From Chitinivorax sp. PXF-14 (GTDB lineage: Bacteria > Pseudomonadota > Gammaproteobacteria > Burkholderiales > SCOH01), in the NCBI RefSeq assembly GCF_040812015.1, contig NZ_JBFNXJ010000003.1, forward strand, positions 124,001 to 188,000: DNA of 64,000 nt, read 5' to 3'. The position numbers and the translations under genes were made by a program. This document shows positions 1 through 64,000 of the stretch, piece by piece; positions within the stretch are counted from its first letter, which is position 1; every line of letters starts with the position of its first letter. Below the pieces are notes generated by a model that searched no databases, was not told where the DNA came from, and was given only the letters and a program-made list of their open reading frames with translations.

Positions 1-173
1 TCCGAGAAGGTGCAGCTTCGTCGTTCGACCAGGCTGTCCGGCAGATTCGACTGCGAGGGGTGCAGTGGCAGGTAGGTCAGCGGGCAGTCGTCGTTGTAGG
101 AGATAGCGAGCAGCCGCTGGACGGACAGGCCGTCGTAGCCGCGGACAAAGGGATTGTTGTTCGAGTAGGACAT
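1..173 (-). CDS. ICE-borne protein of unknown function, N-terminal part only
   Basis: An open frame starts with ATG at 173 and runs off the left edge of the window without a stop (57 codons seen). The N-terminus reads MSYSNNNPFVRGYDGLSVQR. It is rich in polar residues, with no signal peptide or membrane segment. It lies in line with the minus-strand ICE maintenance genes and about 200 bases downstream of the 130-residue gene that ends at 382, so it probably belongs to the same conserved accessory block behind topB. I do not recognise the family. Confidence 0.55.
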   Translation of the reverse strand, partial: MSYSNNNPFVRGYDGLSVQRLLAISYNDDCPLTYLPLHPSQSNLPDSLVERRSCTFS

Positions 174-381
174 GGGATTTCTCCAGCAGAGGATGGCCGA
201 GGCAGTCCCCTGCTGGGGATTGAACCCCAACGAGTGGATGAAGTGGCAGCCGGTCGGCCGGAAACGCGCATGGCGGCGCGCCCAGCAACCGACAAAGAAA
301 TCGAGGGACACGGCCTCGTGCGGAGGCGCATGTCCCTCGTGGGGTCGGAGGAAGAGAAGATCGTCGGTGTGCCGAAGCGGC

Positions 382-774
382 TCACCAGCCGTTGTAGTTC
401 AGCGTCAGATCGGCGATGACCTTGCGCCGTTCCAGGTCGAGGCCGCCCAGGTCGGACAGCCCCTCGAAGCCGCAACGCTTGAGCATCGCGCCGCCCTCGC
501 GGGCGTTGTAGAAACTCACCATCGCGGACAGGAACATCCGCTGGCCGCTGCTCAGGACGCCGAGGGCGTCGTTGAGCATCAGCAGCTGCGGCCGCAGATC
601 CCACTTGGTGGTGGCACGCTGCAGGCCTTCGCGGGTGCCGTCGCCGAACCATTCGGCTCCGGCGATGTGGACGCCGCGTTTCCACGCCTCGAAGAAGGCT
701 TGGGGCGCGGCGGCGAAGTGCTGGTGTTCCAGCTCGATCTGATCAAGTACCTCTTGAGGCAGGGCACGGTTCAT
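382..774 (-). CDS. conserved ICE protein of unknown function, 130 residues
   Basis: The product is a complete 130-residue soluble protein with mixed charge and no signal or membrane segment. It lies 24 bases downstream of the 83-residue gene at 799 and is likely co-transcribed with it. Such small genes between topB and the conjugation block are usual in PFGI-1/ICEclc-type elements, but I cannot name the domain. Codon use is like the neighbouring ICE genes. The 174-381 stretch between this gene and the partial gene at the window edge holds no other reading frame I would support. Confidence 0.6.
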   Translation of the reverse strand: MNRALPQEVLDQIELEHQHFAAAPQAFFEAWKRGVHIAGAEWFGDGTREGLQRATTKWDLRPQLLMLNDALGVLSSGQRMFLSAMVSFYNAREGGAMLKRCGFEGLSDLGGLDLERRKVIADLTLNYNGW

Positions 775-798
775 GACATGGGCTCCAGGTGGTTGGAA

Positions 799-1050
799 TC
801 ACGGGTTGATGCGCTGCTGCCAGCGGCCCGTTTGCAGGGCGTGCTCGGCGGCGTGGTGCGAGCGGAAGTAGCTGACCGACTCGCGCGAGACCGGGCCGTC
901 CGCATCGGCGGTTCCGATGTAGTGGCCGGCCGCGCTGCACAGCACCTGCAGGGGCAGGCGCTTGCCGACGTAGGCCAGGGCCTGGTAGCCGATGGATTCG
1001 GCGCGGGCCTGTTCAGCACTCAAAGGTGCCGATGCGAGCGCAAGGAACAT
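799..1050 (-). CDS. conserved ICE protein of unknown function, 83 residues
   Basis: I chose the ATG at 1050 because AGGAGAA stands just upstream; the longer frame from 1134 lacks such a site. The product begins MFLALASAPLSAEQARAES and is a small soluble protein with one Cys and no membrane segment. It heads the short minus-strand unit 1050-382. The frame continues in phase upstream without a stop, which is common in GC-rich DNA and not evidence for a longer protein. The function is unknown. Confidence 0.6.
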   Translation of the reverse strand: MFLALASAPLSAEQARAESIGYQALAYVGKRLPLQVLCSAAGHYIGTADADGPVSRESVSYFRSHHAAEHALQTGRWQQRINP

Positions 1051-1857
1051 GGGTTTCTCCTGGTGGTTGAAGACCGGGAGCACCACGCCCTGACGGGAGC
1101 GGATACCTCCCGAAGGGTTGAACATCGAAAGCACCCGCGTCGTGGCGACGCGCGTCCGCGGTGGTCGGTGCGAAGCGGACTGGATCGGTCAACGCGGCGA
1201 ACCGCATTGCAGCCTTGAAGACCGGGGCTGCCAGGGCATGGTGCTGACGACCGTCAGCGACACATGCGGGAAGGATGGAAGCGTGGCAGCGCGCCGTCAC
1301 CGATCAAACGGAACCGAACACCGTCCGGTTTGGCCTGGGCGCTGCTGCCCTCGGCGACGCACGATCCGTCTACCTACGACAAAGGAGCCGAAGTCCCGAA
1401 GGACTTCGGCTGGAGAGGAATCAATCCACCTGTGGGCTGCAAGCAGGCAAGGCCGTCGTCAAAGCCATTCGCTGCGTCAGCAATCTCACCCGGCCCGTTT
1501 CGTGGCTGGGGCCGGCATCCTCTGGCGTGTATCCACACACAAAGGGAGCCCATTGTTTCGCCGGCGGGCACCGGCACTGAATACCGTCAACCGCAAGCAG
1601 TCTCCTGGCACCTCGCAGCCTTGCGGGCCAAGGCGTCAGGAGACCGCTCCCGGATCGACGGAAGCAACTCGATCAACGGACCCGCGACAAGCGCGATTCG
1701 ATGGAGAAAAGACCTTCTCGCCCTGCCAGCCGTGATCGGCCCGTGCAGGGCGCGCACACCGTTGCAGAAGGGAACGCGCGCTGGGGAGTCCCGCGGGGCG
1801 CGGGAGGTTTGCCCCGCCGTCGGCAGCAGCCGGCGTGGCAGAGGGAGACGTGGGGCG
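1051..1857. other. long gene-poor stretch downstream of topB
   Basis: About 800 bases lie between topB and the next small gene. The open frames in it on both strands look like chance GC-rich frames without ribosome sites. It contains a perfect 11-base inverted repeat at 1386-1411 and weaker inverted repeats around 1600-1650 (TCTCCTG / CAGGAGA). It could hold the promoter and leader of the 1050-382 unit, or a small RNA. I see no proof of either. Confidence 0.4.
1386..1411. terminator. perfect 11-bp hairpin, possible terminator or regulatory stem-loop
   Basis: AGCCGAAGTCC and GGACTTCGGCT flank a CGAA tetraloop, giving an 11-base perfect stem. Neither side has a long T-run (CCTTTG on the minus strand), so a factor-independent terminator is only possible. 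It lies about 450 bases beyond the topB stop. Confidence 0.4.
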
Positions 1858-3888
1858 TCAGTTCGCCTTGGGGCGCCGGCGCGGTGCGTTGGATGTACGG
1901 CTGGATACGCCGCGCTTGCCTGCCACGGCATCTTCGACCGGCTGCGTGCCCTTGCAGTCCGGGTAGCGGCTGCAAGACCAGAACGCGCCGCTCTTGCCGC
2001 TGCGCTGGCGCATCGGTGCGCCGCACTGCGGGCAGCTCGGCGCCGGCGGCAGCTTGATGGCAAGGGTGGCACCGCGGTACTGCTGCACGAGCTGGGTGAC
2101 CCAGCTCGATTGCTTGGCGATGAAGGTGTCCAGTGTCATCTGGCCGCCCTCGATCATGTCCAGCGCCTGCTCCCACACCGCCGTCGTGCCCGGGTCGGCA
2201 ATGGCCGCCGGCACCGCGTCGATCAACGTGAAGGCCGCATCCGACGCGCGGATGGCGCGGCCCTTCTTCAAGAGATAGCCGCGGGTTAGCAGCCCGCTGA
2301 TGATGTTGGCGCGCGTGGCCTCGGTGCCGATGCCTGTGGTGTCCTTGAGCTTTTGCTGCAGGCGCGGATCGGTCACGCGCTTGGCGACGCCCTTCATGGC
2401 CTTGACCAGCTCGCCCTGCGTGTAGGGCTTGGGCGCCAGCGTCTTCAACGCCATGAGTTCGACCTGGCCGACCTGGCAGGCGGCGCCAGCGTGCAACACC
2501 GGGAGCACCTGGCCGCGCTGCACATCCTCGCCGTCGGTGTCCTCGGGCACCGGCGCTGCCAGCACCTGGCGCCATCCGGCCACCGCGATCTGCTTGCCGA
2601 CCGCCACCAGCGACTGGCCGCCGCACGTGAGCTGCGCCGCCGTCCGGTCGAACTCGTGATGCGGCAGGAACTGCGCCAGGTAGTGGGCGCGGATCAGCCG
2701 GTAGACGGCCAACTCCTTGTCGCTCATCGCCGAGAGGTTCGCCGGCTCCAGCGTCGGGATGATGCCGTGGTGCGCCGTAACCTTGGAGTCGTTCCAGGCC
2801 CGCGAACGCTGCTGACGATCCAGGCGGTCGACCAGCGGCCGCAGGCTGGGATCGGTCTTGACCAGGCTGTCGAGCACGGCCGGCACTTCGGCCAGCATGC
2901 TCTCGGGCAGGTAGCCCGAGTCCGAGCGCGGATACGTCGTTGCCTTGTGCGTCTCGTACAGCGCCTGGGCGATGTCCAGCGTCTCCTGCACGTCGAGGCC
3001 CAATTGCTTGGAACACACTTCCTGCAAGGTGCCGAGGTCGAACGGCAGCGGCGGCCCTTCGCGCACGCGCTCGGTCTCCACCGACAGCACCTGGGCGGCG
3101 CCGCCCGCGCGCAGGCGCTCGGCGGCCTGCTGCGCCACGGGTTGCTGCAGACAGCGGCCGGCGTCGTCGGTGCTGCCCTGCGGAGGCATCCAGCTTGAGA
3201 CGAAGGACTGGCCCGCATGCGAAAGCGCCACCTCGATGGCCCAGAACGGCACCGAGACGAAACGCGCGATCTCGCGATCACGGTCCACCACCAGCTTGAG
3301 CGTCGGCGTCTGCACCCGCCCCACCGACAGCACGCCGTTGTAGCCGGCCTGGCGGCCCAGCAGCGTGAACAAGCGGCTCAGGTTCATCCCGATCAGCCAG
3401 TCGGCACGCGATCGGGCGAGCGCGGAGAAGTACAGCGGCAGCGTTTCGGCGGATGGCTTGAGCGCTCCCAGCGCCTTGCGGATGGACGCATCGTTGAGCG
3501 CCGACAGCCACAGCCGCTGGATCGGGCCGCGGTAGCCGCACAGTTCGATGATCTCGCGGGCGATCATCTCGCCCTCGCGGTCGGCGTCGGTCGCGATCAC
3601 CAGCTCGCCTGCCTTGGCGACGAGCTGCTGCACGACCTTGAATTGCGCCGCGGTCGCCGCCTTGGGCTCGACACGCCAGCGCTCGGGAAGAATGGGTAGT
3701 TGCTCAATGGCCCAGCGCTTGTACTGCTCGCCGTAGCCTTCGGGCGGAACCGCTTCGACCAGATGACCGACGCACCAGGTCACGACGACACCCGCACCGC
3801 TGTAACAGCCGTTGCCGCGTTGGCCTGCGCCCAGCACACGGGCGATGTCCTTGCCCTGGGACGGCTTTTCGCACAGGAACACGCGCAT
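1858..3888 (-). CDS. topB: DNA topoisomerase III (type IA), ICE-encoded
   Basis: Type IA topoisomerase of 676 residues that passes single strands through transient nicks; in ICEs it probably serves replication or processing of the excised circle. The start at 3888 (MRVFLCEKPSQ) has GAGGAGG upstream. The TOPRIM domain is at the N-terminus, with DADREGE at 101-107. The active-site tyrosine is in TYPRSD (Tyr319). A C4 zinc ribbon lies near the C-terminus (CPQC ... CSRYPDC). The length fits the plasmid/ICE TopB group. It follows ssb after about 300 bases that contain a palindromic repeat, which suggests its own promoter. Overlapping plus-strand frames are antisense artefacts. Confidence 0.95.
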   Translation of the reverse strand: MRVFLCEKPSQGKDIARVLGAGQRGNGCYSGAGVVVTWCVGHLVEAVPPEGYGEQYKRWAIEQLPILPERWRVEPKAATAAQFKVVQQLVAKAGELVIATDADREGEMIAREIIELCGYRGPIQRLWLSALNDASIRKALGALKPSAETLPLYFSALARSRADWLIGMNLSRLFTLLGRQAGYNGVLSVGRVQTPTLKLVVDRDREIARFVSVPFWAIEVALSHAGQSFVSSWMPPQGSTDDAGRCLQQPVAQQAAERLRAGGAAQVLSVETERVREGPPLPFDLGTLQEVCSKQLGLDVQETLDIAQALYETHKATTYPRSDSGYLPESMLAEVPAVLDSLVKTDPSLRPLVDRLDRQQRSRAWNDSKVTAHHGIIPTLEPANLSAMSDKELAVYRLIRAHYLAQFLPHHEFDRTAAQLTCGGQSLVAVGKQIAVAGWRQVLAAPVPEDTDGEDVQRGQVLPVLHAGAACQVGQVELMALKTLAPKPYTQGELVKAMKGVAKRVTDPRLQQKLKDTTGIGTEATRANIISGLLTRGYLLKKGRAIRASDAAFTLIDAVPAAIADPGTTAVWEQALDMIEGGQMTLDTFIAKQSSWVTQLVQQYRGATLAIKLPPAPSCPQCGAPMRQRSGKSGAFWSCSRYPDCKGTQPVEDAVAGKRGVSSRTSNAPRRRPKAN

Positions 3889-4096
3889 GAAGCCTCCTCG
3901 GGAAATGTGCGGTTCATCGGATGGCCCCAGCTTGGCCGGGCCAGCGGATGGCAGCAGCAAGGAAGCCGATCGGCGCGGACACCGTTTTGTGATCGGCTGG
4001 CGATGCGTTGCCGCAGCAATACGAGCTGACCGCAGCGGCTGGCGCAGCGGGAGCGTCGTTTCGGGAGGGCGGCTGGAACTCGGTGGAACACCATGG

Positions 4097-4117
4097 AGCT
4101 ATCCCCTGGGGGTAGCT
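4097..4117. repeat. palindromic repeat copy 1 (AGCTATCCCC-T-GGGGGTAGCT)
   Basis: The 21-base inverted repeat has 10-base arms around a T and one mismatch. It lies in the gap between ssb and topB, upstream of topB. Two better copies occur at 6013-6029 and 6101-6119 in the gap upstream of the TIGR03761 gene. Recurrence only in promoter gaps suggests an operator for an ICE regulator. Confidence 0.65.
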
Positions 4118-4185
4118 GGTGCATGGCGGGCGTCTGACGGTTGCTACAGCCGCCCTCGGGGACGCGGTGCTGGACGATGCGCGAG

Positions 4186-4569
4186 CTACTGCCCGCCGGC
4201 CGGCTTGGCGCTGAGCGTCACGGACTCGATGCGGTACGGCAGGATGCCGACACGCCGGGCCTCGATCTTGAACGTCGTTCGCTCGTTGTCGTCGGCGTCC
4301 TCCCACTCGTCCTTCACCGTGCGGCCTTCCACCAGCACGCGCATGCCTTTCTGGTACAGGTCTTTCCAGTGGTCGGCGTCGCGGTGCCACAGTTCCACCG
4401 GCGCCCAGAAGCCGCCGCGGTCCTCGTACTCGCCGTCCTTCTTCGGGATCGGGTTGTCGAAATAGACGTTCAGGCGCAGCAGCCGGCGCGGCTCGTCGTT
4501 GCCGTTGGGGAATTCGCGGTAGTCCGGCGCAGAGCCGATGTTGCCCTCGCCGACGAAGTGCGTGCTCAT
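4186..4569 (-). CDS. ssb: single-stranded DNA-binding protein, ICE type
   Basis: 127-residue OB-fold protein (ICE Ssb family) that probably coats single-stranded DNA during ICE replication or transfer. The start MSTHFVGEGN at 4569 has AAGGAG upstream and overlaps the stop of the DUF3158 gene by four bases (ATGA), so the two are translationally coupled. The core shows the usual pattern: LRLNVYFDNP, a WAPVELW strand, and MRVLVEG followed by an FKIEARRVGILP strand. It lacks the acidic DF-type C-terminal tail of host SSB, as is common for ICE versions. It belongs to the cluster TIGR03761-DUF3158-ssb-topB. Confidence 0.85.
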   Translation of the reverse strand: MSTHFVGEGNIGSAPDYREFPNGNDEPRRLLRLNVYFDNPIPKKDGEYEDRGGFWAPVELWHRDADHWKDLYQKGMRVLVEGRTVKDEWEDADDNERTTFKIEARRVGILPYRIESVTLSAKPAGGQ

Positions 4570-5117
4570 GGTGACTCCTTGGGGGTGGTGGGTGGAATGG
4601 ACGCGGCATGCCCGTGGACACGCCTCAGGTAAGCCGCTTCGGCCTGCGCGGCCTTGCTGGCACACTCCTGGGCTTGGCGGCTCAGCGTGTGAAGGAGGCT
4701 GATCTGCATGTTCAGCGCGATGCGCTGCAGTTCCATCGCGTACAGGTCATCGATCAGCGAAGCCGGTGTCGCCGGGCGGTCGAGCAGCGATTCCCACAGG
4801 GCCACGCCCATCGAGGAACGGTCGTGGTTGCGCCAGCGCAGGAAGGTCGTGCCTGCGCCAGTGCTCTGCTGGGCCAGTTGCACATCGAGCAGCGAGAAGG
4901 GATAGGCCCGCGCCTGTTGCAGAACGCGCCGCTGCGCCAGGCCGATCAAGTCGTCGCGCAGCGCCGTGCACTGGTTGGCCCAGGCCTCCAGACTCCCCTT
5001 ACCCTTAAAAGGCTGTAAAAGGCCTTTTAGGTAGCCCGCGTGTTCCAGGCGCTGGAAGTCCGCCTGTTCCAGCGCCAGGAAGCGCGCCGGTTGGCCGGTG
5101 GAAGACGATGCCGTCAT
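4566..5117 (-). CDS. DUF3158 family protein
   Basis: 183-residue soluble protein matching the DUF3158 type found next to ssb and topB in PFGI-1-type ICEs. The N-terminal part reads FLALEQADFQRLEHAGYLKGLLQPFKGKG; the centre has helical, Ala/Gln-rich stretches. It overlaps both neighbours by four bases (ATGA at 5114-5117 and 4566-4569), so the three genes are one coupled unit. The role is unknown, but the fixed context suggests DNA replication or maintenance of the element. The family call is by memory of typical sequence and context. Confidence 0.75.
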   Translation of the reverse strand: MTASSSTGQPARFLALEQADFQRLEHAGYLKGLLQPFKGKGSLEAWANQCTALRDDLIGLAQRRVLQQARAYPFSLLDVQLAQQSTGAGTTFLRWRNHDRSSMGVALWESLLDRPATPASLIDDLYAMELQRIALNMQISLLHTLSRQAQECASKAAQAEAAYLRRVHGHAASIPPTTPKESP

Positions 5118-5893
5118 GCCTTCGTGCCTTCGCCGTCATGGTCGTGGTGGTCGTCCGCAACATCGGCTGCGTCAGCGACGGGTGCGGCATCAGCGGCTGC
5201 GCCAAGCTTGCCCGCCCGCCGCGCGATCGGTGGCGCAAAGCGCGAGCGGCGCGTGCCTTCGAGCACGTCCTGCGGCAGCTCGCCGAACTTCTCCAGGGCC
5301 GCCCGCGCCACCGCGTTCTTCGAGGCGAAGTCGTCGCGCGTCGCGCCGGAGTAGCGGTACTGCTGTGCCAGCGAGAACAGGCTGCGCAGTGCATGCGCGC
5401 CGTCGTTGAGCCAGCGCTCCAGCGTGCTGCGGTCGATCAGCGCGGTGTGGTGGGCGAGGATCAGCTTGCGCGCCAGGTCGTCGTAGTCGGCCAGCAGGTA
5501 CACCGCCATGAAGCCGAGCTGCGCATTGACGAACAGCGGCAGCTTCACGGGCTGCACGTTCATGTTCTCACCCAGCGACAGCGCGGGCGGCACGTCGGCG
5601 AGCGCCTGGTCCACCTGTTCGCGCAGCGCCTGCAGGCTGGCCTTGGTCTGCGTCAGCTTGTCCTCGATGCGCAGCATCCACCAGTCCGAATAGGGATCGT
5701 CCTGCTCGGCGCCGCGCTTCATCTTGTTCATCACACTGATGTAGCCGTTGAGGCCGATGATTCCGGGCCGCCCCTCGGCGGGCGCTCGGCCATGCCAGAT
5801 GCGTGAAGCGTGGTGGGTATGCAGCGTCAGCGACATCGCGCTGCGCAGCGATCCGAGGTTCAACTGCAGGGGCTGCTGGGGTTCGTTGGCCAT
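5114..5893 (-). CDS. integrating conjugative element protein, TIGR03761/PFL_4669 type
   Basis: 259-residue soluble protein starting MANEPQQPLQLNLGSLRS. It matches the TIGR03761 ICE family by its conserved centre (HHASRIWHGR, IIGLNGYISVMNKM) and its place before DUF3158. The last 40 residues are Ala/Asp/His-rich, including DDHHDHD, a possible metal-binding or acidic tail. It is the first gene of the coupled unit TIGR03761-DUF3158-ssb. Upstream lies a 229-base gap holding two copies of the CTATCCCC palindrome. The function is unknown; presence in ICEs points to maintenance or replication. Confidence 0.8.
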   Translation of the reverse strand: MANEPQQPLQLNLGSLRSAMSLTLHTHHASRIWHGRAPAEGRPGIIGLNGYISVMNKMKRGAEQDDPYSDWWMLRIEDKLTQTKASLQALREQVDQALADVPPALSLGENMNVQPVKLPLFVNAQLGFMAVYLLADYDDLARKLILAHHTALIDRSTLERWLNDGAHALRSLFSLAQQYRYSGATRDDFASKNAVARAALEKFGELPQDVLEGTRRSRFAPPIARRAGKLGAAADAAPVADAADVADDHHDHDGEGTKA

Positions 5894-6012
5894 GGTGACG
5901 ACTCGCGGTGAAGGAACGAGCCGCCAGCATCGGCATCGCCCGGAAGGGCGTCAGTCAACAAACCGCAGCGGGGGTGTCCCCGGTTGTCGTCCGTGAAGGC
6001 CGCGTGTTCCAT

Positions 6013-6029
6013 CTATCCCCTGGGGATAG
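6013..6029. repeat. palindromic repeat copy 2 (CTATCCCC-T-GGGGATAG)
   Basis: A perfect 17-base inverted repeat, 120 bases upstream of the TIGR03761 gene start. It is 88 bases from copy 3 (start to start). The position suits an operator or activator site for the unit that begins at 5893. Confidence 0.75.
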
Positions 6030-6100
6030 GTCTGCGCCGGGCTGCGACGATGTGACGCATGACAAAACCAAAGCCGATGGCTGGAAGGCTTCGTGTCCCA

Positions 6101-6119
6101 GCTATCCCCTGGGGATAGC
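6101..6119. repeat. palindromic repeat copy 3 (GCTATCCCC-T-GGGGATAGC)
   Basis: A perfect 19-base inverted repeat ending four bases before the stop of the STY4528-type gene. It shares the 17-base core with copy 2 and, with one mismatch, with copy 1 upstream of topB. None of the copies is followed by a T-run, so they are not simple terminators. Confidence 0.75.
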
Positions 6120-6122
6120 CGC

Positions 6123-7361
6123 TCAGGAATCGCCCAAGGTCGAACGCAGCTTCGCCAGGTAGGCCCGCGCCGCCTCGCGGCCGTGGCCATTCGGCGCCGG
6201 AGGTTGCGGTGCGGAGGGTGAAGGTGCGGCAAGACGTGGCGACAGTGACGGTGCAGGCGGCGTCGATGGCGAGCCACCTTCACCCGCCCAGGCCTTGAAC
6301 TCGCCGCGGATCGCCTTCTGGATGATGCCGAACAGGTAGCCAGCCGGGTTGCGCACCGCGCTGTTGCGGCAGCGCGCATCCCATTCGCCCAGCACCGCCT
6401 GCCGCAGAGACTCGTCCACCTGCTGCAAGGCCACCATCGCGCCGCTTTGCTGCTCGTCCTTCAAGCGCAGCAGGCGCTCGGGCAAGCGCAGATGCTGCAA
6501 TGCCTTCACGCGCGGTACTGTACGTACTTGATTTATACGATCCATACGTACTGTACGGTCCTCCTTCGGATTCCGAAGTGAGCCGTCTGGCGAGGGTTTC
6601 AGCCCTGCTTCGGAATCCGAAGAGGGGTCATCGAGATTCCGAAGTCGGCCGTCCTGGCCTTCTTCGGATTCGTTATCCACAGGCTCTTGTGGATAACTCG
6701 CATCCGCCCATTCGTTGCGGGCCATACGCTGTGCCAGCACTTGCAGGCGCGTTGGCAGCGTGCGGCCGCCCAGCATCGGGTCTTCGGCGATCTCGCGCAG
6801 GGTGTTCATGCCGACGATCTGCACCGCCTTGGCCGCATGGGTCAGTGCCTGGCTGACCAGGCCCAGGTAGTCAGGATCGAGCTGCATCGCCTCGAAGGGC
6901 GTGAGCGGTTCATCGTGCAGCACGTAGAGGTTGCCGAGCATGCGCCCGGTCTTCGGGTCGCGGCGCCGCCGCACCAGGCTCAGCCAGCGCGTCAGGCGCA
7001 GCAGCGTCAAGGCGCGTGCCACGGTCTCGTGCGAGGCCTGCGCCGCGCAGGGCATCGAGGCGAGATAGGGCCGGAGCTGATCGTAGGTGGGGAACGCCGT
7101 CACGCCATCGCTTTGAAGCTGCAGGCGGAACACCTGCCAGGCATTGCGCTCCAGCGGCGTCAGGCGCCGGTCGAGGAACAGCGCACGCGGCACGCTCTCG
7201 TGCCGGTTGCCACTGTAGAGGAAGCCGTCGCTGACCGGCGCAGTCTGCGCCACAGGGGCAGCGCCGCGCGGGGCTGGCGGCGTCAGTTCCCGCAGCGCGT
7301 CGTCGAACAGTGCGGACAGCGCCACGGGGCCATCGCGCCTGGGTGCGCCGCCGGTTGCCAT
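6123..7361 (-). CDS. STY4528-type pathogenicity-island/ICE replication protein
   Basis: 412-residue protein of the STY4528 family, thought to act in replication of islands and ICEs. The N-terminal half carries the conserved block with VPRALFLDRRLTPLERNAWQ and a winged-helix-like stretch (YDQLRPYLASMP ... ETVARALTLLRLTRWLSLVRRRR). Residues about 220-290 form a charged, low-complexity linker whose DNA holds palindromes and two DnaA boxes. The C-terminal part (AVRNPAGYLFGIIQKAIRGEF) is followed by a Pro/Ser tail. It ends three bases before copy 3 of the CTATCCCC palindrome, and its start lies three bases downstream of the DUF2857 stop. The name rests on motif memory and context. Confidence 0.8.
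   Translation of the reverse strand: MATGGAPRRDGPVALSALFDDALRELTPPAPRGAAPVAQTAPVSDGFLYSGNRHESVPRALFLDRRLTPLERNAWQVFRLQLQSDGVTAFPTYDQLRPYLASMPCAAQASHETVARALTLLRLTRWLSLVRRRRDPKTGRMLGNLYVLHDEPLTPFEAMQLDPDYLGLVSQALTHAAKAVQIVGMNTLREIAEDPMLGGRTLPTRLQVLAQRMARNEWADASYPQEPVDNESEEGQDGRLRNLDDPSSDSEAGLKPSPDGSLRNPKEDRTVRMDRINQVRTVPRVKALQHLRLPERLLRLKDEQQSGAMVALQQVDESLRQAVLGEWDARCRNSAVRNPAGYLFGIIQKAIRGEFKAWAGEGGSPSTPPAPSLSPRLAAPSPSAPQPPAPNGHGREAARAYLAKLRSTLGDS
6515..6697. other. candidate replication origin inside the initiator gene
   Basis: This 183-base stretch lies inside the linker region of the STY4528-type gene. It contains GTACTGTAC twice in direct orientation (6515-6523, 6548-6556) with TACGTAC overlapping each. 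It also has CTTCGGATTCCGAAG (6564-6578) and CTTCGGAATCCGAAG (6608-6622) as full palindromes, half sites at 6635-6644 and 6662-6671, and TTATCCACA at 6673-6681 with its inverted partner TGTGGATAA at 6688-6696. TTATCCACA equals the E. coli DnaA-box consensus. Iteron-like repeats plus DnaA boxes within an initiator gene resemble phage lambda ori in gene O. Confidence 0.55.
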
Positions 7362-7364
7362 GGC

Positions 7365-7925
7365 CTACACCAGCCCCTGGTCGATCCAGTTGCGTATCGC
7401 CGACCAGATCACCGATATGGGTAGGTTCATGGTCTCGGCCAGGTCCATGGTCAACGCCAGCATCGCCATCTCGTCGTCCAGCGCAATGTCGTGCTCCGAG
7501 ACGCCGGCCTTCCACTGCTTCCACAGCGCCGTGTCCTGCACCTCGTCCAGCACCGGATGCCGGCCCTTGCGCTTGGGTAGCCCCAAGATGTCGCGGCGTA
7601 AGGCCACCTCCTGATGCGTCAGGCCGTAGAAGCGGCTGACCATCTCCGTGCTGGCGCCCAGGCGCAGCATGCGGTCGACCGTGGCGATCTCCCGCTCCAC
7701 GTCGTGCACCTGGCTCAGCAATCGCTTGAGCACCTCGCGGTTGACCGACACCGAGCACCACGAGACAGTGGCATTCACCAGCATGCTCACGAGTTCGGGA
7801 TGCTTCAGCGCATCCAGTTCTTCCTCGCCGAAGCCCATGGCCTTGCAGCGTCGCAGTTGCCCGTTGCGCAGGTCGTGCAGCGCCTGCGCGATCACGGCCT
7901 GGTTGAGCGGGTGCGGTGCGGACAT
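7365..7925 (-). CDS. DUF2857 domain protein
   Basis: 186-residue soluble protein of the DUF2857 family. It starts MSAPHPLNQAVIAQALHDL and contains CKAMGFGEEEL and a helix-turn-helix-like stretch (MVSRFYGLTHQEVALRRDILGLPKRKGRHP), so DNA binding is plausible. It lies between parB and the STY4528-type gene, the usual place in ICEclc/PFGI-1 elements, with gaps of 13 and 3 bases, so it is in the same transcript. The precise role is unknown; I would expect a part in replication control or partition. Confidence 0.8.
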   Translation of the reverse strand: MSAPHPLNQAVIAQALHDLRNGQLRRCKAMGFGEEELDALKHPELVSMLVNATVSWCSVSVNREVLKRLLSQVHDVEREIATVDRMLRLGASTEMVSRFYGLTHQEVALRRDILGLPKRKGRHPVLDEVQDTALWKQWKAGVSEHDIALDDEMAMLALTMDLAETMNLPISVIWSAIRNWIDQGLV

Positions 7926-7938
7926 GGCTGGTCTCCGC

Positions 7939-9630
7939 TCAGGCGCCGTGGCCGGGGGCGCTGGCGCCTGCGCCAGCTTCCAGATCTAGAAGCCGCCGCG
8001 TCAGGCGCAGCAGCCGGAACAGCTTGACCAGCCCGGCATCGCTCAGGCGCGGACAGGTGCCGCCGCCATACAGCAAGGGCGCCAGGTCATCGGCCAGCCG
8101 GGAACGATCGAGCCCGGCTGCGGGACGTGCGGCACAAAGCGCCTGCAGCAGCGTCAGCACCGCCCGCGCGAACGGCGACATCGCGCGCGCAGTCGGTGGC
8201 ACGACGCAGGCGAAGCCGATCCCGCCGTCGCTGGGCTCGACCTGTTCGGCCACGCCGGCCTCCTCGGCGATCTCGCGTGCGAACTGCGCGATGTGCACGC
8301 GCAGCCGATCCGGCACGTCCAGGCCGGGCTCGATGTACCAGACGTCCGAGATGGGATAGAGCCCGCCTGCCTGCACGGGAATGGCGCGCAGCGCGTCGGC
8401 CTCGAAGTCGGGCAGCTTGTCGCCCAGCTGGTCGGCGACCATACGCTGGATGGATTGCAGGCGCTCGGTGGTCGGTGCGGCGGAGACGATGTGGCCCTGC
8501 AGGCGTTCATCGCGCTGGCCGTCGCGCCGCTGCTCGGCTTCGGCGGAAACACCCGGTGCAGCCGCGCCAGCGCCCGTCGGCGCGGACGAACCAGACTCCG
8601 ACGACGGCATCGAAGGCGCAGCCGGCAACGATGGCGGCGACGAAGACCGCGGCGGCTCGGGCGTAGGTGCGGCCGATGCAGCCGATGGTGCAGGTCTTGC
8701 CGCTGGTGGCGCTGGATCGCTGGTCAGCGCACGCTGCCGGCTCTCTGTGTCGTCGATCTCCAGGGCCAGCGTGTCGTAGTCCGCTTCCAGCAACTCGGCC
8801 ATCTGGCCGATCAGCTCGTCCTGCACACGCTGAGGCGAGAAGTTGTCGGGCTGGGTGTCGAACTGCGCGAGCACGTCCTGGAACAGCGTGGCGAAGTCCA
8901 CCGACAGGTTGCGGCCCAGCGCACGGCGTTCCCAGGTGCGTTCGCAAGCCTTGCGCAGCACCGCGAGCCGTTCGACCTGATGCCGGCCAAGGCCGCCGTA
9001 CAGCAGGTTCGGGATCGCCGGCAGCAGGTAGTGCACCGCGTCCTGCATGCGGCTGATGTGCGACTGTGGCAGCGGGAAGCCATCAGCCGTGAGCCGGCGC
9101 GCCAGCTCGCTCTGCGACAGCGCTTGGCCGCTGTCCCGCCCCATCTCCTGCTCGTAGAACTCACGCGCCTTCTCCACGCCCAGGGCGCGCTCGATGAAGC
9201 TCAAGCCACCGCGCAGTTCGTTCTCGGCCAGATGGCCGGTGAGCATCACCACCTCGCCACGCTGCGGCCAGGGGCGGAACAGGCAGGGGATGCGGAAGAA
9301 GCGCTCATCCTTCGTCTCGCTCCACAGCTCGCGCAGGATGGCCAAGCGCGTGTTGCCGCCGTTGCGGATAATGTAGTGCGGCTCGCCGGGCCGGCGCGTG
9401 ATTGCGGGCGGCGCGTCCAGCCCGCGCTCGCGGATAGACGCCTTGATGTCCTCGTAGGCCGGGTTGCGGGTCACGCGCGGGTCGTGGTCATACGGGCGCA
9501 ACTGGTCCAGCGTCACGACCATCGGCGTGTCGGCGATAGGGTCGGTCAAGGCCGCGGCCGAAGGGCCGCTGCGCTCGAAGCCCGAGGCCAGCAGCTTGGC
9601 GGCCATGTCGTCCGGCGTCATGTCAGCCAT
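7939..9630 (-). CDS. parB: ParB-family partition/nuclease-like protein of the ICE
   Basis: 563 residues, longer than chromosomal ParB. Start MADMTPDDMAAKLLASG at 9630 is preceded by CAGGAGAG. The N-terminal ParB/Srx domain shows the substrate loop NGGNTRLAIL (about residues 110-120) and an HLAENELR stretch. The HTH part follows (LSQSELARRLTADGFPLPQSHISR). Residues about 320-400 form a Pro/Ala/Ser linker, and the C-terminal third is a separate helical domain. It overlaps the upstream small gene by eight bases. With parA it is expected to stabilise the element after excision. Large plus-strand frames opposite are antisense artefacts. Confidence 0.88.
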   Translation of the reverse strand: MADMTPDDMAAKLLASGFERSGPSAAALTDPIADTPMVVTLDQLRPYDHDPRVTRNPAYEDIKASIRERGLDAPPAITRRPGEPHYIIRNGGNTRLAILRELWSETKDERFFRIPCLFRPWPQRGEVVMLTGHLAENELRGGLSFIERALGVEKAREFYEQEMGRDSGQALSQSELARRLTADGFPLPQSHISRMQDAVHYLLPAIPNLLYGGLGRHQVERLAVLRKACERTWERRALGRNLSVDFATLFQDVLAQFDTQPDNFSPQRVQDELIGQMAELLEADYDTLALEIDDTESRQRALTSDPAPPAARPAPSAASAAPTPEPPRSSSPPSLPAAPSMPSSESGSSAPTGAGAAAPGVSAEAEQRRDGQRDERLQGHIVSAAPTTERLQSIQRMVADQLGDKLPDFEADALRAIPVQAGGLYPISDVWYIEPGLDVPDRLRVHIAQFAREIAEEAGVAEQVEPSDGGIGFACVVPPTARAMSPFARAVLTLLQALCAARPAAGLDRSRLADDLAPLLYGGGTCPRLSDAGLVKLFRLLRLTRRLLDLEAGAGASAPGHGA

Positions 9631-9886
9631 GGCCGCTCTCCTGCGGCGATGCCATGTCTTCAGCCGCCTGCGCTTGGCGGTCGGCGCGGCGAAGCTGCGC
9701 ACGGGCATCGCGCTCGGCGCGGTGGTCGCTCGCGGTCGAGCTGGTGTAGATCGGCGCGCAGCCCAGCTTCGTGAACAGCAGGTGCCCGCCGCGGGTGCGC
9801 ACCACCTTCCAGCCCTCGCCCAGGGCGAACTCGATCAGCGCTCGCAGCCGCTTGTGGCCGCGCGCCAAGTCATGCGCGCTGGCCAT
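9623..9886 (-). CDS. small HicA-like (dsRBD-fold) protein
   Basis: 87 residues. The block GWKVVRTRGGHLLFTKLGC followed by a TSSTASDHRAERDARAQLRRA helix resembles the HicA double-stranded-RNA-binding fold, in which a His after an R-x-G-(G/S)-H pattern is functional. No HicB-like partner is next to it: the neighbours are parA (overlap 17 bases) and parB (overlap 8 bases). So a classical toxin-antitoxin pair is unlikely and an RNA- or DNA-binding role within partition is more plausible. The family call is by pattern only. Confidence 0.6.
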   Translation of the reverse strand: MASAHDLARGHKRLRALIEFALGEGWKVVRTRGGHLLFTKLGCAPIYTSSTASDHRAERDARAQLRRADRQAQAAEDMASPQESGHG

Positions 9887-10736
9887 GGCCGGCCCCTCCC
9901 GCGTGCTCTCGGCCGGTGACGAGCGCGAAGCGCTCCTGCCACGCGGGGAACAGCTCGCCGGCCAGCGCGCGCATGGTGCCTAGCGCCGCGGGTGCCAAGC
10001 GGCCCGCAGGCTGGCGGTACTCCACCCGATGCACCGGCAGGCCGCGCGTCGCCGCGCGCGGATACGCCTCGATCGCCGGCACGTCGGTGTCCAGCACGTG
10101 CACGCCCGGCTGTCCCTGAAACACTTGCCGCAACGCCTGCTGGATCAGTCGGGCATTCGAGGACACCGGATGCACGCGGTTGATGAGCAGGTGCAGCGGC
10201 GGCGGCTCGATGCCGAGGTGACGGTACGGTGCGATGTCCTCGATGAGCTGCAGGGTGCCTCGGCGCAGCTCGCGGGCCGCGAGGATTTCCGGCGTCACGG
10301 GCGACAGCGCCAGGTCCGAGGCCAGCACCGCCATTTCGAGCAGTACGCTGCGCGCGCCCTGGGTGTCGATCAGCAGCAGGTCGTAACGCGGCGCCAGCGT
10401 GGGCAGCAGATGGCGCAGCCGCAATCTGCCGTCCGGCGCATGCAGCAGCAGCGTGTTCAGCTCGCCGCGGTCGTCGTTCGACAACACCAGGTCCAGCCCG
10501 GCGATGGCGGTGTGCGACACCAGTTGCTCGGCACGCTGCTCGTTGTAGGCCAGCATCTCGTAGATGCCAGCTGGCGCGCGCTGTGACAGCGTGAAGTAGC
10601 TCGACAGCGTGGGCTGCACGTCCAGGTCCAGCAGCAGCACGCGCAGCCCGGCGTCGGCCGCGAAGCCGCCCAGGTTGGCCGCTGTCGTGGTCTTGCCCAC
10701 GCCGCCCTTGGTCGAAATGATGGACACCACCTGCAT
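9870..10736 (-). CDS. parA: ParA/Soj-type partition ATPase of the ICE
   Basis: 288-residue Walker ATPase. MQVVSIISTKGGVGKTTTA carries the deviant Walker A lysines; LLLDLDVQPTLSSY and LLLIDTQGA are the A' and B motifs. I start at 10736 because GGGAGAAG lies just upstream; an ATG at 10760 in frame would add eight residues. The C-terminal tail (REHAGGAGHGQRA) overlaps the small HicA-like gene. It forms a unit with alpA (39 bases upstream), the HicA-like gene and parB. It is expected to segregate or stabilise the excised ICE. Confidence 0.9.
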   Translation of the reverse strand: MQVVSIISTKGGVGKTTTAANLGGFAADAGLRVLLLDLDVQPTLSSYFTLSQRAPAGIYEMLAYNEQRAEQLVSHTAIAGLDLVLSNDDRGELNTLLLHAPDGRLRLRHLLPTLAPRYDLLLIDTQGARSVLLEMAVLASDLALSPVTPEILAARELRRGTLQLIEDIAPYRHLGIEPPPLHLLINRVHPVSSNARLIQQALRQVFQGQPGVHVLDTDVPAIEAYPRAATRGLPVHRVEYRQPAGRLAPAALGTMRALAGELFPAWQERFALVTGREHAGGAGHGQRA

Positions 10737-10775
10737 GGGCTTCTCCCGGTTGATTGGCATGTGCCGGAAGAAGCG

Positions 10776-10997
10776 TCAGGCGCGCTCGTTGAGGCGGTCA
10801 GCAATCCACTGCTCGATCTCCACCGAGTCCCAGCCCACGGCGCGCACGCCCAGGCGCAGCGCCTTGGGGAACTTGCCTTCCTTCATGAGGCTGTAGATGT
10901 GCGCGCGTTTGAAGCCGGTCTTGGCCTCGACTTCGGCGCGCCGCATGATGCGGTGCTCGGCTGCCACTGCTGCCGGTGCGATGGTCTGCGAAGACAT
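10776..10997 (-). CDS. alpA: AlpA-family HTH transcriptional regulator
   Basis: 73-residue MerR/excisionase-like regulator: RRAEVEAKTGFKRAHIYSLMKEGKFPKALRLGVRAVGWDSVEIEQWI is the typical AlpA DNA-binding fold. The ATG at 10997 has AAGGAGTG upstream. It heads the maintenance operon alpA-parA-x-parB-DUF2857-STY4528. Two 12-base palindromes (11074-11085, 11095-11106) lie about 80 bases upstream, inside the probable promoter, and may be its own operators. In related ICEs AlpA-type proteins regulate activation of the element; that is family knowledge. Confidence 0.88.
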   Translation of the reverse strand: MSSQTIAPAAVAAEHRIMRRAEVEAKTGFKRAHIYSLMKEGKFPKALRLGVRAVGWDSVEIEQWIADRLNERA

Positions 10998-11073
10998 GAG
11001 AGACACTCCTTGACGCTCACTGGCGCTGTTCGGAAAGTGCCTCATATTGAATAGACGGCCGCCACCGAAATCA

Positions 11074-11106
11074 CTGCAATTGCAGAAGGCGCGACTGCAA
11101 TTGCAG
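11074..11106 (-). promoter_or_regulatory. tandem palindromic operators upstream of alpA
   Basis: CTGCAATTGCAG occurs twice (11074-11085 and 11095-11106), both perfect 12-base palindromes, 21 bases centre to centre, that is two helical turns on one DNA face. A plausible -10 (TTCAATAT) lies between them and alpA. The arrangement suits cooperative binding of a dimeric repressor controlling the alpA-parA operon. Confidence 0.65.
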
Positions 11107-11124
11107 GGCGCGGCCGGCCCCAAA

Positions 11125-11883
11125 TTAGCGCGACGCTTGGAGGTGGCGCCGCGCCTGTGCGAGCTTGCTCCACAAGGTGCGTTCGCTCAGGCCTGGTCGG
11201 CCCTCGTGGTGCGCGAGCAGCGCGCTCACCACCGCATCCATGCTGTGGAATGACGAATACGCCGTGCCCGAGGGCGACTTGCCCAATAGCAAGGTCAGCA
11301 GCCCGCCGATGATGTTCAGATAGGTCGTCTCGCTGCGCAGGCCCGGCTCGCGCGAGGTGTCGTTGGCATCGCCGCGCGCCGCCTGTTCCTTCGCCAGGGC
11401 TTCATGCGCGGCGCGCAGCGCCTCGTGCACCTGCGAGAGTTCGGCAAGCTGCACCTTCGCCGCCTCGCGATCGGCAAGCAAGACGTTGAGCGTCTCCACG
11501 CTCACCACTGGATGCACCGTGCGTTCGATGTCGTCGAACAAGAAGCCAGGCCGGTCACCAGGGTAGTAATGTGACATCCACGCTTTGAGGTCGACGTGGC
11601 GCACCGTTAACTCCGGGTCGTCGAGCGCGGGCCGCTGCGCCTCCAACACGATGCCGGTCCTGCCGCCTGCCAGCTCACCATGCATCAGTGCGTCAAATAT
11701 GCGTTCCACATACAAGCGCAACAGTGGCCAGCGGGGAAATTCGCTGGGTTCTGGCATGGAGCGTTGCGCCAGCGTTTCCAGGATGCGTTGCTCGAAGCGC
11801 AGCAGTCCACACCAGCGAATGGCGGCTTCGATCGGGCGGTAGTAGGTCTTTGCACCAAAAGCAAGGCTGCTCGATTTCGGCAT
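11125..11883 (-). CDS. conserved ICE protein of unknown function
   Basis: 252 residues from ATG 11883 (MPKSSSLAFGAKTYYRPIE), with GGGAAGAG upstream. It is a soluble alpha-helical protein. Residues about 150-190 form a coiled-coil-like stretch (VLLADREAAKVQLAELSQVHEALRAAHEALAKEQAA). The C-terminal part reads LNIIGGLLTLLLGKSPSGTAYSSFHSMDAVVSALLAHHEGRPGLSERTLWSKLAQARRHL, which suggests a DNA-binding end. The gene is usual at this place beside alpA in this ICE family, and some databases carry it under a misleading kinase name; I see no kinase motif. The function is unknown. Confidence 0.7.
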   Translation of the reverse strand: MPKSSSLAFGAKTYYRPIEAAIRWCGLLRFEQRILETLAQRSMPEPSEFPRWPLLRLYVERIFDALMHGELAGGRTGIVLEAQRPALDDPELTVRHVDLKAWMSHYYPGDRPGFLFDDIERTVHPVVSVETLNVLLADREAAKVQLAELSQVHEALRAAHEALAKEQAARGDANDTSREPGLRSETTYLNIIGGLLTLLLGKSPSGTAYSSFHSMDAVVSALLAHHEGRPGLSERTLWSKLAQARRHLQASR

Positions 11884-12417
11884 ATCGCGCTCTTCCCATC
11901 GTCGGATCGACACATGGCAAGCGCGCGCGGCCCAACGAGGGCGCGTCGATTGCCCAGAACCCGATGAAGTGCGGGCCGGCCGGCACATGGTGAACGTCGC
12001 GTCGGCGCTGACGCCGAGCGTTGCATAAGGGGCAAACACTCCTTGCGATGCCCAATACGCCACCACCATAATGCCCCTGCGAAAAGTCTTGTTACCGGCG
12101 CAACGGTTTGAAAAGTTGCGCACCCAAAGCAGGGATGCCGCGCTTAACCGGAAAACCAGGGCAAAGTCTTCCGTAGAAAAACGGGCAGGGTAAAGCACCA
12201 ATGCGTCAGCCGGATGAGCCGGTTTGCATCCAGGCGAAGCTCATGCGTTCTGCGTCAGTGCATTGACCTGGATGAGCTTGCGCGCAGGGTCTTTCATGCC
12301 ATGTAGATCGACCGAGCAATCGCCGCGGCCCCATGACGTAAAAAGGAGGCCAAGCGGCGATGCAAATTGGGTCTGGCGTTAGACCAAAAAAGAATCGCTC
12401 GATCCGAATTTCCCGCG
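11884..12417. other. intergenic stretch between the ICE core and the cargo
   Basis: About 530 bases hold no gene I can support. A GTG-started minus frame of 71 codons (12206-12421) has no homologue I recognise and no ribosome site. Around 12041-12200 the base composition is more AT-rich than the ICE core, which fits a promoter region or an old insertion junction. Confidence 0.4.
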
Positions 12418-13326
12418 TCACATCGGGCGTTGATTATCGTTTTGCGCGCGCCCCACACGTTCCACACGGTCGATGAACTGCCGTAGCGGCTCCGTGATTT
12501 CGCCTTCGGGTCGCAGGAGAAAGGTCGTCAGCGATGCGGCCTGATCGACCAGTGGACGAACCACGACGTTGGCCTGATGGCAACCCGCCAGATGCGCCGC
12601 GCTCGAAAAGCCCACCCCGTAGCCGGCGGCCACGAGGGCCAGCATCAAGGAATGGGTGCTGACGTACTCGGCCACCGTCGGCTGCACATTCACCGTGCGG
12701 AACAGCCGTTCGCGTTGCCGGCTGCAACCTTCGAAGACCTCGGGATCGCACAGCACCAGCGGATAGCTCGCCACCTCCTCCAGCGGCACTTCCTTGAAAG
12801 CCAGTAGCGGGTGCCTGGCGGACAGAGCCACCACCAGCTGGTCTCGCCACACGGGCATGGCGACGACGCCAGCATCTACCTCACCGGCTAATGCAAGACC
12901 CGCGTCATACAAGTCGTTGCGCAGCCCAGTCACCAACTGCGCCAGTGGCGCTTCAAATATCCGAATGCCGACCTGTGGCGCCTCCTCGCGGCAAAGCGCA
13001 AGCAATGTCGACAAGCGGGCCTGCCCCATGTCACCCGATAGCGCGATGCGCAGCGTGTTCCGCTGGTTCGCTGCGGCGCGCGCCCTAGTCTGAGCTTGCT
13101 CGAAAGCCAGCAGCACGCGTCTGGCATCTTCTAGGAAGGCCTGTCCCGCCAACGTGAGACTAACGCTGCGCGGCGAACGGTCGAGCAGTGACACTCCAAG
13201 ATGCGCTTCCATTTGGCGGATCGTGCGCGACAGCGGGGACTGTTCGATATGCAGCCGTCGAGCGGCTCGGCCGAAGTGCAACTCTTCGGCCACGGCGATG
13301 AAGCACCGAAGATGGCGTAAGTTCAT
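12418..13326 (-). CDS. LysR-family transcriptional regulator
   Basis: 302 residues. The N-terminal HTH shows the classical signature (LRHLRCFIAVAEELHFGRAARRLHIEQSPLSRTIRQME), followed by a substrate-binding domain from about residue 90. It is clearly related to the second LysR gene at 50602-51510 near the other end of the cargo: MNLRHLRCFIAVAEELHFGRAA versus MELRLLRYFVAVAEELHFARAA. No adjacent target gene is obvious; merR lies 199 bases away and convergent ICE genes lie on the other side. The effector is unknown. Confidence 0.85.
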   Translation of the reverse strand: MNLRHLRCFIAVAEELHFGRAARRLHIEQSPLSRTIRQMEAHLGVSLLDRSPRSVSLTLAGQAFLEDARRVLLAFEQAQTRARAAANQRNTLRIALSGDMGQARLSTLLALCREEAPQVGIRIFEAPLAQLVTGLRNDLYDAGLALAGEVDAGVVAMPVWRDQLVVALSARHPLLAFKEVPLEEVASYPLVLCDPEVFEGCSRQRERLFRTVNVQPTVAEYVSTHSLMLALVAAGYGVGFSSAAHLAGCHQANVVVRPLVDQAASLTTFLLRPEGEITEPLRQFIDRVERVGRAQNDNQRPM

Positions 13327-13524
13327 GTTTTCTCCCTACTGATGCGATCAGTCCATATGATCGTAGGGAACCGCACTGGTACGGAAAATTGCATCTGCAT
13401 CCGATTTGTGGCCATCCAGTAGGGCTAGGGCGGCGCTCTGATACAGATGCAAGTTAAACGAAGCTTCAGGCGCTTTTTCGGTAGTTCCTTACAACACTCA
13501 TGTCACCAGCCGCCATCTCGCTGC

Positions 13525-13932
13525 TCAGGCGCAATGCAGCGCGTCGATCAGCGGACACGACACCTGACCGTTCTGCGCGCAGCACTCGGCCACCAGCTTT
13601 GACAGCGCCGCCTCCATCCGCGTGAGGTCCGCCAGGCGGGCGCGCACGTCGGCCAACCGCAGGGCGGCGAGGTCAGCCGCCTCGCCGCAATGGGTGCCAT
13701 CCTCCAGCTTCAGCAGTTCGCCGATCTCGTCCAGACTGAAGCCCAAGCGCTGGGCCGACTTCACGAATTTCACCCGCGCCACGTCCGCCCCGCCGTAACG
13801 GCGGATGCTCCCATAAGGCCGGTTCGGTTCCAGCAATAGGCCCTTGCGCTGGTAGAAACGGATCGTCTCGACATTGACCCCGGCAGCCTTGGCAAAAGCG
13901 CCAATGGTCAGATTCTCCAAAATGGTTTGCAT
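13525..13932 (-). CDS. merR: mercury-responsive regulator MerR
   Basis: 135-residue Mer[29 protein letters not shown]. The three Hg-binding cysteines are present in THCGEAA, ECCAQ and VSCPL. It is divergent from merT, with the merOP operator in the 71-base gap. It represses the structural genes without Hg(II) and twists the over-long promoter spacer when metal binds. The sequence is of the Tn21/Tn501/Tn5053 class, slightly shorter than the 144-residue Tn501 form at the C-terminus. Confidence 0.95.
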
Positions 13933-13937
13933 ATCGC

Positions 13938-13970
13938 TTGACTCCGTACATGACTACGGAAGTAAGGTTA
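13938..13970 (+). promoter_or_regulatory. mer operator-promoter (PmerTPCAD)
   Basis: -35 TTGACT (13938-13943) and -10 TAAGGT (13963-13968) are separated by 19 bases, the over-long spacer typical of MerR activation. The dyad CCGTA (13944-13948) / TACGG (13955-13959) lies inside the spacer. merT begins 34 bases after the -10. Confidence 0.92.
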
Positions 13971-14003
13971 CGCTATCTAATTCAGATTCGAAAGGACAAG
14001 CGC

Positions 14004-14354
14004 ATGTCTGAACCACAAAATGAGCGCGGCGCACTCTTCGCCGGCGGGCTGGCCGCCATCCTCGCCTCAACCTGCTGCCTGGGGCCGCTGGTCTTGGTCG
14101 CCTTGGGATTCAGTGGGGCATGGATCGGCAATCTGACAGTGCTGGAGCCCTATCGGCCGCTCTTTATCGGTGCGGCGCTGGTCGCCCTGTTCTTCGCCTG
14201 GCGGCGCATCTACCGCCCGGCTGCCGCCTGCAAGCCAGGCGAGGTCTGCGCGATTCCACAGGTGCGCACCACCTACAAACTCATTTTTTGGATCGTGGCC
14301 GCGCTGGTTCTGGTCGCGCTCGGTTTCCCCTACGTGTTGCCTTTCTTCTACTGA
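14004..14354 (+). CDS. merT: mercuric ion transport protein MerT
   Basis: 116-residue inner-membrane protein with three membrane helices. The first helix carries the vicinal cysteines (STCCLGPLVL) that receive Hg(II), and the cytoplasmic loop has the second Cys pair (AACKPGEVCAI). The ATG at 14004 has AAAGGAC upstream; the longer frame from 13938 overlaps the promoter and is not real. It passes Hg(II) from MerP to MerA. First gene of the operon merTPCADE. Confidence 0.95.
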   Translation: MSEPQNERGALFAGGLAAILASTCCLGPLVLVALGFSGAWIGNLTVLEPYRPLFIGAALVALFFAWRRIYRPAAACKPGEVCAIPQVRTTYKLIFWIVAALVLVALGFPYVLPFFY

Positions 14355-14367
14355 TCAGGAGTTCACC

Positions 14368-14643
14368 ATGCAAAAGCTATTCGCCGCCGTCGCCCTTGCC
14401 GCCATCGTGACCCCGGTGTGGGCAGCAACCCAAACCGTCACGCTGTCCGTGCCCGGCATGACCTGCGCCGCCTGTCCGATTACCGTCAAGAAAGCGCTCA
14501 CCAAGGTCGAGGGCGTCAGCCAGGTGCGCGTGACTTTCGAGAAGCGGGAAGCGGTAGTGACCTTCGACGACGCCAAGGCCAGCGTGCAAAAGCTGACCAA
14601 GGCGACCGAGGACGCGGGCTATCCATCCAGCGTCAAGCGCTGA
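14368..14643 (+). CDS. merP: periplasmic mercuric ion-binding protein MerP
   Basis: 91 residues: a signal peptide (MQKLFAAVALAAIVTPVWA) followed by one HMA fold with GMTCAACPITVKKAL, the Hg-binding CxxC pair. The ATG has AGGAG nine bases upstream. It hands Hg(II) to MerT. It lies 13 bases downstream of merT. Confidence 0.96.
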   Translation: MQKLFAAVALAAIVTPVWAATQTVTLSVPGMTCAACPITVKKALTKVEGVSQVRVTFEKREAVVTFDDAKASVQKLTKATEDAGYPSSVKR

Positions 14644-14658
14644 GCTGGGAGTGACGCC

Positions 14659-15081
14659 ATGAAGCCGATTGCACGCATCGCCGACAAGGCCGGCGCGCTC
14701 GGTGCCGTCGTCTCCGCGATGGGCTGTGCGGCCTGCTTTCCAGCGCTCGCCAGCCTGGGCACGGCCATCGGCCTGGGCTTCCTGCAAGAGTACGAAGGGT
14801 TGTTCATCTCCAGGCTGCTGCCGCTGTTCGCGGCGGTGGCCCTGCTGGCAAGTGCGCTGGGCTGGCTGCGTCACCGGCAATGGCACCGCAGCCTGCTCGG
14901 AATGATTGGGCCGGCCATCGTGTTTGCCGGAACGGTCTGGCTGCTTGGCAACTGGTGGACGGCCCGCCTGGTGTACATCGGCTTGGCGTTGATGGTCGGT
15001 GTCTCGATCTGGGATCTGCTGTCGCCGGCCAGCCGCCGTTGCGGGCCGGACGGCTGCGAGCTGCCTGCGAAACGCGGTTGA
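14659..15081 (+). CDS. merC: mercury transport protein MerC
   Basis: 140-residue inner-membrane protein with four predicted helices, the usual MerC length. The first helix carries MGCAACFPALASLG, the Cys pair used for Hg(II) uptake; a second pair sits in the C-terminal tail (CGPDGCELPA). merC presence places this operon in the Tn21-type gene order (TPCADE). Confidence 0.94.
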   Translation: MKPIARIADKAGALGAVVSAMGCAACFPALASLGTAIGLGFLQEYEGLFISRLLPLFAAVALLASALGWLRHRQWHRSLLGMIGPAIVFAGTVWLLGNWWTARLVYIGLALMVGVSIWDLLSPASRRCGPDGCELPAKRG

Positions 15082-15090
15082 CGGCATTGA

Positions 15091-16803
<1,713 letters not shown>

Positions 16804-16825
16804 CGACAGACAAGGAGGATTCGCC

Positions 16826-17197
16826 GTGGGAGCCTACACGGTATCGAGGCTGGCGCAGGAAGCAGATGTCAGCGTCAACGTGGTGCGCGACTATGTGCTG
16901 CGCGGCTTGCTCAGACCGGCGAGCCATACGGAAGGCGGCTATGGCCTCTACGACGCCGGCGCGCTGGAACGGCTGCGCTTCGTGCGTGCGCTGTTCGAGG
17001 CCGGCATCGGGTTGGGCGAGTTGGTGCGACTATGCCATGTGCTGGACAGCCAGGCCGGCGATGCCGGCGACTGCCTGGCGCACCTGCGCGCGCTAGTCGC
17101 GGCCCGGCGCGAGGCGCTGGCCTTGCTAGACCGACAACTTGCGGGGATGGTCGTGGCGGAACGTCGTCGCACTGCCACGGAGCATCATCATGGATAG
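16826..17197 (+). CDS. merD: mercury operon co-regulator MerD
   Basis: 123-residue MerR-like protein with an HTH ([26 protein letters not shown]) but without the MerR cysteine triad. MerD binds the same operator and down-regulates the operon. It starts with GTG at 16826 behind AAGGAGG. It overlaps merE by eight bases. Confidence 0.92.
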
Positions 17198-17426
17198 TCC
17201 CGACCAAACCGAACCCCGAGAAACGCCGCACTGGCGGGGCTATGTCTGGGGCGCGCTGGCCGCGCTGACCTGCCCCTGCCATCTGCCGATTCTGGCAGCC
17301 GTGCTCGCCGGCACGACGGCTGGGGCCTTCATTGGCGACCATTGGGGCATCGCCGCCTTGGCGCTGGCCGGACTATTCTTCCTGTCGCTAGCGCGGGCGA
17401 TCCGGGCGTTTCGGGGCACCGCATGA
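17190..17426 (+). CDS. merE: broad mercury transporter MerE
   Basis: 78-residue membrane protein with two helices and the CPCHLPIL motif characteristic of MerE. The ATG at 17190 lies within the end of merD, and its stop overlaps the next ATG (ATGA at 17423-17426), so translation is coupled throughout. MerE takes up Hg(II) and methylmercury in related operons (family knowledge). Confidence 0.93.
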
Positions 17427-18411
17427 ACACCGCTGAGCCGCTTGCCCTGACCGCAATGCACCTGGCGCAGGCGCTCGAACGGCGGCAGTTCGTCCTGCAT
17501 TACCAGCCGATGGTCGATCTGGACAGCGGTGGCGTCGCCGGCGCGGAAGCGCTGTTGCGCTGGCAGCACCCGACCCTTGGCCTGCTGCCGCCGGTGCGGT
17601 TCCTGCCCCTTGCCGAGTCGTCCGGCCTGATCCGCGACATCGGTGCGTGGGTCCTGCGTGATGCCTGCCGCCAGATGCGCGAATGGCAGGCGCTGGGCTG
17701 GGGAACGTTCCGATTGGCCGTGAACGTGTCCGCGCGTCAGGTCGGGCCGGACTTCGACACCTGGGTCAAGGACGTGCTGGCCGACACCGGGCTGGCTGCC
17801 GAGTATCTGGAAATCGAGCTGACCGAATCGGCCGCCTTCGGCGATCCGGCGATCTATCCCGCCCTGGAAACCTTGCGCCGGATCGGCGTGCGTTTTGCCG
17901 CCGACGACTTCGGCACCGGCTATTCCTGTCTCCAGCACCTGAAATGCTGTCCGATCACGACACTCAAGATCGACCAGTCGTTCGTCGCCGGACTCGCCGA
18001 CGATGCCCGCGACCGGACTATCGTGCATACCGTGATCCAGCTCGCGCATGGGCTGGGCATGGACGTAGTGGCCGAGGGCGTGGAGACGGCGGCTAGTCTT
18101 GAGCTGTTGCGGCAAGCCGGTTGCAACGTGGTGCAGGGCTTCCTGTTCGCCCAGCCGATGCCGGCCGCCGAGTTTGTCCGCTTCGCCAGCCGAAGGAGGA
18201 ACGCCGTCATGAGCGCCAATGAACCGACCATCGCCTGCTGCGTGTGCTGCAGGGAAATCCCGCTCGACGCCGCTTTCACCCCAGAAGGGGCGGAGTACGT
18301 CGAACATTTCTGCGGGCTAGACTGCTATCGGCGCTTCGAGGCGCGCATAGCCGCTGGTGAACACGAAACTGGGCAGCCCCCGATGGCGGGCAATCCGAGA
18401 AACAACAGTAG

Positions 18412-18415
<4 letters not shown>
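17423..18415 (+). CDS. urf2: Urf2: EAL-domain protein with C-terminal DUF3330
   Basis: 330 residues. Residues about 10-260 form an EAL phosphodiesterase-like domain ([50 protein letters not shown]). The signature here reads GAEALLRW instead of EALLR with an intact leading EAL triad, so c-di-GMP activity is uncertain. The C-terminal 60 residues are a DUF3330 zinc-finger-like part ([11 protein letters not shown] ... [10 protein letters not shown]). It is the usual passenger downstream of merE in Tn21/Tn5053-type transposons and overlaps the truncated resolvase gene tail to tail. Confidence 0.9.
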
Positions 18416-18853
<438 letters not shown>

Positions 18854-18868
18854 GCGCCGAAAAATCGC

Positions 18869-18900
18869 TTGACTATGGAGTTAACTCCAAGGTTTATCCT
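18869..18900 (+). promoter_or_regulatory. MerR-type operator-promoter
   Basis: -35 TTGACT (18869-18874) and -10 TATCCT (18895-18900) flank a 20-base spacer with the perfect palindrome TGGAGTTAACTCCA (18876-18889). This is the usual layout for CueR/ZntR/CadR-like activators. It faces the operon that begins at 18968 and contains its own MerR-family gene. Confidence 0.85.
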
Positions 18901-18967
18901 GAGATCGTGATGGGGTGGTGTGCGACCGCTCGACCGCGCCCGTCACGCCTATCAAAGGAGCCTGGAC

Positions 18968-19231
18968 ATGACTACCCAACGCAAAGTCGAAGTATTCAGC
19001 GCCGGCTGCCCAGCCTGCGCCGAAGTCGAATCCCTCGTAAAAAGCCTGGCTTGCCCGTCGTGCGACGTGGCCGTGCTCGACATGCGCGACCTGGCCGTGG
19101 CGCAACGCGCCAAGGCGCTGGGCGTGCGCTCGGTGCCGGCGGTGGCGATCAACGGCCAGCTCGCCGGCTGCTGCTCAGGGCGCGGTGTCGATGAGGCCAG
19201 TCTGCGCGCCGCCGGGCTCGGTCAGGCATGA
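18968..19231 (+). CDS. small thioredoxin-fold protein with Cys-rich metal-site motifs
   Basis: 87 residues, cytoplasmic (no signal peptide). The N-terminal strand-loop VEVFSAGCPACAEVESLVKSLACPSC holds CPAC plus CPSC, and the C-terminal part has VPAVAINGQLAGCCSGRG with a further Cys pair. The fold is glutaredoxin/thioredoxin-like. The extra Cys pairs suggest metal binding or trafficking beside redox exchange. RBS AAAGGAG. First gene of a MerR-controlled operon; it overlaps the regulator gene by four bases (ATGA). Confidence 0.8.
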   Translation: MTTQRKVEVFSAGCPACAEVESLVKSLACPSCDVAVLDMRDLAVAQRAKALGVRSVPAVAINGQLAGCCSGRGVDEASLRAAGLGQA

Positions 19232-19653
19232 TGCTGACCATTGGCAAGCTGGCCAAAGCCGGGCATATCAGCGCCGATGCGCTGCGCTATTACGAGCGCG
19301 AGGGGCTGCTCGCGCCTGAGCGCAAGACCGACGGCGGCTATCGTCTCTACGGCGAGGATGCAGTGCGTCGAGTGCGCTTCATCCAGCACGCGCAGGCGTG
19401 CGGCTTCACGCTGGCGGAAATTCGGGAACTCTTGCACCTGCGCCAGGCCGACAGCGCCTGCTGCAATGACGTGAAGAGCCGCGCCATCGAGAAGAAGCTT
19501 CAGCTTGCCGCCAAGATTCGCGTCATGCAGGCAATGTCCGCCGCGCTCGACCGGCTGATCGCCGAATGCGCCGGCGGGGAGCTGCCGCTCGATGACTGCC
19601 CGATTCTGGCGGCGCTGGAGGCCGTCGGTGACGAAGCGACCCGTATGCCATGA
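19228..19653 (+). CDS. MerR-family heavy-metal-responsive regulator
   Basis: 141 residues. HTH: LTIGKLAKAGHISADALRYYEREGLLAPERKTDGGYRLY. The long dimerisation helix is flanked by Cys at SACCNDVK and a C-terminal LDDCPILAAL, a pattern like CadR/PbrR/ZntR-type sensors rather than mercury MerR. It is embedded as second gene of the operon it probably controls through the palindrome at 18876-18889. The inducing metal cannot be told from sequence. Confidence 0.88.
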   Translation: MMLTIGKLAKAGHISADALRYYEREGLLAPERKTDGGYRLYGEDAVRRVRFIQHAQACGFTLAEIRELLHLRQADSACCNDVKSRAIEKKLQLAAKIRVMQAMSAALDRLIAECAGGELPLDDCPILAALEAVGDEATRMP

Positions 19654-19919
19654 AGATCGAGTTGTTTTATGTCCCCGGCTGCGCCCAGTGCGGCACCACG
19701 ACAGCGGCGCTCAAGGCGGCGGCGCAGGCCGTGTCCGGAGTCGAGTGGTGCGAGCTCAACGTGCTCGATGATCTCGACCGCGCGGTCAATCTCGGGGTGC
19801 TGACGCTGCCCGCGCTTGCGGTGGATGGCGAGTTGGTGTTCACCGCGCTGCCGACAGCCGAGCAGCTCGTTGCCGAACTGCGTAGGCGCGATGGGGGGGA
19901 GCGCGGCCATGGAGCTTGA
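19650..19919 (+). CDS. thioredoxin-fold protein (CxxC)
   Basis: 89 residues without signal peptide: MKIELFYVPGCAQCGTTTAAL has the CAQC redox pair, and LTLPALAVDGELVF is the cis-Pro segment. It is like the MTH895/glutaredoxin group of small thioredoxins. It overlaps the regulator gene by four bases and the CcdA-like gene by eleven. It is the second thioredoxin-fold protein of the operon, probably working with the membrane electron carrier that follows. Confidence 0.82.
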   Translation: MKIELFYVPGCAQCGTTTAALKAAAQAVSGVEWCELNVLDDLDRAVNLGVLTLPALAVDGELVFTALPTAEQLVAELRRRDGGERGHGA

Positions 19920-20604
19920 GACGCTACGGCAGCTCGCCTCTCAGAGCGTGGGGGTCGCCAGCGGCATCAGCCTGCTGGCCGGGCTGCTGTTCAGCGTGAG
20001 TCCCTTGGCGATCGCCGCGTTGCCGGTGCCACTTGCCTACGTCACCCGCGCCCGTGCGCCAAGCGAGGCGGCCCGTTACGGCCTGGCCTTCATCGGCGGT
20101 CTGATCGCCACACATGCGTTGTTGGGTGCCGTGGCAGGACTCGGCGGTCAAGGGGTGCAAGCGCTGGCAGGGCGCTGGTGGGGCTTGCTGCTCGGCCCCT
20201 GGCTGATCGTCTTGGGCCTGCTGTGGACCGGGTGGATCAAGCTGCCGTTGCCGCGGATCGGATTCAGCGCCAAGCGGGTCGGCAGCGGCTGGGGCGCGTT
20301 CGCGCTTGGCATTCCGTTCTCGGTCGCCGTCTGCCCATCCTGCGCTCCGGCGCTCGTCGTGCTGGTTGGCGCGGCGGCAGCCAGCGGCTCGCCGCTTTCC
20401 GGCGCGGCGATGTTGATCAGTTTCGCCATCGGCCGCGCGATTCCCCTGGCCTTGGCGACGGTCGCTATGGAGTGGATCGAGCAGATGAAACCGCTTACGC
20501 GGTTTCGCCGAACTTTTGAGCTGGCCGGCAGCCTGCTGCTGATCGTCACCGGCCTGTATCTGCTCAATGGCTACTTTGTCATTTTTCCTTGGCTGACTTG
20601 GTAG
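19909..20604 (+). CDS. CcdA/DsbD-type membrane electron-transfer protein
   Basis: 231 residues with about six membrane helices. The core resembles CcdA: FSVSPLAIAALPVPLAYV at the first conserved helix and FALGIPFSVAVCPSCAPALVVLVG at the fourth. The first conserved Cys of CcdA (usually in a SPC motif) is absent here (SPLA), while CPSC keeps a pair, so the redox chemistry may differ. ATG 19909 is within the preceding gene. It may pass reducing power across the membrane for the metal-binding proteins downstream. Confidence 0.75.
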   Translation: MELETLRQLASQSVGVASGISLLAGLLFSVSPLAIAALPVPLAYVTRARAPSEAARYGLAFIGGLIATHALLGAVAGLGGQGVQALAGRWWGLLLGPWLIVLGLLWTGWIKLPLPRIGFSAKRVGSGWGAFALGIPFSVAVCPSCAPALVVLVGAAAASGSPLSGAAMLISFAIGRAIPLALATVAMEWIEQMKPLTRFRRTFELAGSLLLIVTGLYLLNGYFVIFPWLTW

Positions 20605-20614
20605 GAGAACAACG

Positions 20615-21013
20615 ATGAACTTCGACCCCTCGCAATCAGGGCAACGACGCGTCACTTGGCTGACGCTGTTTGCCTCGACCGGCACGCTGGTCTGTTGCGC
20701 ACTGCCAATCCTGTTCGTCTCACTCGGTTTGGGCGCAACCGTCGCGGCGATCACCAGTACCGCTCCCTTCCTGGTCTCGCTGGCCATGCACAAAGCCTGG
20801 GTGTTCGCAGGCTCGGGGCTGATGCTGCTGGTTTCCGGCTGGCTGCTCTACCGGCCCGGACGCGCTTGCCCGAGTGATCCGGAACTGGGCCGTTTGTGCG
20901 AGCGCGCCGACCGCTGGAACCGCCGGATTCATGGCATCTCGGCAGCGGTCTGGAGCATCGGATTCTTCGCCGCCTATCTGGCGCTGCCGATCCGTACCTG
21001 GCTCGGGGTCTGA
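20615..21013 (+). CDS. MerT/MerC-like membrane protein
   Basis: 132 residues with about four membrane helices. The first helix region carries TLVCCALPILFVSLGLGATVAAI, a vicinal Cys pair in the same place as in MerT/MerF-type metal transporters. A loop has two Cys (RACPSDPELGRLCERAD), like the MerT cytoplasmic pair. RBS AGGAG before ATG 20615. With the MerP-like gene next to it this looks like a metal-uptake pair, though similarity to true MerT is low and the substrate is unknown. Confidence 0.7.
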   Translation: MNFDPSQSGQRRVTWLTLFASTGTLVCCALPILFVSLGLGATVAAITSTAPFLVSLAMHKAWVFAGSGLMLLVSGWLLYRPGRACPSDPELGRLCERADRWNRRIHGISAAVWSIGFFAAYLALPIRTWLGV

Positions 21014-21043
21014 GCCACCTATTCATTCTCGAAGGAAAGCATC

Positions 21044-21358
21044 ATGCACAAGCTTCATCTGAAACACGTCGCAGCGGTCTTGGCGCTCTGCCTGCCGATT
21101 CTGACCTTCGGCGCCGAGCGCCAGGTGGTGGACATCGCGGTCAAGGGCATGACCTGCCCGTTCTGCGCCTACGGGCTGGAGAAGAACCTCGTCAAGGCGA
21201 GCGAGGTCGAGCAGGCGAGCGCGAGCTTGAAAGAGCAGAAGGTGCACATCGTACTCAAGCCCGGCGCGCAACCCGACATCAGACGCTACAAGCAGCTCAT
21301 CCATGATGCGGGCTTTACGCCGGGCGAGGCCAAGGTCTCCAAGGAGGAAGTCAAATGA
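21044..21358 (+). CDS. MerP-like periplasmic HMA-domain protein
   Basis: 104 residues: a signal peptide (MHKLHLKHVAAVLALCLPILTFGA) and one HMA domain with VKGMTCPFCAYGLEKNLVKASEV. CPFC is the metal-binding pair. The Phe/Tyr-rich motif differs from GMTCAAC of MerP and resembles copper- or unknown-metal carriers. RBS GAAGGAAAG. It overlaps the next gene by four bases. It is proposed as partner of the MerT-like membrane protein upstream. Confidence 0.8.
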   Translation: MHKLHLKHVAAVLALCLPILTFGAERQVVDIAVKGMTCPFCAYGLEKNLVKASEVEQASASLKEQKVHIVLKPGAQPDIRRYKQLIHDAGFTPGEAKVSKEEVK

Positions 21359-22254
21359 ACGCCCCCCCCAACGGCATCCCTGTACTGGCCCTCCTTTGCG
21401 CCTGGGCAAGCGCCGCCGGTGCCGCGCCGCTCACCTTCAACACGGCTCTGCCCATTTCCAAGGACGAGTGGATTCTGCGCGAGCAGTTCGTCTACATGAA
21501 GAGCACCGACGATCCGACGCCGATGAACCGCCGCATGGAGGTTTCCGGTCTGATGTCCATGTTGGGGTATGGCGTCACCCGCGACTTCGCGGTCTTTGCG
21601 GTGCTGCCTTATGCCGACAAGCGGCTGTCGATGAACATGGGCGGCCAGACCGTCAAGCGCAGCGAGACGGGTTTCGGCGATGCGATGTTCATGGGCCGCT
21701 ACACGGCCTTTGAAGCCAACGCGGCAGGGCATACTTTCCGCGTCGCGCCGTTTCTTGGCGTCAAGGTGCCTACCGGCGACGACCATGCGTCCGATGGCCC
21801 AGGACGGCTGCCGCCAATGCTTCAGCCAGGCTCGGGCTCGTGGGACTGGCAAGGCGGCGCGGTGGCGTCCTTTCAATCGTTGGATTGGGGCGCGGATGCC
21901 CAGCTTGCCTATCAATCGAATGGCGAAGCCAATGGCTTCCGGGCGGGTACGATTTCCCGATTCGATCTGTCGGTCCAGCGGCGGCTGTGGCCCGGCGTGC
22001 TGGGCGAAGGTGTCCCCAGCTTCCTGTATGGCGGGCTGGAGGCCAACCTCATTCATGTCACCAAGAATCGCGTGAACGGAACCGACGATCCAAACTCAGG
22101 CGGCACAACGCTGTACCTGACGCCCACCTTGCAATACGTTACCCGAAAATGGGTGCTTGAAGCCGGCATCCAAATTCCGGTGTCGCAGCGCTTGAACGGC
22201 ACCGCACTCAAGAACGACTACATCCTGAGCACGGGGTTCCGGCGCAATTTTTAG
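21355..22254 (+). CDS. outer-membrane transporter-like beta-barrel protein
   Basis: 299 residues with a signal peptide (ALLCAWASAAGAAP) and alternating beta strands through to a C-terminal phenylalanine (STGFRRNF), the mark of an outer-membrane barrel. The repeated pattern of a phenol-pathway/MetA-like putative transporter is present (VSGLMSMLGYGVTRDFAVFAVLPY, GFGDAMFMGRYT, VAPFLGVKVPTGDD). Coupled by ATGA to the HMA gene, it could let metal cross the outer membrane. The substrate is unknown. Confidence 0.75.
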   Translation: MNAPPNGIPVLALLCAWASAAGAAPLTFNTALPISKDEWILREQFVYMKSTDDPTPMNRRMEVSGLMSMLGYGVTRDFAVFAVLPYADKRLSMNMGGQTVKRSETGFGDAMFMGRYTAFEANAAGHTFRVAPFLGVKVPTGDDHASDGPGRLPPMLQPGSGSWDWQGGAVASFQSLDWGADAQLAYQSNGEANGFRAGTISRFDLSVQRRLWPGVLGEGVPSFLYGGLEANLIHVTKNRVNGTDDPNSGGTTLYLTPTLQYVTRKWVLEAGIQIPVSQRLNGTALKNDYILSTGFRRNF

Positions 22255-22271
22255 CGGTACATGGAGTCGTC

Positions 22272-22730
22272 ATGAACTGGCATATGCACAAGGACTCTTG
22301 GTCATTCATCCTCAAGCGCTACCTGCCGCGCCTGCTTCTTTTGAGTCTGGCCTGGGAAATCCTGCAACTACCGCTTTACACGCTGGCGTCCGAGCCCCGG
22401 GCCGCATGGGTTGCATACGCCATCGCGCATTGCACTGTGGGCGATGCAATGATCGGAACGGCAGCGTTGGTCGGTGCGCTAACGATCTGCCAAGCCAACG
22501 AACCAGCCCGCTGGCCGCGAGCAAAAATCGTCGTTTGGATGGTTCTGTTGACTGTTTCCTACACGATCTTGAGCGAACGCTACAACGTCGCACACGGCAG
22601 TTGGGCCTATTCCTCGTGGATGCCCATCATCCCCTTGATTGGCGTTGGCCTGTCGCCGCTGCTGCAATGGCTACTCATCCCGATTGCCGCGTGGCGATGG
22701 GCTCAAGACAAAAAAGACCCGTGTAGTTGA
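22272..22730 (+). CDS. membrane protein of unknown function
   Basis: 152 residues with about four membrane helices (LLLLSLAWEILQLPLYTL, AMIGTAALVGALTI, IVVWMVLLTVSYTILSERY, IIPLIGVGLSPLLQWLLIPIAAW). ATG 22272 follows GGAG after the outer-membrane gene by 17 bases, so it is likely the last gene of the same operon. There are no recognised catalytic or metal motifs except a few Cys/His. The function is unknown. The 158 bases up to the cusA stop hold nothing I can name. Confidence 0.65.
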   Translation: MNWHMHKDSWSFILKRYLPRLLLLSLAWEILQLPLYTLASEPRAAWVAYAIAHCTVGDAMIGTAALVGALTICQANEPARWPRAKIVVWMVLLTVSYTILSERYNVAHGSWAYSSWMPIIPLIGVGLSPLLQWLLIPIAAWRWAQDKKDPCS

Positions 22731-22888
22731 AGCGGATGACCGGTTCCCAAACCGTCATCGTGGTCAGCGCATGCGTTCTTGATCTTCACCCTTCCGATTT
22801 TCCGCCTCCCTTCGACGTGCCGAAAAGAACGCTCCTGTCGGCAACGACCCGCTGCCGACAGGGATTGCACGAGCGCAAGATAGTCACA

Positions 22889-26043
<3,155 letters not shown>

Positions 26044-26047
<4 letters not shown>

Positions 26048-27561
26048 GGCGCGCTCCCGGTTTTGCCGATTTGCTCGAGGACATAGCCACCATCGCCCTG
26101 CCTGAAACCGAAATGCACGCGGTCACCTGGCTTGACGCCAGCCAAGAGATTCGGCCGGGCGAGCTGGAAAGGCATCGTCATTGCGCCCCAGCCCAGAGAC
26201 TTGACCGGCCCATGCGATAGGGTGATCTCGTTGCCGGAGATTGACTCGACCTTGCCATCTGCTTCATTGAGGGTACTGGCAGCGGATGCCGCGGGTTGCG
26301 CTGCTGGCGAGACCCCGCCTCCCTCGGACAACCGCGCCAACACGCCTTTCAAGCTGGCTTCCGAGTCGATCAGGAACTGCCCGGAAGCAACGACGCTTTG
26401 TCCTTCGCGCAAACCGTCGAGCACGGCAATCTTGCCTCCGGCTTCCTGGCCGAGCTTGACCTCGACCGGCTGAAAACGCCCACCATCCAGGGACAGCAAC
26501 ACGACATTTCGGGTGCCAGTGCGAATCACCGCTTCGCTCGGCACCAACAAGGCTTGAGCACCGTTGTCCGCAGTCAGATTGATCTGTGCAAACATGCCAG
26601 CGCGCAGACGCCCGTCATGGTTGGCCAGTTCGACGCGTACACGCACGGTCCGACTTTCCAGGTTGGTTTCTGGCAGCACCGCAATGACCTTGCCGGTCAG
26701 CCGTTGACCGGGATAGGCCGCCAGCGAGGCGCTGACCGGGGTGCCTCCCCCGACTTTGCCCGCCAGCGCCTCAGGAACCGCTGCTTCTAGCCAGACCGGA
26801 TTGAGACCGTTGATCTTCGCCAGCGGCATGCCCGCTGCGAGCGACATACCCGCGCGCACGTCCAGGGTCTGGATGACGCCTGAGACGGGCGAAGTGACCG
26901 TGAACAGTGGGTGCACTTGGCCCGTCGATTCGACCTGTGCGATCAACTCGGCCGGCATGCCCAGGAGCTTCAGCCGCTCGCGTGCCGCCTGCGTCAACGC
27001 CGCGTCGCCGGAGCTGCGTAACGCCAGAAATTCAGTCTGCGCCCCCGCCCAGTCCGGCACCAGCAGGTCGGCCAGCGGCGCGCCTGTGGCGATCACATCG
27101 CCTGGTGCGCGCCCGTAGACGCGCTCGACGAACCCGGCCGTGCGGGCTTGCACCACGGCAACCTGACGTTCGTTCCATTGCACGTTACCGACTGCGGCCA
27201 CGGGCGCGGCCAGTGTCCCGCGTTCCACCTTGGCAAGCCGCAGGCCCAGGTTCTGAGTCACGCTGGGGTCGATCTTGATGCTGGCCGCGTCACCGCCTTC
27301 GTCGGCGTACTTGGCGACCAGTTGCATGTCCATGAAAGGCGACTTCCCCGGCTTGTCGAAATGCTGGTTGGGCACCATCGGGTCATACCAGTACAGCACT
27401 TTGCGACCTTGCGCCGCGTTCGCCGCTGGGTTAGCCGCAGCAGCCATTCCCTCCACGCTGGTTCGATGCGAGGCCAGCCAGTAGCCTGTGCCGCCGCCGA
27501 TGCCAGCAAACAGGACGGCCACCGTCGCCACCGTCACCACAGATCGTTTGTTCCCGTTCAT
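26044..27561 (-). CDS. cusB: CusB periplasmic adaptor with fused CusF-like domain
   Basis: 505 residues. An N-terminal membrane anchor is followed by a heavy-metal-binding domain ([20 protein letters not shown] ... MDMQL). Then come the membrane-fusion core with barrel-sandwich and hairpin parts. A C-terminal domain from about residue 435 ([32 protein letters not shown] ... DRVHFGF) matches CusF, the Cu(I)/Ag(I) chaperone. So adaptor and chaperone are joined in one chain. It is coupled by ATGA overlaps to cusC and cusA. Confidence 0.92.
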
Positions 27562-28799
27562 TGCCAGTCCTCCCCATAGGCGTAATGAAGTCGCGCGCCA
27601 GCGCGGGCCTGTCCGGCTTCCAGTTCAACGATGCGCAGGCGTTGTTCGATGCGCTCGCGGCGGGCCGCCAATACCGCAGACAGATCGCCTTTGCCAGCTT
27701 GGTAACTGGCGGTTTGCAGCGCCACTTTTTGCTCTGCCAGCGGTAGCGCAATCTGCTTGGCGCGTTCGAGCTGGCGGCTGAGTGCGTCGTACTCGGCCAA
27801 CAGGTTCTCCAGTTCAGTGGCTTGGGTTCGCAACATGCCTTCCCGCTCGGCATCGATACGATCCAATTCGCGCTGCTTGGCGGCGATCAACGGGTCTTGC
27901 CGCGTGGCCGGTGACACCGGTAGGTCGAAGGTGAACTGGATCGACACCATGTTGCCGAATTGCGGCGCGCGGCGTTGATAAGCCAGCTCGACACCCCAAT
28001 CGGACTTCTTCATGGACTGGGCTTCCGTGACTTCGGCCTGCGCCTTGCGCGTCTCGGCCGCGAAGGCCAGCAATTCCGGGTGCTGCTGCAGGTGTCCACG
28101 CAGGTGTTGTGCGTTCACCTCGAATGCAGGCGGGGCACCGACCAAGCCATCGTCGGCACCGCCGCCGATGAGCTGACGCAGCTTTGCACTGGCTTGCATC
28201 AGGTCGCGCGCCAAGTCGTCGCGGCTGTCAGCCAGTTGGGCGGCTTCTTGTTTGGGAGCCACCGCGTCGGCGGCCTGGGCGCGACCGCTGGCGATCTGCG
28301 CTTGGACGATTTGCCCCAACAGGGTGTTTTCGTGGTCTAAGTCGGCAAACAGCGCTTGCTTGCGTTGCAGGTAGTACAGATCAAGCCAGGCCAGGGCGGC
28401 GTCGCGTCGCACCGCGAGACGATCCACGCGCCGCTGGGCAGACGCCACATCCACGCTCGCAGCGGCCACCGCCTCGCGGGCGCGTCGCTTGTCCGCATTA
28501 GGCACCTCCTGCATCACGCCGATCTTCTGCATTGTCATGAAATCGGCTTGCAAGCGCCCCGCATCGGGGCCAGACACCGGGAAGTTGTCGATGCCGGCGA
28601 AGACCTTGGGATCGGGCAAGGCTCCGGCCGGGATGGCCGCCGAACGGGCGGCATCGATTGCGGCGGCATTTGCCGCCAGTTTGGGGGATTGGCGCTCAGC
28701 AAGATCGAGCGCCGAGGTGAAACTCAAAGGGGCGGCCTGGGCAAGGCTCGCCAGTCCGGCCAACACGGGCAGGACGGTTCTTCGTATTAGGGAATACAT
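27558..28799 (-). CDS. cusC: CusC/CzcC-type outer-membrane efflux protein
   Basis: About 413 residues of the TolC-like outer-membrane factor family, with a signal peptide (MYSLIRRTVLPVLAGLASLAQA) and two alpha-helical repeat halves typical of OEP proteins. I start at ATG 28799, preceded by GGAG; an in-frame ATG at 28811 would add four residues. It forms the outer channel of the CusCBA complex. The gene before it in the same direction is the small Cys/His-rich periplasmic protein. Confidence 0.9.
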   Translation of the reverse strand: MYSLIRRTVLPVLAGLASLAQAAPLSFTSALDLAERQSPKLAANAAAIDAARSAAIPAGALPDPKVFAGIDNFPVSGPDAGRLQADFMTMQKIGVMQEVPNADKRRAREAVAAASVDVASAQRRVDRLAVRRDAALAWLDLYYLQRKQALFADLDHENTLLGQIVQAQIASGRAQAADAVAPKQEAAQLADSRDDLARDLMQASAKLRQLIGGGADDGLVGAPPAFEVNAQHLRGHLQQHPELLAFAAETRKAQAEVTEAQSMKKSDWGVELAYQRRAPQFGNMVSIQFTFDLPVSPATRQDPLIAAKQRELDRIDAEREGMLRTQATELENLLAEYDALSRQLERAKQIALPLAEQKVALQTASYQAGKGDLSAVLAARRERIEQRLRIVELEAGQARAGARLHYAYGEDWQ

Positions 28800-28879
28800 C
28801 TCCAACTCCATGACGGATCGGTGCGCACCCGCGCACGAACGCCCTGTCGGCAAGGCCGCAGGGCTACCAAGTCAAGGGA

Positions 28880-29233
28880 TTAGAGCGAGCGGGGAGGTCG
28901 CCACAACCCGCGTGGGTCGTGGGAGGGGAGCGTCGAGTCCGGCAAGGCGATAACGACCTGCGACGCATCCGGGAGAAGAGGAGAGGCCGAAGCGGCAGGG
29001 ACCACCGCGCAGGCACTGCACACCTTGCATTCTTGGCCAGGTTTGCAGGCGTGAGGCTTGGCCTTGTCCAGCATGCCGTGGTCGCAGCAGTCGTGCATGG
29101 TCATCGCAGCCATGCTGTCGTTGCTCGACTGCATCGGGCATTCGGTTGCCTGGGACGTGATGATCCCTGCCGTTGCCACGAAGGGAACGGCAAGCGATAT
29201 CAGCACAACCAAGATAAACCGAACGAATACCAT
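28880..29233 (-). CDS. small periplasmic Cys/His/Met-rich protein (CzcI-like position)
   Basis: 117 residues with a signal peptide (FILVVLISLAVPFVATAG). The middle is packed with metal ligands: CPMQSS, MAAMTMHDCCDHGM, KPHACKPGQECKVCSACAVV. The start follows a region rich in AT. It stands upstream of cusC, where czcI/cusF-like accessory genes usually lie. It probably binds copper or silver in the periplasm or senses it. I do not recognise a named family. Confidence 0.75.
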   Translation of the reverse strand: MVFVRFILVVLISLAVPFVATAGIITSQATECPMQSSNDSMAAMTMHDCCDHGMLDKAKPHACKPGQECKVCSACAVVPAASASPLLPDASQVVIALPDSTLPSHDPRGLWRPPRSL

Positions 29234-29333
29234 TACTCGCCTATAAAGCCCGGATCTTGAAAATAGATCTTTGTTGCTGAATTAGGGCATGGCTTATTAT
29301 CACATGATGCCCCCCCAGCGCGATCCAAACAGT

Positions 29334-30413
29334 TCATAGGGCCAGACTCATTGCCCATGCCACACCGGCAGCCAGCGGCAGGGTCAAAACCCAGGACAAC
29401 AAGACGTTGCGCAGTGCATGCCAATCCAGCGTGCTCGAGCTGGCCCCCACCCCGGCAATCGCGCCAACCGAGACGTGTGTCGTCGACACCGGCAGCCCGA
29501 GCTTGCTGGCGAACAGTACCAGAGACGCCGTGATCAGGTTGGCGGCGAGACCCGAGGTGTGATCCATTCGGGTGACGCGCTGGCTCATGGTTTGCGCCAC
29601 CTTTTTTGCGAACAGCACGCCGCCCAATGCCATGGCCAGGGCAATCAAGACCACCGAGCCTTGAGAAGCTCCGAGGCTGTGTGCCAACAGCAGCAAGGCG
29701 ACCAGCTTCGGCGTGTCGTTCACTCCGCGCGCGAGGCAGATAGCCATAGCCGACCCGACATGCAAGCGGTCAAGATACTTGCTGATCGAAAAACGGACAG
29801 GCATCGCCGCCCGCTCACATTCGCTGGCCTGCTCGATGACAATAACGGGCAGCATGGCGGACATCTGCGATGCAGAATCCGCGACCGGCGCGACTATAGG
29901 CTCCAGCGCAACGCAGGCGCAATCCTTCTCAGCCGGTCTCTTTTTTAGCAGCCGATAGGCGAGCACGCCCAAAACGGCTGCAAGCAAGGGGCTGACCAGA
30001 AGCGGCAGGAGGAAGGTGTCGGCCAGCTTGGCGAAGTGCACACCGCCGGTCTGTGCCGCTCCGGCCCCGACCAGGCCACCGATCAGCGCATGCGTCGTCG
30101 AAATGGGAAAACCCAGTCGGGTGGCGAGGAAAACCGTCACCGCCGCGCCCATGGCAACACTGGCGATAAACGGCAGGCTCTGTGTCGCTTCACTGGCCAC
30201 CAGCCCTTTACCCGAGAACTGCTGCACCAAACCATCTGCCAGCATCCATGACAACAGGCTGCCCGCAACTGTCGCGATGGTTGCAAGGAACAGAGCCCGT
30301 CGATAATCAAGCGTGCCCGATCCCCACACGGTAGCGAAGCCCTTGAAATTGTCGTTGGCGCCGTTGGCAAAGGCGAGAAATGTCGCCGCGATAATCAGTA
30401 CCCATTCCATCAT
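29334..30413 (-). CDS. pit: PiT-family inorganic phosphate transporter
   Basis: 359 residues, about ten membrane helices in two repeats, each with the PiT signature (FANGANDNFKGFATVWGSGTL and CLARGVNDTPKLVALLL; LGFPISTTHALIGG and LGLPVSTTHVSVGA). Pit carriers take up metal-phosphate and, by mimicry, arsenate. It overlaps arsC by four bases, so the operon links uptake of arsenate/phosphate with its reduction and methylation. The cytoplasmic loop in the middle is Cys-containing (KDCACVAL). Confidence 0.9.
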   Translation of the reverse strand: MMEWVLIIAATFLAFANGANDNFKGFATVWGSGTLDYRRALFLATIATVAGSLLSWMLADGLVQQFSGKGLVASEATQSLPFIASVAMGAAVTVFLATRLGFPISTTHALIGGLVGAGAAQTGGVHFAKLADTFLLPLLVSPLLAAVLGVLAYRLLKKRPAEKDCACVALEPIVAPVADSASQMSAMLPVIVIEQASECERAAMPVRFSISKYLDRLHVGSAMAICLARGVNDTPKLVALLLLAHSLGASQGSVVLIALAMALGGVLFAKKVAQTMSQRVTRMDHTSGLAANLITASLVLFASKLGLPVSTTHVSVGAIAGVGASSSTLDWHALRNVLLSWVLTLPLAAGVAWAMSLAL

Positions 30414-30961
30414 TGTTCTCCTCTTTCTGATAGCGCCCGCAAGGCATCCGCGACTTGGGATTTGCTCAGGCGCTCAAGCGGCAATTCCATCAGCGATGTG
30501 ATGCGCGTTCGCATCTCAAGAAACGTCGCGGAAAACGCGGCGCGGATCTCCTCCGGATTTCCTGAGACAGCGGCTGGATCGGCAAACTCCCAATGCACCC
30601 GCCGTGCTTCACCAGGGAACACCGGGCATGGCGGCTCGTCTGCGGCATTCGAGCAAACAGTCAGAACAACATCAATCGGCCTATCCGAATGCGCTTGGGC
30701 AAACTGATCCCAGCTCTTGCTTCGGTAAGCCACTCCATCGTCATTCAAATGTGCGCTGATCTGCTCGATGGCAAACGGATTGACCCGGCCCACTGGGTGA
30801 CTACCGGCGCTGACCACTCGAATCCATGGTTTGCCCAGATGATCGAACAATGCCTCCGCCATGATGCTGCGCGCCGAGTTGCCGGTGCACAGCACCAGAA
30901 GGGTCAACGGCTTCTCCAACTTGGGGCCGACACTTTGGTTAACAGCCTCGCTTAGCAACAT
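30410..30961 (-). CDS. arsC: arsenate reductase, low-molecular-weight phosphatase type
   Basis: 183 residues. The P-loop is CTGNSARS (catalytic Cys and Arg) near the N-terminus; further Cys at LTVCSNAADEPPCPVF match the shuttle pair of thioredoxin-coupled ArsC. It reduces As(V) to As(III), feeding ArsM. ATG 30961 overlaps the arsM stop by ten bases, and its stop overlaps the PiT gene. Thioredoxin for recycling could come from the operon at 38706. Confidence 0.92.
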   Translation of the reverse strand: MLLSEAVNQSVGPKLEKPLTLLVLCTGNSARSIMAEALFDHLGKPWIRVVSAGSHPVGRVNPFAIEQISAHLNDDGVAYRSKSWDQFAQAHSDRPIDVVLTVCSNAADEPPCPVFPGEARRVHWEFADPAAVSGNPEEIRAAFSATFLEMRTRITSLMELPLERLSKSQVADALRALSERGEQ

Positions 30962-31995
30962 GCGCCACCTCCTGACGTGCCATTGGAGCCCTGGTCAAAT
31001 GGCAGGCCGCCGCCGCAGCCCTCAAACAGTCCAAAGTGCTGATCGAAATTTCCGATGAAGTCGAAATGACGGGCGAAACGGGTTTCGTTCAGCATGCGCC
31101 AGGTATTGCCGCAGACAGGGAACACCTTTCCTGTGGCGATATCGTGGTGCTTATCCAGTTGGAAACGATGCGGGTGCTGCGCTACCGTTCCGCGATAGAT
31201 CACGGCTTGCCCGTAGTCTTCGCAGGCGCTTTCCAGGCCGCCAAGCTTGAACAGGCGGTAGGTGGCGGAGAAAAAACGCAGGTTTCCCACGCGCTCGGCC
31301 AAGGTGGGGTCGGTGATGAGCAGCGGTCTATCTTCGACCAAACGCGGATCGGCAAACCCTGCCGCGTTGGCCAACCGCAGGAAATCATTCCAGTACAGCG
31401 CACCGCCGAGGCATTCGCCGTAGAGCACGGGGTCGTCGCGCACGGCGGTCGGCACGCGGCGGTCCGCATAGACGTCCGAAAAATAGAACTCGCCCCCCGG
31501 CTTGAGCAGCCTATGAACGCCGCGCAAAACAGCGGCCTTGTCGGGCGACAGATTCACCACGCAGTTGGAAACGATGACGTCAAAGCTTTCGGGTTCCAGA
31601 TCCAGTTCGGCTAGCCGCTCAATGTAGCCGCTCAGAAAACGCACGTTATCGAAGCCGAATGCCTGTACATGGTGTGCTCTATGGCTTTGCGCGACGGCAA
31701 GTTGCTCGTCGGTCATGTCGACGCCCACCACCATCCCGTCCGGGCCGGCCAACTGCGCCAGCGCGTAAACGTCGCGTCCGGACCCGCAGCCCAGATCCAG
31801 TACCCGGCACCCCGCAAGCTGTTGCGGACAGACGAGCCCGCAACCGTAATAGCGTGACAGCACTTCGGGATGAATGCGCGCGAGCAAGGGCTTGAGCCAC
31901 TCCGGCATGGCACTGGCATCGCAGCAGGCCGTGGTTTTCAGATCGGCACTGCTTTGCAGCTGCTTGCCGTAATAGTCTTGTACGAGTTCATGCAT
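30952..31995 (-). CDS. arsM: arsenite S-adenosylmethionine methyltransferase, arsenosugar type
   Basis: 347 residues. Motif I is VLDLGCGSGRDVYALA; TTACCDAS (Cys24-Cys25), SNCVVNLS and YGECLGG carry the As(III)-binding cysteines. The C-terminal extension ends in GGGACC, an added Cys pair. Start ATG 31995. It methylates As(III) stepwise to dimethylarsenite, the substrate of ArsS. A sigma-type promoter TGTAAGAA-N15-CGAC lies 39 bases upstream (32034-32060), so arsM-arsC-pit can be transcribed separately from the upstream arsS operon. Confidence 0.92.
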   Translation of the reverse strand: MHELVQDYYGKQLQSSADLKTTACCDASAMPEWLKPLLARIHPEVLSRYYGCGLVCPQQLAGCRVLDLGCGSGRDVYALAQLAGPDGMVVGVDMTDEQLAVAQSHRAHHVQAFGFDNVRFLSGYIERLAELDLEPESFDVIVSNCVVNLSPDKAAVLRGVHRLLKPGGEFYFSDVYADRRVPTAVRDDPVLYGECLGGALYWNDFLRLANAAGFADPRLVEDRPLLITDPTLAERVGNLRFFSATYRLFKLGGLESACEDYGQAVIYRGTVAQHPHRFQLDKHHDIATGKVFPVCGNTWRMLNETRFARHFDFIGNFDQHFGLFEGCGGGLPFDQGSNGTSGGGACC

Positions 31996-32033
31996 GATGG
32001 GCGGTTTCCAGAATCGTGTTGGCTTGCTACTGA

Positions 32034-32060
32034 GTCGCACTGCCGGGCCAATTTCTTACA
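32034..32060 (-). promoter_or_regulatory. ECF-type promoter of arsM-arsC-pit
   Basis: -35 TGTAAGAA (complement of 32053-32060) and -10 CGAC (complement of 32034-32037) with a 15-base spacer. Identical elements precede arsS, the thioredoxin gene, bufA, mtnP and the sigma operon. Confidence 0.8.
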
Positions 32061-32502
32061 CTCGCATGCCGGGTACCGCACGATCTCCCTTCAGCCAGCG
32101 CCAACTGTCCAATGCGTCGAAAGCCAGGCTGATCCCATTCACCAACAACACCGCCGTGACATAAATCAGTTCAAGCGGCGGCATGGCATCGGCATCAGAG
32201 AACTGCCTGATTTTTGAGAGCAAGAACCATTGCAACGGTCCCCAAAAGAACAGATGAGGTACAGCCATCAACTTGGTCATCCCGCGAGCCCACAGCATGA
32301 TGGGAACGTTCGTCGCCACGACCAGCAGGGCAGCGGCCGCGATGGCGCGGCCAGACCCGGTATCCAGCATCGCAAACGATGCCGCATTGACCGGCACCAG
32401 AATGCAGCCCACCCAAAACTGAACCCAACCGGGCAAGGATCGGAAGGAAGCCCAACTGACCATGATTCGACTTTGCCTGTAATGTTGCTGGAGGTTATCC
32501 AC
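32056..32502 (-). CDS. membrane protein of unknown function
   Basis: 148 residues with about four helices (VQFWVGCILVPVNAASFAML, AIAAAALLVVATNVPIMLW, LMAVPHLFFWGPLQWFLL, LIYVTAVLLVNGISLAF). The start at 32502 is GTG with a weak purine-rich site; an in-frame ATG at 32463 is an alternative. It lies between the DUF3047 gene and arsM, and its stop touches the arsM promoter. The function is unknown; the context suggests a part in the arsenic programme. Confidence 0.6.
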   Translation of the reverse strand: MDNLQQHYRQSRIMVSWASFRSLPGWVQFWVGCILVPVNAASFAMLDTGSGRAIAAAALLVVATNVPIMLWARGMTKLMAVPHLFFWGPLQWFLLSKIRQFSDADAMPPLELIYVTAVLLVNGISLAFDALDSWRWLKGDRAVPGMRV

Positions 32503-32553
32503 AAGTGTTTCTCTTTTTTTATGGCTGGGGATCGCTTGAGAACTACGTCACGG

Positions 32554-33306
32554 TCAGCGTGACGGCGCTGAGAATGAACAGGGTTGATCCGGGGGCACAA
32601 AGTGAAAATCGGCGAACCCGGCATGTGCAAATTCGCCGGTATTGTCTGTATCGCTTGCGATGGCAAGCTGCGCAGCTTTTATTTGATCCGTACCGAACAG
32701 GCGACGCGCATCGGAGAGAACATCTCGTCGCTCCTCAATCCAGCGGCCAGCCCGCTCGGCGCCGGATTCGAGTACCAGCATGCGGGCTTGGTCGGTGTAG
32801 GCATTGGGGGCTTCGAAACCGATGGGGTGTCGGTTATCCCAAACGTAGTTGATCGCCGCGTCTGGAACCTGCGCCCCAAACAACTGCCGCGCCAGTCCCA
32901 ACTTGAGGCGTTGCCCGAGATTCAGCGCACGGTCGGGCAGCGAAAAGGCGACATAGACACGGGCGGCAAAATCATCGCCCGATTTTTTCGATAGATCCGC
33001 ATGGATCAGGGGCGCATCGATGCGCCAGCGCCAGCACAAAACCGGCGTTGGCTGCAAGTCCATGTTCAGCGGTCGCGCCAGCAGCGCCATGCTGCCCTTG
33101 GCCGTGGCTTCGATGGCCGCGACGCCATCCCACTGCCGTAGCTGATAGCGGGTAGGCGGCGCTTTCTCAGACGGTACGACGATTTGCCAGGGCGCGGGAA
33201 TGGCCGTTGCTCCGGCGTCAATGCGCCCCACATCCAGTGTCTGCGCCTGAATAAGCGCTGGCAGCAGCAAGGCTGAGAAGGCCACACGCTTCACCGCACG
33301 CACCAA
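32554..33306 (-). CDS. DUF3047 periplasmic protein
   Basis: 250 residues, starting at TTG 33306 or GTG 33303 with a signal peptide (FSALLLPALIQA). The DUF3047 core is visible (WQIVVPSEKAPPTRYQLRQWDG ... LCWRWRIDAPL ... FAARVYVAFSLP ... INYVWDNRHPIG ... SGAERAGRWIEERRDVLSDARRLFG). The fold is predicted as a beta-sandwich carbohydrate- or lipid-binding type; the role is not known. It overlaps the TIGR04282 gene by 16 bases. Confidence 0.78.
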   Translation of the reverse strand: MVRAVKRVAFSALLLPALIQAQTLDVGRIDAGATAIPAPWQIVVPSEKAPPTRYQLRQWDGVAAIEATAKGSMALLARPLNMDLQPTPVLCWRWRIDAPLIHADLSKKSGDDFAARVYVAFSLPDRALNLGQRLKLGLARQLFGAQVPDAAINYVWDNRHPIGFEAPNAYTDQARMLVLESGAERAGRWIEERRDVLSDARRLFGTDQIKAAQLAIASDTDNTGEFAHAGFADFHFVPPDQPCSFSAPSR

Positions 33307-33908
33307 TCCTGCGGCAGAGCCGCCAGATCGGCGGGTTCATCGATGTCGCACAGTATGGGCAACTGCGCGACCGACCACTGCAATACGCCGATGCGGCATA
33401 GGGTGTCAAAAGCGACACTGTCAGTGCTCCAGGCGATGCCTCGAAAGACCGAAGGATTGAAAGTCTTTAGGCCGAGCAATACATAGCCACCGTCGGCGCT
33501 CGGAATGATCACCGCGTCCTTCGACACCAGCTGTGTAGCAGCCTCACGCAGACGCTCTGCGGTCAGAAAAGGGCAATCGGTACCGATGAGCAGCACCGCG
33601 CGCCCATCCAGAACGCCTCTGCGTGTGGCGCGCGCGAGCCGCTCACCCAAATCGCCATCGCCCTGTGCCTGCCAGGCGACAGGCCACTCAGGGTCGCGAA
33701 AGGGCCGCCATTGCTGCGCGCCGGGTTCTGGCGTGACGCACAGTTCGATTTCTCCGACATCGGCGGCCAGCGCCTCGGCCACGGTATGGCGCAACATGCG
33801 CTGGGCAAGCCGAGCCGAACCTTGCTCGCCCAGTGCCGGAATGAGGCGTGTCTTGGCGAGCCCCGCCAGCGGCGCCTTGGCGAAGATCACGATCCGGATG
33901 GGACTCAT
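33291..33908 (-). CDS. TIGR04282 family (arsenosugar biosynthesis) glycosyltransferase
   Basis: 205 residues from ATG 33908 (MSPIRIVIFAKAPLAGLAKTRL), the DUF2064/TIGR04282 signature, with LLIGTDCPFLTAERLREA as the nucleotide-binding acidic motif and IIPSADGGYVLLGL. The fold is that of a nucleotide-diphospho-sugar transferase. In arsenosugar gene sets it accompanies TIGR04283 and ArsS. It overlaps the TIGR04283 gene by four bases (ATGA). The exact sugar chemistry is not established to my knowledge. Confidence 0.88.
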   Translation of the reverse strand: MSPIRIVIFAKAPLAGLAKTRLIPALGEQGSARLAQRMLRHTVAEALAADVGEIELCVTPEPGAQQWRPFRDPEWPVAWQAQGDGDLGERLARATRRGVLDGRAVLLIGTDCPFLTAERLREAATQLVSKDAVIIPSADGGYVLLGLKTFNPSVFRGIAWSTDSVAFDTLCRIGVLQWSVAQLPILCDIDEPADLAALPQDWCVR

Positions 33909-34573
33909 CGGTAGGCCCTCGCAATGTCCTCCACCGGCGTACCCAGCCAGTAACGCCAACGCAACCACCACATGAGCGCGATAGTGCGCCACACGCCGCG
34001 CTGCTCCCAGCGACGGCCCGAGGTGACGACTTGCAGCGCCAAGCAGGCGGGCTTCCCTCCGGTTTTGAGTGCTCGGCAGATGTCGATGTCTTCCATCAGC
34101 GGTTGATCCGCAAATCCGCCGACTGCTTCAAACGCCTCACGCGTCACGAAAAGGCCCTGATCGCCGGTGGCGATCCCGGAGAGGCGTGAACGCCAATTCA
34201 TCAGTGCCGAAACCATGCGCAAAGCCATCGGTTTACCGGCGATGCGCACATCGAAGCGTCCCCACTGATGGCTGCGCAGCGCCTGTGCGATGGCGATCAT
34301 GGCCCCTGGCGGCAGCCGCGTGTCGGCATGCAAAAAAAGCAGTACGTCGCCGCTGCTCGCCGCCGCGCCCGCATTCATTTGGCGCGCCCGACCCGCTGCG
34401 CTCGTCAGAACACGAAACCCGGCTGCGTGTGCAATGGCTTCTGATCCATCCTGACTGCCGCCATCAACAAAAATGATTTCCACGCCTGATCGGGCGAGTG
34501 GCACCACGTGCTCGCACAAATCGGGCAGGCCTGTCGACTCATTGAGCATGGGGACTATGATGCTTAACTTCAT
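33905..34573 (-). CDS. TIGR04283 family (arsenosugar biosynthesis) glycosyltransferase
   Basis: 222-residue GT2-type enzyme: LSIIVPMLNESTGLPDL at the N-terminus, VDGGSQDGS nucleotide site, LLFLHADTRLP as the DXD-like motif, and GDQGLFVTREAFEAVGGF acceptor motif. It is coupled to TIGR04282 downstream and DUF547 upstream (two bases gap). It probably adds or builds the sugar side chain of the arsenosugar, which is inference from family naming and context. Confidence 0.88.
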   Translation of the reverse strand: MKLSIIVPMLNESTGLPDLCEHVVPLARSGVEIIFVDGGSQDGSEAIAHAAGFRVLTSAAGRARQMNAGAAASSGDVLLFLHADTRLPPGAMIAIAQALRSHQWGRFDVRIAGKPMALRMVSALMNWRSRLSGIATGDQGLFVTREAFEAVGGFADQPLMEDIDICRALKTGGKPACLALQVVTSGRRWEQRGVWRTIALMWWLRWRYWLGTPVEDIARAYR

Positions 34574-34575
34574 GC

Positions 34576-35406
34576 TTACCTCCGGCCGTCATTGAGACGC
34601 CAGTCGTAATCGCCAAAGCGGATCGCCAGCCTTCCACCGCGCAGATCGTTCGCTTGCGCGGCGTTCAGTCCGGCCACACCGGCATAACGCGCCAGTAAAT
34701 CCGGCAACGCCTTATCGCCACGGAAGCCTTGCTCGAAATCCTCGCGGTACCACTTGAAGATGGGGGAAACCTCCAGCGCATCGTCCGCGATCCGGTTTCG
34801 CGTCCGGTCGCCCAAGAAGCGCTTGGTCTGGTCTTCGAGTTGCTCGTCAAGTTTTTCCGCGCCATAGGCTTCGGGCCGTAACGCCGGGCAGCCGATGCTG
34901 GCGCAATTGACCGCAAAATGGATACGCGGATCACGATAGCGCCCCGATCCGCGAATCAATCCGTGTTCAATGTCATCCAGCGAACGGGTTTGCCCGAGCA
35001 AAGACACAAACGGCTTCTTCCAGGGTGACTGGATGAAGGAACCCAGATCCTTGATGGACTTCAAATCCGGGTATCGGGTCAGAATAAACTGCACCGTGAA
35101 GGCGTTGTAGGCATTGATCAGATACGCCAACTGTGCCTCCCGCGACCAACCATCGAAGGTCTGGCGCGATACGGCTGACAGGGCCGTCAAATAGTTCTGC
35201 AACTTATCCTTGTCGGTCGCCATACCCTGATAGTTCACGGTGCTCGCATGGCCGTCGCTAATCCAGCGCACATGTCGCTGAAGCATCTGGCTCCATGCGC
35301 CGTGATCGAAGCCCTGTGGCGTTTGGGCATAGGCCGTCGCAGCCCCCAAGGAGAACGTGATGGCGACGGCCAGTCTGCGCAGCCAAACTTTCATCGTTGA
35401 ATACAT
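34576..35406 (-). CDS. DUF547 periplasmic protein
   Basis: 276 residues with signal peptide (LAVAITFSLGAATAYA). The DUF547 core is present (REAQLAYLINAYNAFTVQFILTRYP, IHFAVNCASIGCPALRPEAY), with the conserved Cys-containing motif CASIGCP that resembles a papain/transglutaminase-like centre. It stands in the arsenosugar operon between the TVP38 fusion and the glycosyltransferases. The function is unknown. Confidence 0.85.
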   Translation of the reverse strand: MYSTMKVWLRRLAVAITFSLGAATAYAQTPQGFDHGAWSQMLQRHVRWISDGHASTVNYQGMATDKDKLQNYLTALSAVSRQTFDGWSREAQLAYLINAYNAFTVQFILTRYPDLKSIKDLGSFIQSPWKKPFVSLLGQTRSLDDIEHGLIRGSGRYRDPRIHFAVNCASIGCPALRPEAYGAEKLDEQLEDQTKRFLGDRTRNRIADDALEVSPIFKWYREDFEQGFRGDKALPDLLARYAGVAGLNAAQANDLRGGRLAIRFGDYDWRLNDGRR

Positions 35407-35410
35407 CGGC

Positions 35411-37567
35411 TTATCCCCTCATCCAGCGGTGATAGGCTTCCACCCATCGCAATACCCGCTGCGGTGCGTGGGCGCGCTTCCATTCCCCCGCCGCATATTT
35501 ATTGGCCTCGGCCCAAGTGGGATACGGGTGGATCGTGGCCAGGATTTTGTTAAGCCCCAGCCCGTGCTTCATGGCCAGCACGAACTCGGAGAGCAATTCC
35601 CCGGCATGCGCGCCGACAATCGTGACGCCCAGAATGCGATCCTTGCCCGGCTCGGTCAGCACCTTGATCCAGCCTTCGGCATGACCTTCGGCAATCGCGC
35701 GATCCAGGTCGTCCAGGCCATAGCGGGTTACCTCAAACGCGATGCCTTTCTCCCTAGCCTCGCGCTCATTGAGGCCTACCCGCGCAATTTCGGGATCGAC
35801 AAACGTCACCCAGGGGATCACGGAGTAGTCCACTTTGAAGCGCTTGAAGCGACCAAACAGCGCGTTGACCGCCGCATACCACGCCTGGTGCGCGGCAGTG
35901 TGGGTAAATTGATAGGGCCCGGCCACATCGCCCGCGGCGAAGATGTTTGGGTAGAGCGTTTCAAGGTATTCATTGGTCTGAATCGTGCGTTGGGTGGGGA
36001 TGCCCAGCGCCTCCAAGCCGAACCCTTCCAGCCGGGCCTGCCGACCCACGGCGACCACAATCTCGTCAAACGCGATGCGCTGCTCCCCGGCCGTTCCGGC
36101 AACGACGAGGTATTTGGAACCAGCTTCCTGTTCGATACGCAGCGCACGATGTTCGACGAGCACATGGACACCATCGCCCTCAAGGGCGCGACGGGCGAAG
36201 CTCGACACCTCGTCGTCCTCTCGCAGCATCAGCCGAGGCAGCATTTCGACCTGCGTCACTGTGGAGCCCAGTCGCGCAAAGCTCTGCGCCAACTCGCATC
36301 CGATTGGACCGCCGCCGAGCACGATAAGCCGCTCTGGCGCATGATCCCGTTCCTTGAGGCGATCCCAGAGGGTGTCTGAGGTGAGGTAGTTGATCGATTC
36401 CAGCCCCGGTAGCGGCGGCACGAAAGGGCGTGCGCCGGTCGCCAGAACGATGCTACGGGCGCTTAACTGCTCCACCTTGCCGCTTTGATCGGTGATCTCG
36501 ACCGTCCATGGATTGATCAAACGGGCATGACCTTGGCGCACCTCCACGCCGAGTTGGGTATAACGCTCCACACTGTCATGCGGTGCCACGGCGGCAATCA
36601 CGCCATGAACCCGCGCCATGACACGCTTGAATGAAAACGCAGGCATTGTGGATTCGAGCCCCAAATCGGCTGCATGACGCATCTGATGCGCGGCTTTCGC
36701 GCTGCGGATGAGCGCTTTGCTCGGAACGCATCCGTAGTTGAGGCAATCGCCCCCCATCTTGTGCGACTCAATCAACGTGACCTTGGCCTCGACCGCAGCG
36801 GCGATGTAAGACGTCACCAGCCCGGCCGCGCCAGCGCCAATCACGATCAGATTGCGATCAAATCGGCTCGGCCGTTGCCAGCGCACATAGACACGGCGCT
36901 GCTTGATCCATCCGATAGTCGCCTTGGCCAGCCAAGGGAATGCCGCCAGCAGCGCGAATGAGGCCAGCAATGACACGGAGAGAATGTCGGAAGGCGCTTC
37001 GATCAGCGCCAGCCGTGTTCCCGCGTTCACGTAAACCAGCGTCCCAGCCAGCATGCCCAACTGGCTGACCCAGTAAAACGTGCGGGCGCGCATGCGGGTC
37101 AATCCCAACAAGAGGTTGATCATGAAGAAGGGAATGACCGGCACCAGGCGCAGCGTGAACAAGTAGAAAGCCCCATCCCGGTTCACGCCTTCATTGATCG
37201 ACGCCAGCCTTGCTGAAAACCGTGCCTCCACGAGGTCGCGCAGCAGGTAACGCGCCACGAGGAAGGCCAGCAGCGCGCCCACGCTGGAGGCAAACGAAGC
37301 CAGCAGGGTGCCCCACGCCAAGCCGAACAACGCACCGGCAGCCAGCGTCATGACAGCGGCTCCCGGCAAGGAAAGCGCCGCTACCAGGACGTACAGCCCA
37401 AAGAACCCCGCCATCATCCAGAGCGAATGCAATTCACGCCACGCCTGAAGCTGAGTCAGCCCAGACTTCAGGGCGGCAAACGACAGCCACTGCGCCCCGT
37501 TGAAGTAAAAAAACAGCCCCAGCAGTGCCGCGATCAGGAGCAGTAGCCAGAATTTCGCTGACCTCAT
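35411..37567 (-). CDS. TVP38/DedA-like membrane domain fused to a flavin disulfide reductase
   Basis: 718 residues from ATG 37567 with AGGGGAG upstream. The first about 230 residues are a TVP38/SNARE-associated membrane domain (LPGAAVMTLAAGALFGLAWGTLLASFASSVGALLAFLVARY; FTLRLVPVIPFFMINLLLGLTRM). Residues about 240-718 form a pyridine-nucleotide-disulfide oxidoreductase with VIGAGAAGLVTSYIA, the redox pair CLNYGC and a C-terminal HPYPTWAEA dimer motif similar to mercuric reductase/dihydrolipoamide dehydrogenase. It is coupled to arsS by ATGA. A membrane-bound reductase for arsenic or thiols is plausible. Confidence 0.88.
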   Translation of the reverse strand: MRSAKFWLLLLIAALLGLFFYFNGAQWLSFAALKSGLTQLQAWRELHSLWMMAGFFGLYVLVAALSLPGAAVMTLAAGALFGLAWGTLLASFASSVGALLAFLVARYLLRDLVEARFSARLASINEGVNRDGAFYLFTLRLVPVIPFFMINLLLGLTRMRARTFYWVSQLGMLAGTLVYVNAGTRLALIEAPSDILSVSLLASFALLAAFPWLAKATIGWIKQRRVYVRWQRPSRFDRNLIVIGAGAAGLVTSYIAAAVEAKVTLIESHKMGGDCLNYGCVPSKALIRSAKAAHQMRHAADLGLESTMPAFSFKRVMARVHGVIAAVAPHDSVERYTQLGVEVRQGHARLINPWTVEITDQSGKVEQLSARSIVLATGARPFVPPLPGLESINYLTSDTLWDRLKERDHAPERLIVLGGGPIGCELAQSFARLGSTVTQVEMLPRLMLREDDEVSSFARRALEGDGVHVLVEHRALRIEQEAGSKYLVVAGTAGEQRIAFDEIVVAVGRQARLEGFGLEALGIPTQRTIQTNEYLETLYPNIFAAGDVAGPYQFTHTAAHQAWYAAVNALFGRFKRFKVDYSVIPWVTFVDPEIARVGLNEREAREKGIAFEVTRYGLDDLDRAIAEGHAEGWIKVLTEPGKDRILGVTIVGAHAGELLSEFVLAMKHGLGLNKILATIHPYPTWAEANKYAAGEWKRAHAPQRVLRWVEAYHRWMRG

Positions 37568-38532
37568 GGGCGCTCCCCTTGCTTCAAAGCCCCACCACAA
37601 CTGCTGCCGCAACCCGCCGTACAGGCAAAGCAGTGGTCGGCAACGCGGATGGGAGCGCCTTGCAAGTCTTCTTGCAGCAAGTCGCGCAGATGCACGCGGC
37701 TGCCTTGCAAGGACAAGCCCAATTGCTGGTTGAAGTCGCAGTCGAATAGATGGCCTTGCCAGTCGACGCTGACCAGGCTTCGGCACATCACTTGCGCGAG
37801 GTTTTCACTGCGGTGGCTGCTTTTGAGCAGCCCCATGTAGGCATTGAACTGACCCTTGGAAATCAGCCAGGAACCGAAGCGGTTGATCGGCATGTTGGCC
37901 AGCGCGAACAATTGATTGAACACGATGCCGAAGTGCTCGAAAAGCTCGCGCTTGTAGGTCGCTTCCAGCGTGGCCTGATCCGGCGGCAGGCTGGGACCTT
38001 GCGGGTTGTAGACCAGGTTGAGGGTCAAGCCGCTGCCGGGCTGTCCGTAACCCAGCGCATTGAGTTTCTGCAAGGCGGCGATGCTCTTGTCGAACACGCC
38101 GTTGCCCCGCTGTTTGTCGACGTTGTCCGCGCTGTAACACGGTAACGAAGCGACCACCTCGACCCGATTGGCGGCGAGGAACTCGGCGAGATCCTCATGC
38201 CCCGGTTCGAACAGAATCGTCAGATTGCAGCGATCAATGACGTGCACCCCTAACTCGCGTGCGGCGCGCACCAGGGAACGGAAACCGACATGCAGTTCCG
38301 GGGCCCCTCCCGTCAAGTCCAGCGTCTGGATGTCTCTCGCACTTAGCACCGCAGGGATCAGCGCCATCGTCGCTTCATCCATCATTTCCTTGCGGTTGGG
38401 CCCCGCGTTGACGTGGCAGTGCACACAAGACTGATTGCAGCGATAACCGAGATTGACCTGCAGCGTGGTCAGCACCTGACGGTGGAGTGCGGGAAAGTCA
38501 CTGACTTCCAGCAAGGGCAGCGTAGCGTGCAT
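37564..38532 (-). CDS. arsS: arsenosugar biosynthesis radical SAM protein ArsS
   Basis: 322 residues from ATG 38532 (AAGGAG upstream). The radical-SAM cluster motif is CNQSCVHC (Cys32, Cys36, Cys39), followed by LDLTGGAPELH. The C-terminal domain has CFACTAGCGSSCGG, a second Cys-rich site typical of ArsS (DUF3641). ArsS joins a 5'-deoxyadenosyl group from SAM to dimethylarsenic, giving a dimethylarsinoyl-adenosine (family knowledge). It is first gene of arsS-TVP38-DUF547-TIGR04283-TIGR04282-DUF3047-x. An ECF-type promoter lies 52 bases upstream. Confidence 0.93.
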   Translation of the reverse strand: MHATLPLLEVSDFPALHRQVLTTLQVNLGYRCNQSCVHCHVNAGPNRKEMMDEATMALIPAVLSARDIQTLDLTGGAPELHVGFRSLVRAARELGVHVIDRCNLTILFEPGHEDLAEFLAANRVEVVASLPCYSADNVDKQRGNGVFDKSIAALQKLNALGYGQPGSGLTLNLVYNPQGPSLPPDQATLEATYKRELFEHFGIVFNQLFALANMPINRFGSWLISKGQFNAYMGLLKSSHRSENLAQVMCRSLVSVDWQGHLFDCDFNQQLGLSLQGSRVHLRDLLQEDLQGAPIRVADHCFACTAGCGSSCGGALKQGERP

Positions 38533-38583
38533 CAAAGGACTCCTTGAGGTATGCGCGGGGTTTCGTCCCCCCTTGTGCCCTCT

Positions 38584-38610
38584 GTCGTCAGCGCTGGTCA
38601 ATTTCTTACA
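38584..38610 (-). promoter_or_regulatory. ECF-type promoter of the arsS operon
   Basis: -35 TGTAAGAA (complement of 38603-38610), 15-base spacer, -10 CGAC (complement of 38584-38587). It is back to back with the divergent promoter at 38635. Confidence 0.8.
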
Positions 38611-38634
38611 TAGACAGGACGGCGGCCATCTTTG

Positions 38635-38661
38635 TGTAAGAACCAGGGTTGTTGCAGCGAC
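38635..38661 (+). promoter_or_regulatory. ECF-type promoter of the thioredoxin-ccdA operon
   Basis: -35 TGTAAGAA (38635-38642), 15-base spacer, -10 CGAC (38658-38661), 45 bases before the thioredoxin ATG. Divergent to the arsS promoter, with 24 bases between the -35 elements. Confidence 0.8.
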
Positions 38662-38705
38662 CAAATGCCATCCATCACTACCCATAACCGCCCAGGAGAC
38701 TTTTT

Positions 38706-39092
38706 ATGAAGCCCGTCAAGACCGTAATTCTTCTTGCCCTCGCATCCATTGCATCTCTCGCCATGGCTGGCGACATCAAGGCCTTCAACCAAGCGGAGTT
38801 CGACAAGCTGGCCCAGGAGGGCAAGCCCGTCGTGCTCGACATCAGCGCAACCTGGTGCCCCACCTGCAAGGAACAAAAACCCATCGTCGAAGGTTTGATG
38901 AAGCGGCCCGCTTACAAGGATGTGACATTGATGAACATCGACTTCGACTCGGCCAAGCCCACGCTCAAGAAGTTCAAGGTGACGATGCAAAGCACTCTGG
39001 TTGCGTTCAAGGGCGGCAAGGAAACTGGGCGCTCTGTGGGTGACACCTCGCCAGAAGGGATAGAAGGCCTCATCAAGAAGGTGGTCAACTGA
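38706..39092 (+). CDS. periplasmic thioredoxin-like protein
   Basis: 128 residues with signal peptide (VILLALASIASLAMA) and the redox motif TWCPTCKEQKP. TMQSTLVAFKGGKE replaces the usual TP cis-Pro segment, an unusual feature. RBS GGAG; the stop overlaps the ccdA ATG (TGATG). Paired with CcdA it forms a periplasmic reducing pathway. Placement under an ECF promoter next to arsS suggests a role in thiol supply during arsenic or copper stress. Confidence 0.88.
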   Translation: MKPVKTVILLALASIASLAMAGDIKAFNQAEFDKLAQEGKPVVLDISATWCPTCKEQKPIVEGLMKRPAYKDVTLMNIDFDSAKPTLKKFKVTMQSTLVAFKGGKETGRSVGDTSPEGIEGLIKKVVN

Positions 39093-39820
39093 TGGAGTTC
39101 GGGTTCGGCTCCTACGGATTCGGGCTGCTGGCAGGCATCCTCTCGACGCTCTCGCCATGCGTGCTGCCCATCATCCCCATCCTGCTGGGGACGGCAGCGA
39201 ACGCGCACCCACGCGCGCCGCTCGCCCTGGCAGGCGGCCTGGCCATCTCCTACGCCATCATCGGGACTGGATTGGCCTGGGCCGGCACCGCCTTAGATCT
39301 GGACTCCGCCATCTTTCGCAGCGTGGGCGCAGCGATCCTCGGGGTCTTGGGCCTGGTGCTGATGTCGGGCAGCCTGCAACAACGCTTCGCCTCGGCCACT
39401 TTCGGCATCGGGGATGCCGGCAACAACCTGATCTCCCGCATGAATCTCTCAGGCCTTTGGGGCCAGTTCGCCATCGGCCTAGTGCTGGGCGTGGTCTGGA
39501 GCCCATGCGTGGGGCCGACCCTCGGCGCTGCCGTGGTGCTGGCCAGTCAGGGATCACATCTGCCGCAAGTTGCCCTGTTGATGGGCGTCTTCGGTGCAGG
39601 GGCAGCTTTCCCCGTGGTGGCCCTTGCTTACGTCGGGCGCAGCGCCATGGTGAAGATGCGCGGCAAGCTCATGCAGGCGGGCAAAACCGGCAAGATGATT
39701 CTCGGAGCGGTCATGATCGCCTTGGCCGCCATGATCCTGTCGGGGGCCGACAAGCCCGTTGAAGCCTGGCTGGTGGACGCATCACCTGCCTGGCTGACGA
39801 AGTTGACCACCCGGTTTTAG
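39092..39820 (+). CDS. ccdA: CcdA-type cytochrome c biogenesis/thiol transporter
   Basis: 242 residues, six membrane helices. Both conserved cysteines are present: GILSTLSPCVLPIIPILLG and LGVVWSPCVGPTLGAAVVLA. It passes electrons from cytoplasmic thioredoxin to the periplasm and is a natural partner of the upstream periplasmic thioredoxin (one-base overlap). Confidence 0.92.
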   Translation: MEFGFGSYGFGLLAGILSTLSPCVLPIIPILLGTAANAHPRAPLALAGGLAISYAIIGTGLAWAGTALDLDSAIFRSVGAAILGVLGLVLMSGSLQQRFASATFGIGDAGNNLISRMNLSGLWGQFAIGLVLGVVWSPCVGPTLGAAVVLASQGSHLPQVALLMGVFGAGAAFPVVALAYVGRSAMVKMRGKLMQAGKTGKMILGAVMIALAAMILSGADKPVEAWLVDASPAWLTKLTTRF

Positions 39821-39843
39821 GCACGTTCTAAGGAGAAGATTCC

Positions 39844-40560
39844 ATGCAAATCAAAGCAGTGGCGTTCGATACTGGAGGCACCGTCCTGGATTGGCACTCA
39901 GGAGTCAGGGATGCATTTGCCGCCATTGGGCGATCGCATGGCGTGGAAAGGGATTGGGGCGCAATTGCCAATCAATACCGGCGCCTTGCAATGAGATCCA
40001 TTGTCGGGCAATGCCAACCCTCATTCAATATGGACGATGTCCACTTCCGTGTGTTGAATGAGATTTTCGAGTCCTATGGATTGCAGGCGTTCTCCAATGA
40101 GGATCAACGACGAATCGCCCAAGCTTGGCACAAGCTGTCAGCATGGGGTGATTTTGCGGATCCTTTGCGCGAAATCAGATCGCTCTACCCAGTCGTCTCC
40201 TTCACCATGCTCCCGCTTTCGCTGGTGGTGGATGTCTCGCGGTTGAACGGCATTTCCTGGGATGCGGTCATCTCCTGCGAGGCCATCGGCTACTACAAAC
40301 CCGATCCGCGCGCCTATCTGCAGGCATCGAAATGGCTGGGCATAGAGCCATCGGAGATCCTCATGGTCGCCTGCCACAACTTCGACCTCAATGCCGCCCG
40401 TGCCTGCGGCTTCCAGACGGCATTTGTTCGCAGGCCCAATGAGTGGGGCTGCGAGCCGCCGCCCGATCCGATCCCGAATCCGGATTGCGATTTTGCTCTC
40501 GACAACTTCGAAGGGCTTTTCACTGCCGTTCGTTCTCAGGTTGAGCCAACATCTCTATGA
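39844..40560 (+). CDS. haloacid-dehalogenase-like hydrolase (type II)
   Basis: 238 residues. Motif I DTGGTVLDW (nucleophile Asp), motif II SFTMLPLS region, motif III GYYKPDPRAYLQ, motif IV MVACHNFDLNAA. The pattern with ACHNFDL is that of 2-haloacid dehalogenases. It lies 23 bases after ccdA with AAGGAG and overlaps the AraC gene by four bases. The substrate is unknown; a link to arsenic chemistry is not shown. Confidence 0.85.
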   Translation: MQIKAVAFDTGGTVLDWHSGVRDAFAAIGRSHGVERDWGAIANQYRRLAMRSIVGQCQPSFNMDDVHFRVLNEIFESYGLQAFSNEDQRRIAQAWHKLSAWGDFADPLREIRSLYPVVSFTMLPLSLVVDVSRLNGISWDAVISCEAIGYYKPDPRAYLQASKWLGIEPSEILMVACHNFDLNAARACGFQTAFVRRPNEWGCEPPPDPIPNPDCDFALDNFEGLFTAVRSQVEPTSL

Positions 40561-41375
40561 CAAGTCCGTTGGATCGGCTTCTCAATCATTTTTCCCTGCG
40601 TGCAGGTGTTTTTTACACGGGCAACATTTGCGGTCTCCACGACTTTGATCGCGACGAACAGCGTGGTCATCTTCATCTAATAAAAAGGGGCCCGGTCAAA
40701 TTCATTAATCCTGGAAGGCCCGATACCCTGATCGTGCTGCCGACGTTGCTCTATCTGCCGCGACCAGAACGTCACCGGCTCATCGCCGACGACCGCGATG
40801 GTGCTGACGTCGTCTGCGCCACGGTTCTTACAGGTAGTGGCGGTCGCAATCCGATTTCCGACTCTCTTCCCGAGGTGGTTATCCTTGAATTGCGCGATTT
40901 TGCGGAAATTGAACCCATCCTAGACATCATGTTCGCTGAGGCGTTTGAAGATCGCAGCGGTCGCCAGGGGGTGCTAGATCGCCTCTGCGAAGTATTGATG
41001 ATTCGTATGCTGCGCCACTGCCTGGAGCAAGGACAAATATCTGGTGGCGCATTAGCAGGCTTATCCGACCCTAAGCTGGCCAAGGCGCTGGACTCCATCC
41101 ATCAGAATCCATCTGACAAATGGGATTTATCCGCTATGGCTGCATTAGCAGGAATGTCCAGAGCCCGTTTCGCCCAGCACTTTCACCTGGTCACGGGCGG
41201 CACGCCTGCAGATTACTTGGCCTCCTGGCGCCTCATGCTTGCACAACGCCTGTTGGCGAAAGGCATTCCGAGTAAGACGGTGGCATTGAAGGTTGGTTAC
41301 GGGAGTTCCAGCGCGTTGCATAGAGCCTTCGTCCGCAAGTTTGGCCAATCGCCTTCCGACTGGCTGCGCTGGTAG
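40557..41375 (+). CDS. AraC-family transcriptional regulator
   Basis: 272 residues. N-terminal cupin-like sensor domain with HLHLIKRGPVKF; C-terminal double HTH (WDLSAMAALAGMSRARFAQHFHLVTGGTPADYLASWRLMLAQRLL ... SKTVALKVGYGSSSALHRAFVRKFGQSPSDW). It is coupled to the HAD gene. Probable targets are the neighbouring CMD/glutaredoxin genes, starting 137 bases downstream. Confidence 0.9.
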   Translation: MTSPLDRLLNHFSLRAGVFYTGNICGLHDFDRDEQRGHLHLIKRGPVKFINPGRPDTLIVLPTLLYLPRPERHRLIADDRDGADVVCATVLTGSGGRNPISDSLPEVVILELRDFAEIEPILDIMFAEAFEDRSGRQGVLDRLCEVLMIRMLRHCLEQGQISGGALAGLSDPKLAKALDSIHQNPSDKWDLSAMAALAGMSRARFAQHFHLVTGGTPADYLASWRLMLAQRLLAKGIPSKTVALKVGYGSSSALHRAFVRKFGQSPSDWLRW

Positions 41376-41511
41376 TCTGCACAGCACTATCGGTCATTTC
41401 ATTGAGACGAATGATCAACTTTCTTGATCATTGCGGATCTACGATGAATAGGCTGGATCGTTGCAATCGTGCGTGATCTTGCAAGCAGCCAACCCATTGA
41501 AGGAGAAACTC

Positions 41512-42072
41512 ATGGCTTACATCAAAACCCTTTCCGCTGTCGACCACACTCAAGCGCAAGGTGACCAAAAAGCACTGCTCGACACCGCCCTCAAACAAGT
41601 CGGCTTCATTCCAAACATGTATGCCAACATGGTGAATGTGCCTGGCGTTCTGTCGACTTATCTGCATGGCTACTCCGCTTTTCGCCAAAAGTCTGGCTTC
41701 AGTCCGACCGAACAAGAGGTCGTATTTCTGGCGATCAGTCGAGTCAACGGCTGTAACTACTGCACCGCTGCTCACAGCATGATTGCAGACAAAATGTCCG
41801 GCGTGCCGGGTGATGTTCTGCAGGCGATCCATACCGGACAGCCAATCCCGGATGCACGTTTGGCGGCGCTATTCGCAATGACGCAGGAATTGGTGAAGAA
41901 CCTGGGCCAGCCCACAGCGGCCAGGGTTCAGGAGTTTCTGGATGTCGGATTTGACGAAAGCCACTTGCTCAACATCATTCTGGCCATTTCCGTCAAGGTG
42001 CTGAGTAACTACTCGAATCACGCTTTCGGCACAGAGGTGGATGAACGTTTCGCGGCTTACAGGGTGGGTTGA
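41512..42072 (+). CDS. carboxymuconolactone-decarboxylase-fold (AhpD-like) protein
   Basis: 186 residues from ATG 41512 (AAGGAG upstream). The AhpD-type redox motif is NGCNYCTAAHSMIA (CxxCxxxH). Such proteins act as alkylhydroperoxidase-like thiol peroxidases. It lies between the AraC regulator and a glutaredoxin, four bases before the latter, so peroxide/electrophile detoxification with glutathione or other thiols is plausible. Confidence 0.88.
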   Translation: MAYIKTLSAVDHTQAQGDQKALLDTALKQVGFIPNMYANMVNVPGVLSTYLHGYSAFRQKSGFSPTEQEVVFLAISRVNGCNYCTAAHSMIADKMSGVPGDVLQAIHTGQPIPDARLAALFAMTQELVKNLGQPTAARVQEFLDVGFDESHLLNIILAISVKVLSNYSNHAFGTEVDERFAAYRVG

Positions 42073-42075
42073 ACC

Positions 42076-42336
42076 ATGAAACCCGTCACACTCTATGGCA
42101 CTGACTTGTGCCCATATTGCGTTCGCGCCGAACATCTGCTCACGCGCAAGGGCATAGTGTTCGAAAAAATCAATATCGGCACTGCCCCTGGAAAGCGCGA
42201 GGAGATGCTGCTCAAAAGCGGCGGCCAGCGAAGCGTGCCGCAGATATTCGTCGGCGAAACCCATGTCGGAGGGTTTGACGATCTAGCTGAATTGGATCGT
42301 CAAGGGCGGCTGGACCCCCTCCTTTCTGCTCACTGA
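42076..42336 (+). CDS. grxC: glutaredoxin 3
   Basis: 86 residues: VTLYGTDLCPYCVRAEHLL (CPYC active site), SVPQIFVGETHVGGFDDL (cis-Pro and glutathione-binding loop). The typical GrxC length. It reduces protein and mixed disulfides with glutathione and may serve as an electron donor. It sits directly after the AhpD-like gene; the bufA promoter begins eleven bases after its stop. Confidence 0.93.
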   Translation: MKPVTLYGTDLCPYCVRAEHLLTRKGIVFEKINIGTAPGKREEMLLKSGGQRSVPQIFVGETHVGGFDDLAELDRQGRLDPLLSAH

Positions 42337-42346
42337 TCGAGATCAC

Positions 42347-42373
42347 TGTAAGAACCCGGTGGTCGATAACGAC
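42347..42373 (+). promoter_or_regulatory. ECF-type promoter of the bufferin operon
   Basis: -35 TGTAAGAA (42347-42354), 15-base spacer, -10 CGAC (42370-42373). bufA begins about 97 bases further on. Confidence 0.8.
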
Positions 42374-42469
42374 TACTGCTTACCCACGGTGAACGGCACA
42401 CGTCATGCGCGCCTTTGCTCCGGGGGCTTCAGTGGTTCGCCGCATTCTTCACTTAAATAGGAGTTCACC

Positions 42470-42772
42470 ATGAGCAAAAGCACCACCGTTACTGCACTCA
42501 CCCTCGCGCTTGGCGCAGCACTCATTACTGCCGCGCTGCCCGCTTCTGCCGCTGACGACATGATGGCCGGCAAGGAGAAGTGCTTCGGCGTCGCCCTCAA
42601 GGGCAAAAATGACTGCAAGGCCGGAGCGGGTACCACCTGCGCAGGCACGGCGAAGAAGGACTATCAGGGCAATTCGTTCAAGCTGGTTCCCGCCGGCACT
42701 TGCGAGAAAACCGCTTCACCGACCTCGTCCACGGGCATGGGTCAGCTCAAGGAATTCAAGGAAAAGGCCTAA
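42470..42772 (+). CDS. bufA: bufferin precursor BufA (DUF2282)
   Basis: 100 residues. Signal peptide [27 protein letters not shown], then a core with four conserved cysteines at positions 38, 49, 57 and 78 ([31 protein letters not shown]), the DUF2282 pattern. Bufferins are copper-binding ribosomal peptides whose cysteines are modified by the DUF692 enzyme (family knowledge). RBS AGGAG. The bufABC-DoxX order here is canonical. Confidence 0.92.
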
Positions 42773-42791
42773 GGCGCTCGGGAGCCGTGCG

Positions 42792-43691
42792 ATGACGAAC
42801 TATCTTCAAGTTGATTCCTCGCCTCGCACGGCACTCCCGCTGCGCGCCGGTCTCGGGCTCAAGCCCGAGCATTTCCGTGACATTCTCGAAGTCCCGCCCT
42901 CCTTGGGTTTCTTCGAGGTTCACGCAGAGAACTACATGATCGCGGGCGGCCCCTTTCACCACTACCTGACGAAAATCCGCGAGCGCTTCGCGCTCTCGAT
43001 CCACGGTGTCGGACTCTCCATCGGCGGCGAAGCGCCCCTGGATCGCGCCCACCTCGAACGGCTCAAGACGCTACTCGACCGCTATCAGCCGGAGTCTTTT
43101 TCCGAACACCTGGCCTGGTCTAGCCATGGCGAGAATTTCTATAACGACCTACTGCCGGCCCCGTATACCGATGACACGCTGCGTCGTGTCTGTGAGCACA
43201 TCGACGAAACCCAGTCCACGCTCAAGCGCACGATGCTGCTAGAGAACCCGGCTACCTATGTCGAGTTCGAGGCATCCACTTGGCCGGAGGCCGACTTCAT
43301 CGCCGAGATCGTGCGACGTACCGGCTGCGGTCTGCTGCTCGATGTCAACAACGCCTACGTCAGCGCCGTCAACCACCAGCGCGACGCCGTTGCCTACATC
43401 GACAGTTTGCCGTTAGCAGCGGTGGGCGAGATCCATCTGGCTGGGTTTGCCGAAGACATCGACGCCGCTGGCGCGAGGCTGCTCATCGACAGTCACGGCG
43501 CTCCGGTAGCCGAGGCCGTCTGGGCTTTGTACCGGCACACGATCGCTCGGCTCGGGCCGACTCCCACCTTGATCGAGCGCGATCAGAACATCCCGTCGTT
43601 TGCAGTGTTGCTCGCCGAGGCGCAGGCCGCCGAACGGATCATATTGGATTCGACCGAACAAAGCCGGGCTGCGTTGATGGAGCAAGCGTGA
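42792..43691 (+). CDS. bufB: BufB, DUF692 multinuclear iron oxidase
   Basis: 299-residue TIM-barrel enzyme (MNIO family). Metal ligands can be seen in [60 protein letters not shown] and IDSHGAP. It oxidatively modifies the cysteines of BufA. ATG 42792, 19 bases after the bufA stop; the stop overlaps the bufC ATG by one base. Confidence 0.93.
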
Positions 43692-44446
43692 TGGAATCCT
43701 TCGCCAAGCCGCTGCTCGACCCGAAACTGCCGCCCCCAGCGGGCCTTACGGCTTGGAACGGCTCCGACCCGGCGGCGCGCTATGCGGTGTATCGCAACAA
43801 CGTCGTGATCTCGCTGATCGACGCTCTGGCCGATACTTTCCCGGTCGTGCAGCAACTCGTCGGCGAGGACTTCTTTCATGCCATGGCGCGTGAGCACGCC
43901 CGCAAGCATCCACCCACCTCGCCGGTGCTGGCATTCTACGGGCAGGATTTCCCCGATTTCATTGCCAACTTCGAGGCCGCTGCCAGCCTGCCTTATTTGG
44001 CCGATGTCGCTCGGCTGGAGTGGGCCTATGTGTGTGCCTTTCATGCCGCCGACGTAGACAGCCTGCCAACACCCGTCTTGGCTGAACGATTGGCCCAGCC
44101 CGAGCGTCTGGCCGTCACCCGTTTGCGGTTTGCCCCGGCGGTACGCCTGATCCGCTCAAGCCATGCCGTGGTTTCAATCTGGCAGGCGCACCAAGTGGAG
44201 GGCGAGGGCTGCGCCATCGACCCGGCCACCGCAGAGGCCGCGTTGGTGGTGCGCCCGGAACTTACGGTTCAGATTGTTCCGCTGAGCGCGGCGGCGGCTG
44301 ACTTTCTGAGTGAGTTGATGGCTGGCCAAAGTCTAGAAACGGTTTATGAGAAGTGCGCCGCCAGCGTTGATTTGGACATGGCCCGAATCTTTTCCTTGCT
44401 GCTGCAAACGCGCGCGCTCACCGCGGTGGAACCCACTGAGATTTGA
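43691..44446 (+). CDS. bufC: BufC, DUF2063 partner protein
   Basis: 251 residues. The N-terminal DUF2063 domain shows RYAVYRNNVVISLIDALADTFPVVQQLVGEDFFHAMAREH and PVLAFYGQDFPDFI, as in the DNA-binding-like partner that delivers the peptide to the DUF692 enzyme. A C-terminal helical domain follows. ATG overlaps the bufB stop (TGATG). Confidence 0.92.
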   Translation: MESFAKPLLDPKLPPPAGLTAWNGSDPAARYAVYRNNVVISLIDALADTFPVVQQLVGEDFFHAMAREHARKHPPTSPVLAFYGQDFPDFIANFEAAASLPYLADVARLEWAYVCAFHAADVDSLPTPVLAERLAQPERLAVTRLRFAPAVRLIRSSHAVVSIWQAHQVEGEGCAIDPATAEAALVVRPELTVQIVPLSAAAADFLSELMAGQSLETVYEKCAASVDLDMARIFSLLLQTRALTAVEPTEI

Positions 44447-44457
44447 GGAGACCGACC

Positions 44458-44973
44458 ATGACTATGCTTTGTTCATCTGTTCCGGCACAGGCTGTTCGAT
44501 CGGCCATCACCATGCTGTCTTGCATTCCACACTCGCTGATTGCCTTTGTCGGACGGTTTTCCATCGCGGCGGTGTTCTGGAAATCGGGCCAGACCAAGAT
44601 CGAAGGCTTGGCCATCGACCTCGTCAGCGGCCAAGTCCAACTCGGCTGGCCGCACCTGTCGGACAGCGCGCTGGAGTTGTTCCGCACCGAATATCGCCTG
44701 CCGCTGCTACCGCCGGAACTCGCGGTGCCGATGGCCGCGTTTGCCGAGCACCTGTTTCCGCTGCTGCTGCTCATCGGCCTGGCCACGCGATTCTCGGCGC
44801 TCGGCTTGCTGGGCATGACGGCGGTGATTGAGATCTTCGTCTACCCGGATGCCTATCCGATCCATGGCACTTGGGCTGCCGTCCTGTTGTATCTGATTGC
44901 CAAGGGCCCGGGGGCACTGTCACTGGATCACCTGATCGCGCGGCGCTGCGCGCAGCAGCCCAAGGTGAGGTGA
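44458..44973 (+). CDS. DoxX-family membrane protein of the bufferin operon
   Basis: 171 residues from ATG 44458 (GAGGAGA upstream), with four membrane helices; GRFSIAAVFWKSGQTKIEG and ELAVPMAAFAEHLFPLLLLIGLATRFSALGLLGMTAVIEIF are typical of DoxX. It is the usual fourth gene of bufferin operons; its role is unclear, perhaps electron transfer. The next gene starts eight bases later. Confidence 0.88.
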   Translation: MTMLCSSVPAQAVRSAITMLSCIPHSLIAFVGRFSIAAVFWKSGQTKIEGLAIDLVSGQVQLGWPHLSDSALELFRTEYRLPLLPPELAVPMAAFAEHLFPLLLLIGLATRFSALGLLGMTAVIEIFVYPDAYPIHGTWAAVLLYLIAKGPGALSLDHLIARRCAQQPKVR

Positions 44974-44980
44974 GCGTTCC

Positions 44981-45757
44981 ATGAATGCGCTGCTCGGCCG
45001 GATCGGGGCGGCTCTCGCCGCCTACTTGTCCCGTCCGGTTCATGTTCACAGTAGCGCACCGGCAGTGGCCAACGAACGCCTACTGGCCTGCCTTCGACCC
45101 GGCGATGTGTTGCTTGTTGAAGGCAACAGTCGCATCAGCACGGCGATCAAGTACCTGACCCAATCAACCTGGTCGCACGCCGCCTTGTTTGTTGGATTCG
45201 AGGCCCTGCGCATGGCGGGCAAAGACGGTTCGCATTGCTTTGTCGAGGCCGATACCATCGAGGGAGTGCGCAGTGTCGGTATCGAGGAATTTTCCGGACT
45301 GCACACCCGAATTTGTCGCCCGGTGGGATTGCAGGAGCACGACAGACGGCAACTGATTTTGCATGCCATCCAACGTTTGGGGCACCAGTACGATTTGCGC
45401 AATGTCTTCGATTTGGCGCGCTACCTGTTGCCCACCCCGCCAGTTCCGCTACGCTGGCGCCGCAGGCTCATTCACCTCGGCAGCGGCGACCCAACGCGCG
45501 CCATCTGCTCGACCCTGATCGCGCAGTCCTTCCAATCCATTCGCTACCCGATTCTGCCCATCGTCGAGCAACGCTCCGCAGATCGACCGGATTGCCCAGC
45601 CTGTGTCGAGGAAATTTTGCGAGTCCGCCACCACAGCCTGTTCGCGCCGCGAGACTTTGATGTCTCTCCGTATTTCGCGGTCGTGAAACCCACGCTCGAA
45701 AACGGGTTCGACTACACGCGCTTGCACTGGCAGCACGCTAGGTCAGATCAAAATTAA
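44981..45757 (+). CDS. YiiX-like permuted NlpC/P60 cysteine hydrolase
   Basis: 258 residues. The permuted papain-like order is visible: His66 in STWSHAALFVG, Glu89 in FVEADTIEGV, Cys176 in RAICSTLIAQ. The N-terminus GDVLLVEGNSRISTAIKYLTQS is the family hallmark. There is no clear signal peptide; a short hydrophobic stretch at residues 5-16 could be an anchor. Eight bases after the DoxX gene it looks like part of the bufferin operon, which is not the usual set. Its end overlaps the anti-sigma gene tail to tail by four bases. Confidence 0.8.
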   Translation: MNALLGRIGAALAAYLSRPVHVHSSAPAVANERLLACLRPGDVLLVEGNSRISTAIKYLTQSTWSHAALFVGFEALRMAGKDGSHCFVEADTIEGVRSVGIEEFSGLHTRICRPVGLQEHDRRQLILHAIQRLGHQYDLRNVFDLARYLLPTPPVPLRWRRRLIHLGSGDPTRAICSTLIAQSFQSIRYPILPIVEQRSADRPDCPACVEEILRVRHHSLFAPRDFDVSPYFAVVKPTLENGFDYTRLHWQHARSDQN

Positions 45758-45978
45758 GGCGCTCCCTTATCGTCTCGATGAGGCGGCGGTGGCACCGACT
45801 CATCAGCACCTTCGGTATAGGCACGCGTGATCTGCCGCAGCGTGTGCATCTGCTCGCCAAAGTTGCGACATCCGCTGCACATCATGACGTGCATTTTGAG
45901 CGAGAGCTTGTCACCCAACTTGAGTGGGTGTTCCTGTGCCTCCGACATCAGGCGGGTGGCCTCACGGCAATTCAGCAT
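45754..45978 (-). CDS. zinc-binding anti-sigma factor (ZAS/zf-HC2)
   Basis: 74 residues. The ZAS motif is HVMMCSGC (His30, Cys34, Cys37), and the N-terminal MLNCREATRLMSEAQE is the standard sigma-binding start. There is no membrane segment, so it is a soluble, probably redox- or metal-responsive anti-sigma factor. Its ATG overlaps the stop of the sigma gene by seven bases. Confidence 0.88.
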   Translation of the reverse strand: MLNCREATRLMSEAQEHPLKLGDKLSLKMHVMMCSGCRNFGEQMHTLRQITRAYTEGADESVPPPPHRDDKGAP

Positions 45979-46613
45979 GATTCACCCTCCAGAAACCAGC
46001 GATTTTCCAAACACTCTCGCAAGCGCAATCGCGCGCGGTGCAACATGACATTTAAATTACTAACACTCAGGTTGAGTGCCGTGCAAATTTCATCCGAGTC
46101 CAGTTCTATGAATTCACGCATCATGAAAGCGCGACCTTGCTGTCCCGGCAAATGATCGAGGCAGGTTTCAAATATCCGCCAGAATTCTGAATTTTTGATC
46201 GCGATCTCGGGGTTTGCCCATTCCTGCGGACGCTCATCCATCTGCCAGAAGCCTTTACGATCAAATAGCTCCTGAAAATCTTCATCTTCCTCGTCAGTGT
46301 GAAGAAGTTGACTAACCTCAACCAAGCGATGGCGCTGGCGCAATGTGTCTGCAATCTTGTTCTTGAGAATGGCAAAGACCCAAGTCTTGAATGCCGACCG
46401 CCCGGCGAATTTCTGCGAGTTTTTCATTGCACCAATCAGCGCCTCTTGAACCGCATCTTCCGCCAAATGAGCGTCGGATAATTGCTGCGAGGCGAATTTC
46501 ACCATTTGGCGGCGCAGGTCTTCCAGAAACACCGCATCATTCATCCAGCCGCGAGGGTTCGGATGACGTGACTGACCATCATCGGCGAGTATTATTATGT
46601 TTGTGTCAGCCAT
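45972..46613 (-). CDS. ECF-type RNA polymerase sigma factor
   Basis: 213 residues from ATG 46613, preceded by GGAGAGGG. Sigma region 2: MVKFASQQLSDAHLAEDAVQEALIGAMKNSQKFAGRSAFKTWVFAILKNKIADTLRQR; region 4: FMMREFIELDSDEICTALNLSVSNLNVMLHRARLRLRECL. It probably reads the six TGTAAGAA-N15-CGAC promoters of this cargo, including the promoter at 49423-49449 that heads its own operon. The insertion between regions 2 and 4 (TDEEDEDFQELFDRKGFW) is acidic. Confidence 0.9.
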   Translation of the reverse strand: MADTNIIILADDGQSRHPNPRGWMNDAVFLEDLRRQMVKFASQQLSDAHLAEDAVQEALIGAMKNSQKFAGRSAFKTWVFAILKNKIADTLRQRHRLVEVSQLLHTDEEDEDFQELFDRKGFWQMDERPQEWANPEIAIKNSEFWRIFETCLDHLPGQQGRAFMMREFIELDSDEICTALNLSVSNLNVMLHRARLRLRECLENRWFLEGESC

Positions 46614-46830
46614 TCCCTCTCCTGCTGAGTTCATTACGAACCGCTGAATAACTTGAAACCAAGTACGGTACCACGTAATTGAGCCCAAGTCGCCACCAGT
46701 CCAATCCCTGTCCTCCGATTAACGCAGGCCCCTGATTAATGACATTCAGCACCGTACCAACGAACAAGGCAATCCTGACCGCACCCGCGATAATGCGCGA
46801 CGAAAACCACAGTTTGATCCCGAGTTTCAT
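46606..46830 (-). CDS. NrtS-like small membrane protein
   Basis: 74 residues with two membrane helices: AGAVRIALFVGTVLNVINQGPAL and WWRLGLNYVVPYLVSSYSAVR. This matches the NrtS family pattern (VGTxLNxINQG and YLVPYxVxxY), named for nitrate/nitrite transport in a cyanobacterium. It overlaps the HD-GYP gene by four bases and the sigma gene by eight. In this setting its role is open. Confidence 0.7.
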   Translation of the reverse strand: MKLGIKLWFSSRIIAGAVRIALFVGTVLNVINQGPALIGGQGLDWWRLGLNYVVPYLVSSYSAVRNELSRRGNG

Positions 46831-47780
46831 CGTTTACCTGATACTGGCAGTGCGCATGCCTTGAGCAACTCTTGCGCGGGCAACGCCGAAACGGCGTCCT
46901 GCACCGTCCGGGCGATCAGTGCGGCATCGATGTCGGGCGTCAGATCGGCAGCTTGCCCCTTGCAGCCGGTGGGGACGGCGCACAACAGGCCGTGCTCGTC
47001 ACGGAGTTCAAATTCTCCCGTGCAGTTGCGGCAATAGACGTGATCGCCTGCATGGTGTTCACGTCTGATCACCAGAGTCGGACCGCACATGGGGCACTCG
47101 CGCAATGGAATTCCGTCATCGCTGTGACTGATCACATGATCCAGCACGCCGCGCCCACCCATCTCCAGAACAACCTCGGCAATCACAGAATCAAACTGCG
47201 CACCTTGTGCTTCTCCAATGATGGACAAGGCCCGGTCTCGCGGCATGCCCGGCCGGTATGGGCGGTGGCTGGTCATCGCGTCGAACGCATCACAAACCCC
47301 GACGATGCGCGCCATTGGAGGAACCGCGTCACCAGCCAAACCTCTTGGGTAACCGCGACCGTCCGGACGCTCGTGATGCAGCAGTACCGCATCCTGCACC
47401 AGCTCGACCAACGGATGCCCGGCCAATAGCTTGAGTCCGACGTCTGGATGGGTCTTGATGACGGCGTACTCCTCGTCAGTCAAGGCTCCGGTCTTACGCA
47501 AGATGGCGTCTGGAACGGCGATCTTGCCCAAGTCGTGCAGGAATCCCCCAAGGCTGATGCGGGTAGCATCGGCTTCGCCGTAGCCCAACTGCTCCGCAAC
47601 CAGCCTGGCGTAGCGCGACACGCGCCACAGGTGTCCACCGGTATAGGGGTCACGCGCCTCGACCGCCCACGCCATGGTCATCAAGCTGGCCAGCAGATGC
47701 GAGGCATGCGTGGTCGCATCTTGCGGATCGAGACAATCCTCATTGGATAACCATCGACTCAGCGAAGTTAGCAAGGGCAT
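46827..47780 (-). CDS. HD-GYP domain protein with C-terminal zinc ribbon
   Basis: 317 residues. HD-GYP core: GGHLWRVSRYARLVAEQLG, GGFLHDLGKIAVPD (HD), KTHPDVGLKLL, LLHHERPDGRGYPRGL (GYP), VCDAFDAMTSHRPYR. All ligand residues are present, so c-di-GMP hydrolysis is likely. From about residue 230 a rubredoxin-like zinc ribbon follows (CPMCG ... CRNC). There is no receiver or membrane domain. Within the sigma-factor operon it may couple c-di-GMP turnover to metal stress. Confidence 0.88.
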   Translation of the reverse strand: MPLLTSLSRWLSNEDCLDPQDATTHASHLLASLMTMAWAVEARDPYTGGHLWRVSRYARLVAEQLGYGEADATRISLGGFLHDLGKIAVPDAILRKTGALTDEEYAVIKTHPDVGLKLLAGHPLVELVQDAVLLHHERPDGRGYPRGLAGDAVPPMARIVGVCDAFDAMTSHRPYRPGMPRDRALSIIGEAQGAQFDSVIAEVVLEMGGRGVLDHVISHSDDGIPLRECPMCGPTLVIRREHHAGDHVYCRNCTGEFELRDEHGLLCAVPTGCKGQAADLTPDIDAALIARTVQDAVSALPAQELLKACALPVSGKR

Positions 47781-47818
47781 GATGGCGTTCCTCCATTCTT
47801 GTGCGTTCAGGCGGGTGC

Positions 47819-48925
47819 CTACGGCGGCAAGCGCAATTGGCGGGCGATAAAACGACGATCAATGCTGTCTTTCCAGCGCCACACCCATCGCCCCTCGGCG
47901 CTGAAGCCGCCCCAGGACGCAATGGCGCGACGTTCGCCGCAGGCCAGCAGATACAAGGATGTGGCTCTTGGATGATAGGCATGCAGGCGTTCACCCAACA
48001 ATGCGGCAGTCAGGTTTTGCGCGAGGATGGGGCCTGCATGAACGGCGTGAACGCCTGATCGAGCCATTGCAACATCGGTGCGCGCACAGACATCGCCCGA
48101 CGCGAACACGTCACTGTGCGACAAGGTTCGGTGGAAGGCGTCAACGGCGATATGACCGTACTCGTCCAGCGTCAGTTTGGACAGTTTCAACCAGCAAGGC
48201 GCTCGCCCCCCCGTTGCGAGCAGCACGAGATCCGGACGTAGCTCGCGGCCATCGGCCAACATGATGCCATTGGGAACGCCAACCGCCCGCTGCTCATGTA
48301 CTGCGATCCCGGCCTGGTGCAGGCAGCGCAGGGCACGCTGACGCACTGCCCGTCCATGCCCGGGCAACAAGCCAGAGTCCCCGGCAACCAAGTCCATGTC
48401 AATTTGATTGACGCCGCGCAGCGCTTCGCGCGCTGCCATGACCAACTCAAAGCCCGCCGCGCCACCGCCAATGACGGCGACATGAACACGCTCGCGACTG
48501 CGGGCGGAAGTGATCCATTTTGGCCACGCCACCACAAAGTCATCCAATGGCTTGACCGCGAGCAAGTTCTGGCCAACATCTTCAAACCAGGAGCCATCGG
48601 TTTCAGAGCCGGTGTCGAGCGACAAAAGGTCATATTCCAAGTGACGCTTGTCTGGCAGCGCAACGCAGCGACGATCTGCGTCCATGCCGACGACGGACGA
48701 CTCGATCAGTTCAACACCAGCGGCGGCGCACAACGGGCGCAGATCGATGCGGATCTTCTCCAGCGGGTACACACCCGCCATCCACCCCGGCAGCATGCCG
48801 GAGTAGTGCTGAAAGGAAGACGGTGTCACCAGGGTGATGGACAATCCTTTTGGGCGACACTTCGCCAGATGGTGCAACACCGCGAGATGGGCATGCCCGC
48901 CTCCAGCGAGGATCAGTCTTTTCAT
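47819..48925 (-). CDS. FAD-dependent pyridine nucleotide oxidoreductase
   Basis: 368 residues. FAD site at the N-terminus (LILAGGGHAHLAVLHHLAKCRP), second Rossmann motif VAVIGGGAAGFELVMAARE, and VFASGDVCAR near the C-terminus. The GGGHAH start and QHYSGMLPGWMAGVY resemble the flavoprotein part fused to SelD in some bacteria and NDH-2-like enzymes. There is no CxxxxC redox pair, so it is a dehydrogenase/quinone-type enzyme rather than a disulfide reductase. It overlaps the upstream gene by four bases. Confidence 0.85.
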   Translation of the reverse strand: MKRLILAGGGHAHLAVLHHLAKCRPKGLSITLVTPSSFQHYSGMLPGWMAGVYPLEKIRIDLRPLCAAAGVELIESSVVGMDADRRCVALPDKRHLEYDLLSLDTGSETDGSWFEDVGQNLLAVKPLDDFVVAWPKWITSARSRERVHVAVIGGGAAGFELVMAAREALRGVNQIDMDLVAGDSGLLPGHGRAVRQRALRCLHQAGIAVHEQRAVGVPNGIMLADGRELRPDLVLLATGGRAPCWLKLSKLTLDEYGHIAVDAFHRTLSHSDVFASGDVCARTDVAMARSGVHAVHAGPILAQNLTAALLGERLHAYHPRATSLYLLACGERRAIASWGGFSAEGRWVWRWKDSIDRRFIARQLRLPP

Positions 48926-49389
48926 CTGCGATCCAGACCAAAATGACGACGAATGGCATGCATCGCCTGCTGTCGGGTGTCTGGCCCCGCCAAATCGTCC
49001 TTGCTCAGATACAGAAGTCCGGTGGGACTGCCTAGCTCGGATCGGTTGAGCCCGCCGTCGTCCAGTCCAAGAACCTTGGGACTTAGTCCTGCCTGCTTTC
49101 CTATGCGCTCCAGGCTTTCCTTGGCTTTGGCGTAAGGCAATAACGCGGCAAACAGCAGCGGTAAGGTGGGGCGCGCTTGTCGCAGATGTTTGATGACTTC
49201 TTCCGCAGAAGCATCCATGGAAGAACTCACCGCAAGCGAAATCACAGCGCCAACGCAGCCACGCGACAGGTCAGCCAGCTCCGTTACCCTTTCGGCCTTG
49301 GAAACCTTGAAGCCAGCCTCTTCGAGAAAAGGCTTCATCTCGGAAACAATGAAGGTATGCGGCCGCGCCAGCAAAACGGTAGGGCTCAT
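48922..49389 (-). CDS. receiver-like protein of unknown function, first gene of the sigma operon
   Basis: 155 residues from ATG 49389. Predicted alternating beta-alpha order (TVLLARPHTFIVSEMKPFLEEAGFKV, CVGAVISLAVSS, LPLLFAALLPY) resembles a receiver fold, but the phospho-Asp position reads SLAVS, so phosphorylation is unlikely. It heads the operon x-FAD-HD-GYP-NrtS-sigma-antisigma, whose ECF-type promoter is 34 bases upstream. The function is unknown. Confidence 0.7.
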   Translation of the reverse strand: MSPTVLLARPHTFIVSEMKPFLEEAGFKVSKAERVTELADLSRGCVGAVISLAVSSSMDASAEEVIKHLRQARPTLPLLFAALLPYAKAKESLERIGKQAGLSPKVLGLDDGGLNRSELGSPTGLLYLSKDDLAGPDTRQQAMHAIRRHFGLDRR

Positions 49390-49422
49390 TCGAAGTTCTC
49401 CAGTCAGATCGTTTGAGGATTG

Positions 49423-49449
49423 GTCGCTCGGACATGCTTCGTTCTTACA
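49423..49449 (-). promoter_or_regulatory. ECF-type promoter of the sigma-factor operon
   Basis: -35 TGTAAGAA (complement of 49442-49449), 15-base spacer, -10 CGAC (complement of 49423-49426). It lets the sigma factor drive its own operon. Confidence 0.8.
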
Positions 49450-49473
49450 GCGCACGAACTCCAATTTGAACGG

Positions 49474-49500
49474 TGTAAGAAATGAATCCCTTCGCACGAC
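49474..49500 (+). promoter_or_regulatory. ECF-type promoter of mtnP
   Basis: -35 TGTAAGAA (49474-49481), 15-base spacer, -10 CGAC (49497-49500). It is divergent to the sigma-operon promoter, with 24 bases between the -35 elements, and 36 bases before the mtnP ATG. Confidence 0.8.
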
Positions 49501-49535
49501 CAAGACGCATCTTTCGTGATCTGGATAAGGACGAT

Positions 49536-50399
49536 ATGAGCGACGCACTAATTGGCATCATCGGTGGAAGCGGGCTGTACCAACTGGATGGCCTTGAGCA
49601 TGTTGGCGAGGAGCGTATCCAGACACCCTACGGCTCCACCTCGGACGTCGTAGTGACTGGGGACTTGAACGGTATTCGAGTCGCGTTTCTGGCGCGCCAC
49701 GGGCGTGGCCACCGCCTGCTGCCGTCGGAGGTTCCCTATCGCGCCAACATCTATGCGCTCAAGCAACTGGGGGCTCGCTACCTCCTGTCCTTCTCGGCAG
49801 TGGGGTCACTGCGAGAGGACATGGCGCCGCTGAACTTCGTCCTGCCGGATCAGTACATCGACTTGACCAAACGCCGGGACAGCACTTTCTTCGGGGAAGG
49901 GGTGGTCGCGCACGTTTCCATGGCGCAGCCGGTCTGCTCAGTGACCTGCGAAGTTTTGTCGCGAGCCGTTCGTACCGTTCTTCCAGTTGATGTGCGCCTT
50001 CATCAAGGTGGCACTTACGTCTGCATCGAGGGCCCGCAGTTTTCAAGCCAAGCCGAGTCGAACTGGTATCGCAGTATGGGCGCCAGCATCATCGGAATGA
50101 CCAACATGCCGGAAGCAAAATTGGCGAGAGAAGCGCAGATGGCCTATGCCAGTTTGGCCATGGTGACCGACTACGATTGCTGGCACCCTCGGGAGGCCCA
50201 CGTTACAGCCGACATGGCTATCGCCAATCTGATGACGAATGCAGAACGCGCCAAGCTGGTGGCGGCCGAAGCGATCCGGGTCTTAGGTGCCGAGAAACCT
50301 GATTCTCCCGCGCATAACGCCCTACAGAGCGCTGTGGTTACTCCCGCCGAAGCCATTCCGGAAACGCTGAAACGGCAGCTTGCCGTTCTACTTCGCTAG
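49536..50399 (+). CDS. mtnP: S-methyl-5'-thioadenosine phosphorylase family enzyme
   Basis: 287 residues. The longer frame from 49482 overlaps the promoter, so I start at ATG 49536 (AAGGA upstream). Phosphorylase hallmarks: IIGGSGLYQLDGLEHV, FLARHGRGHRLLPSEVPYRANIYALKQLG, TYVCIEGPQFSSQAES, IIGMTNMPEAKLAREAQMAYASLAMVTDYDCW. It splits 5'-substituted adenosines with phosphate to adenine. Placement under the same ECF-type promoter as arsS suggests that dimethylarsinoyl-adenosine is its substrate here. Confidence 0.9.
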   Translation: MSDALIGIIGGSGLYQLDGLEHVGEERIQTPYGSTSDVVVTGDLNGIRVAFLARHGRGHRLLPSEVPYRANIYALKQLGARYLLSFSAVGSLREDMAPLNFVLPDQYIDLTKRRDSTFFGEGVVAHVSMAQPVCSVTCEVLSRAVRTVLPVDVRLHQGGTYVCIEGPQFSSQAESNWYRSMGASIIGMTNMPEAKLAREAQMAYASLAMVTDYDCWHPREAHVTADMAIANLMTNAERAKLVAAEAIRVLGAEKPDSPAHNALQSAVVTPAEAIPETLKRQLAVLLR

Positions 50400-50601
50400 G
50401 TATGGAAGATGGTCTTGGTCCAACTCCAATTGCCGAGCTGTTGGAATTGGAGAATGGCACCCACTGCAGCGAACTCACGGCCGTGCGGCTGAATGACTAA
50501 ACGACGAGAGTCATATGCCGCGAGTGTGTCACGTGCGGTCCCGCGTAAGCGAAGGGGGCGGTTTCCCTTCGCCACGCGAAAACGCCGAGTAGGAGTCCGC
50601 A

Positions 50602-51510
50602 TTGGAACTTAGACTACTGCGCTACTTCGTCGCGGTTGCAGAAGAACTGCATTTTGCGCGTGCGGCCGAGCGCCTTGGCATCGAGCAATCGCCCGTGTCC
50701 CGCGCTATGCGTCATCTTGAATCCAGGCTCGACGTGCAGTTGTTCGACCGCAGTGCAAACCAGACTCGACTGACCTGGGCCGGACAAGTGTTCCTCGGTG
50801 AGAGCCGGCGCGTGCTGGCCACGGTAGAGCAGGCGGTGAGTGCCGCAAAGGCGGCAGCGCAGGGCTACCAGAGCTACCTGCGCATTGCCATCTGCGACAG
50901 CCTGGCCCAGCCCCGGATCGCCACCTTGCTCGCGCGCAGCCGCGAGGAAGAACCGGAGCTGGAGATTCGCGTCGTCGAGTTGCCGTTCTCGCAGCAGCTC
51001 AAGGGCTTGCACACCGACCTGCTGGACGTAGGCTTTGCGCTCTCGGGGGTGGTCAATGACGGCTTGGTAGCCGAGCCGATGTGGATCGATCAGTTGTCGG
51101 TGATCGTCCCCGCGCGCCACCCGCTGCTGGCACACAAAGACGTCAAGCTCGCAGACGCGGTGAAGTTCCCGCTCGTGCTATGCCACCCGGACGCGGCGTC
51201 GGGCTGCCACGACCAGATCCAGGCGTTGCTCGATGGAGCCGAGCTGCCCTTGAAGGTGGTCGACCACGTGACCAGCCTGGGGGTGATGCTGACGTTGATC
51301 GGAGCGGGCTACGGGATCGGCTTCGCCATCGCTTCGCAGGTTCAGGCGCTGAACCGGCCGGACATCGCGACACGGCCGCTGGCGGGTGCACCGCCGATGC
51401 TCGCGACCTATCTGGTGCGACGCGGGGGCGAGCCCTCCGAGCCGTTGAAGCGCTTCATCAGCCGAGTGAAGCGCTTGAGTGGGCGGACTGCTGACCAGGC
51501 TGACGCCTAA
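50602..51510 (+). CDS. LysR-family transcriptional regulator, last ICE gene
   Basis: 302 residues, starting at TTG 50602 behind AGGAG. HTH: LLRYFVAVAEELHFARAAERLGIEQSPVSRAMRHLES; substrate domain from about residue 90. It is a paralogue of the LysR at 12418-13326, so two related regulators frame the cargo. The gene lies about 150 bases from attR. The effector is unknown. Confidence 0.88.
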   Translation: MELRLLRYFVAVAEELHFARAAERLGIEQSPVSRAMRHLESRLDVQLFDRSANQTRLTWAGQVFLGESRRVLATVEQAVSAAKAAAQGYQSYLRIAICDSLAQPRIATLLARSREEEPELEIRVVELPFSQQLKGLHTDLLDVGFALSGVVNDGLVAEPMWIDQLSVIVPARHPLLAHKDVKLADAVKFPLVLCHPDAASGCHDQIQALLDGAELPLKVVDHVTSLGVMLTLIGAGYGIGFAIASQVQALNRPDIATRPLAGAPPMLATYLVRRGGEPSEPLKRFISRVKRLSGRTADQADA

Positions 51511-51564
51511 GCAGACCGCGTCGGCTGTTGGTGGTCGAGGGCAGACAACGGTGGACGCGCTGCG

Positions 51565-51593
51565 TTGACTAGCGTGCCCCACTGGTACAATAT
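51565..51593 (+). promoter_or_regulatory. outward-facing promoter next to attR (Pcirc-like)
   Basis: TTGACT (51565-51570), a 17-base spacer and CAATAT (51588-51593) form a good housekeeping promoter. It points towards attR about 70 bases away. In ICEclc a promoter at this place (Pcirc) drives the integrase gene once the element has closed into a circle; the same job is inferred here. Confidence 0.55.
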
Positions 51594-51661
51594 ACGGTCA
51601 TATCTTGTGGAGCAAACAGGATAAATCCGTTGTCAGTCAACGGGTTGGCTGATTGGAAATG

Positions 51662-51679
51662 TTCCCTTCACCCGCTCCA
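51662..51679 (+). other. attR: attR: 18-bp tRNA-Gly 3' end
   Basis: TTCCCTTCACCCGCTCCA equals the T-arm/acceptor 3' end of a bacterial tRNA-Gly (including CCA), while the bases before it do not continue into a tRNA. Integrases of the ICEclc family recombine at such an 18-base tRNA-Gly end. It marks the junction between ICE cargo and chromosome. Confidence 0.85.
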
Positions 51680-51687
51680 GAATATAA

Positions 51688-51716
51688 AGCCAACCCTTGC
51701 GGGTTGGCTTTTTGTT
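51688..51716 (+). terminator. factor-independent terminator of the former tRNA-Gly transcript
   Basis: AGCCAACCC-TTGC-GGGTTGGCT hairpin (9-base perfect stem) followed by TTTTGTTT. It directly follows the attR tRNA end, so it originally ended the host tRNA-Gly transcript and now insulates the chromosome from the ICE. Confidence 0.88.
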
Positions 51717-51751
51717 TGCCTTGATGCCCCCCCCACCATCAGGAGGCCCGG

Positions 51752-51781
51752 CAAACAAAAAACCCGCCACAAGGGCGGGTT
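51752..51781 (-). terminator. secA terminator
   Basis: On the minus strand AACCCGCC-CTTGT-GGCGGGTT is followed by TTTTGTTTG. It begins 23 bases after the secA stop. Confidence 0.85.
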
Positions 51782-51803
51782 CTGTTGCAACGGCGGGACA
51801 CGC

Positions 51804-54539
51804 TCAGTTCAGCTTGCCATGGCACTGCTTGTATTTCTTGCCCGATCCACATGGGCAGGGATCGTTTCGCCCAACGTGGGTGTACGCACCCGCAGCGGCC
51901 GGCTCGGCCCCTGTCTCATCGCCCGCTTCCAGATCAGCCGCCCCACCCGCCAGGGCCGAGCCGAAGTCTGCGTGGCGCAACTGCATGTTATCAGGCTCGT
52001 GCAGGCTCTCTTCGACGGCTTCGACATCTTCCTGACCACGAATCTGCACAGTCATCAGGATTTGCGTCACATCACGCTTCACACGATCGAGCATACCGGA
52101 GAACAGGTCAAACGCCTCTCGCTTATATTCCTGCTTAGGGTTCTTCTGCGCATAGCCACGCAGGTGAATACCCTGGCGGAGGTGATCCAGAGCCGCTAGA
52201 TGTTCACGCCAGGCGTGATCCAGATTCTGCAGCATCACGGCGCGTTCGAATTGATGCATGGTGCCCGCGCCAACCAACTCGATCTTGGCTCCATAAGCGC
52301 GGTTTGCCTCGTCCGCAAGGCGGTGCAGCATGCCATCGGGATCCAGATGGTTGTCGGCCTTGAGCCAGTCCTGAATGGACACCTCGAGCAGCAATTCGCT
52401 GGCAAGCGCCTTTTCGAGACCGGCAATATCCCACTGCTCTTCGATGCTCTGCAGTGGCACATAGGTTTCAAAAATCGTCTGGATCACCCCTTCACGCATC
52501 CCGGTGACGGTTTCCGAAATGTCGTCGGCTTCCAACAACTCATTGCGTTGCTGGTAAATGACCTTGCGCTGATCGTTGGCCACATCGTCGTATTCTAGCA
52601 ACTGCTTGCGGATATCGAAGTTGCGGCCTTCAACCTTGCGCTGGGCATTTTCGATGGCGCGGGTTACCCATGGATGCTCGATCGCCTCGCCTTCGGGCAT
52701 CTTGAGGCGGTCCATGATGACTGCGACACGGTCGCCGGCAAAGATGCGCAGCAGCGGGTCGTCCAAAGACAGATAGAAGCGACTCGAGCCTGGGTCCCCC
52801 TGACGGCCGGAACGGCCGCGCAGCTGATTGTCGATACGGCGGGATTCATGGCGCTCGGTACCGACGATGTGGAGGCCACCCGCGGCCAGCACCTGATCAT
52901 GAACCTTCTGCCATTCGTCACGGACAGCCTTGACCTGGGCCTGCTTGTCGGCCTCGGACAGACTCTCGTCGGACTCGATTGCAACGATACGCTTCTCGAT
53001 ATTGCCACCCAGCACGATATCGGTACCGCGGCCGGCCATATTGGTGGCAATCGTGATCATCCCCGGGCGACCGGCCTCGGCGACGATCTCTGCCTCACGC
53101 GCATGCTGCTTGGCATTGAGCACGTTGTGCGAGAGGCCTTCCTTGTTCAGCAGGTCGGACAGCAGCTCCGACGCCTCGATCGAGGTAGTGCCCACAAGCA
53201 CCGGCTGCCCGCGGCGCTGGCAGTCCTTGATGTCATTATTGATGGCCTTGAATTTTTCGTTGGCCGTACGATAGACCTGATCCAGCGTATCCTTGCGCGA
53301 AATCGGCCGATGCGTCGGGATCACCACGGTTTCGAGACCATAAATCTGCTGGAATTCGTAAGCCTCGGTATCCGCCGTACCAGTCATCCCGCCCAGCTTG
53401 CTGTACATGCGGAAATAGTTCTGGAACGTGATCGAGGCAAGGGTCTGGTTCTCCTTGTTGATCGTCACGCACTCCTTGGCCTCCACCGCCTGGTGCAGGC
53501 CTTCCGACCAACGGCGGCCAGCCATCAGGCGGCCGGTGAACTCATCGACGATGACGACTTCGCCGTCCTGCACCACATAGTGCTGGTCTTTATGGTAGAG
53601 GTTATGCGCGCGCAAGGCGGCATAGAGGTGGTGCATCAGCGAGATATTGCCCGCGGAGTAAAGGCTGTCCCCCTCGCTCAGCATGCCGGCCTCGACCAGC
53701 AAGGCTTCGGCATGTTCGTGCCCGGCCTCGGACAGATTGACCTGATGCGCCTTTTCATCGACCCAGAAGTCGCCGTCGCCTTCCTCGGTTTCCTGGCGGA
53801 TCAGCTTGGGAGCCACCGCATCCATGCGCTGATAGAGGTCGACATTGTCATCGGCCTGGCCGGAAATGATCAGCGGCGTACGCGCCTCATCGATCAGGAT
53901 CGAATCGACTTCATCGACAATGGCGTAATTCAGGCCTCGCTGCACACGCTCTTCCGGCGAATAGACCATGTTGTCGCGCAGATAGTCAAAACCGAACTCA
54001 TTGTTGGTGCCGTAGGTGATATCGGCGGCATAGGCCTGCTGCTTGGTGTCGTGCTCCATCTGCGACAGGTTGATGCCGACCGATAGGCCCAGGAAGTTAT
54101 ACAGGCGCCCCATCCATTCCGCATCGCGGCGAGCCAGGTAGTCGTTGACCGTGATGACGTGCACGCCCTTGCCGGAGATGGCGTTCAGGTAGGCCGGCAG
54201 CGTCGCGACCAGTGTCTTGCCTTCACCGGTGCGCATCTCCGAGATCTTGCCATAGTGCAGCACCATGCCGCCGATTAGTTGCACGTCGAAATGGCGCATC
54301 TTCAGCACCCGCTTCGATGCCTCGCGGCAGACGGCAAAGGCCTCCGGCAGCAGTTGATCGAGCGTCTCGCCCTTTTCGTGGCGGGCCTTGAGCTCGCCCG
54401 TCTTCGCCTGCAACTCCGCATCCGTTAGCTTGGCAATCCCCTCTTCCAGGGCATTGATACGGGTGACAGTCTGGCGATATTGCTTGATCAGACGGTCGTT
54501 GCGGCTACCGAAAATCTTCTTGAGGACGTTGGCAATCAT
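51804..54539 (-). CDS. secA: preprotein translocase ATPase SecA
   Basis: 911-residue motor of the Sec translocon. N-terminus [21 protein letters not shown]; Walker [35 protein letters not shown] (DEAD-like box); the preprotein cross-linking and scaffold domains follow; [20 protein letters not shown]. The C-terminal SecB/zinc-binding tail [14 protein letters not shown] is present. First chromosomal gene beyond attR, convergent to the ICE end. Confidence 0.98.
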
Positions 54540-54832
54540 GGGCGTTTCTTATCATTGTGCCGCGCGGGTTGCGGCTTCTTTAAGTTTTTTGCAAATGCCG
54601 GAGAGCATATCTATCACCCCCACGGCTGTACAATTCTTGACGGCAGAGCCGTGTTCGCGGCTATTCCATCGGCATTTTGCCGGTCGATGCAAAACCTTTG
54701 CATGGTATCACAGCACTCCATCGCCTGGCATGACAGCGCAACGAATCAACGGATGGGCCGCGCTTGAGTTGACCTTGGCGCAGAGGCCCCAGCTCGATAA
54801 GATTAGGTCTTAGCGCAAAGATTCAAGCCGAT

Positions 54833-55258
54833 ATGCCCCAACTCCTCGATTTATTACCGAAAAGTGAACTCTCGGTATTCAAGCGCGCACTGCAGACCTT
54901 GGCGCTGCAGAACAGGATCGCGCCCCTGCTGCCCAATCAAGGCCAAGGCATGCAGGTGGTACGGTGGGATGGCACGGCGCTCGTGATTTTTGCATCGAGC
55001 GGCAGCCTTGCCACCCGCTTGCGCAACCAGGCGCCAAGCATCATCGAGCGGCTCAAGCAGGCCGGGATTCCCGTCAGCGACCTCAAGGTCAAGGTGGCCG
55101 TGAACGTGCCCCCAAACAAACCGGCCAAGCGCGCGGTGATGAGTGATGAGGCACTGGCATCGCTGGAACGCTGCAGCGAGCAGGTACACGATACCCGCCT
55201 CAAGGCGAGCCTGGACGCGCTGATCCGCCGTCAGCGCAAGCTGATTCGTTTCGACTAG
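54833..55258 (+). CDS. dciA: DciA/DUF721 family protein
   Basis: 141 residues. The DUF721 region is LLNPKS-like N-terminal LLDLLPKSELSVFKRALQTLALQNRIAPLLP, then VVRWDGTALVIFASSGSLATRLRNQAPSIIERLKQAGI and a positively charged C-terminus. DUF721/DciA proteins load the replicative helicase DnaB where DnaC is absent (family knowledge). It is divergent from secA with a 293-base gap that holds both promoters. Confidence 0.82.
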   Translation: MPQLLDLLPKSELSVFKRALQTLALQNRIAPLLPNQGQGMQVVRWDGTALVIFASSGSLATRLRNQAPSIIERLKQAGIPVSDLKVKVAVNVPPNKPAKRAVMSDEALASLERCSEQVHDTRLKASLDALIRRQRKLIRFD

Positions 55259-55441
55259 GGGCCGTCAAGCAAGCGCGCCACGGCGAAATAGACCACCATC
55301 AGCAGAAAGGCCACCAAGCCAGTCTTGGCGAGCAAGGATGGCGTGATTCAGATAGCGGCGCTCGCGCGTCGCGAACGCCAGCAGGACAAGCCCAGTGCAA
55401 ACCAGGGCCAGCACCACACCCAGCAGCCTGAGCCAGCCCAT
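55255..55441 (-). pseudogene. small two-helix membrane protein gene with a frameshift
   Basis: ATG at 55441 gives MGWLRLLGVVLALVCTGLVL and, after residue 36 (RRYLNHAIL), a tail without sense. Shifting by one base at the CCTTGC run lets the frame continue as LAKTGLVAFLLMVVYFAVAR and on to a TAG at 55255-55257, giving a second perfect membrane helix. One extra T (near 55335) would explain it. It is either a true pseudogene or a base-call error. It overlaps the dciA end by two bases. Confidence 0.65.
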
Positions 55442-55450
55442 GATCCGGGT

Positions 55451-56365
55451 TTAGATCGCCAACGGCTGCAGACGATGGAAGGAGTTGGGCACCTGTTCGG
55501 GACGCTCGAACGTCACCCATTCCCAGGCACTCTGATCGGCCAACAGCGCCCGCAGCAGCTTGTTGTTCATCATGTGACCGGACTTGAAGCCAGAGAAGGC
55601 ACCGATCAACGGGTGGCCGAGGATGTAGAGGTCACCGATCGCATCGAGGACCTTGTGCCGGACGAACTCATCCTCGTAGCGCAGGCCATCGCCGTTGAGC
55701 ACGCGATATTCGTCGAGCACGATGGCGTTGTCGAAGCTGCCGCCCCGCCCCAGGCCCATCTCACGCATCATCTCGACCTCGTGCATGAAGCCGAAGGTGC
55801 GAGCACGGCTGATCTCGGACACGAAGCTGGTGTCGGCAAAGTCGATGGTGACCGACTGGCTGGAGCTGCTGATTGCCGGGTGACGGAACTCGATGGTCAG
55901 CGACACTTTATAGCCATTGTGCGGATCGAGCCTGACCCACTTGTCGCCGTCGCGCACCTCGACCGGCTTCAGAATACGCACGAAGCGCTTGGCGGCGTGC
56001 TGCTCGACGATGCCGGCCTGCTGCAGTAGAAACACGAAGGTTGCCGCGCTGCCGTCCATGATCGGCGTTTCCTGCGCATCGATGTCGACGATGATGTTGT
56101 CGATACCCAGGCCGGCAAACGCGGACATCAAGTGCTCGATCGTCGCGACGCGCACGCCATCCTTGACCAGGGTGGACGACAGGCGGGTGTCATTGACCAG
56201 GTCGGGCGCCACCACGAACTCCGGCACCTCGGGCAGGTCGACGCGTCGGAACACGATCCCCGTGTCGACTGGTGCGGGACGCATATGCAGGGTAACGCGG
56301 TCGCCCGAGTGCAGGCCCACGCCACCAGCCTTGATCGGATTCTTGAGGGTGCGCTGTTTGATCAT
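55451..56365 (-). CDS. lpxC: UDP-3-O-acyl-N-acetylglucosamine deacetylase LpxC
   Basis: 304 residues from ATG 56365 ([21 protein letters not shown]), the known LpxC start; the frame from 56380 is too long. Zinc ligands are in [12 protein letters not shown] and [20 protein letters not shown], with [14 protein letters not shown] nearby. It makes the first committed step of lipid A synthesis. It stands alone in the minus strand between the frameshifted small gene and the GGDEF regulator. Confidence 0.97.
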
Positions 56366-56453
56366 CGCGGCATCAGTCAATACGCAATTGAATGCGTAAA
56401 TTCTAACATATCGAAAAGTTATACCTGATTGACAAAATCAATCACGGCAATCA

Positions 56454-58067
56454 TCAACCCGGAACTTCTTCGACTGCAGCGGTGCTGACGCGGTTCCGCC
56501 CGCCACGCTTGGATACGTAAAGCGCCTCGTCCGCCGCGTTGACCAGGTCATCGACGCTGGCAAACGCCAGGGAATCCGCCACCCCTGCACTGAACGTGAT
56601 GTTGAAGCGAGTCTCGCGGTAAGGGTGCTCGATCAGGGCAAAATCCTGGCGAATGCGGTTGATCACGGCGGCGGCCTGCTCTGCGGACGCCCCCACCAGG
56701 CCGACGACAAACTCTTCGCCACCGTAACGGCCCACGATGTCGTGCTTGCGCAGGCGCTGCTTGAGCAGCCAGGCCAGGCTACGGATGATCTGGTCGCCGA
56801 CGGGATGGCCGTAGGTGTCGTTGACCTTCTTGAAGTAGTCGATGTCGAGCATGGCGACCGCCAGCGGCACCTTCTCCTTCTGTGTCTGCGTCAGCGCGGC
56901 ATCCAGCGCGGTCTTGGTGCTCGTGTGGTTGAGCAGGCCAGTCAGGCTGTCGTGATACATCGACCGCCGCAGCGCCCGATAGCGCTCGATCTTGCTCTTG
57001 ACGATGGCGTTGAGGAACACCGGGTTGAACGGCTTGGTCAGGAAATGATCGCCGCCCAGCCGCAAGGCATCGACCTGTAGCGCCACATCGGTCTCACCCG
57101 AGAGATAAACGATCGGGATCGACAGGAATTCGTTGTGCTGCCGAATCACGCGCGCAGCCTCGACCCCGGTGCAGTTGGGCATGTACATGTCCATCAGGAT
57201 CAGGTCTGGCACGAACTGGCGTACCGCATCCAGTACCTGCAAAGGGTCGTGAATCGCCTGGGTGATGATCTGATTTTCTTCCAGCGCACGCTGAATGACG
57301 CGCGATGCGGTCAGCGAATCCTCCACCACCAGCACGCGGAACGGCTCCTGATCCTGCGGATCATTGAGCTCGAGAATCTGTGCGACCACCCCCTGCAGGG
57401 CTGAACCCACCGGGAAACACCAGTCCGCCCCGCTCTTGAGCGCCAGCTGCAGCATACGAAAATCCGACGGCACCGACAGGCAGATGATCTGTGCCAGCCC
57501 GTGCTCGTTCCGCATGGCCTTGAGCCCGGCGGCCCAGTCACCCTCCTGCTGCCCGGCGATGTCGAACAGGATCAGTGGGTTGGGTGGCGCATCGACAGGC
57601 AGGGGCTGCCCCCAAGGCAGGCTCCGTATGGTGACGCCGAAATAGCCAAGCTGAGCCAGCAAGTCCTGCCACGGATCGGTGCTATGGCCGACAAACCAGA
57701 GGTTGCCCGCCTGACGCAGCTCAGCCGCCGCACTACTCTGGCGGCGCTCATCCAGGCGCTCGGTCACCTGGATATAGTTCTCGACCAGACGGGAGAGCGC
57801 ATGGACCCGCTCATGCAGGTCCTGCATTGCCATGTCGGATACCGGATGGGCGTGCTCATCGCCAAACAGTGACAGGGCGATCTGCTCAAGCTCGCGACTG
57901 GCGTGCAGCAACCCACTGACCGCCTTATCGATCAGGAACTCCGTGAAGCTGTTGAGCGACACGGCGAATTCGACAAAATTCTCGAAGCTGGGAGCCTTGC
58001 GATAGCGCTGCCAAGTCATCAGCAGTGCTTGATTTTTTTGAGCAAGGTCGACGGGTGAGCAGGGCAT
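56454..58067 (-). CDS. response regulator with GGDEF (diguanylate cyclase) output
   Basis: 537 residues. N-terminal helical region (about 1-120), then a degenerate receiver (LWFVGHSTDPWQDLLAQLGYFGV ... ILFDIAG), a second intact receiver (RVLVVEDSLTASRVIQRALEENQI ... LILMDMYMPNCTG with phospho-Asp) and a GGDEF domain (SLTGLLNHTSTKTALDAAL, DIDYFKKVNDTYGHPVGD, VGRYGGEEFVVGL). The GGEEF site is intact, and there is no RxxD inhibitory site. The host gene is not linked to the ICE. Confidence 0.92.
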   Translation of the reverse strand: MPCSPVDLAQKNQALLMTWQRYRKAPSFENFVEFAVSLNSFTEFLIDKAVSGLLHASRELEQIALSLFGDEHAHPVSDMAMQDLHERVHALSRLVENYIQVTERLDERRQSSAAAELRQAGNLWFVGHSTDPWQDLLAQLGYFGVTIRSLPWGQPLPVDAPPNPLILFDIAGQQEGDWAAGLKAMRNEHGLAQIICLSVPSDFRMLQLALKSGADWCFPVGSALQGVVAQILELNDPQDQEPFRVLVVEDSLTASRVIQRALEENQIITQAIHDPLQVLDAVRQFVPDLILMDMYMPNCTGVEAARVIRQHNEFLSIPIVYLSGETDVALQVDALRLGGDHFLTKPFNPVFLNAIVKSKIERYRALRRSMYHDSLTGLLNHTSTKTALDAALTQTQKEKVPLAVAMLDIDYFKKVNDTYGHPVGDQIIRSLAWLLKQRLRKHDIVGRYGGEEFVVGLVGASAEQAAAVINRIRQDFALIEHPYRETRFNITFSAGVADSLAFASVDDLVNAADEALYVSKRGGRNRVSTAAVEEVPG

Positions 58068-58162
58068 TGGGGTAGTCGTTCTTGTTGATCTTGGCCATTC
58101 GTGAGGCCACGGCCATGCTCACGCGGCATGACAAGCGCCCTATTCTATTGCATTCCCTTTCA

Positions 58163-59014
58163 TCAAGCACTGCTCTCTGTCAAGCGGCGCAACATGGCAT
58201 GCAACTCCGCAGCCAGGGGGGCCGGCCAAACACCCCGCTGCAGCAGGCTCCAGACGATCACCAGCGCCGCATCGACGGTGAAGCGATCGGCAACAATCTG
58301 CGCCAGCACCTGCTCGATACCCAGCAAGGCGTGCTCGGCAACTTCCCCATCCCGGCCAACGGGTGCAAATCCGGCCGGTAGGTCGAGGTCGTAGAGATAC
58401 AGGCACTCGTCATGAAAGCCATCGTCCACGGCCCTGCACACGCGGCATTGCCCGAGATAACGGGCCTGAGCGGAGAGCGACGCCGGCACGCCGGATTCCT
58501 CCTCCGCCTCGCGCAGCAGGGTGCGCCGAGGCTGCTCGCCGGCAGTGACGCCGCCTCCAGCGAGGTTGTCCCAGCGGCCCGGATCAACCGCCTTGCTGTC
58601 GCTGCGTCGCGCCACCCACATGGCGTCGCCCCCATCAGCGTAGCCATTCAGATGAACAGCGCAGGACATCAAGCCAAATCGCCGGAACGCACCGCGCTCC
58701 ATGTCGAAAAGCGGCCGCCCCCCACCCCTCGGCGTGAAAGCAAAACGCTCGCCGCGCCACCCGGGAAACCAGCCATCGCCACACAGGGACTCACACACCG
58801 CAGCCATGGCATCGGTCAAGCCGGCTCCGGTTGCGGCAAAGGCCACACCGCTGGGCGAACACGCAAAGGTGGCCGGAAAGGCCCGCAACGCGGCAGCGAA
58901 TGCAGGGGATACCCAGCCCACCCTCGCGCCGTCGAGACTCAAGGGCAAACACCCTATTGGCTCAAGGCACAATCGGTCGGAGAAGTACTTGATCAGGTGA
59001 GTGGTATCGACCAT
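58163..59014 (-). CDS. NUDIX hydrolase with N-terminal DUF4743
   Basis: 283 residues. The Nudix box is GGGVTAGEQPRRTLLREAEEESGV (about residues 152-174, with REAEEESG). The N-terminal part (GCLPLSLDGARVGWVSPAFAAALRAFPATFA) is the DUF4743 domain usual in thiamine-pyrophosphokinase-like Nudix proteins. It probably hydrolyses a nucleoside- or thiamine-type diphosphate. It ends 95 bases before the GGDEF gene start; a weakly supported gap follows. Confidence 0.88.
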   Translation of the reverse strand: MVDTTHLIKYFSDRLCLEPIGCLPLSLDGARVGWVSPAFAAALRAFPATFACSPSGVAFAATGAGLTDAMAAVCESLCGDGWFPGWRGERFAFTPRGGGRPLFDMERGAFRRFGLMSCAVHLNGYADGGDAMWVARRSDSKAVDPGRWDNLAGGGVTAGEQPRRTLLREAEEESGVPASLSAQARYLGQCRVCRAVDDGFHDECLYLYDLDLPAGFAPVGRDGEVAEHALLGIEQVLAQIVADRFTVDAALVIVWSLLQRGVWPAPLAAELHAMLRRLTESSA

Positions 59015-59227
59015 GAGAACCGGCCCTTCATTGCCAAACGGCAGTCAGCCCAATAGTTGATGCCGTCGATACCCAGCATAGGCGCCAACACACCGAGATT
59101 CGGCGTACCACGGGCGAATGCTGGCGATACGAACAAGGCTGCTCTGAAGACTGGACGATGGCCGCACCGCGCATACGAACGCCGAGGCATAAATTGAAAC
59201 TGATCTGGATAAAGCAGAGGAGGGAGA

Positions 59228-59303
59228 TGGTGGGTTGTGAGTGGCTCGAACACTCGACCTACGGATTAAGAGTCCGCTGCTCTACCAACTGAGCTAACAA
59301 CCC
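59228..59303 (-). tRNA. tRNA-Lys (anticodon CTT)
   Basis: 76 nucleotides on the minus strand. The acceptor begins GGGTTGT, with D arm AGCTCAGTTGGTAGAGC, anticodon loop CTCTTAA and T arm TTCGAGC; the genomic CCA end is present. Identical to the copy at 59437-59512. Confidence 0.95.
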
Positions 59304-59354
59304 ATCTTGCTGCAACTGACGTGGAATCGCATTATACCGATTCCTGGGAAAAAC

Positions 59355-59430
59355 TGGTGGGTCGGGCGAGACTCGAACTCGCGACCAACGGATTAAAAGT
59401 CCGCTGCTCTACCGACTGAGCTACCGACCC
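59355..59430 (-). tRNA. tRNA-Lys (anticodon TTT)
   Basis: 76 nucleotides on the minus strand. GGGTCGGTAGCTCAGTCGGTAGAGC start, anticodon loop CTTTTAA, T arm GAGTTCGAGTC, encoded CCA. It lies between the two CTT copies. Confidence 0.95.
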
Positions 59431-59436
59431 TGGTTT

Positions 59437-59512
59437 TGGTGGGTTGTGAGTGGCTCGAACACTCGACCTACGGATTAAGAGTCCGCTGCTCTACCAACTG
59501 AGCTAACAACCC
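59437..59512 (-). tRNA. tRNA-Lys (anticodon CTT), second identical copy
   Basis: 76 nucleotides, identical in sequence to 59228-59303, separated by six bases from the TTT gene. The three form one minus-strand tRNA operon with CTT, TTT, CTT order. Confidence 0.95.
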
Positions 59513-59608
59513 CCAGGAAGGGCGGCATTATACAGACTGAATTTCAGCTGTCAATCAATCGCACCGTATTTTTTTCCGTCAGCAAACAACACCGACCGAC
59601 AAGCACGG

Positions 59609-60283
59609 TTAACGATAGTGTGTCGGGTCAGCGACACCCGCGGCCACAAAGCCTTCGCGGCGCAATCTGCACGAATCGCACTTGCCGCAGGCGCGGCCCT
59701 CATCATCGGCCAGGTAGCAGGAAACCGTGAGGCCATAATCGACGCCGAGGCGGGTGCCTTCGGCCACGATCTGCGCCTTGCTGAGAGCGATCAGCGGCGT
59801 GTGGATCTTGAATGGCTTACCCTCGATCGCGATGCGGGTGGCCAGATTGGCCATATGCTCGAACGCCTCGATGTACTCGGGCCGGCAGTCCGGGTAACCG
59901 GAGTAATCGACCGCGTTGACGCCGACCCAGATATCCTGCGCCTCGAGCACCTCCGCCCAGGCCAGGGCATAGGACAGCATGATGGTGTTGCGTGCCGGGA
60001 CGTAGGTGATCGGGATCACGCCCTCCTGCACCCCGTCTGTCGGCACGTCGATCGAGGTGTCGGTCAGCGCCGAGCCGCCGAATGCCGCCAGGTCGATCGT
60101 GGCAATGCGGTGCTCCTTGGCGCCAAGCGCCTTGGCGACACGGCGGGCCGCGGCCAGCTCGGCCGAATGGCGCTGCCCATAGAGGAAGCTCAGGCAATAG
60201 CACTCGAAGCCCTGCGCACGGGCCTGCGCGAGAACCGTGGCGGAGTCGAGCCCGCCGGAAAGGAGAATGACGGCTTTTTTCAT
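59609..60283 (-). CDS. queC: 7-cyano-7-deazaguanine synthase QueC
   Basis: 224 residues. PP-loop ATP motif [28 protein letters not shown]-like [17 protein letters not shown]; zinc ligands in the C-terminal [14 protein letters not shown] with an earlier Cys ([15 protein letters not shown]). It makes preQ0 from carboxydeazaguanine in the queuosine pathway. Paired with queE upstream on the same strand. Confidence 0.95.
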
Positions 60284-60414
60284 GGTATTCCTGTCCCAGA
60301 GCGATCAGCGATGCGCAACCGCAGTCACTACCCCTGCCGCGCAGGGGGCGCACGCTATAGATATAAGCGATAACGGCCCGCGATGCGGGCCGAGACAACG
60401 AGCAGGCGGCCAAC

Positions 60415-61062
60415 TCAGCGGCCGGGAATATTCCCCCACAGCACTTTGTGCAGCTGCAGCTGGAATCTAACCGGCAGGCGGTCTCGCAGCACCCAGTCGG
60501 CCAATTCGGTGGCGCTCACGCCACCGTTAACCGGCGAGAACAGCACGCCGCATCGCAGGTGCAGCTGCTGCTCCTGCACGACCTGGCGGGCCCACTCGTA
60601 ATCGGCCTCGTGGCAGATGACGAACTTGATCTCGTCGAGCGGGGTCAAGGTTTCCAGATTGGGCCAGTGGTTGCGCATGACCTCGCCCGAGCCCGGCGTC
60701 TTGATATCCATGATCTTCGAAACGCGCGGGTCAACGCTGTCGAGCGGCAACGCGCCGCTGGTTTCGAGCGATACCGAATACCCCTCGTCGCACAGCCGCT
60801 TCAGCAGCAACAGGCAGCCCTTCTGCGCCAGCGGCTCGCCGCCTGTCACGCACACATAGGGGGTGCCGTGGCTGCGCACCTCGTCGAGGATACGCTCCAT
60901 GCGCTGCAACTGGCCACCGTGAAAGGCATACTCACTGTCGCAGTAGCCGCAGCGCAGGGGGCAGCCGGTCAGGCGGACGAACACGGTCGGCAGGCCGACA
61001 CGACTGGTCTCGCCCTGCAGGGAATAGAAGATTTCGGTGATACGTAAGCTGTCTGTTGGCAT
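60415..61062 (-). CDS. queE: 7-carboxy-7-deazaguanine synthase QueE
   Basis: 215 residues from ATG 61062 (MPTDSLRITEIFYSLQGE). Radical-SAM motif GCPLRCGYCDSEYAF; VCVTGGEPLAQ follows. In-frame ATG 61083 lies inside the hairpin 61071-61098 and is a less likely start. The second step of preQ0 synthesis, fitting its position before queC. The gap to cpoB is about 40 bases. Confidence 0.93.
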   Translation of the reverse strand: MPTDSLRITEIFYSLQGETSRVGLPTVFVRLTGCPLRCGYCDSEYAFHGGQLQRMERILDEVRSHGTPYVCVTGGEPLAQKGCLLLLKRLCDEGYSVSLETSGALPLDSVDPRVSKIMDIKTPGSGEVMRNHWPNLETLTPLDEIKFVICHEADYEWARQVVQEQQLHLRCGVLFSPVNGGVSATELADWVLRDRLPVRFQLQLHKVLWGNIPGR

Positions 61063-61070
61063 GGCGGAAA

Positions 61071-61098
61071 CGGTTGTCGCCATGCAAAACGACAACCG
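61071..61098. terminator. 9-bp hairpin between cpoB and queE
   Basis: CGGTTGTCG and CGACAACCG flank a ten-base loop. On the minus strand it is followed by TTTCC, so it could end the tolB-pal-cpoB transcript or attenuate queE. It covers the alternative queE start ATG at 61083. Confidence 0.5.
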
Positions 61099-61105
61099 TC
61101 TGTAG

Positions 61106-61921
61106 TTATTTTAGACTGCCGAGCAGGTGTTTGGCCTTGTCGGCCGCGGGTGTCAGCGGGTATTTGGCAACCACGTCTTCCAGGGTCTTGCGTGCGGCCT
61201 TCTTGTCGCCCTGCTCGAGCTGGTTTGCCGCGATGTTGAACAACGCATCGGGCGCCTTGTTGCTATCGGGCCAGCTGGCAAGCAGCTTCTGCTGCGTGGC
61301 GATCGCGCCCTTGTAGTCGCGCTGCGCCGTCAACGACATGCCGGTCCAGTATTGCGCGTTCGACGCAAGCTTGCCGTCCGGGAACAGGCGCATGAACTCC
61401 TTGAACCCAGCCGCGGCACCAACGTAGTTGCCAGACTTGTAGAGGCCAAAGGCGGCATCGTATGCGGCCTGCTCACCCGCCGCCGGCGCCTTGTCCGCCG
61501 TGGCTGCGGGCTTGTCGGCCGGTACCGTCGCAGCCGGCACCGTGCCACCGCCACCGCCACCGTCCGGCTCGACTGCGCGTAAGCGGCTATCCAGATCGAC
61601 ATACAGGTCCTTCTGGCGCTTTTGGGTCTGCTCGACGTTGTATTCAAGCACCTCCAGCTGGCCGCGCAGCTTGGCCAGCGCGTCGTTTTGCGAGTCGAGC
61701 TGCGATACCAGATTGGCGATCTTGAAATTGTCGACCCGGTTCTCGAGCTTGCCGAGGCGATCGGCCAGCGCCTGGTTCTGCTGCTGCAGATCGGTGACCT
61801 GCCGCTGCAGGTCGGTGATCATCTTGCGCGCCTCGGTGTCGTCGAAAATGCCCGCCTGCGCGCTGCCGGCCGCAGCCAGCAGGACAAGCGGAAGCAATAG
61901 GCGGCGGAACGGGTGGCTCAT
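61106..61921 (-). CDS. cpoB: cell division coordinator CpoB (YbgF)
   Basis: 271 residues from ATG 61921 (overlap of one base with pal stop). Signal peptide (LLLPLVLLAAAGSAQA), a coiled-coil trimerisation segment (TDLQRQVTDLQQQNQALADRLGKLENRVDNF), a Gly/Ala/Pro linker, then TPR repeats (AYDAAFGLYKSGNYVGAAAGFKEFMRLFPDGKLASNAQYWTGMSL). It coordinates Tol-Pal function with peptidoglycan synthesis. Last of the tolB-pal-cpoB group. Confidence 0.94.
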   Translation of the reverse strand: MSHPFRRLLLPLVLLAAAGSAQAGIFDDTEARKMITDLQRQVTDLQQQNQALADRLGKLENRVDNFKIANLVSQLDSQNDALAKLRGQLEVLEYNVEQTQKRQKDLYVDLDSRLRAVEPDGGGGGGTVPAATVPADKPAATADKAPAAGEQAAYDAAFGLYKSGNYVGAAAGFKEFMRLFPDGKLASNAQYWTGMSLTAQRDYKGAIATQQKLLASWPDSNKAPDALFNIAANQLEQGDKKAARKTLEDVVAKYPLTPAADKAKHLLGSLK

Positions 61922-62469
61922 CACTTGTCGTCGGTGTAGGCGATGTCGGCGCGACGGTTGGCGGCATAGGCCTCTTCGTCATGGCCTTGTGCCTTGGGCT
62001 TTTCTTCACCGAAGCTGACCGATTCGAGCTGGCTCTCGGATACGCCGAGCGTCGCCATCATCTTCTTCACCGCTTCGGCACGCTTCTGGCCCAGCGCCAG
62101 GTTGTACTCGCGGCTGCCGCGCTCGTCGGTGTTGCCTTCGATCTTCACCTTGAGCTTGCGGTTGTCGCTCAGGTACTTGGCGTGCGCCTCGACCAAGGGC
62201 TTGTAGTCATCCTTGACCGTATACTTGTCGTAGTCGAAGTACACGCTGCGCTCGGACAGCTTGTTGTTCGGGTCCTGGTGCGGCGGCAGCTTCGCGCCGC
62301 TCAGGCTGTCGTCGGTGACGGGCTTGGTTTCGGCCTGGGGCTGGGTCGGTGCAACAGTCCTGGTCTCGGTCTTGTTCTCAACCTGCGCCTTCTGTTCCGG
62401 CTGGGGCGTGCTTGCGCAGGCAGCCAGCAGGCTTACAAGCAACGCACTCATCATCAACTTCATATTCAT
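61921..62469 (-). CDS. pal: peptidoglycan-associated lipoprotein Pal
   Basis: 182 residues: signal with lipobox LLAAC, a Pro/Gln/Thr-rich linker, and the OmpA-like domain (SVYFDYDKYTV, IEGNTDERGSREYNLALGQKRAEAV). It links outer membrane and peptidoglycan and binds TolB. Confidence 0.97.
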   Translation of the reverse strand: MNMKLMMSALLVSLLAACASTPQPEQKAQVENKTETRTVAPTQPQAETKPVTDDSLSGAKLPPHQDPNNKLSERSVYFDYDKYTVKDDYKPLVEAHAKYLSDNRKLKVKIEGNTDERGSREYNLALGQKRAEAVKKMMATLGVSESQLESVSFGEEKPKAQGHDEEAYAANRRADIAYTDDK

Positions 62470-62508
62470 CTTGTTCTCCAGAAAAATCGTTCGGGTTCAG
62501 TGCCGTGC

Positions 62509-63786
62509 TTATTGCGCGTAAGGGCCCCAGGCGGGCTCTCGCACATCGCCGGATTGCACGCGCAGGCGCTGCTTGACGCGCCCATCGCTGGACACGGCAG
62601 CCAGCACGCCACGGCCACCTACCTCGGTTGCATAAAGAATCATTTTACCGTTCGGCGCAAAAGAAGGCGACTCGTCCGCCCCGGTGTCGGACAGCGTGTT
62701 GGTCACACCGGAGGCCAGATCCATCAACGCGACCTGGAACCGCCCGCCTTCCCGCTTGATGAAGGTCAGGCTCTTGCCGTCCGGGCTCCAGGCCGGGCTC
62801 ACGCAATAGCCGCAGTCGAAGGTGATGCGACGCGCATCGCCGCCACCGGCGCTCATCATGTAGATTTGCGGGCTGCCGCCGCGATCGGAGGTGAAAGCGA
62901 TACGGCGGCCATCCGGCGAATAATCAGGCTCGGTGTCGATGCCGCTGCTCTGGGTCAGGCGCGCCAGGCCACTGCCATCGGCATTCACGCCGTAAATCTG
63001 CGACAGGCCATCCTTGGTCAGCACCACGGCGAGTTTGGTTCCGTCGGGCGCCCAGGTCGGGGCGCTGTTATTGCCCTTGGCCGCCGACACGATGCGGCGT
63101 TGCCCCGTTGCCAGCACATGTGAGAACACGATCGGCTTGCGCTGCTCGAACGACACATAGGCCAGCCGCGTGCCATCGGCAGACCAGGCCGGCGAGATGA
63201 TGGGCTCGTTCGACGCCAGCACGGTCTGCTCGTTGTAGCCGTCCGCATCAGCCACCTGCAGGGAGTAGCGCTTGCCCTGCTTGAGCACGTAGGCGATCTT
63301 GGTGGCGAAATAGCCCCGGTCGCCGGTCAGCTTTTCGTAGATGGCATCGGCCATCTTGTGCGCGGTCAGGCGCGCCTGGCTGGCCTTGATCATGTAGCCG
63401 ACACCGGTCAGCTGCTGCTTGCGCACCACGTCCATCAGGCGGAAGCGCACACTGTAGCTGCCATCGCCGTTGTCGCTGACGGCGCCGATGGCGACTGCCT
63501 CGGCCCCGCGATTCTGCAGGTCGGCATAATTGAGCTGACCGGGCTCGACCGGCAGGGGGCTAGGGCTGCCCGGGTCGATCAGCTTGAACAGGCCGCTACG
63601 TGCCAGATCGGCCTGTACCACGGCAGTAATGCCGGCGGGCAGCGAGTCTTCCTTGCCGAGCGGCATGATGGCGACCGGAATCTGCTTGGCGCCCCCGCCG
63701 ATGATCTCGATGGTCATGGCAGCGCGGGCCTGCAACGCCGCAAGCGCCAGGCAGAGCATCACAGAGAGTCGAGCGAGTTTCGACAT
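62509..63786 (-). CDS. tolB: Tol-Pal system protein TolB
   Basis: 425 residues from ATG 63786 (AGGAAGG upstream); the frame from 63840 is a run-through. Signal peptide (VMLCLALAALQARA), N-terminal domain IPVAIMPL, and a six-blade WD-like propeller with YSPDGRRIAFTSDRGGSPQIY-type repeats. It connects Pal with the inner-membrane TolQRA, which are not seen in the window upstream. Confidence 0.97.
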   Translation of the reverse strand: MSKLARLSVMLCLALAALQARAAMTIEIIGGGAKQIPVAIMPLGKEDSLPAGITAVVQADLARSGLFKLIDPGSPSPLPVEPGQLNYADLQNRGAEAVAIGAVSDNGDGSYSVRFRLMDVVRKQQLTGVGYMIKASQARLTAHKMADAIYEKLTGDRGYFATKIAYVLKQGKRYSLQVADADGYNEQTVLASNEPIISPAWSADGTRLAYVSFEQRKPIVFSHVLATGQRRIVSAAKGNNSAPTWAPDGTKLAVVLTKDGLSQIYGVNADGSGLARLTQSSGIDTEPDYSPDGRRIAFTSDRGGSPQIYMMSAGGGDARRITFDCGYCVSPAWSPDGKSLTFIKREGGRFQVALMDLASGVTNTLSDTGADESPSFAPNGKMILYATEVGGRGVLAAVSSDGRVKQRLRVQSGDVREPAWGPYAQ

Positions 63787-63916
63787 CGTCACCTTCCTTT
63801 TTCCATGCCGGCAGCGTGCCGGCCCTTTGCTATAACACATTCAAGCAAGCGCACCACAGCCGCGCCTGCGGCAATTCGGCACTCACCCCACAACGTCTCT
63901 CGCGGCGAGACCCACC

Positions 63917-64000
63917 ATGGCGGACGACCCCAAGCAGACCAGCTTCTGGCAGACCTTGCCCGGCATACTGACCGCGGTCGGCGGGATCATCACGGCCGTA
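63917..64000 (+). CDS. unknown protein, N-terminal part only
   Basis: ATG at 63917 opens a frame that reads MADDPKQTSFWQTLPGILTAVGG and continues past the window edge. The hydrophobic stretch LPGILTAVGGIITAV resembles the start of a one-helix membrane protein common in several bacteria. It is divergent from tolB with about 130 bases between. It cannot be named from 28 residues. Confidence 0.55.
   Translation, partial: MADDPKQTSFWQTLPGILTAVGGIITAV

What the first reader, a model, noticed from the sequence alone, without database searches (positions are those of the whole stretch)
30952..49536. Six identical ECF-type promoters tie arsenosugar, bufferin, thiol and sigma-factor genes into one regulon
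The pattern TGTAAGAA-N15-CGAC occurs exactly before arsM (32034-32060, minus), arsS (38584-38610, minus), the thioredoxin-ccdA operon (38635-38661), bufA (42347-42373), mtnP (49474-49500) and the operon that ends with the sigma and anti-sigma genes (49423-49449, minus). All have exactly 15 bases between elements and 36 to 97 bases to the start codon. The two outward pairs are back to back with 24 bases between the -35 elements. I read this as an autoregulated ECF sigma regulon carried wholly by an ICE, joining arsenosugar synthesis, copper bufferins and periplasmic thiol transfer. I know of no description of such a joined regulon, but I cannot search.
Basis: partly seen in the sequence, partly recalled or inferred. 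Interest (0 to 1): 0.95.

Follow-up and report, generated by a model that had tools for sequence, protein, structure and literature searches.

The report
One switch for copper and arsenosugars
A mobile element in this bacterium carries six copies of one predicted start signal in front of genes predicted to make arsenic-containing sugars, a copper-binding peptide, thiol-transfer proteins and a stress switch protein that would read those signals, and the same signals stand before the same kinds of genes in distantly related bacteria, which makes a shared control of copper and arsenic defences likely.

Summary
In detail: the six TGTAAGAA-N15-CGAC sites are the only exact ones in the 4.42 Mb genome (about 0.2 expected). 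Allowing the spacer and base variation seen in relatives gives eight exact sites. The two extra ones stand before two bufferin-type operons outside the ICE, so the likely regulon is not wholly on the ICE, although the six sites and the sigma gene lie inside its ends (18-bp repeat at window 51662-51679). In relatives a match with at most one mismatch lies upstream of arsS in 8 of 11 loci from genomes with a close sigma, 11 of 32 with a weaker one and 4 of 39 with none; permuted patterns average under 0.1. On a Burkholderia glumae plasmid a diverged sigma (45%) goes with a shifted motif, TGTAA-N17-CGWC, at eight places including bufA, arsS and trx-ccdA-sigma. The sigma and anti-sigma resemble the Neisseria SigE-MseR pair, whose known operon is of bufferin type. 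New here is arsenosugar synthesis, with an extra mtnP, in such a regulon; my paper searches listed no such description. Transcription itself is untested.

The parts
32034..32060 (-). promoter-like site before arsM
   Evidence: exact match
38584..38610 (-). promoter-like site before arsS operon
   Evidence: exact match
38635..38661 (+). promoter-like site before trx-ccdA
   Evidence: exact match
42347..42373 (+). promoter-like site before bufA
   Evidence: exact match
49423..49449 (-). promoter-like site before the sigma operon
   Evidence: exact match
49474..49500 (+). promoter-like site before mtnP
   Evidence: exact match
30952..31995 (-). arsM, arsenite methyltransferase-like; start taken from relatives
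37564..38532 (-). arsS, arsenosugar radical SAM protein
   Evidence: TIGR04167, 466.8 bits, cut-off 300, (query ran five codons further upstream)
35411..37600 (-). TVP38-like / pyridine nucleotide-disulfide oxidoreductase fusion, arsS operon (start uncertain)
   Evidence: oxidoreductase half resembles NCBIfam models, none over its cut-off among the 25 shown; TVP38 half named from the B. glumae homologue's annotation
34576..35406 (-). DUF547-like protein, arsS operon
   Evidence: no NCBIfam match; name from the B. glumae homologue (31% identity)
33905..34573 (-). TIGR04283 arsenosugar glycosyltransferase
   Evidence: 275.7 bits, cut-off 182
33291..33893 (-). TIGR04282 arsenosugar glycosyltransferase (start uncertain)
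   Evidence: 197 bits, cut-off 134
32554..33306 (-). DUF3047 protein
   Evidence: Pfam
32056..32502 (-). 148-aa protein, no family found, end of arsS operon
38706..39092 (+). thioredoxin with signal-like N terminus
   Evidence: Pfam; signal by eye
39092..39820 (+). CcdA-like DsbD transmembrane protein
   Evidence: Pfam DsbD_TM
42470..42772 (+). bufA, Buf1-type precursor (DUF2282)
   Evidence: Pfam
42786..43691 (+). bufB, MNIO enzyme (start uncertain)
   Evidence: Pfam PF05114, 356 bits
43694..44446 (+). bufC, DUF2063
   Evidence: Pfam
44443..44973 (+). DoxX protein of buf operon
   Evidence: Pfam
44981..45757 (+). C92 papain-like amidase
   Evidence: Pfam
45754..45978 (-). anti-sigma factor, C4/H30xxxC34xxC37 zinc site
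   Evidence: NF052368 over cut-off; alignment
45972..46634 (-). ECF sigma factor (start 46634 or 46613)
   Evidence: Pfam regions 2 and 4; PRK12544 and TIGR02943 over cut-off
46606..46830 (-). 74-aa NrtS-like membrane protein
   Evidence: NF038050 over cut-off
46827..47780 (-). HD-domain phosphodiesterase-like protein
   Evidence: Pfam HD_5
47819..48925 (-). FAD oxidoreductase of the SelD-fusion type
   Evidence: TIGR03169 over cut-off
48922..49389 (-). 155-aa first protein of the sigma operon, no family found
49536..50399 (+). mtnP, MTA phosphorylase
   Evidence: TIGR01694, 313.7 bits, cut-off 274.85
51662..51679 (.). 18-bp att-like repeat, right end of the ICE
   Evidence: only other copy in C3:66001-198000 is at C3:80853-80870, beside the integrase frame

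Best explanation
An ICE-borne ECF sigma factor, predicted to be held inactive by the small zinc-site anti-sigma factor encoded next to it, likely transcribes its own operon and the arsM, arsS, thioredoxin-ccdA, bufferin and mtnP units from one promoter-like sequence that stands before all six. Shown by sequence: the sites, their strand and fixed geometry, their recurrence before the same genes in distant genomes, and the conserved Cys4/His30-x3-Cys34-x2-Cys37 anti-sigma site. Inferred: copper(I), arsenite or oxidants attack the zinc-cysteine site and free the sigma factor, which then raises its own level. Inferred: the outputs bind copper (bufferin), keep periplasmic thiols reduced (thioredoxin-CcdA), and turn arsenite into arsenosugars (ArsM methylates, ArsS adds the 5'-deoxyadenosyl group, MtnP removes adenine, the two glycosyltransferases finish). 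Also inferred: the same sigma factor reads the two bufferin-type promoters outside the ICE.
For: Only exact matches in the genome. The relaxed pattern adds two sites, both before MNIO operons. Conserved gene set and motif in other families and in named genomes of other classes: in 7 of the 8 loci with arsS or arsM among the 34 mapped of 80 returned, one of the two genes has the motif (at most one mismatch) upstream. Upstream of arsS: 8 of 11, 11 of 32, 4 of 39 as the sigma gets weaker or absent. Inner-operon genes bufB, bufC, GT4283 and DUF547: 0 of 147 upstream stretches over the four sets. A shifted motif set with a diverged sigma: eight sites, 200 Markov sequences mean 0.26, maximum 2. Anti-sigma zinc ligands at C4, H30, C34, C37 in 25 of 25 rows, the numbering of Neisseria MseR. 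Neisseria SigE consensus of like geometry (PMC2893595, passages).
Against: No expression data. arsS is common without this sigma: 38 of 80 arsS genomes have no homologue at E 1e-25, and 35 of 39 such loci lack the motif. The exact motif as such is not more frequent than its reversed control over 200 genomes of the order (18 of 200 have it); its place, not its number, is the evidence. The ars label is not clustered on the sigma tree (14 changes, shuffled mean 15.6, 96 of 500 as low). The own genome has a second ECF sigma (36%) with its own anti-sigma (45%), which could read some sites. In set 2 only 2 of 4 arsS, 1 of 4 bufA and 0 of 1 trx have the motif. Meningococcal SigE did not respond to H2O2, diamide or singlet oxygen (PMC2893595), so the proposed signal is uncertain.
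Confidence: 0.78

Rival explanations
1. The promoters are real, but the second sigma factor of the genome (C10:106861-107403, 36% identical) drives some or all of them, and the ICE sigma factor is partly redundant or reads only its own operon.
For: A second ECF sigma with its own zinc-site anti-sigma relative is present. The two bufferin sites outside the ICE have a 14-base spacer and the six ICE sites 15, as if two factors had separate tastes.
Against: G115, with one sigma match at E 1e-20, has both spacers before its ars, buf and sigma units. Around the second sigma no site with fewer than two mismatches and an intact GTAA was found. The motif goes with the close sigma type across genomes.
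Confidence: 0.13
2. The sites are operators of another regulator, for example the AraC-type protein at 40557-41375, not sigma promoters.
For: An AraC-type gene lies in the cargo.
Against: The sites are directional, bipartite, with 14-15 bases between parts and a fixed side relative to the gene. Their -35 core and spacing match the published Neisseria SigE consensus. Of 50 loci (of 133 mapped) with a site before a core gene, 6 hold any AraC relative at E 1e-6 and 2 one of at least 45%. The -10 half is mostly CGTC where the sigma has diverged.
Confidence: 0.04
3. The six sites are recent copies of one sequence spread inside the ICE, without regulatory meaning.
For: They share 12 exact positions within 17.5 kb.
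Against: Spacer and flanks differ among the six, and homologous sites occur before the same genes in other families, classes and another mobile element.
Confidence: 0.02

Closest known systems
SigE-MseR of Neisseria meningitidis (PMC2893595 and PMC3240639, passages read)
   Same: ECF sigma followed by a small cytoplasmic zinc anti-sigma with Cys4 and His30-x3-Cys34-x2-Cys37, the same numbers as here; autoregulated operon; -35 GTMAGBWTT, 12-13 bases, -10 CGTCTAAH, the same 16-17 bases between GTAAG and the -10; regulon with msrA/msrB. The gonococcal neighbourhood holds DUF692 (MNIO), DUF2063 and DoxX genes (PMC2954202, passages). A gonococcal record gives 40% sigma identity and C4/H30/C34/C37 in its anti-sigma.
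   Different: -10 is CGAC here instead of CGTC; the set here also holds arsM, arsS, arsenosugar glycosyltransferases and mtnP; it is ICE-borne. No arsenic genes are reported for SigE in the passages read.
RpoE2-HrsE of Haemophilus influenzae (PMC7907618, passages read)
   Same: ECF group 13 sigma with a 67-residue zinc anti-sigma, shown to repress it; controls msrAB and linked to a DoxX cluster
   Different: Induced by HOCl and H2O2; no arsenosugar genes in the passages read; only weak control of its own promoter
gigPABT-rpoQ-rsqA of Cupriavidus metallidurans (PMC10304878, passages read)
   Same: bufferin-type operon beside an ECF sigma gene; copper and gold induce it
   Different: Predicted membrane-bound anti-sigma; RpoQ control of gig not shown; no arsenosugar genes in the passages read
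GIG operon on Legionella ICE-beta-ox (PMC5413113, passages read)
   Same: bufferin-type operon carried by an ICE, copper and gold responsive
   Different: no arsenosugar link in the passages read

Membership tests
SigE-MseR / RpoE2-HrsE type ECF-zinc anti-sigma system | ECF sigma with regions 2 and 4 | tested here: met
   Pfam Sigma70_r2 and Sigma70_r4_2; TIGR02943 and PRK12544 over cut-off
SigE-MseR / RpoE2-HrsE type ECF-zinc anti-sigma system | adjacent small anti-sigma with Cys4 and His30-x3-Cys34-x2-Cys37 | tested here: met
   NF052368 78.3 bits, cut-off 50; 25 of 25 rows; gonococcal C4/H30/C34/C37
SigE-MseR / RpoE2-HrsE type ECF-zinc anti-sigma system | promoter GTMAGBWTT-N12-13-CGTCTAAH | tested here: inconclusive
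   GTAAG core and 16-17 base distance to the -10 agree; the -10 third base is A in the window and T in Neisseria and in 6 of 8 sites of B. glumae
SigE-MseR / RpoE2-HrsE type ECF-zinc anti-sigma system | sigma activates its own operon and anti-sigma blocks it | not testable with these tools
   needs reporters; only a promoter-like site before the sigma operon is shown
Bufferin (Buf1) gene cluster | DUF2282 precursor, MNIO enzyme, DUF2063 partner, DoxX | tested here: met
   Pfam matches over cut-off
Bufferin (Buf1) gene cluster | copper binding by the modified peptide | not testable with these tools
   literature only
Arsenosugar biosynthesis cluster | ArsS radical SAM and TIGR04282/TIGR04283 glycosyltransferases | tested here: met
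   all three over NCBIfam cut-offs
Arsenosugar biosynthesis cluster | ArsM of the arsenosugar model NF038099 | tested here: not met
   85.4 bits against cut-off 400 (exception-type model); best match is the general arsenite methyltransferase model, 166.8 against 263
Arsenosugar biosynthesis cluster | makes an arsenosugar | not testable with these tools
   no chemistry data
ICE with tyrosine integrase | integrase and att direct repeats enclosing the cargo | tested here: met
   PF00589 match C3:81740-82279 in the frame 80921-83029; 18-bp repeat at C3:80853 and window 51662
ICE with tyrosine integrase | conjugation genes | not tested
   no search for T4SS or relaxase was run

The most novel reading that the evidence does not exclude
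Bacteria of several classes run arsenosugar synthesis as one arm of a SigE-type thiol and soft-metal stress regulon: one anti-sigma factor with a Cys3-His zinc site senses copper(I), arsenite or oxidants; the freed sigma factor turns on bufferin, periplasmic thiol transfer and arsenosugar enzymes together; the extra MtnP in the regulon is the missing enzyme that takes adenine off the ArsS product; sigma factor and promoter set have changed together as the module moved between ICE, plasmid and chromosome.
Probability: 0.45. Interest if true: 0.87.

Novelty: new variant of a known kind. Interest (0 to 1): 0.74.

Why it matters
Why bacteria make arsenosugars, and what switches the pathway on, is little known (from general knowledge). 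A conserved promoter set gives a direct answer to test: arsenosugar synthesis would be part of a copper and thiol stress response rather than an arsenite-repressor (ArsR) response. It also names a candidate (the second MtnP) for a pathway step between ArsS and the glycosyltransferases, and gives a promoter signature with which to find further members. The matched difference of sigma and promoters between the ICE and plasmid versions offers a natural test of how ECF specificity evolves.

Tried and rejected
Chance was rejected for the window. An artefact of near-identical genomes was rejected: the motif recurs with sigma proteins of 45-71% identity. Part of the relaxed-motif hits in other genomes lie inside the sigma coding sequence (marked IN:sigma: L131, L224, L231); they raise the count for asf in set 3 (5 of 29) and should not be counted as promoters. 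A single origin of the arsenosugar link on the sigma tree found no support. A first strict pattern (GTAAG required) found nothing on the B. glumae plasmid; looking at upstream stretches showed TGTAA, any three bases, N14, CGTC, then counted, so that pattern was chosen after seeing some of the sites. No motif was seen in the printed arsS and bufA upstream stretches of Cupriavidus sp. KK10. A tRNA-Ser call at C3:117162 gave no repeat and was dropped. argJ, looked for as the former neighbour of secA (recalled), lies near a contig edge (C1:2760) and told nothing. PDB search of the anti-sigma gave nothing.
Full report
OBSERVATION. With at most one mismatch the genome has 10 matches, fewer than the 22 of the reversed pattern, so only exact sites carry information by themselves. 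The base-composition expectation for exact sites is 0.20 per genome. Each lies 33-96 bases before a start codon (arsS start corrected to 38532, 51 bases). Over 200 genomes of the order the exact pattern occurs in 18, and in total less often than its reversed control: place, not number, is what tells.

WHAT LIES BEHIND THEM. arsS (TIGR04167) and the two arsenosugar glycosyltransferases exceed their NCBIfam cut-offs; ArsM is a general arsenite methyltransferase and does not reach the special arsenosugar model. The bufA operon is a complete Buf1 cluster: DUF2282, MNIO, DUF2063, DoxX. The sigma operon runs from 49389 to 45754 with gaps of at most 38 bases: a 155-residue protein without family, a SelD-fusion-type FAD oxidoreductase, an HD-domain protein, an NrtS-like protein, the ECF sigma and the anti-sigma. 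mtnP exceeds TIGR01694; a second copy at C8:113148 lies just below the cut-off (269.8 against 274.85 bits), so the ICE copy may be dedicated to another substrate (inference).

REST OF THE OWN GENOME. Relatives showed A or G at position 7 and spacers of 14 or 15. With that pattern the own genome has eight exact sites against two for the reversed pattern (expectation 1.1). The two outside the ICE are before a DUF2282-MNIO-DUF2063-DoxX operon (C4; the DUF2063 member read by eye) and before a Cys-Lys-Gly repeat precursor with MNIO and DUF2063 (C16). Both read CGACCAA. All eight sites therefore precede genes of the supposed regulon.

ICE. The contig holds two ICE cores in a row. Their parA ends are 84% alike. 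A large integrase frame starts at C3:80921. An 18-bp sequence occurs in C3:66001-198000 only at C3:80853-80870, just before the integrase, and at window 51662-51679, 124 bases from the gene I read as secA (the name secA and the likeness of the repeat to a tRNA-Gly 3' end are recalled, not from a search). The cargo with the six sites lies between them. Conjugation genes were not searched for.

RELATIVES, OWN ORDER. The sigma protein was sought in 200 genomes of the order (90 with a match at E 1e-20) and arsS in 399 (119 with a match at E 1e-60). In the 20 stretches and 80 the maps show genomes of other families with the same neighbours. G115 has mtnP and the FAD oxidoreductase back to back, C92 and arsS back to back, arsM, bufABCD and trx-ccdA, each with the motif or a one-mismatch form. 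G020 has one run from bufA to sigma and anti-sigma, then motif, arsS, arsM. G048, where no arsS was seen near the sigma, has two exact back-to-back sites between an mtnP relative (42%) and a partial match to the FAD oxidoreductase, on another contig than its sigma.

COUNTS. Upstream 150 bases of arsS in 82 loci (79 genomes: the 80 best of 119, less the window's own), at most one mismatch: 8 of 11 where the genome has a sigma of at least 190 bits, 11 of 32 with a weaker one, 4 of 39 with none at E 1e-25. Permuted patterns average 0.03-0.06 loci, with single permutations reaching 2, 5 and 3; the opposite strand gives 4, 1 and 0, the 4 fitting back-to-back pairs. Of the three misses in the first group, two are the two copies in G216, where arsS follows sigma and anti-sigma in the same direction behind a motif-bearing bufA, and one is G087, where arsM has the motif. 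A second count used 250 bases. Sigma of at least 58% on the locus, own-database loci then named genomes: arsS 5 of 7 and 2 of 4, arsM 3 of 5 and 4 of 4, bufA 4 of 4 and 1 of 4, mtnP 3 of 3 and 1 of 2, trx 1 of 1 and 0 of 1, FAD oxidoreductase 3 of 5 and 2 of 3. Sigma of 45-57%: arsS 2 of 5, arsM 0 of 1, bufA 7 of 15, mtnP 1 of 2. arsS loci without sigma on the locus: arsS 17 of 70, arsM 1 of 7, FAD oxidoreductase 0 of 23. Genes expected inside operons (GT4283, bufB, bufC, DUF547): 0 of 147 over the four sets. The anti-sigma gene, as a fifth inner gene, gave 0 of 21 in the first two sets but 5 of 29 in the third; sites inside the sigma coding sequence explain at least some of these. Permuted patterns (60, for arsS, arsM and bufA) average at most 0.08, with single ones reaching 4.

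The eighth (L225) has a one-mismatch site before the sigma operon only. A sigma tree of 58 rows does not gather the ars-linked rows (14 changes, shuffled mean 15.6, 96 of 500 as low): the link was made or lost many times, or flanks are too short.

A SHIFTED SET. Among plasmids, 53 records carry arsS and 47 of these are Burkholderia. B. glumae BGR1 plasmid bglu_2p holds bufferin genes, arsS, mtnP, both glycosyltransferases, C92, and trx-ccdA with sigma and anti-sigma. Its sigma is 45% identical to the window's. There TGTAA-N17-CG[AT]C occurs eight times in 31.8 kb, all eight followed by NAA, against a mean of 0.26 (maximum 2), and 0 with NAA, in 200 Markov sequences. All eight are 27-166 bases before a gene, among them bufA, trx-ccdA-sigma, arsS, a radical SAM gene, C92 and a second sigma gene. 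Six have CGTC instead of CGAC. The pattern was defined after some of the sites had been seen.

REGULATOR TYPE. The anti-sigma belongs to the NCBIfam anti-sigma-E family and keeps Cys4, His30, Cys34 and Cys37 in 25 of 25 rows, the residues and numbers of N. meningitidis MseR, where the three cysteines but not the histidine were needed for full activity (PMC2893595, passages). The published SigE consensus has the same GTAAG core and spacing. This places the system with SigE-MseR and RpoE2-HrsE (PMC7907618, passages), whose regulons include msrAB and a DoxX cluster. So the bufferin and thiol arms are near the known core, and the arsenosugar arm is the addition.

LITERATURE. Ten searches of the open library, several with capped lists, listed no paper that by title or abstract joins arsenosugar genes to a sigma factor or to bufferins. 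Nine papers were read as passages only. The MNIO survey PMC12452194 notes sigma factors in Buf1 clusters, and a word search of it for arsen- gave nothing. Most subscription journals are not in the library.

MECHANISM. Shown: sites, geometry, recurrence, families, anti-sigma residues. Inferred: that the ICE sigma reads the sites, that the signal is a thiophilic metal, arsenite or oxidant acting on the zinc site, and that MtnP serves the arsenosugar pathway. The second sigma at C10 (36%) is the main rival driver; an AraC-type operator is unlikely, since 6 of the 50 loci with a site before a core gene hold any AraC relative.

Noticed in passing
contig C3:66001-80900 and window 1-11850: Two ICE cores in tandem; parA ends 84% alike and many short identical stretches.
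   Followed up: partly
window 40806-40832 (-): A seventh near match, TGTAAGAA-N15-CGTC, inside the AraC-type gene; probably chance, but it has the Neisseria-type -10.
   Followed up: no
G092, G152, G087, G148, G175 and other arsS loci: Several arsS relatives are listed with one TGA inside the match, which may be a selenocysteine codon.
   Followed up: no
sigma genes in G026, G073, G010, G046 and others: A motif-like string lies inside the sigma coding sequence near its end; a trap for genome-wide motif counts.
   Followed up: partly
L127 and L128 (G216): One genome holds the bufferin-sigma-arsS-arsM block twice, with a further bufA-bufB copy in L128.
   Followed up: no
window 48922-49389: The first gene of the sigma operon encodes a 155-residue protein without Pfam or NCBIfam match; relatives lie upstream of sigma in L122, L216 and L225.
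   Followed up: no
window 22889-28853: By eye, a CusCBA-type efflux system in the same ICE; no family search was run, and no match with up to two mismatches lies there.
   Followed up: no
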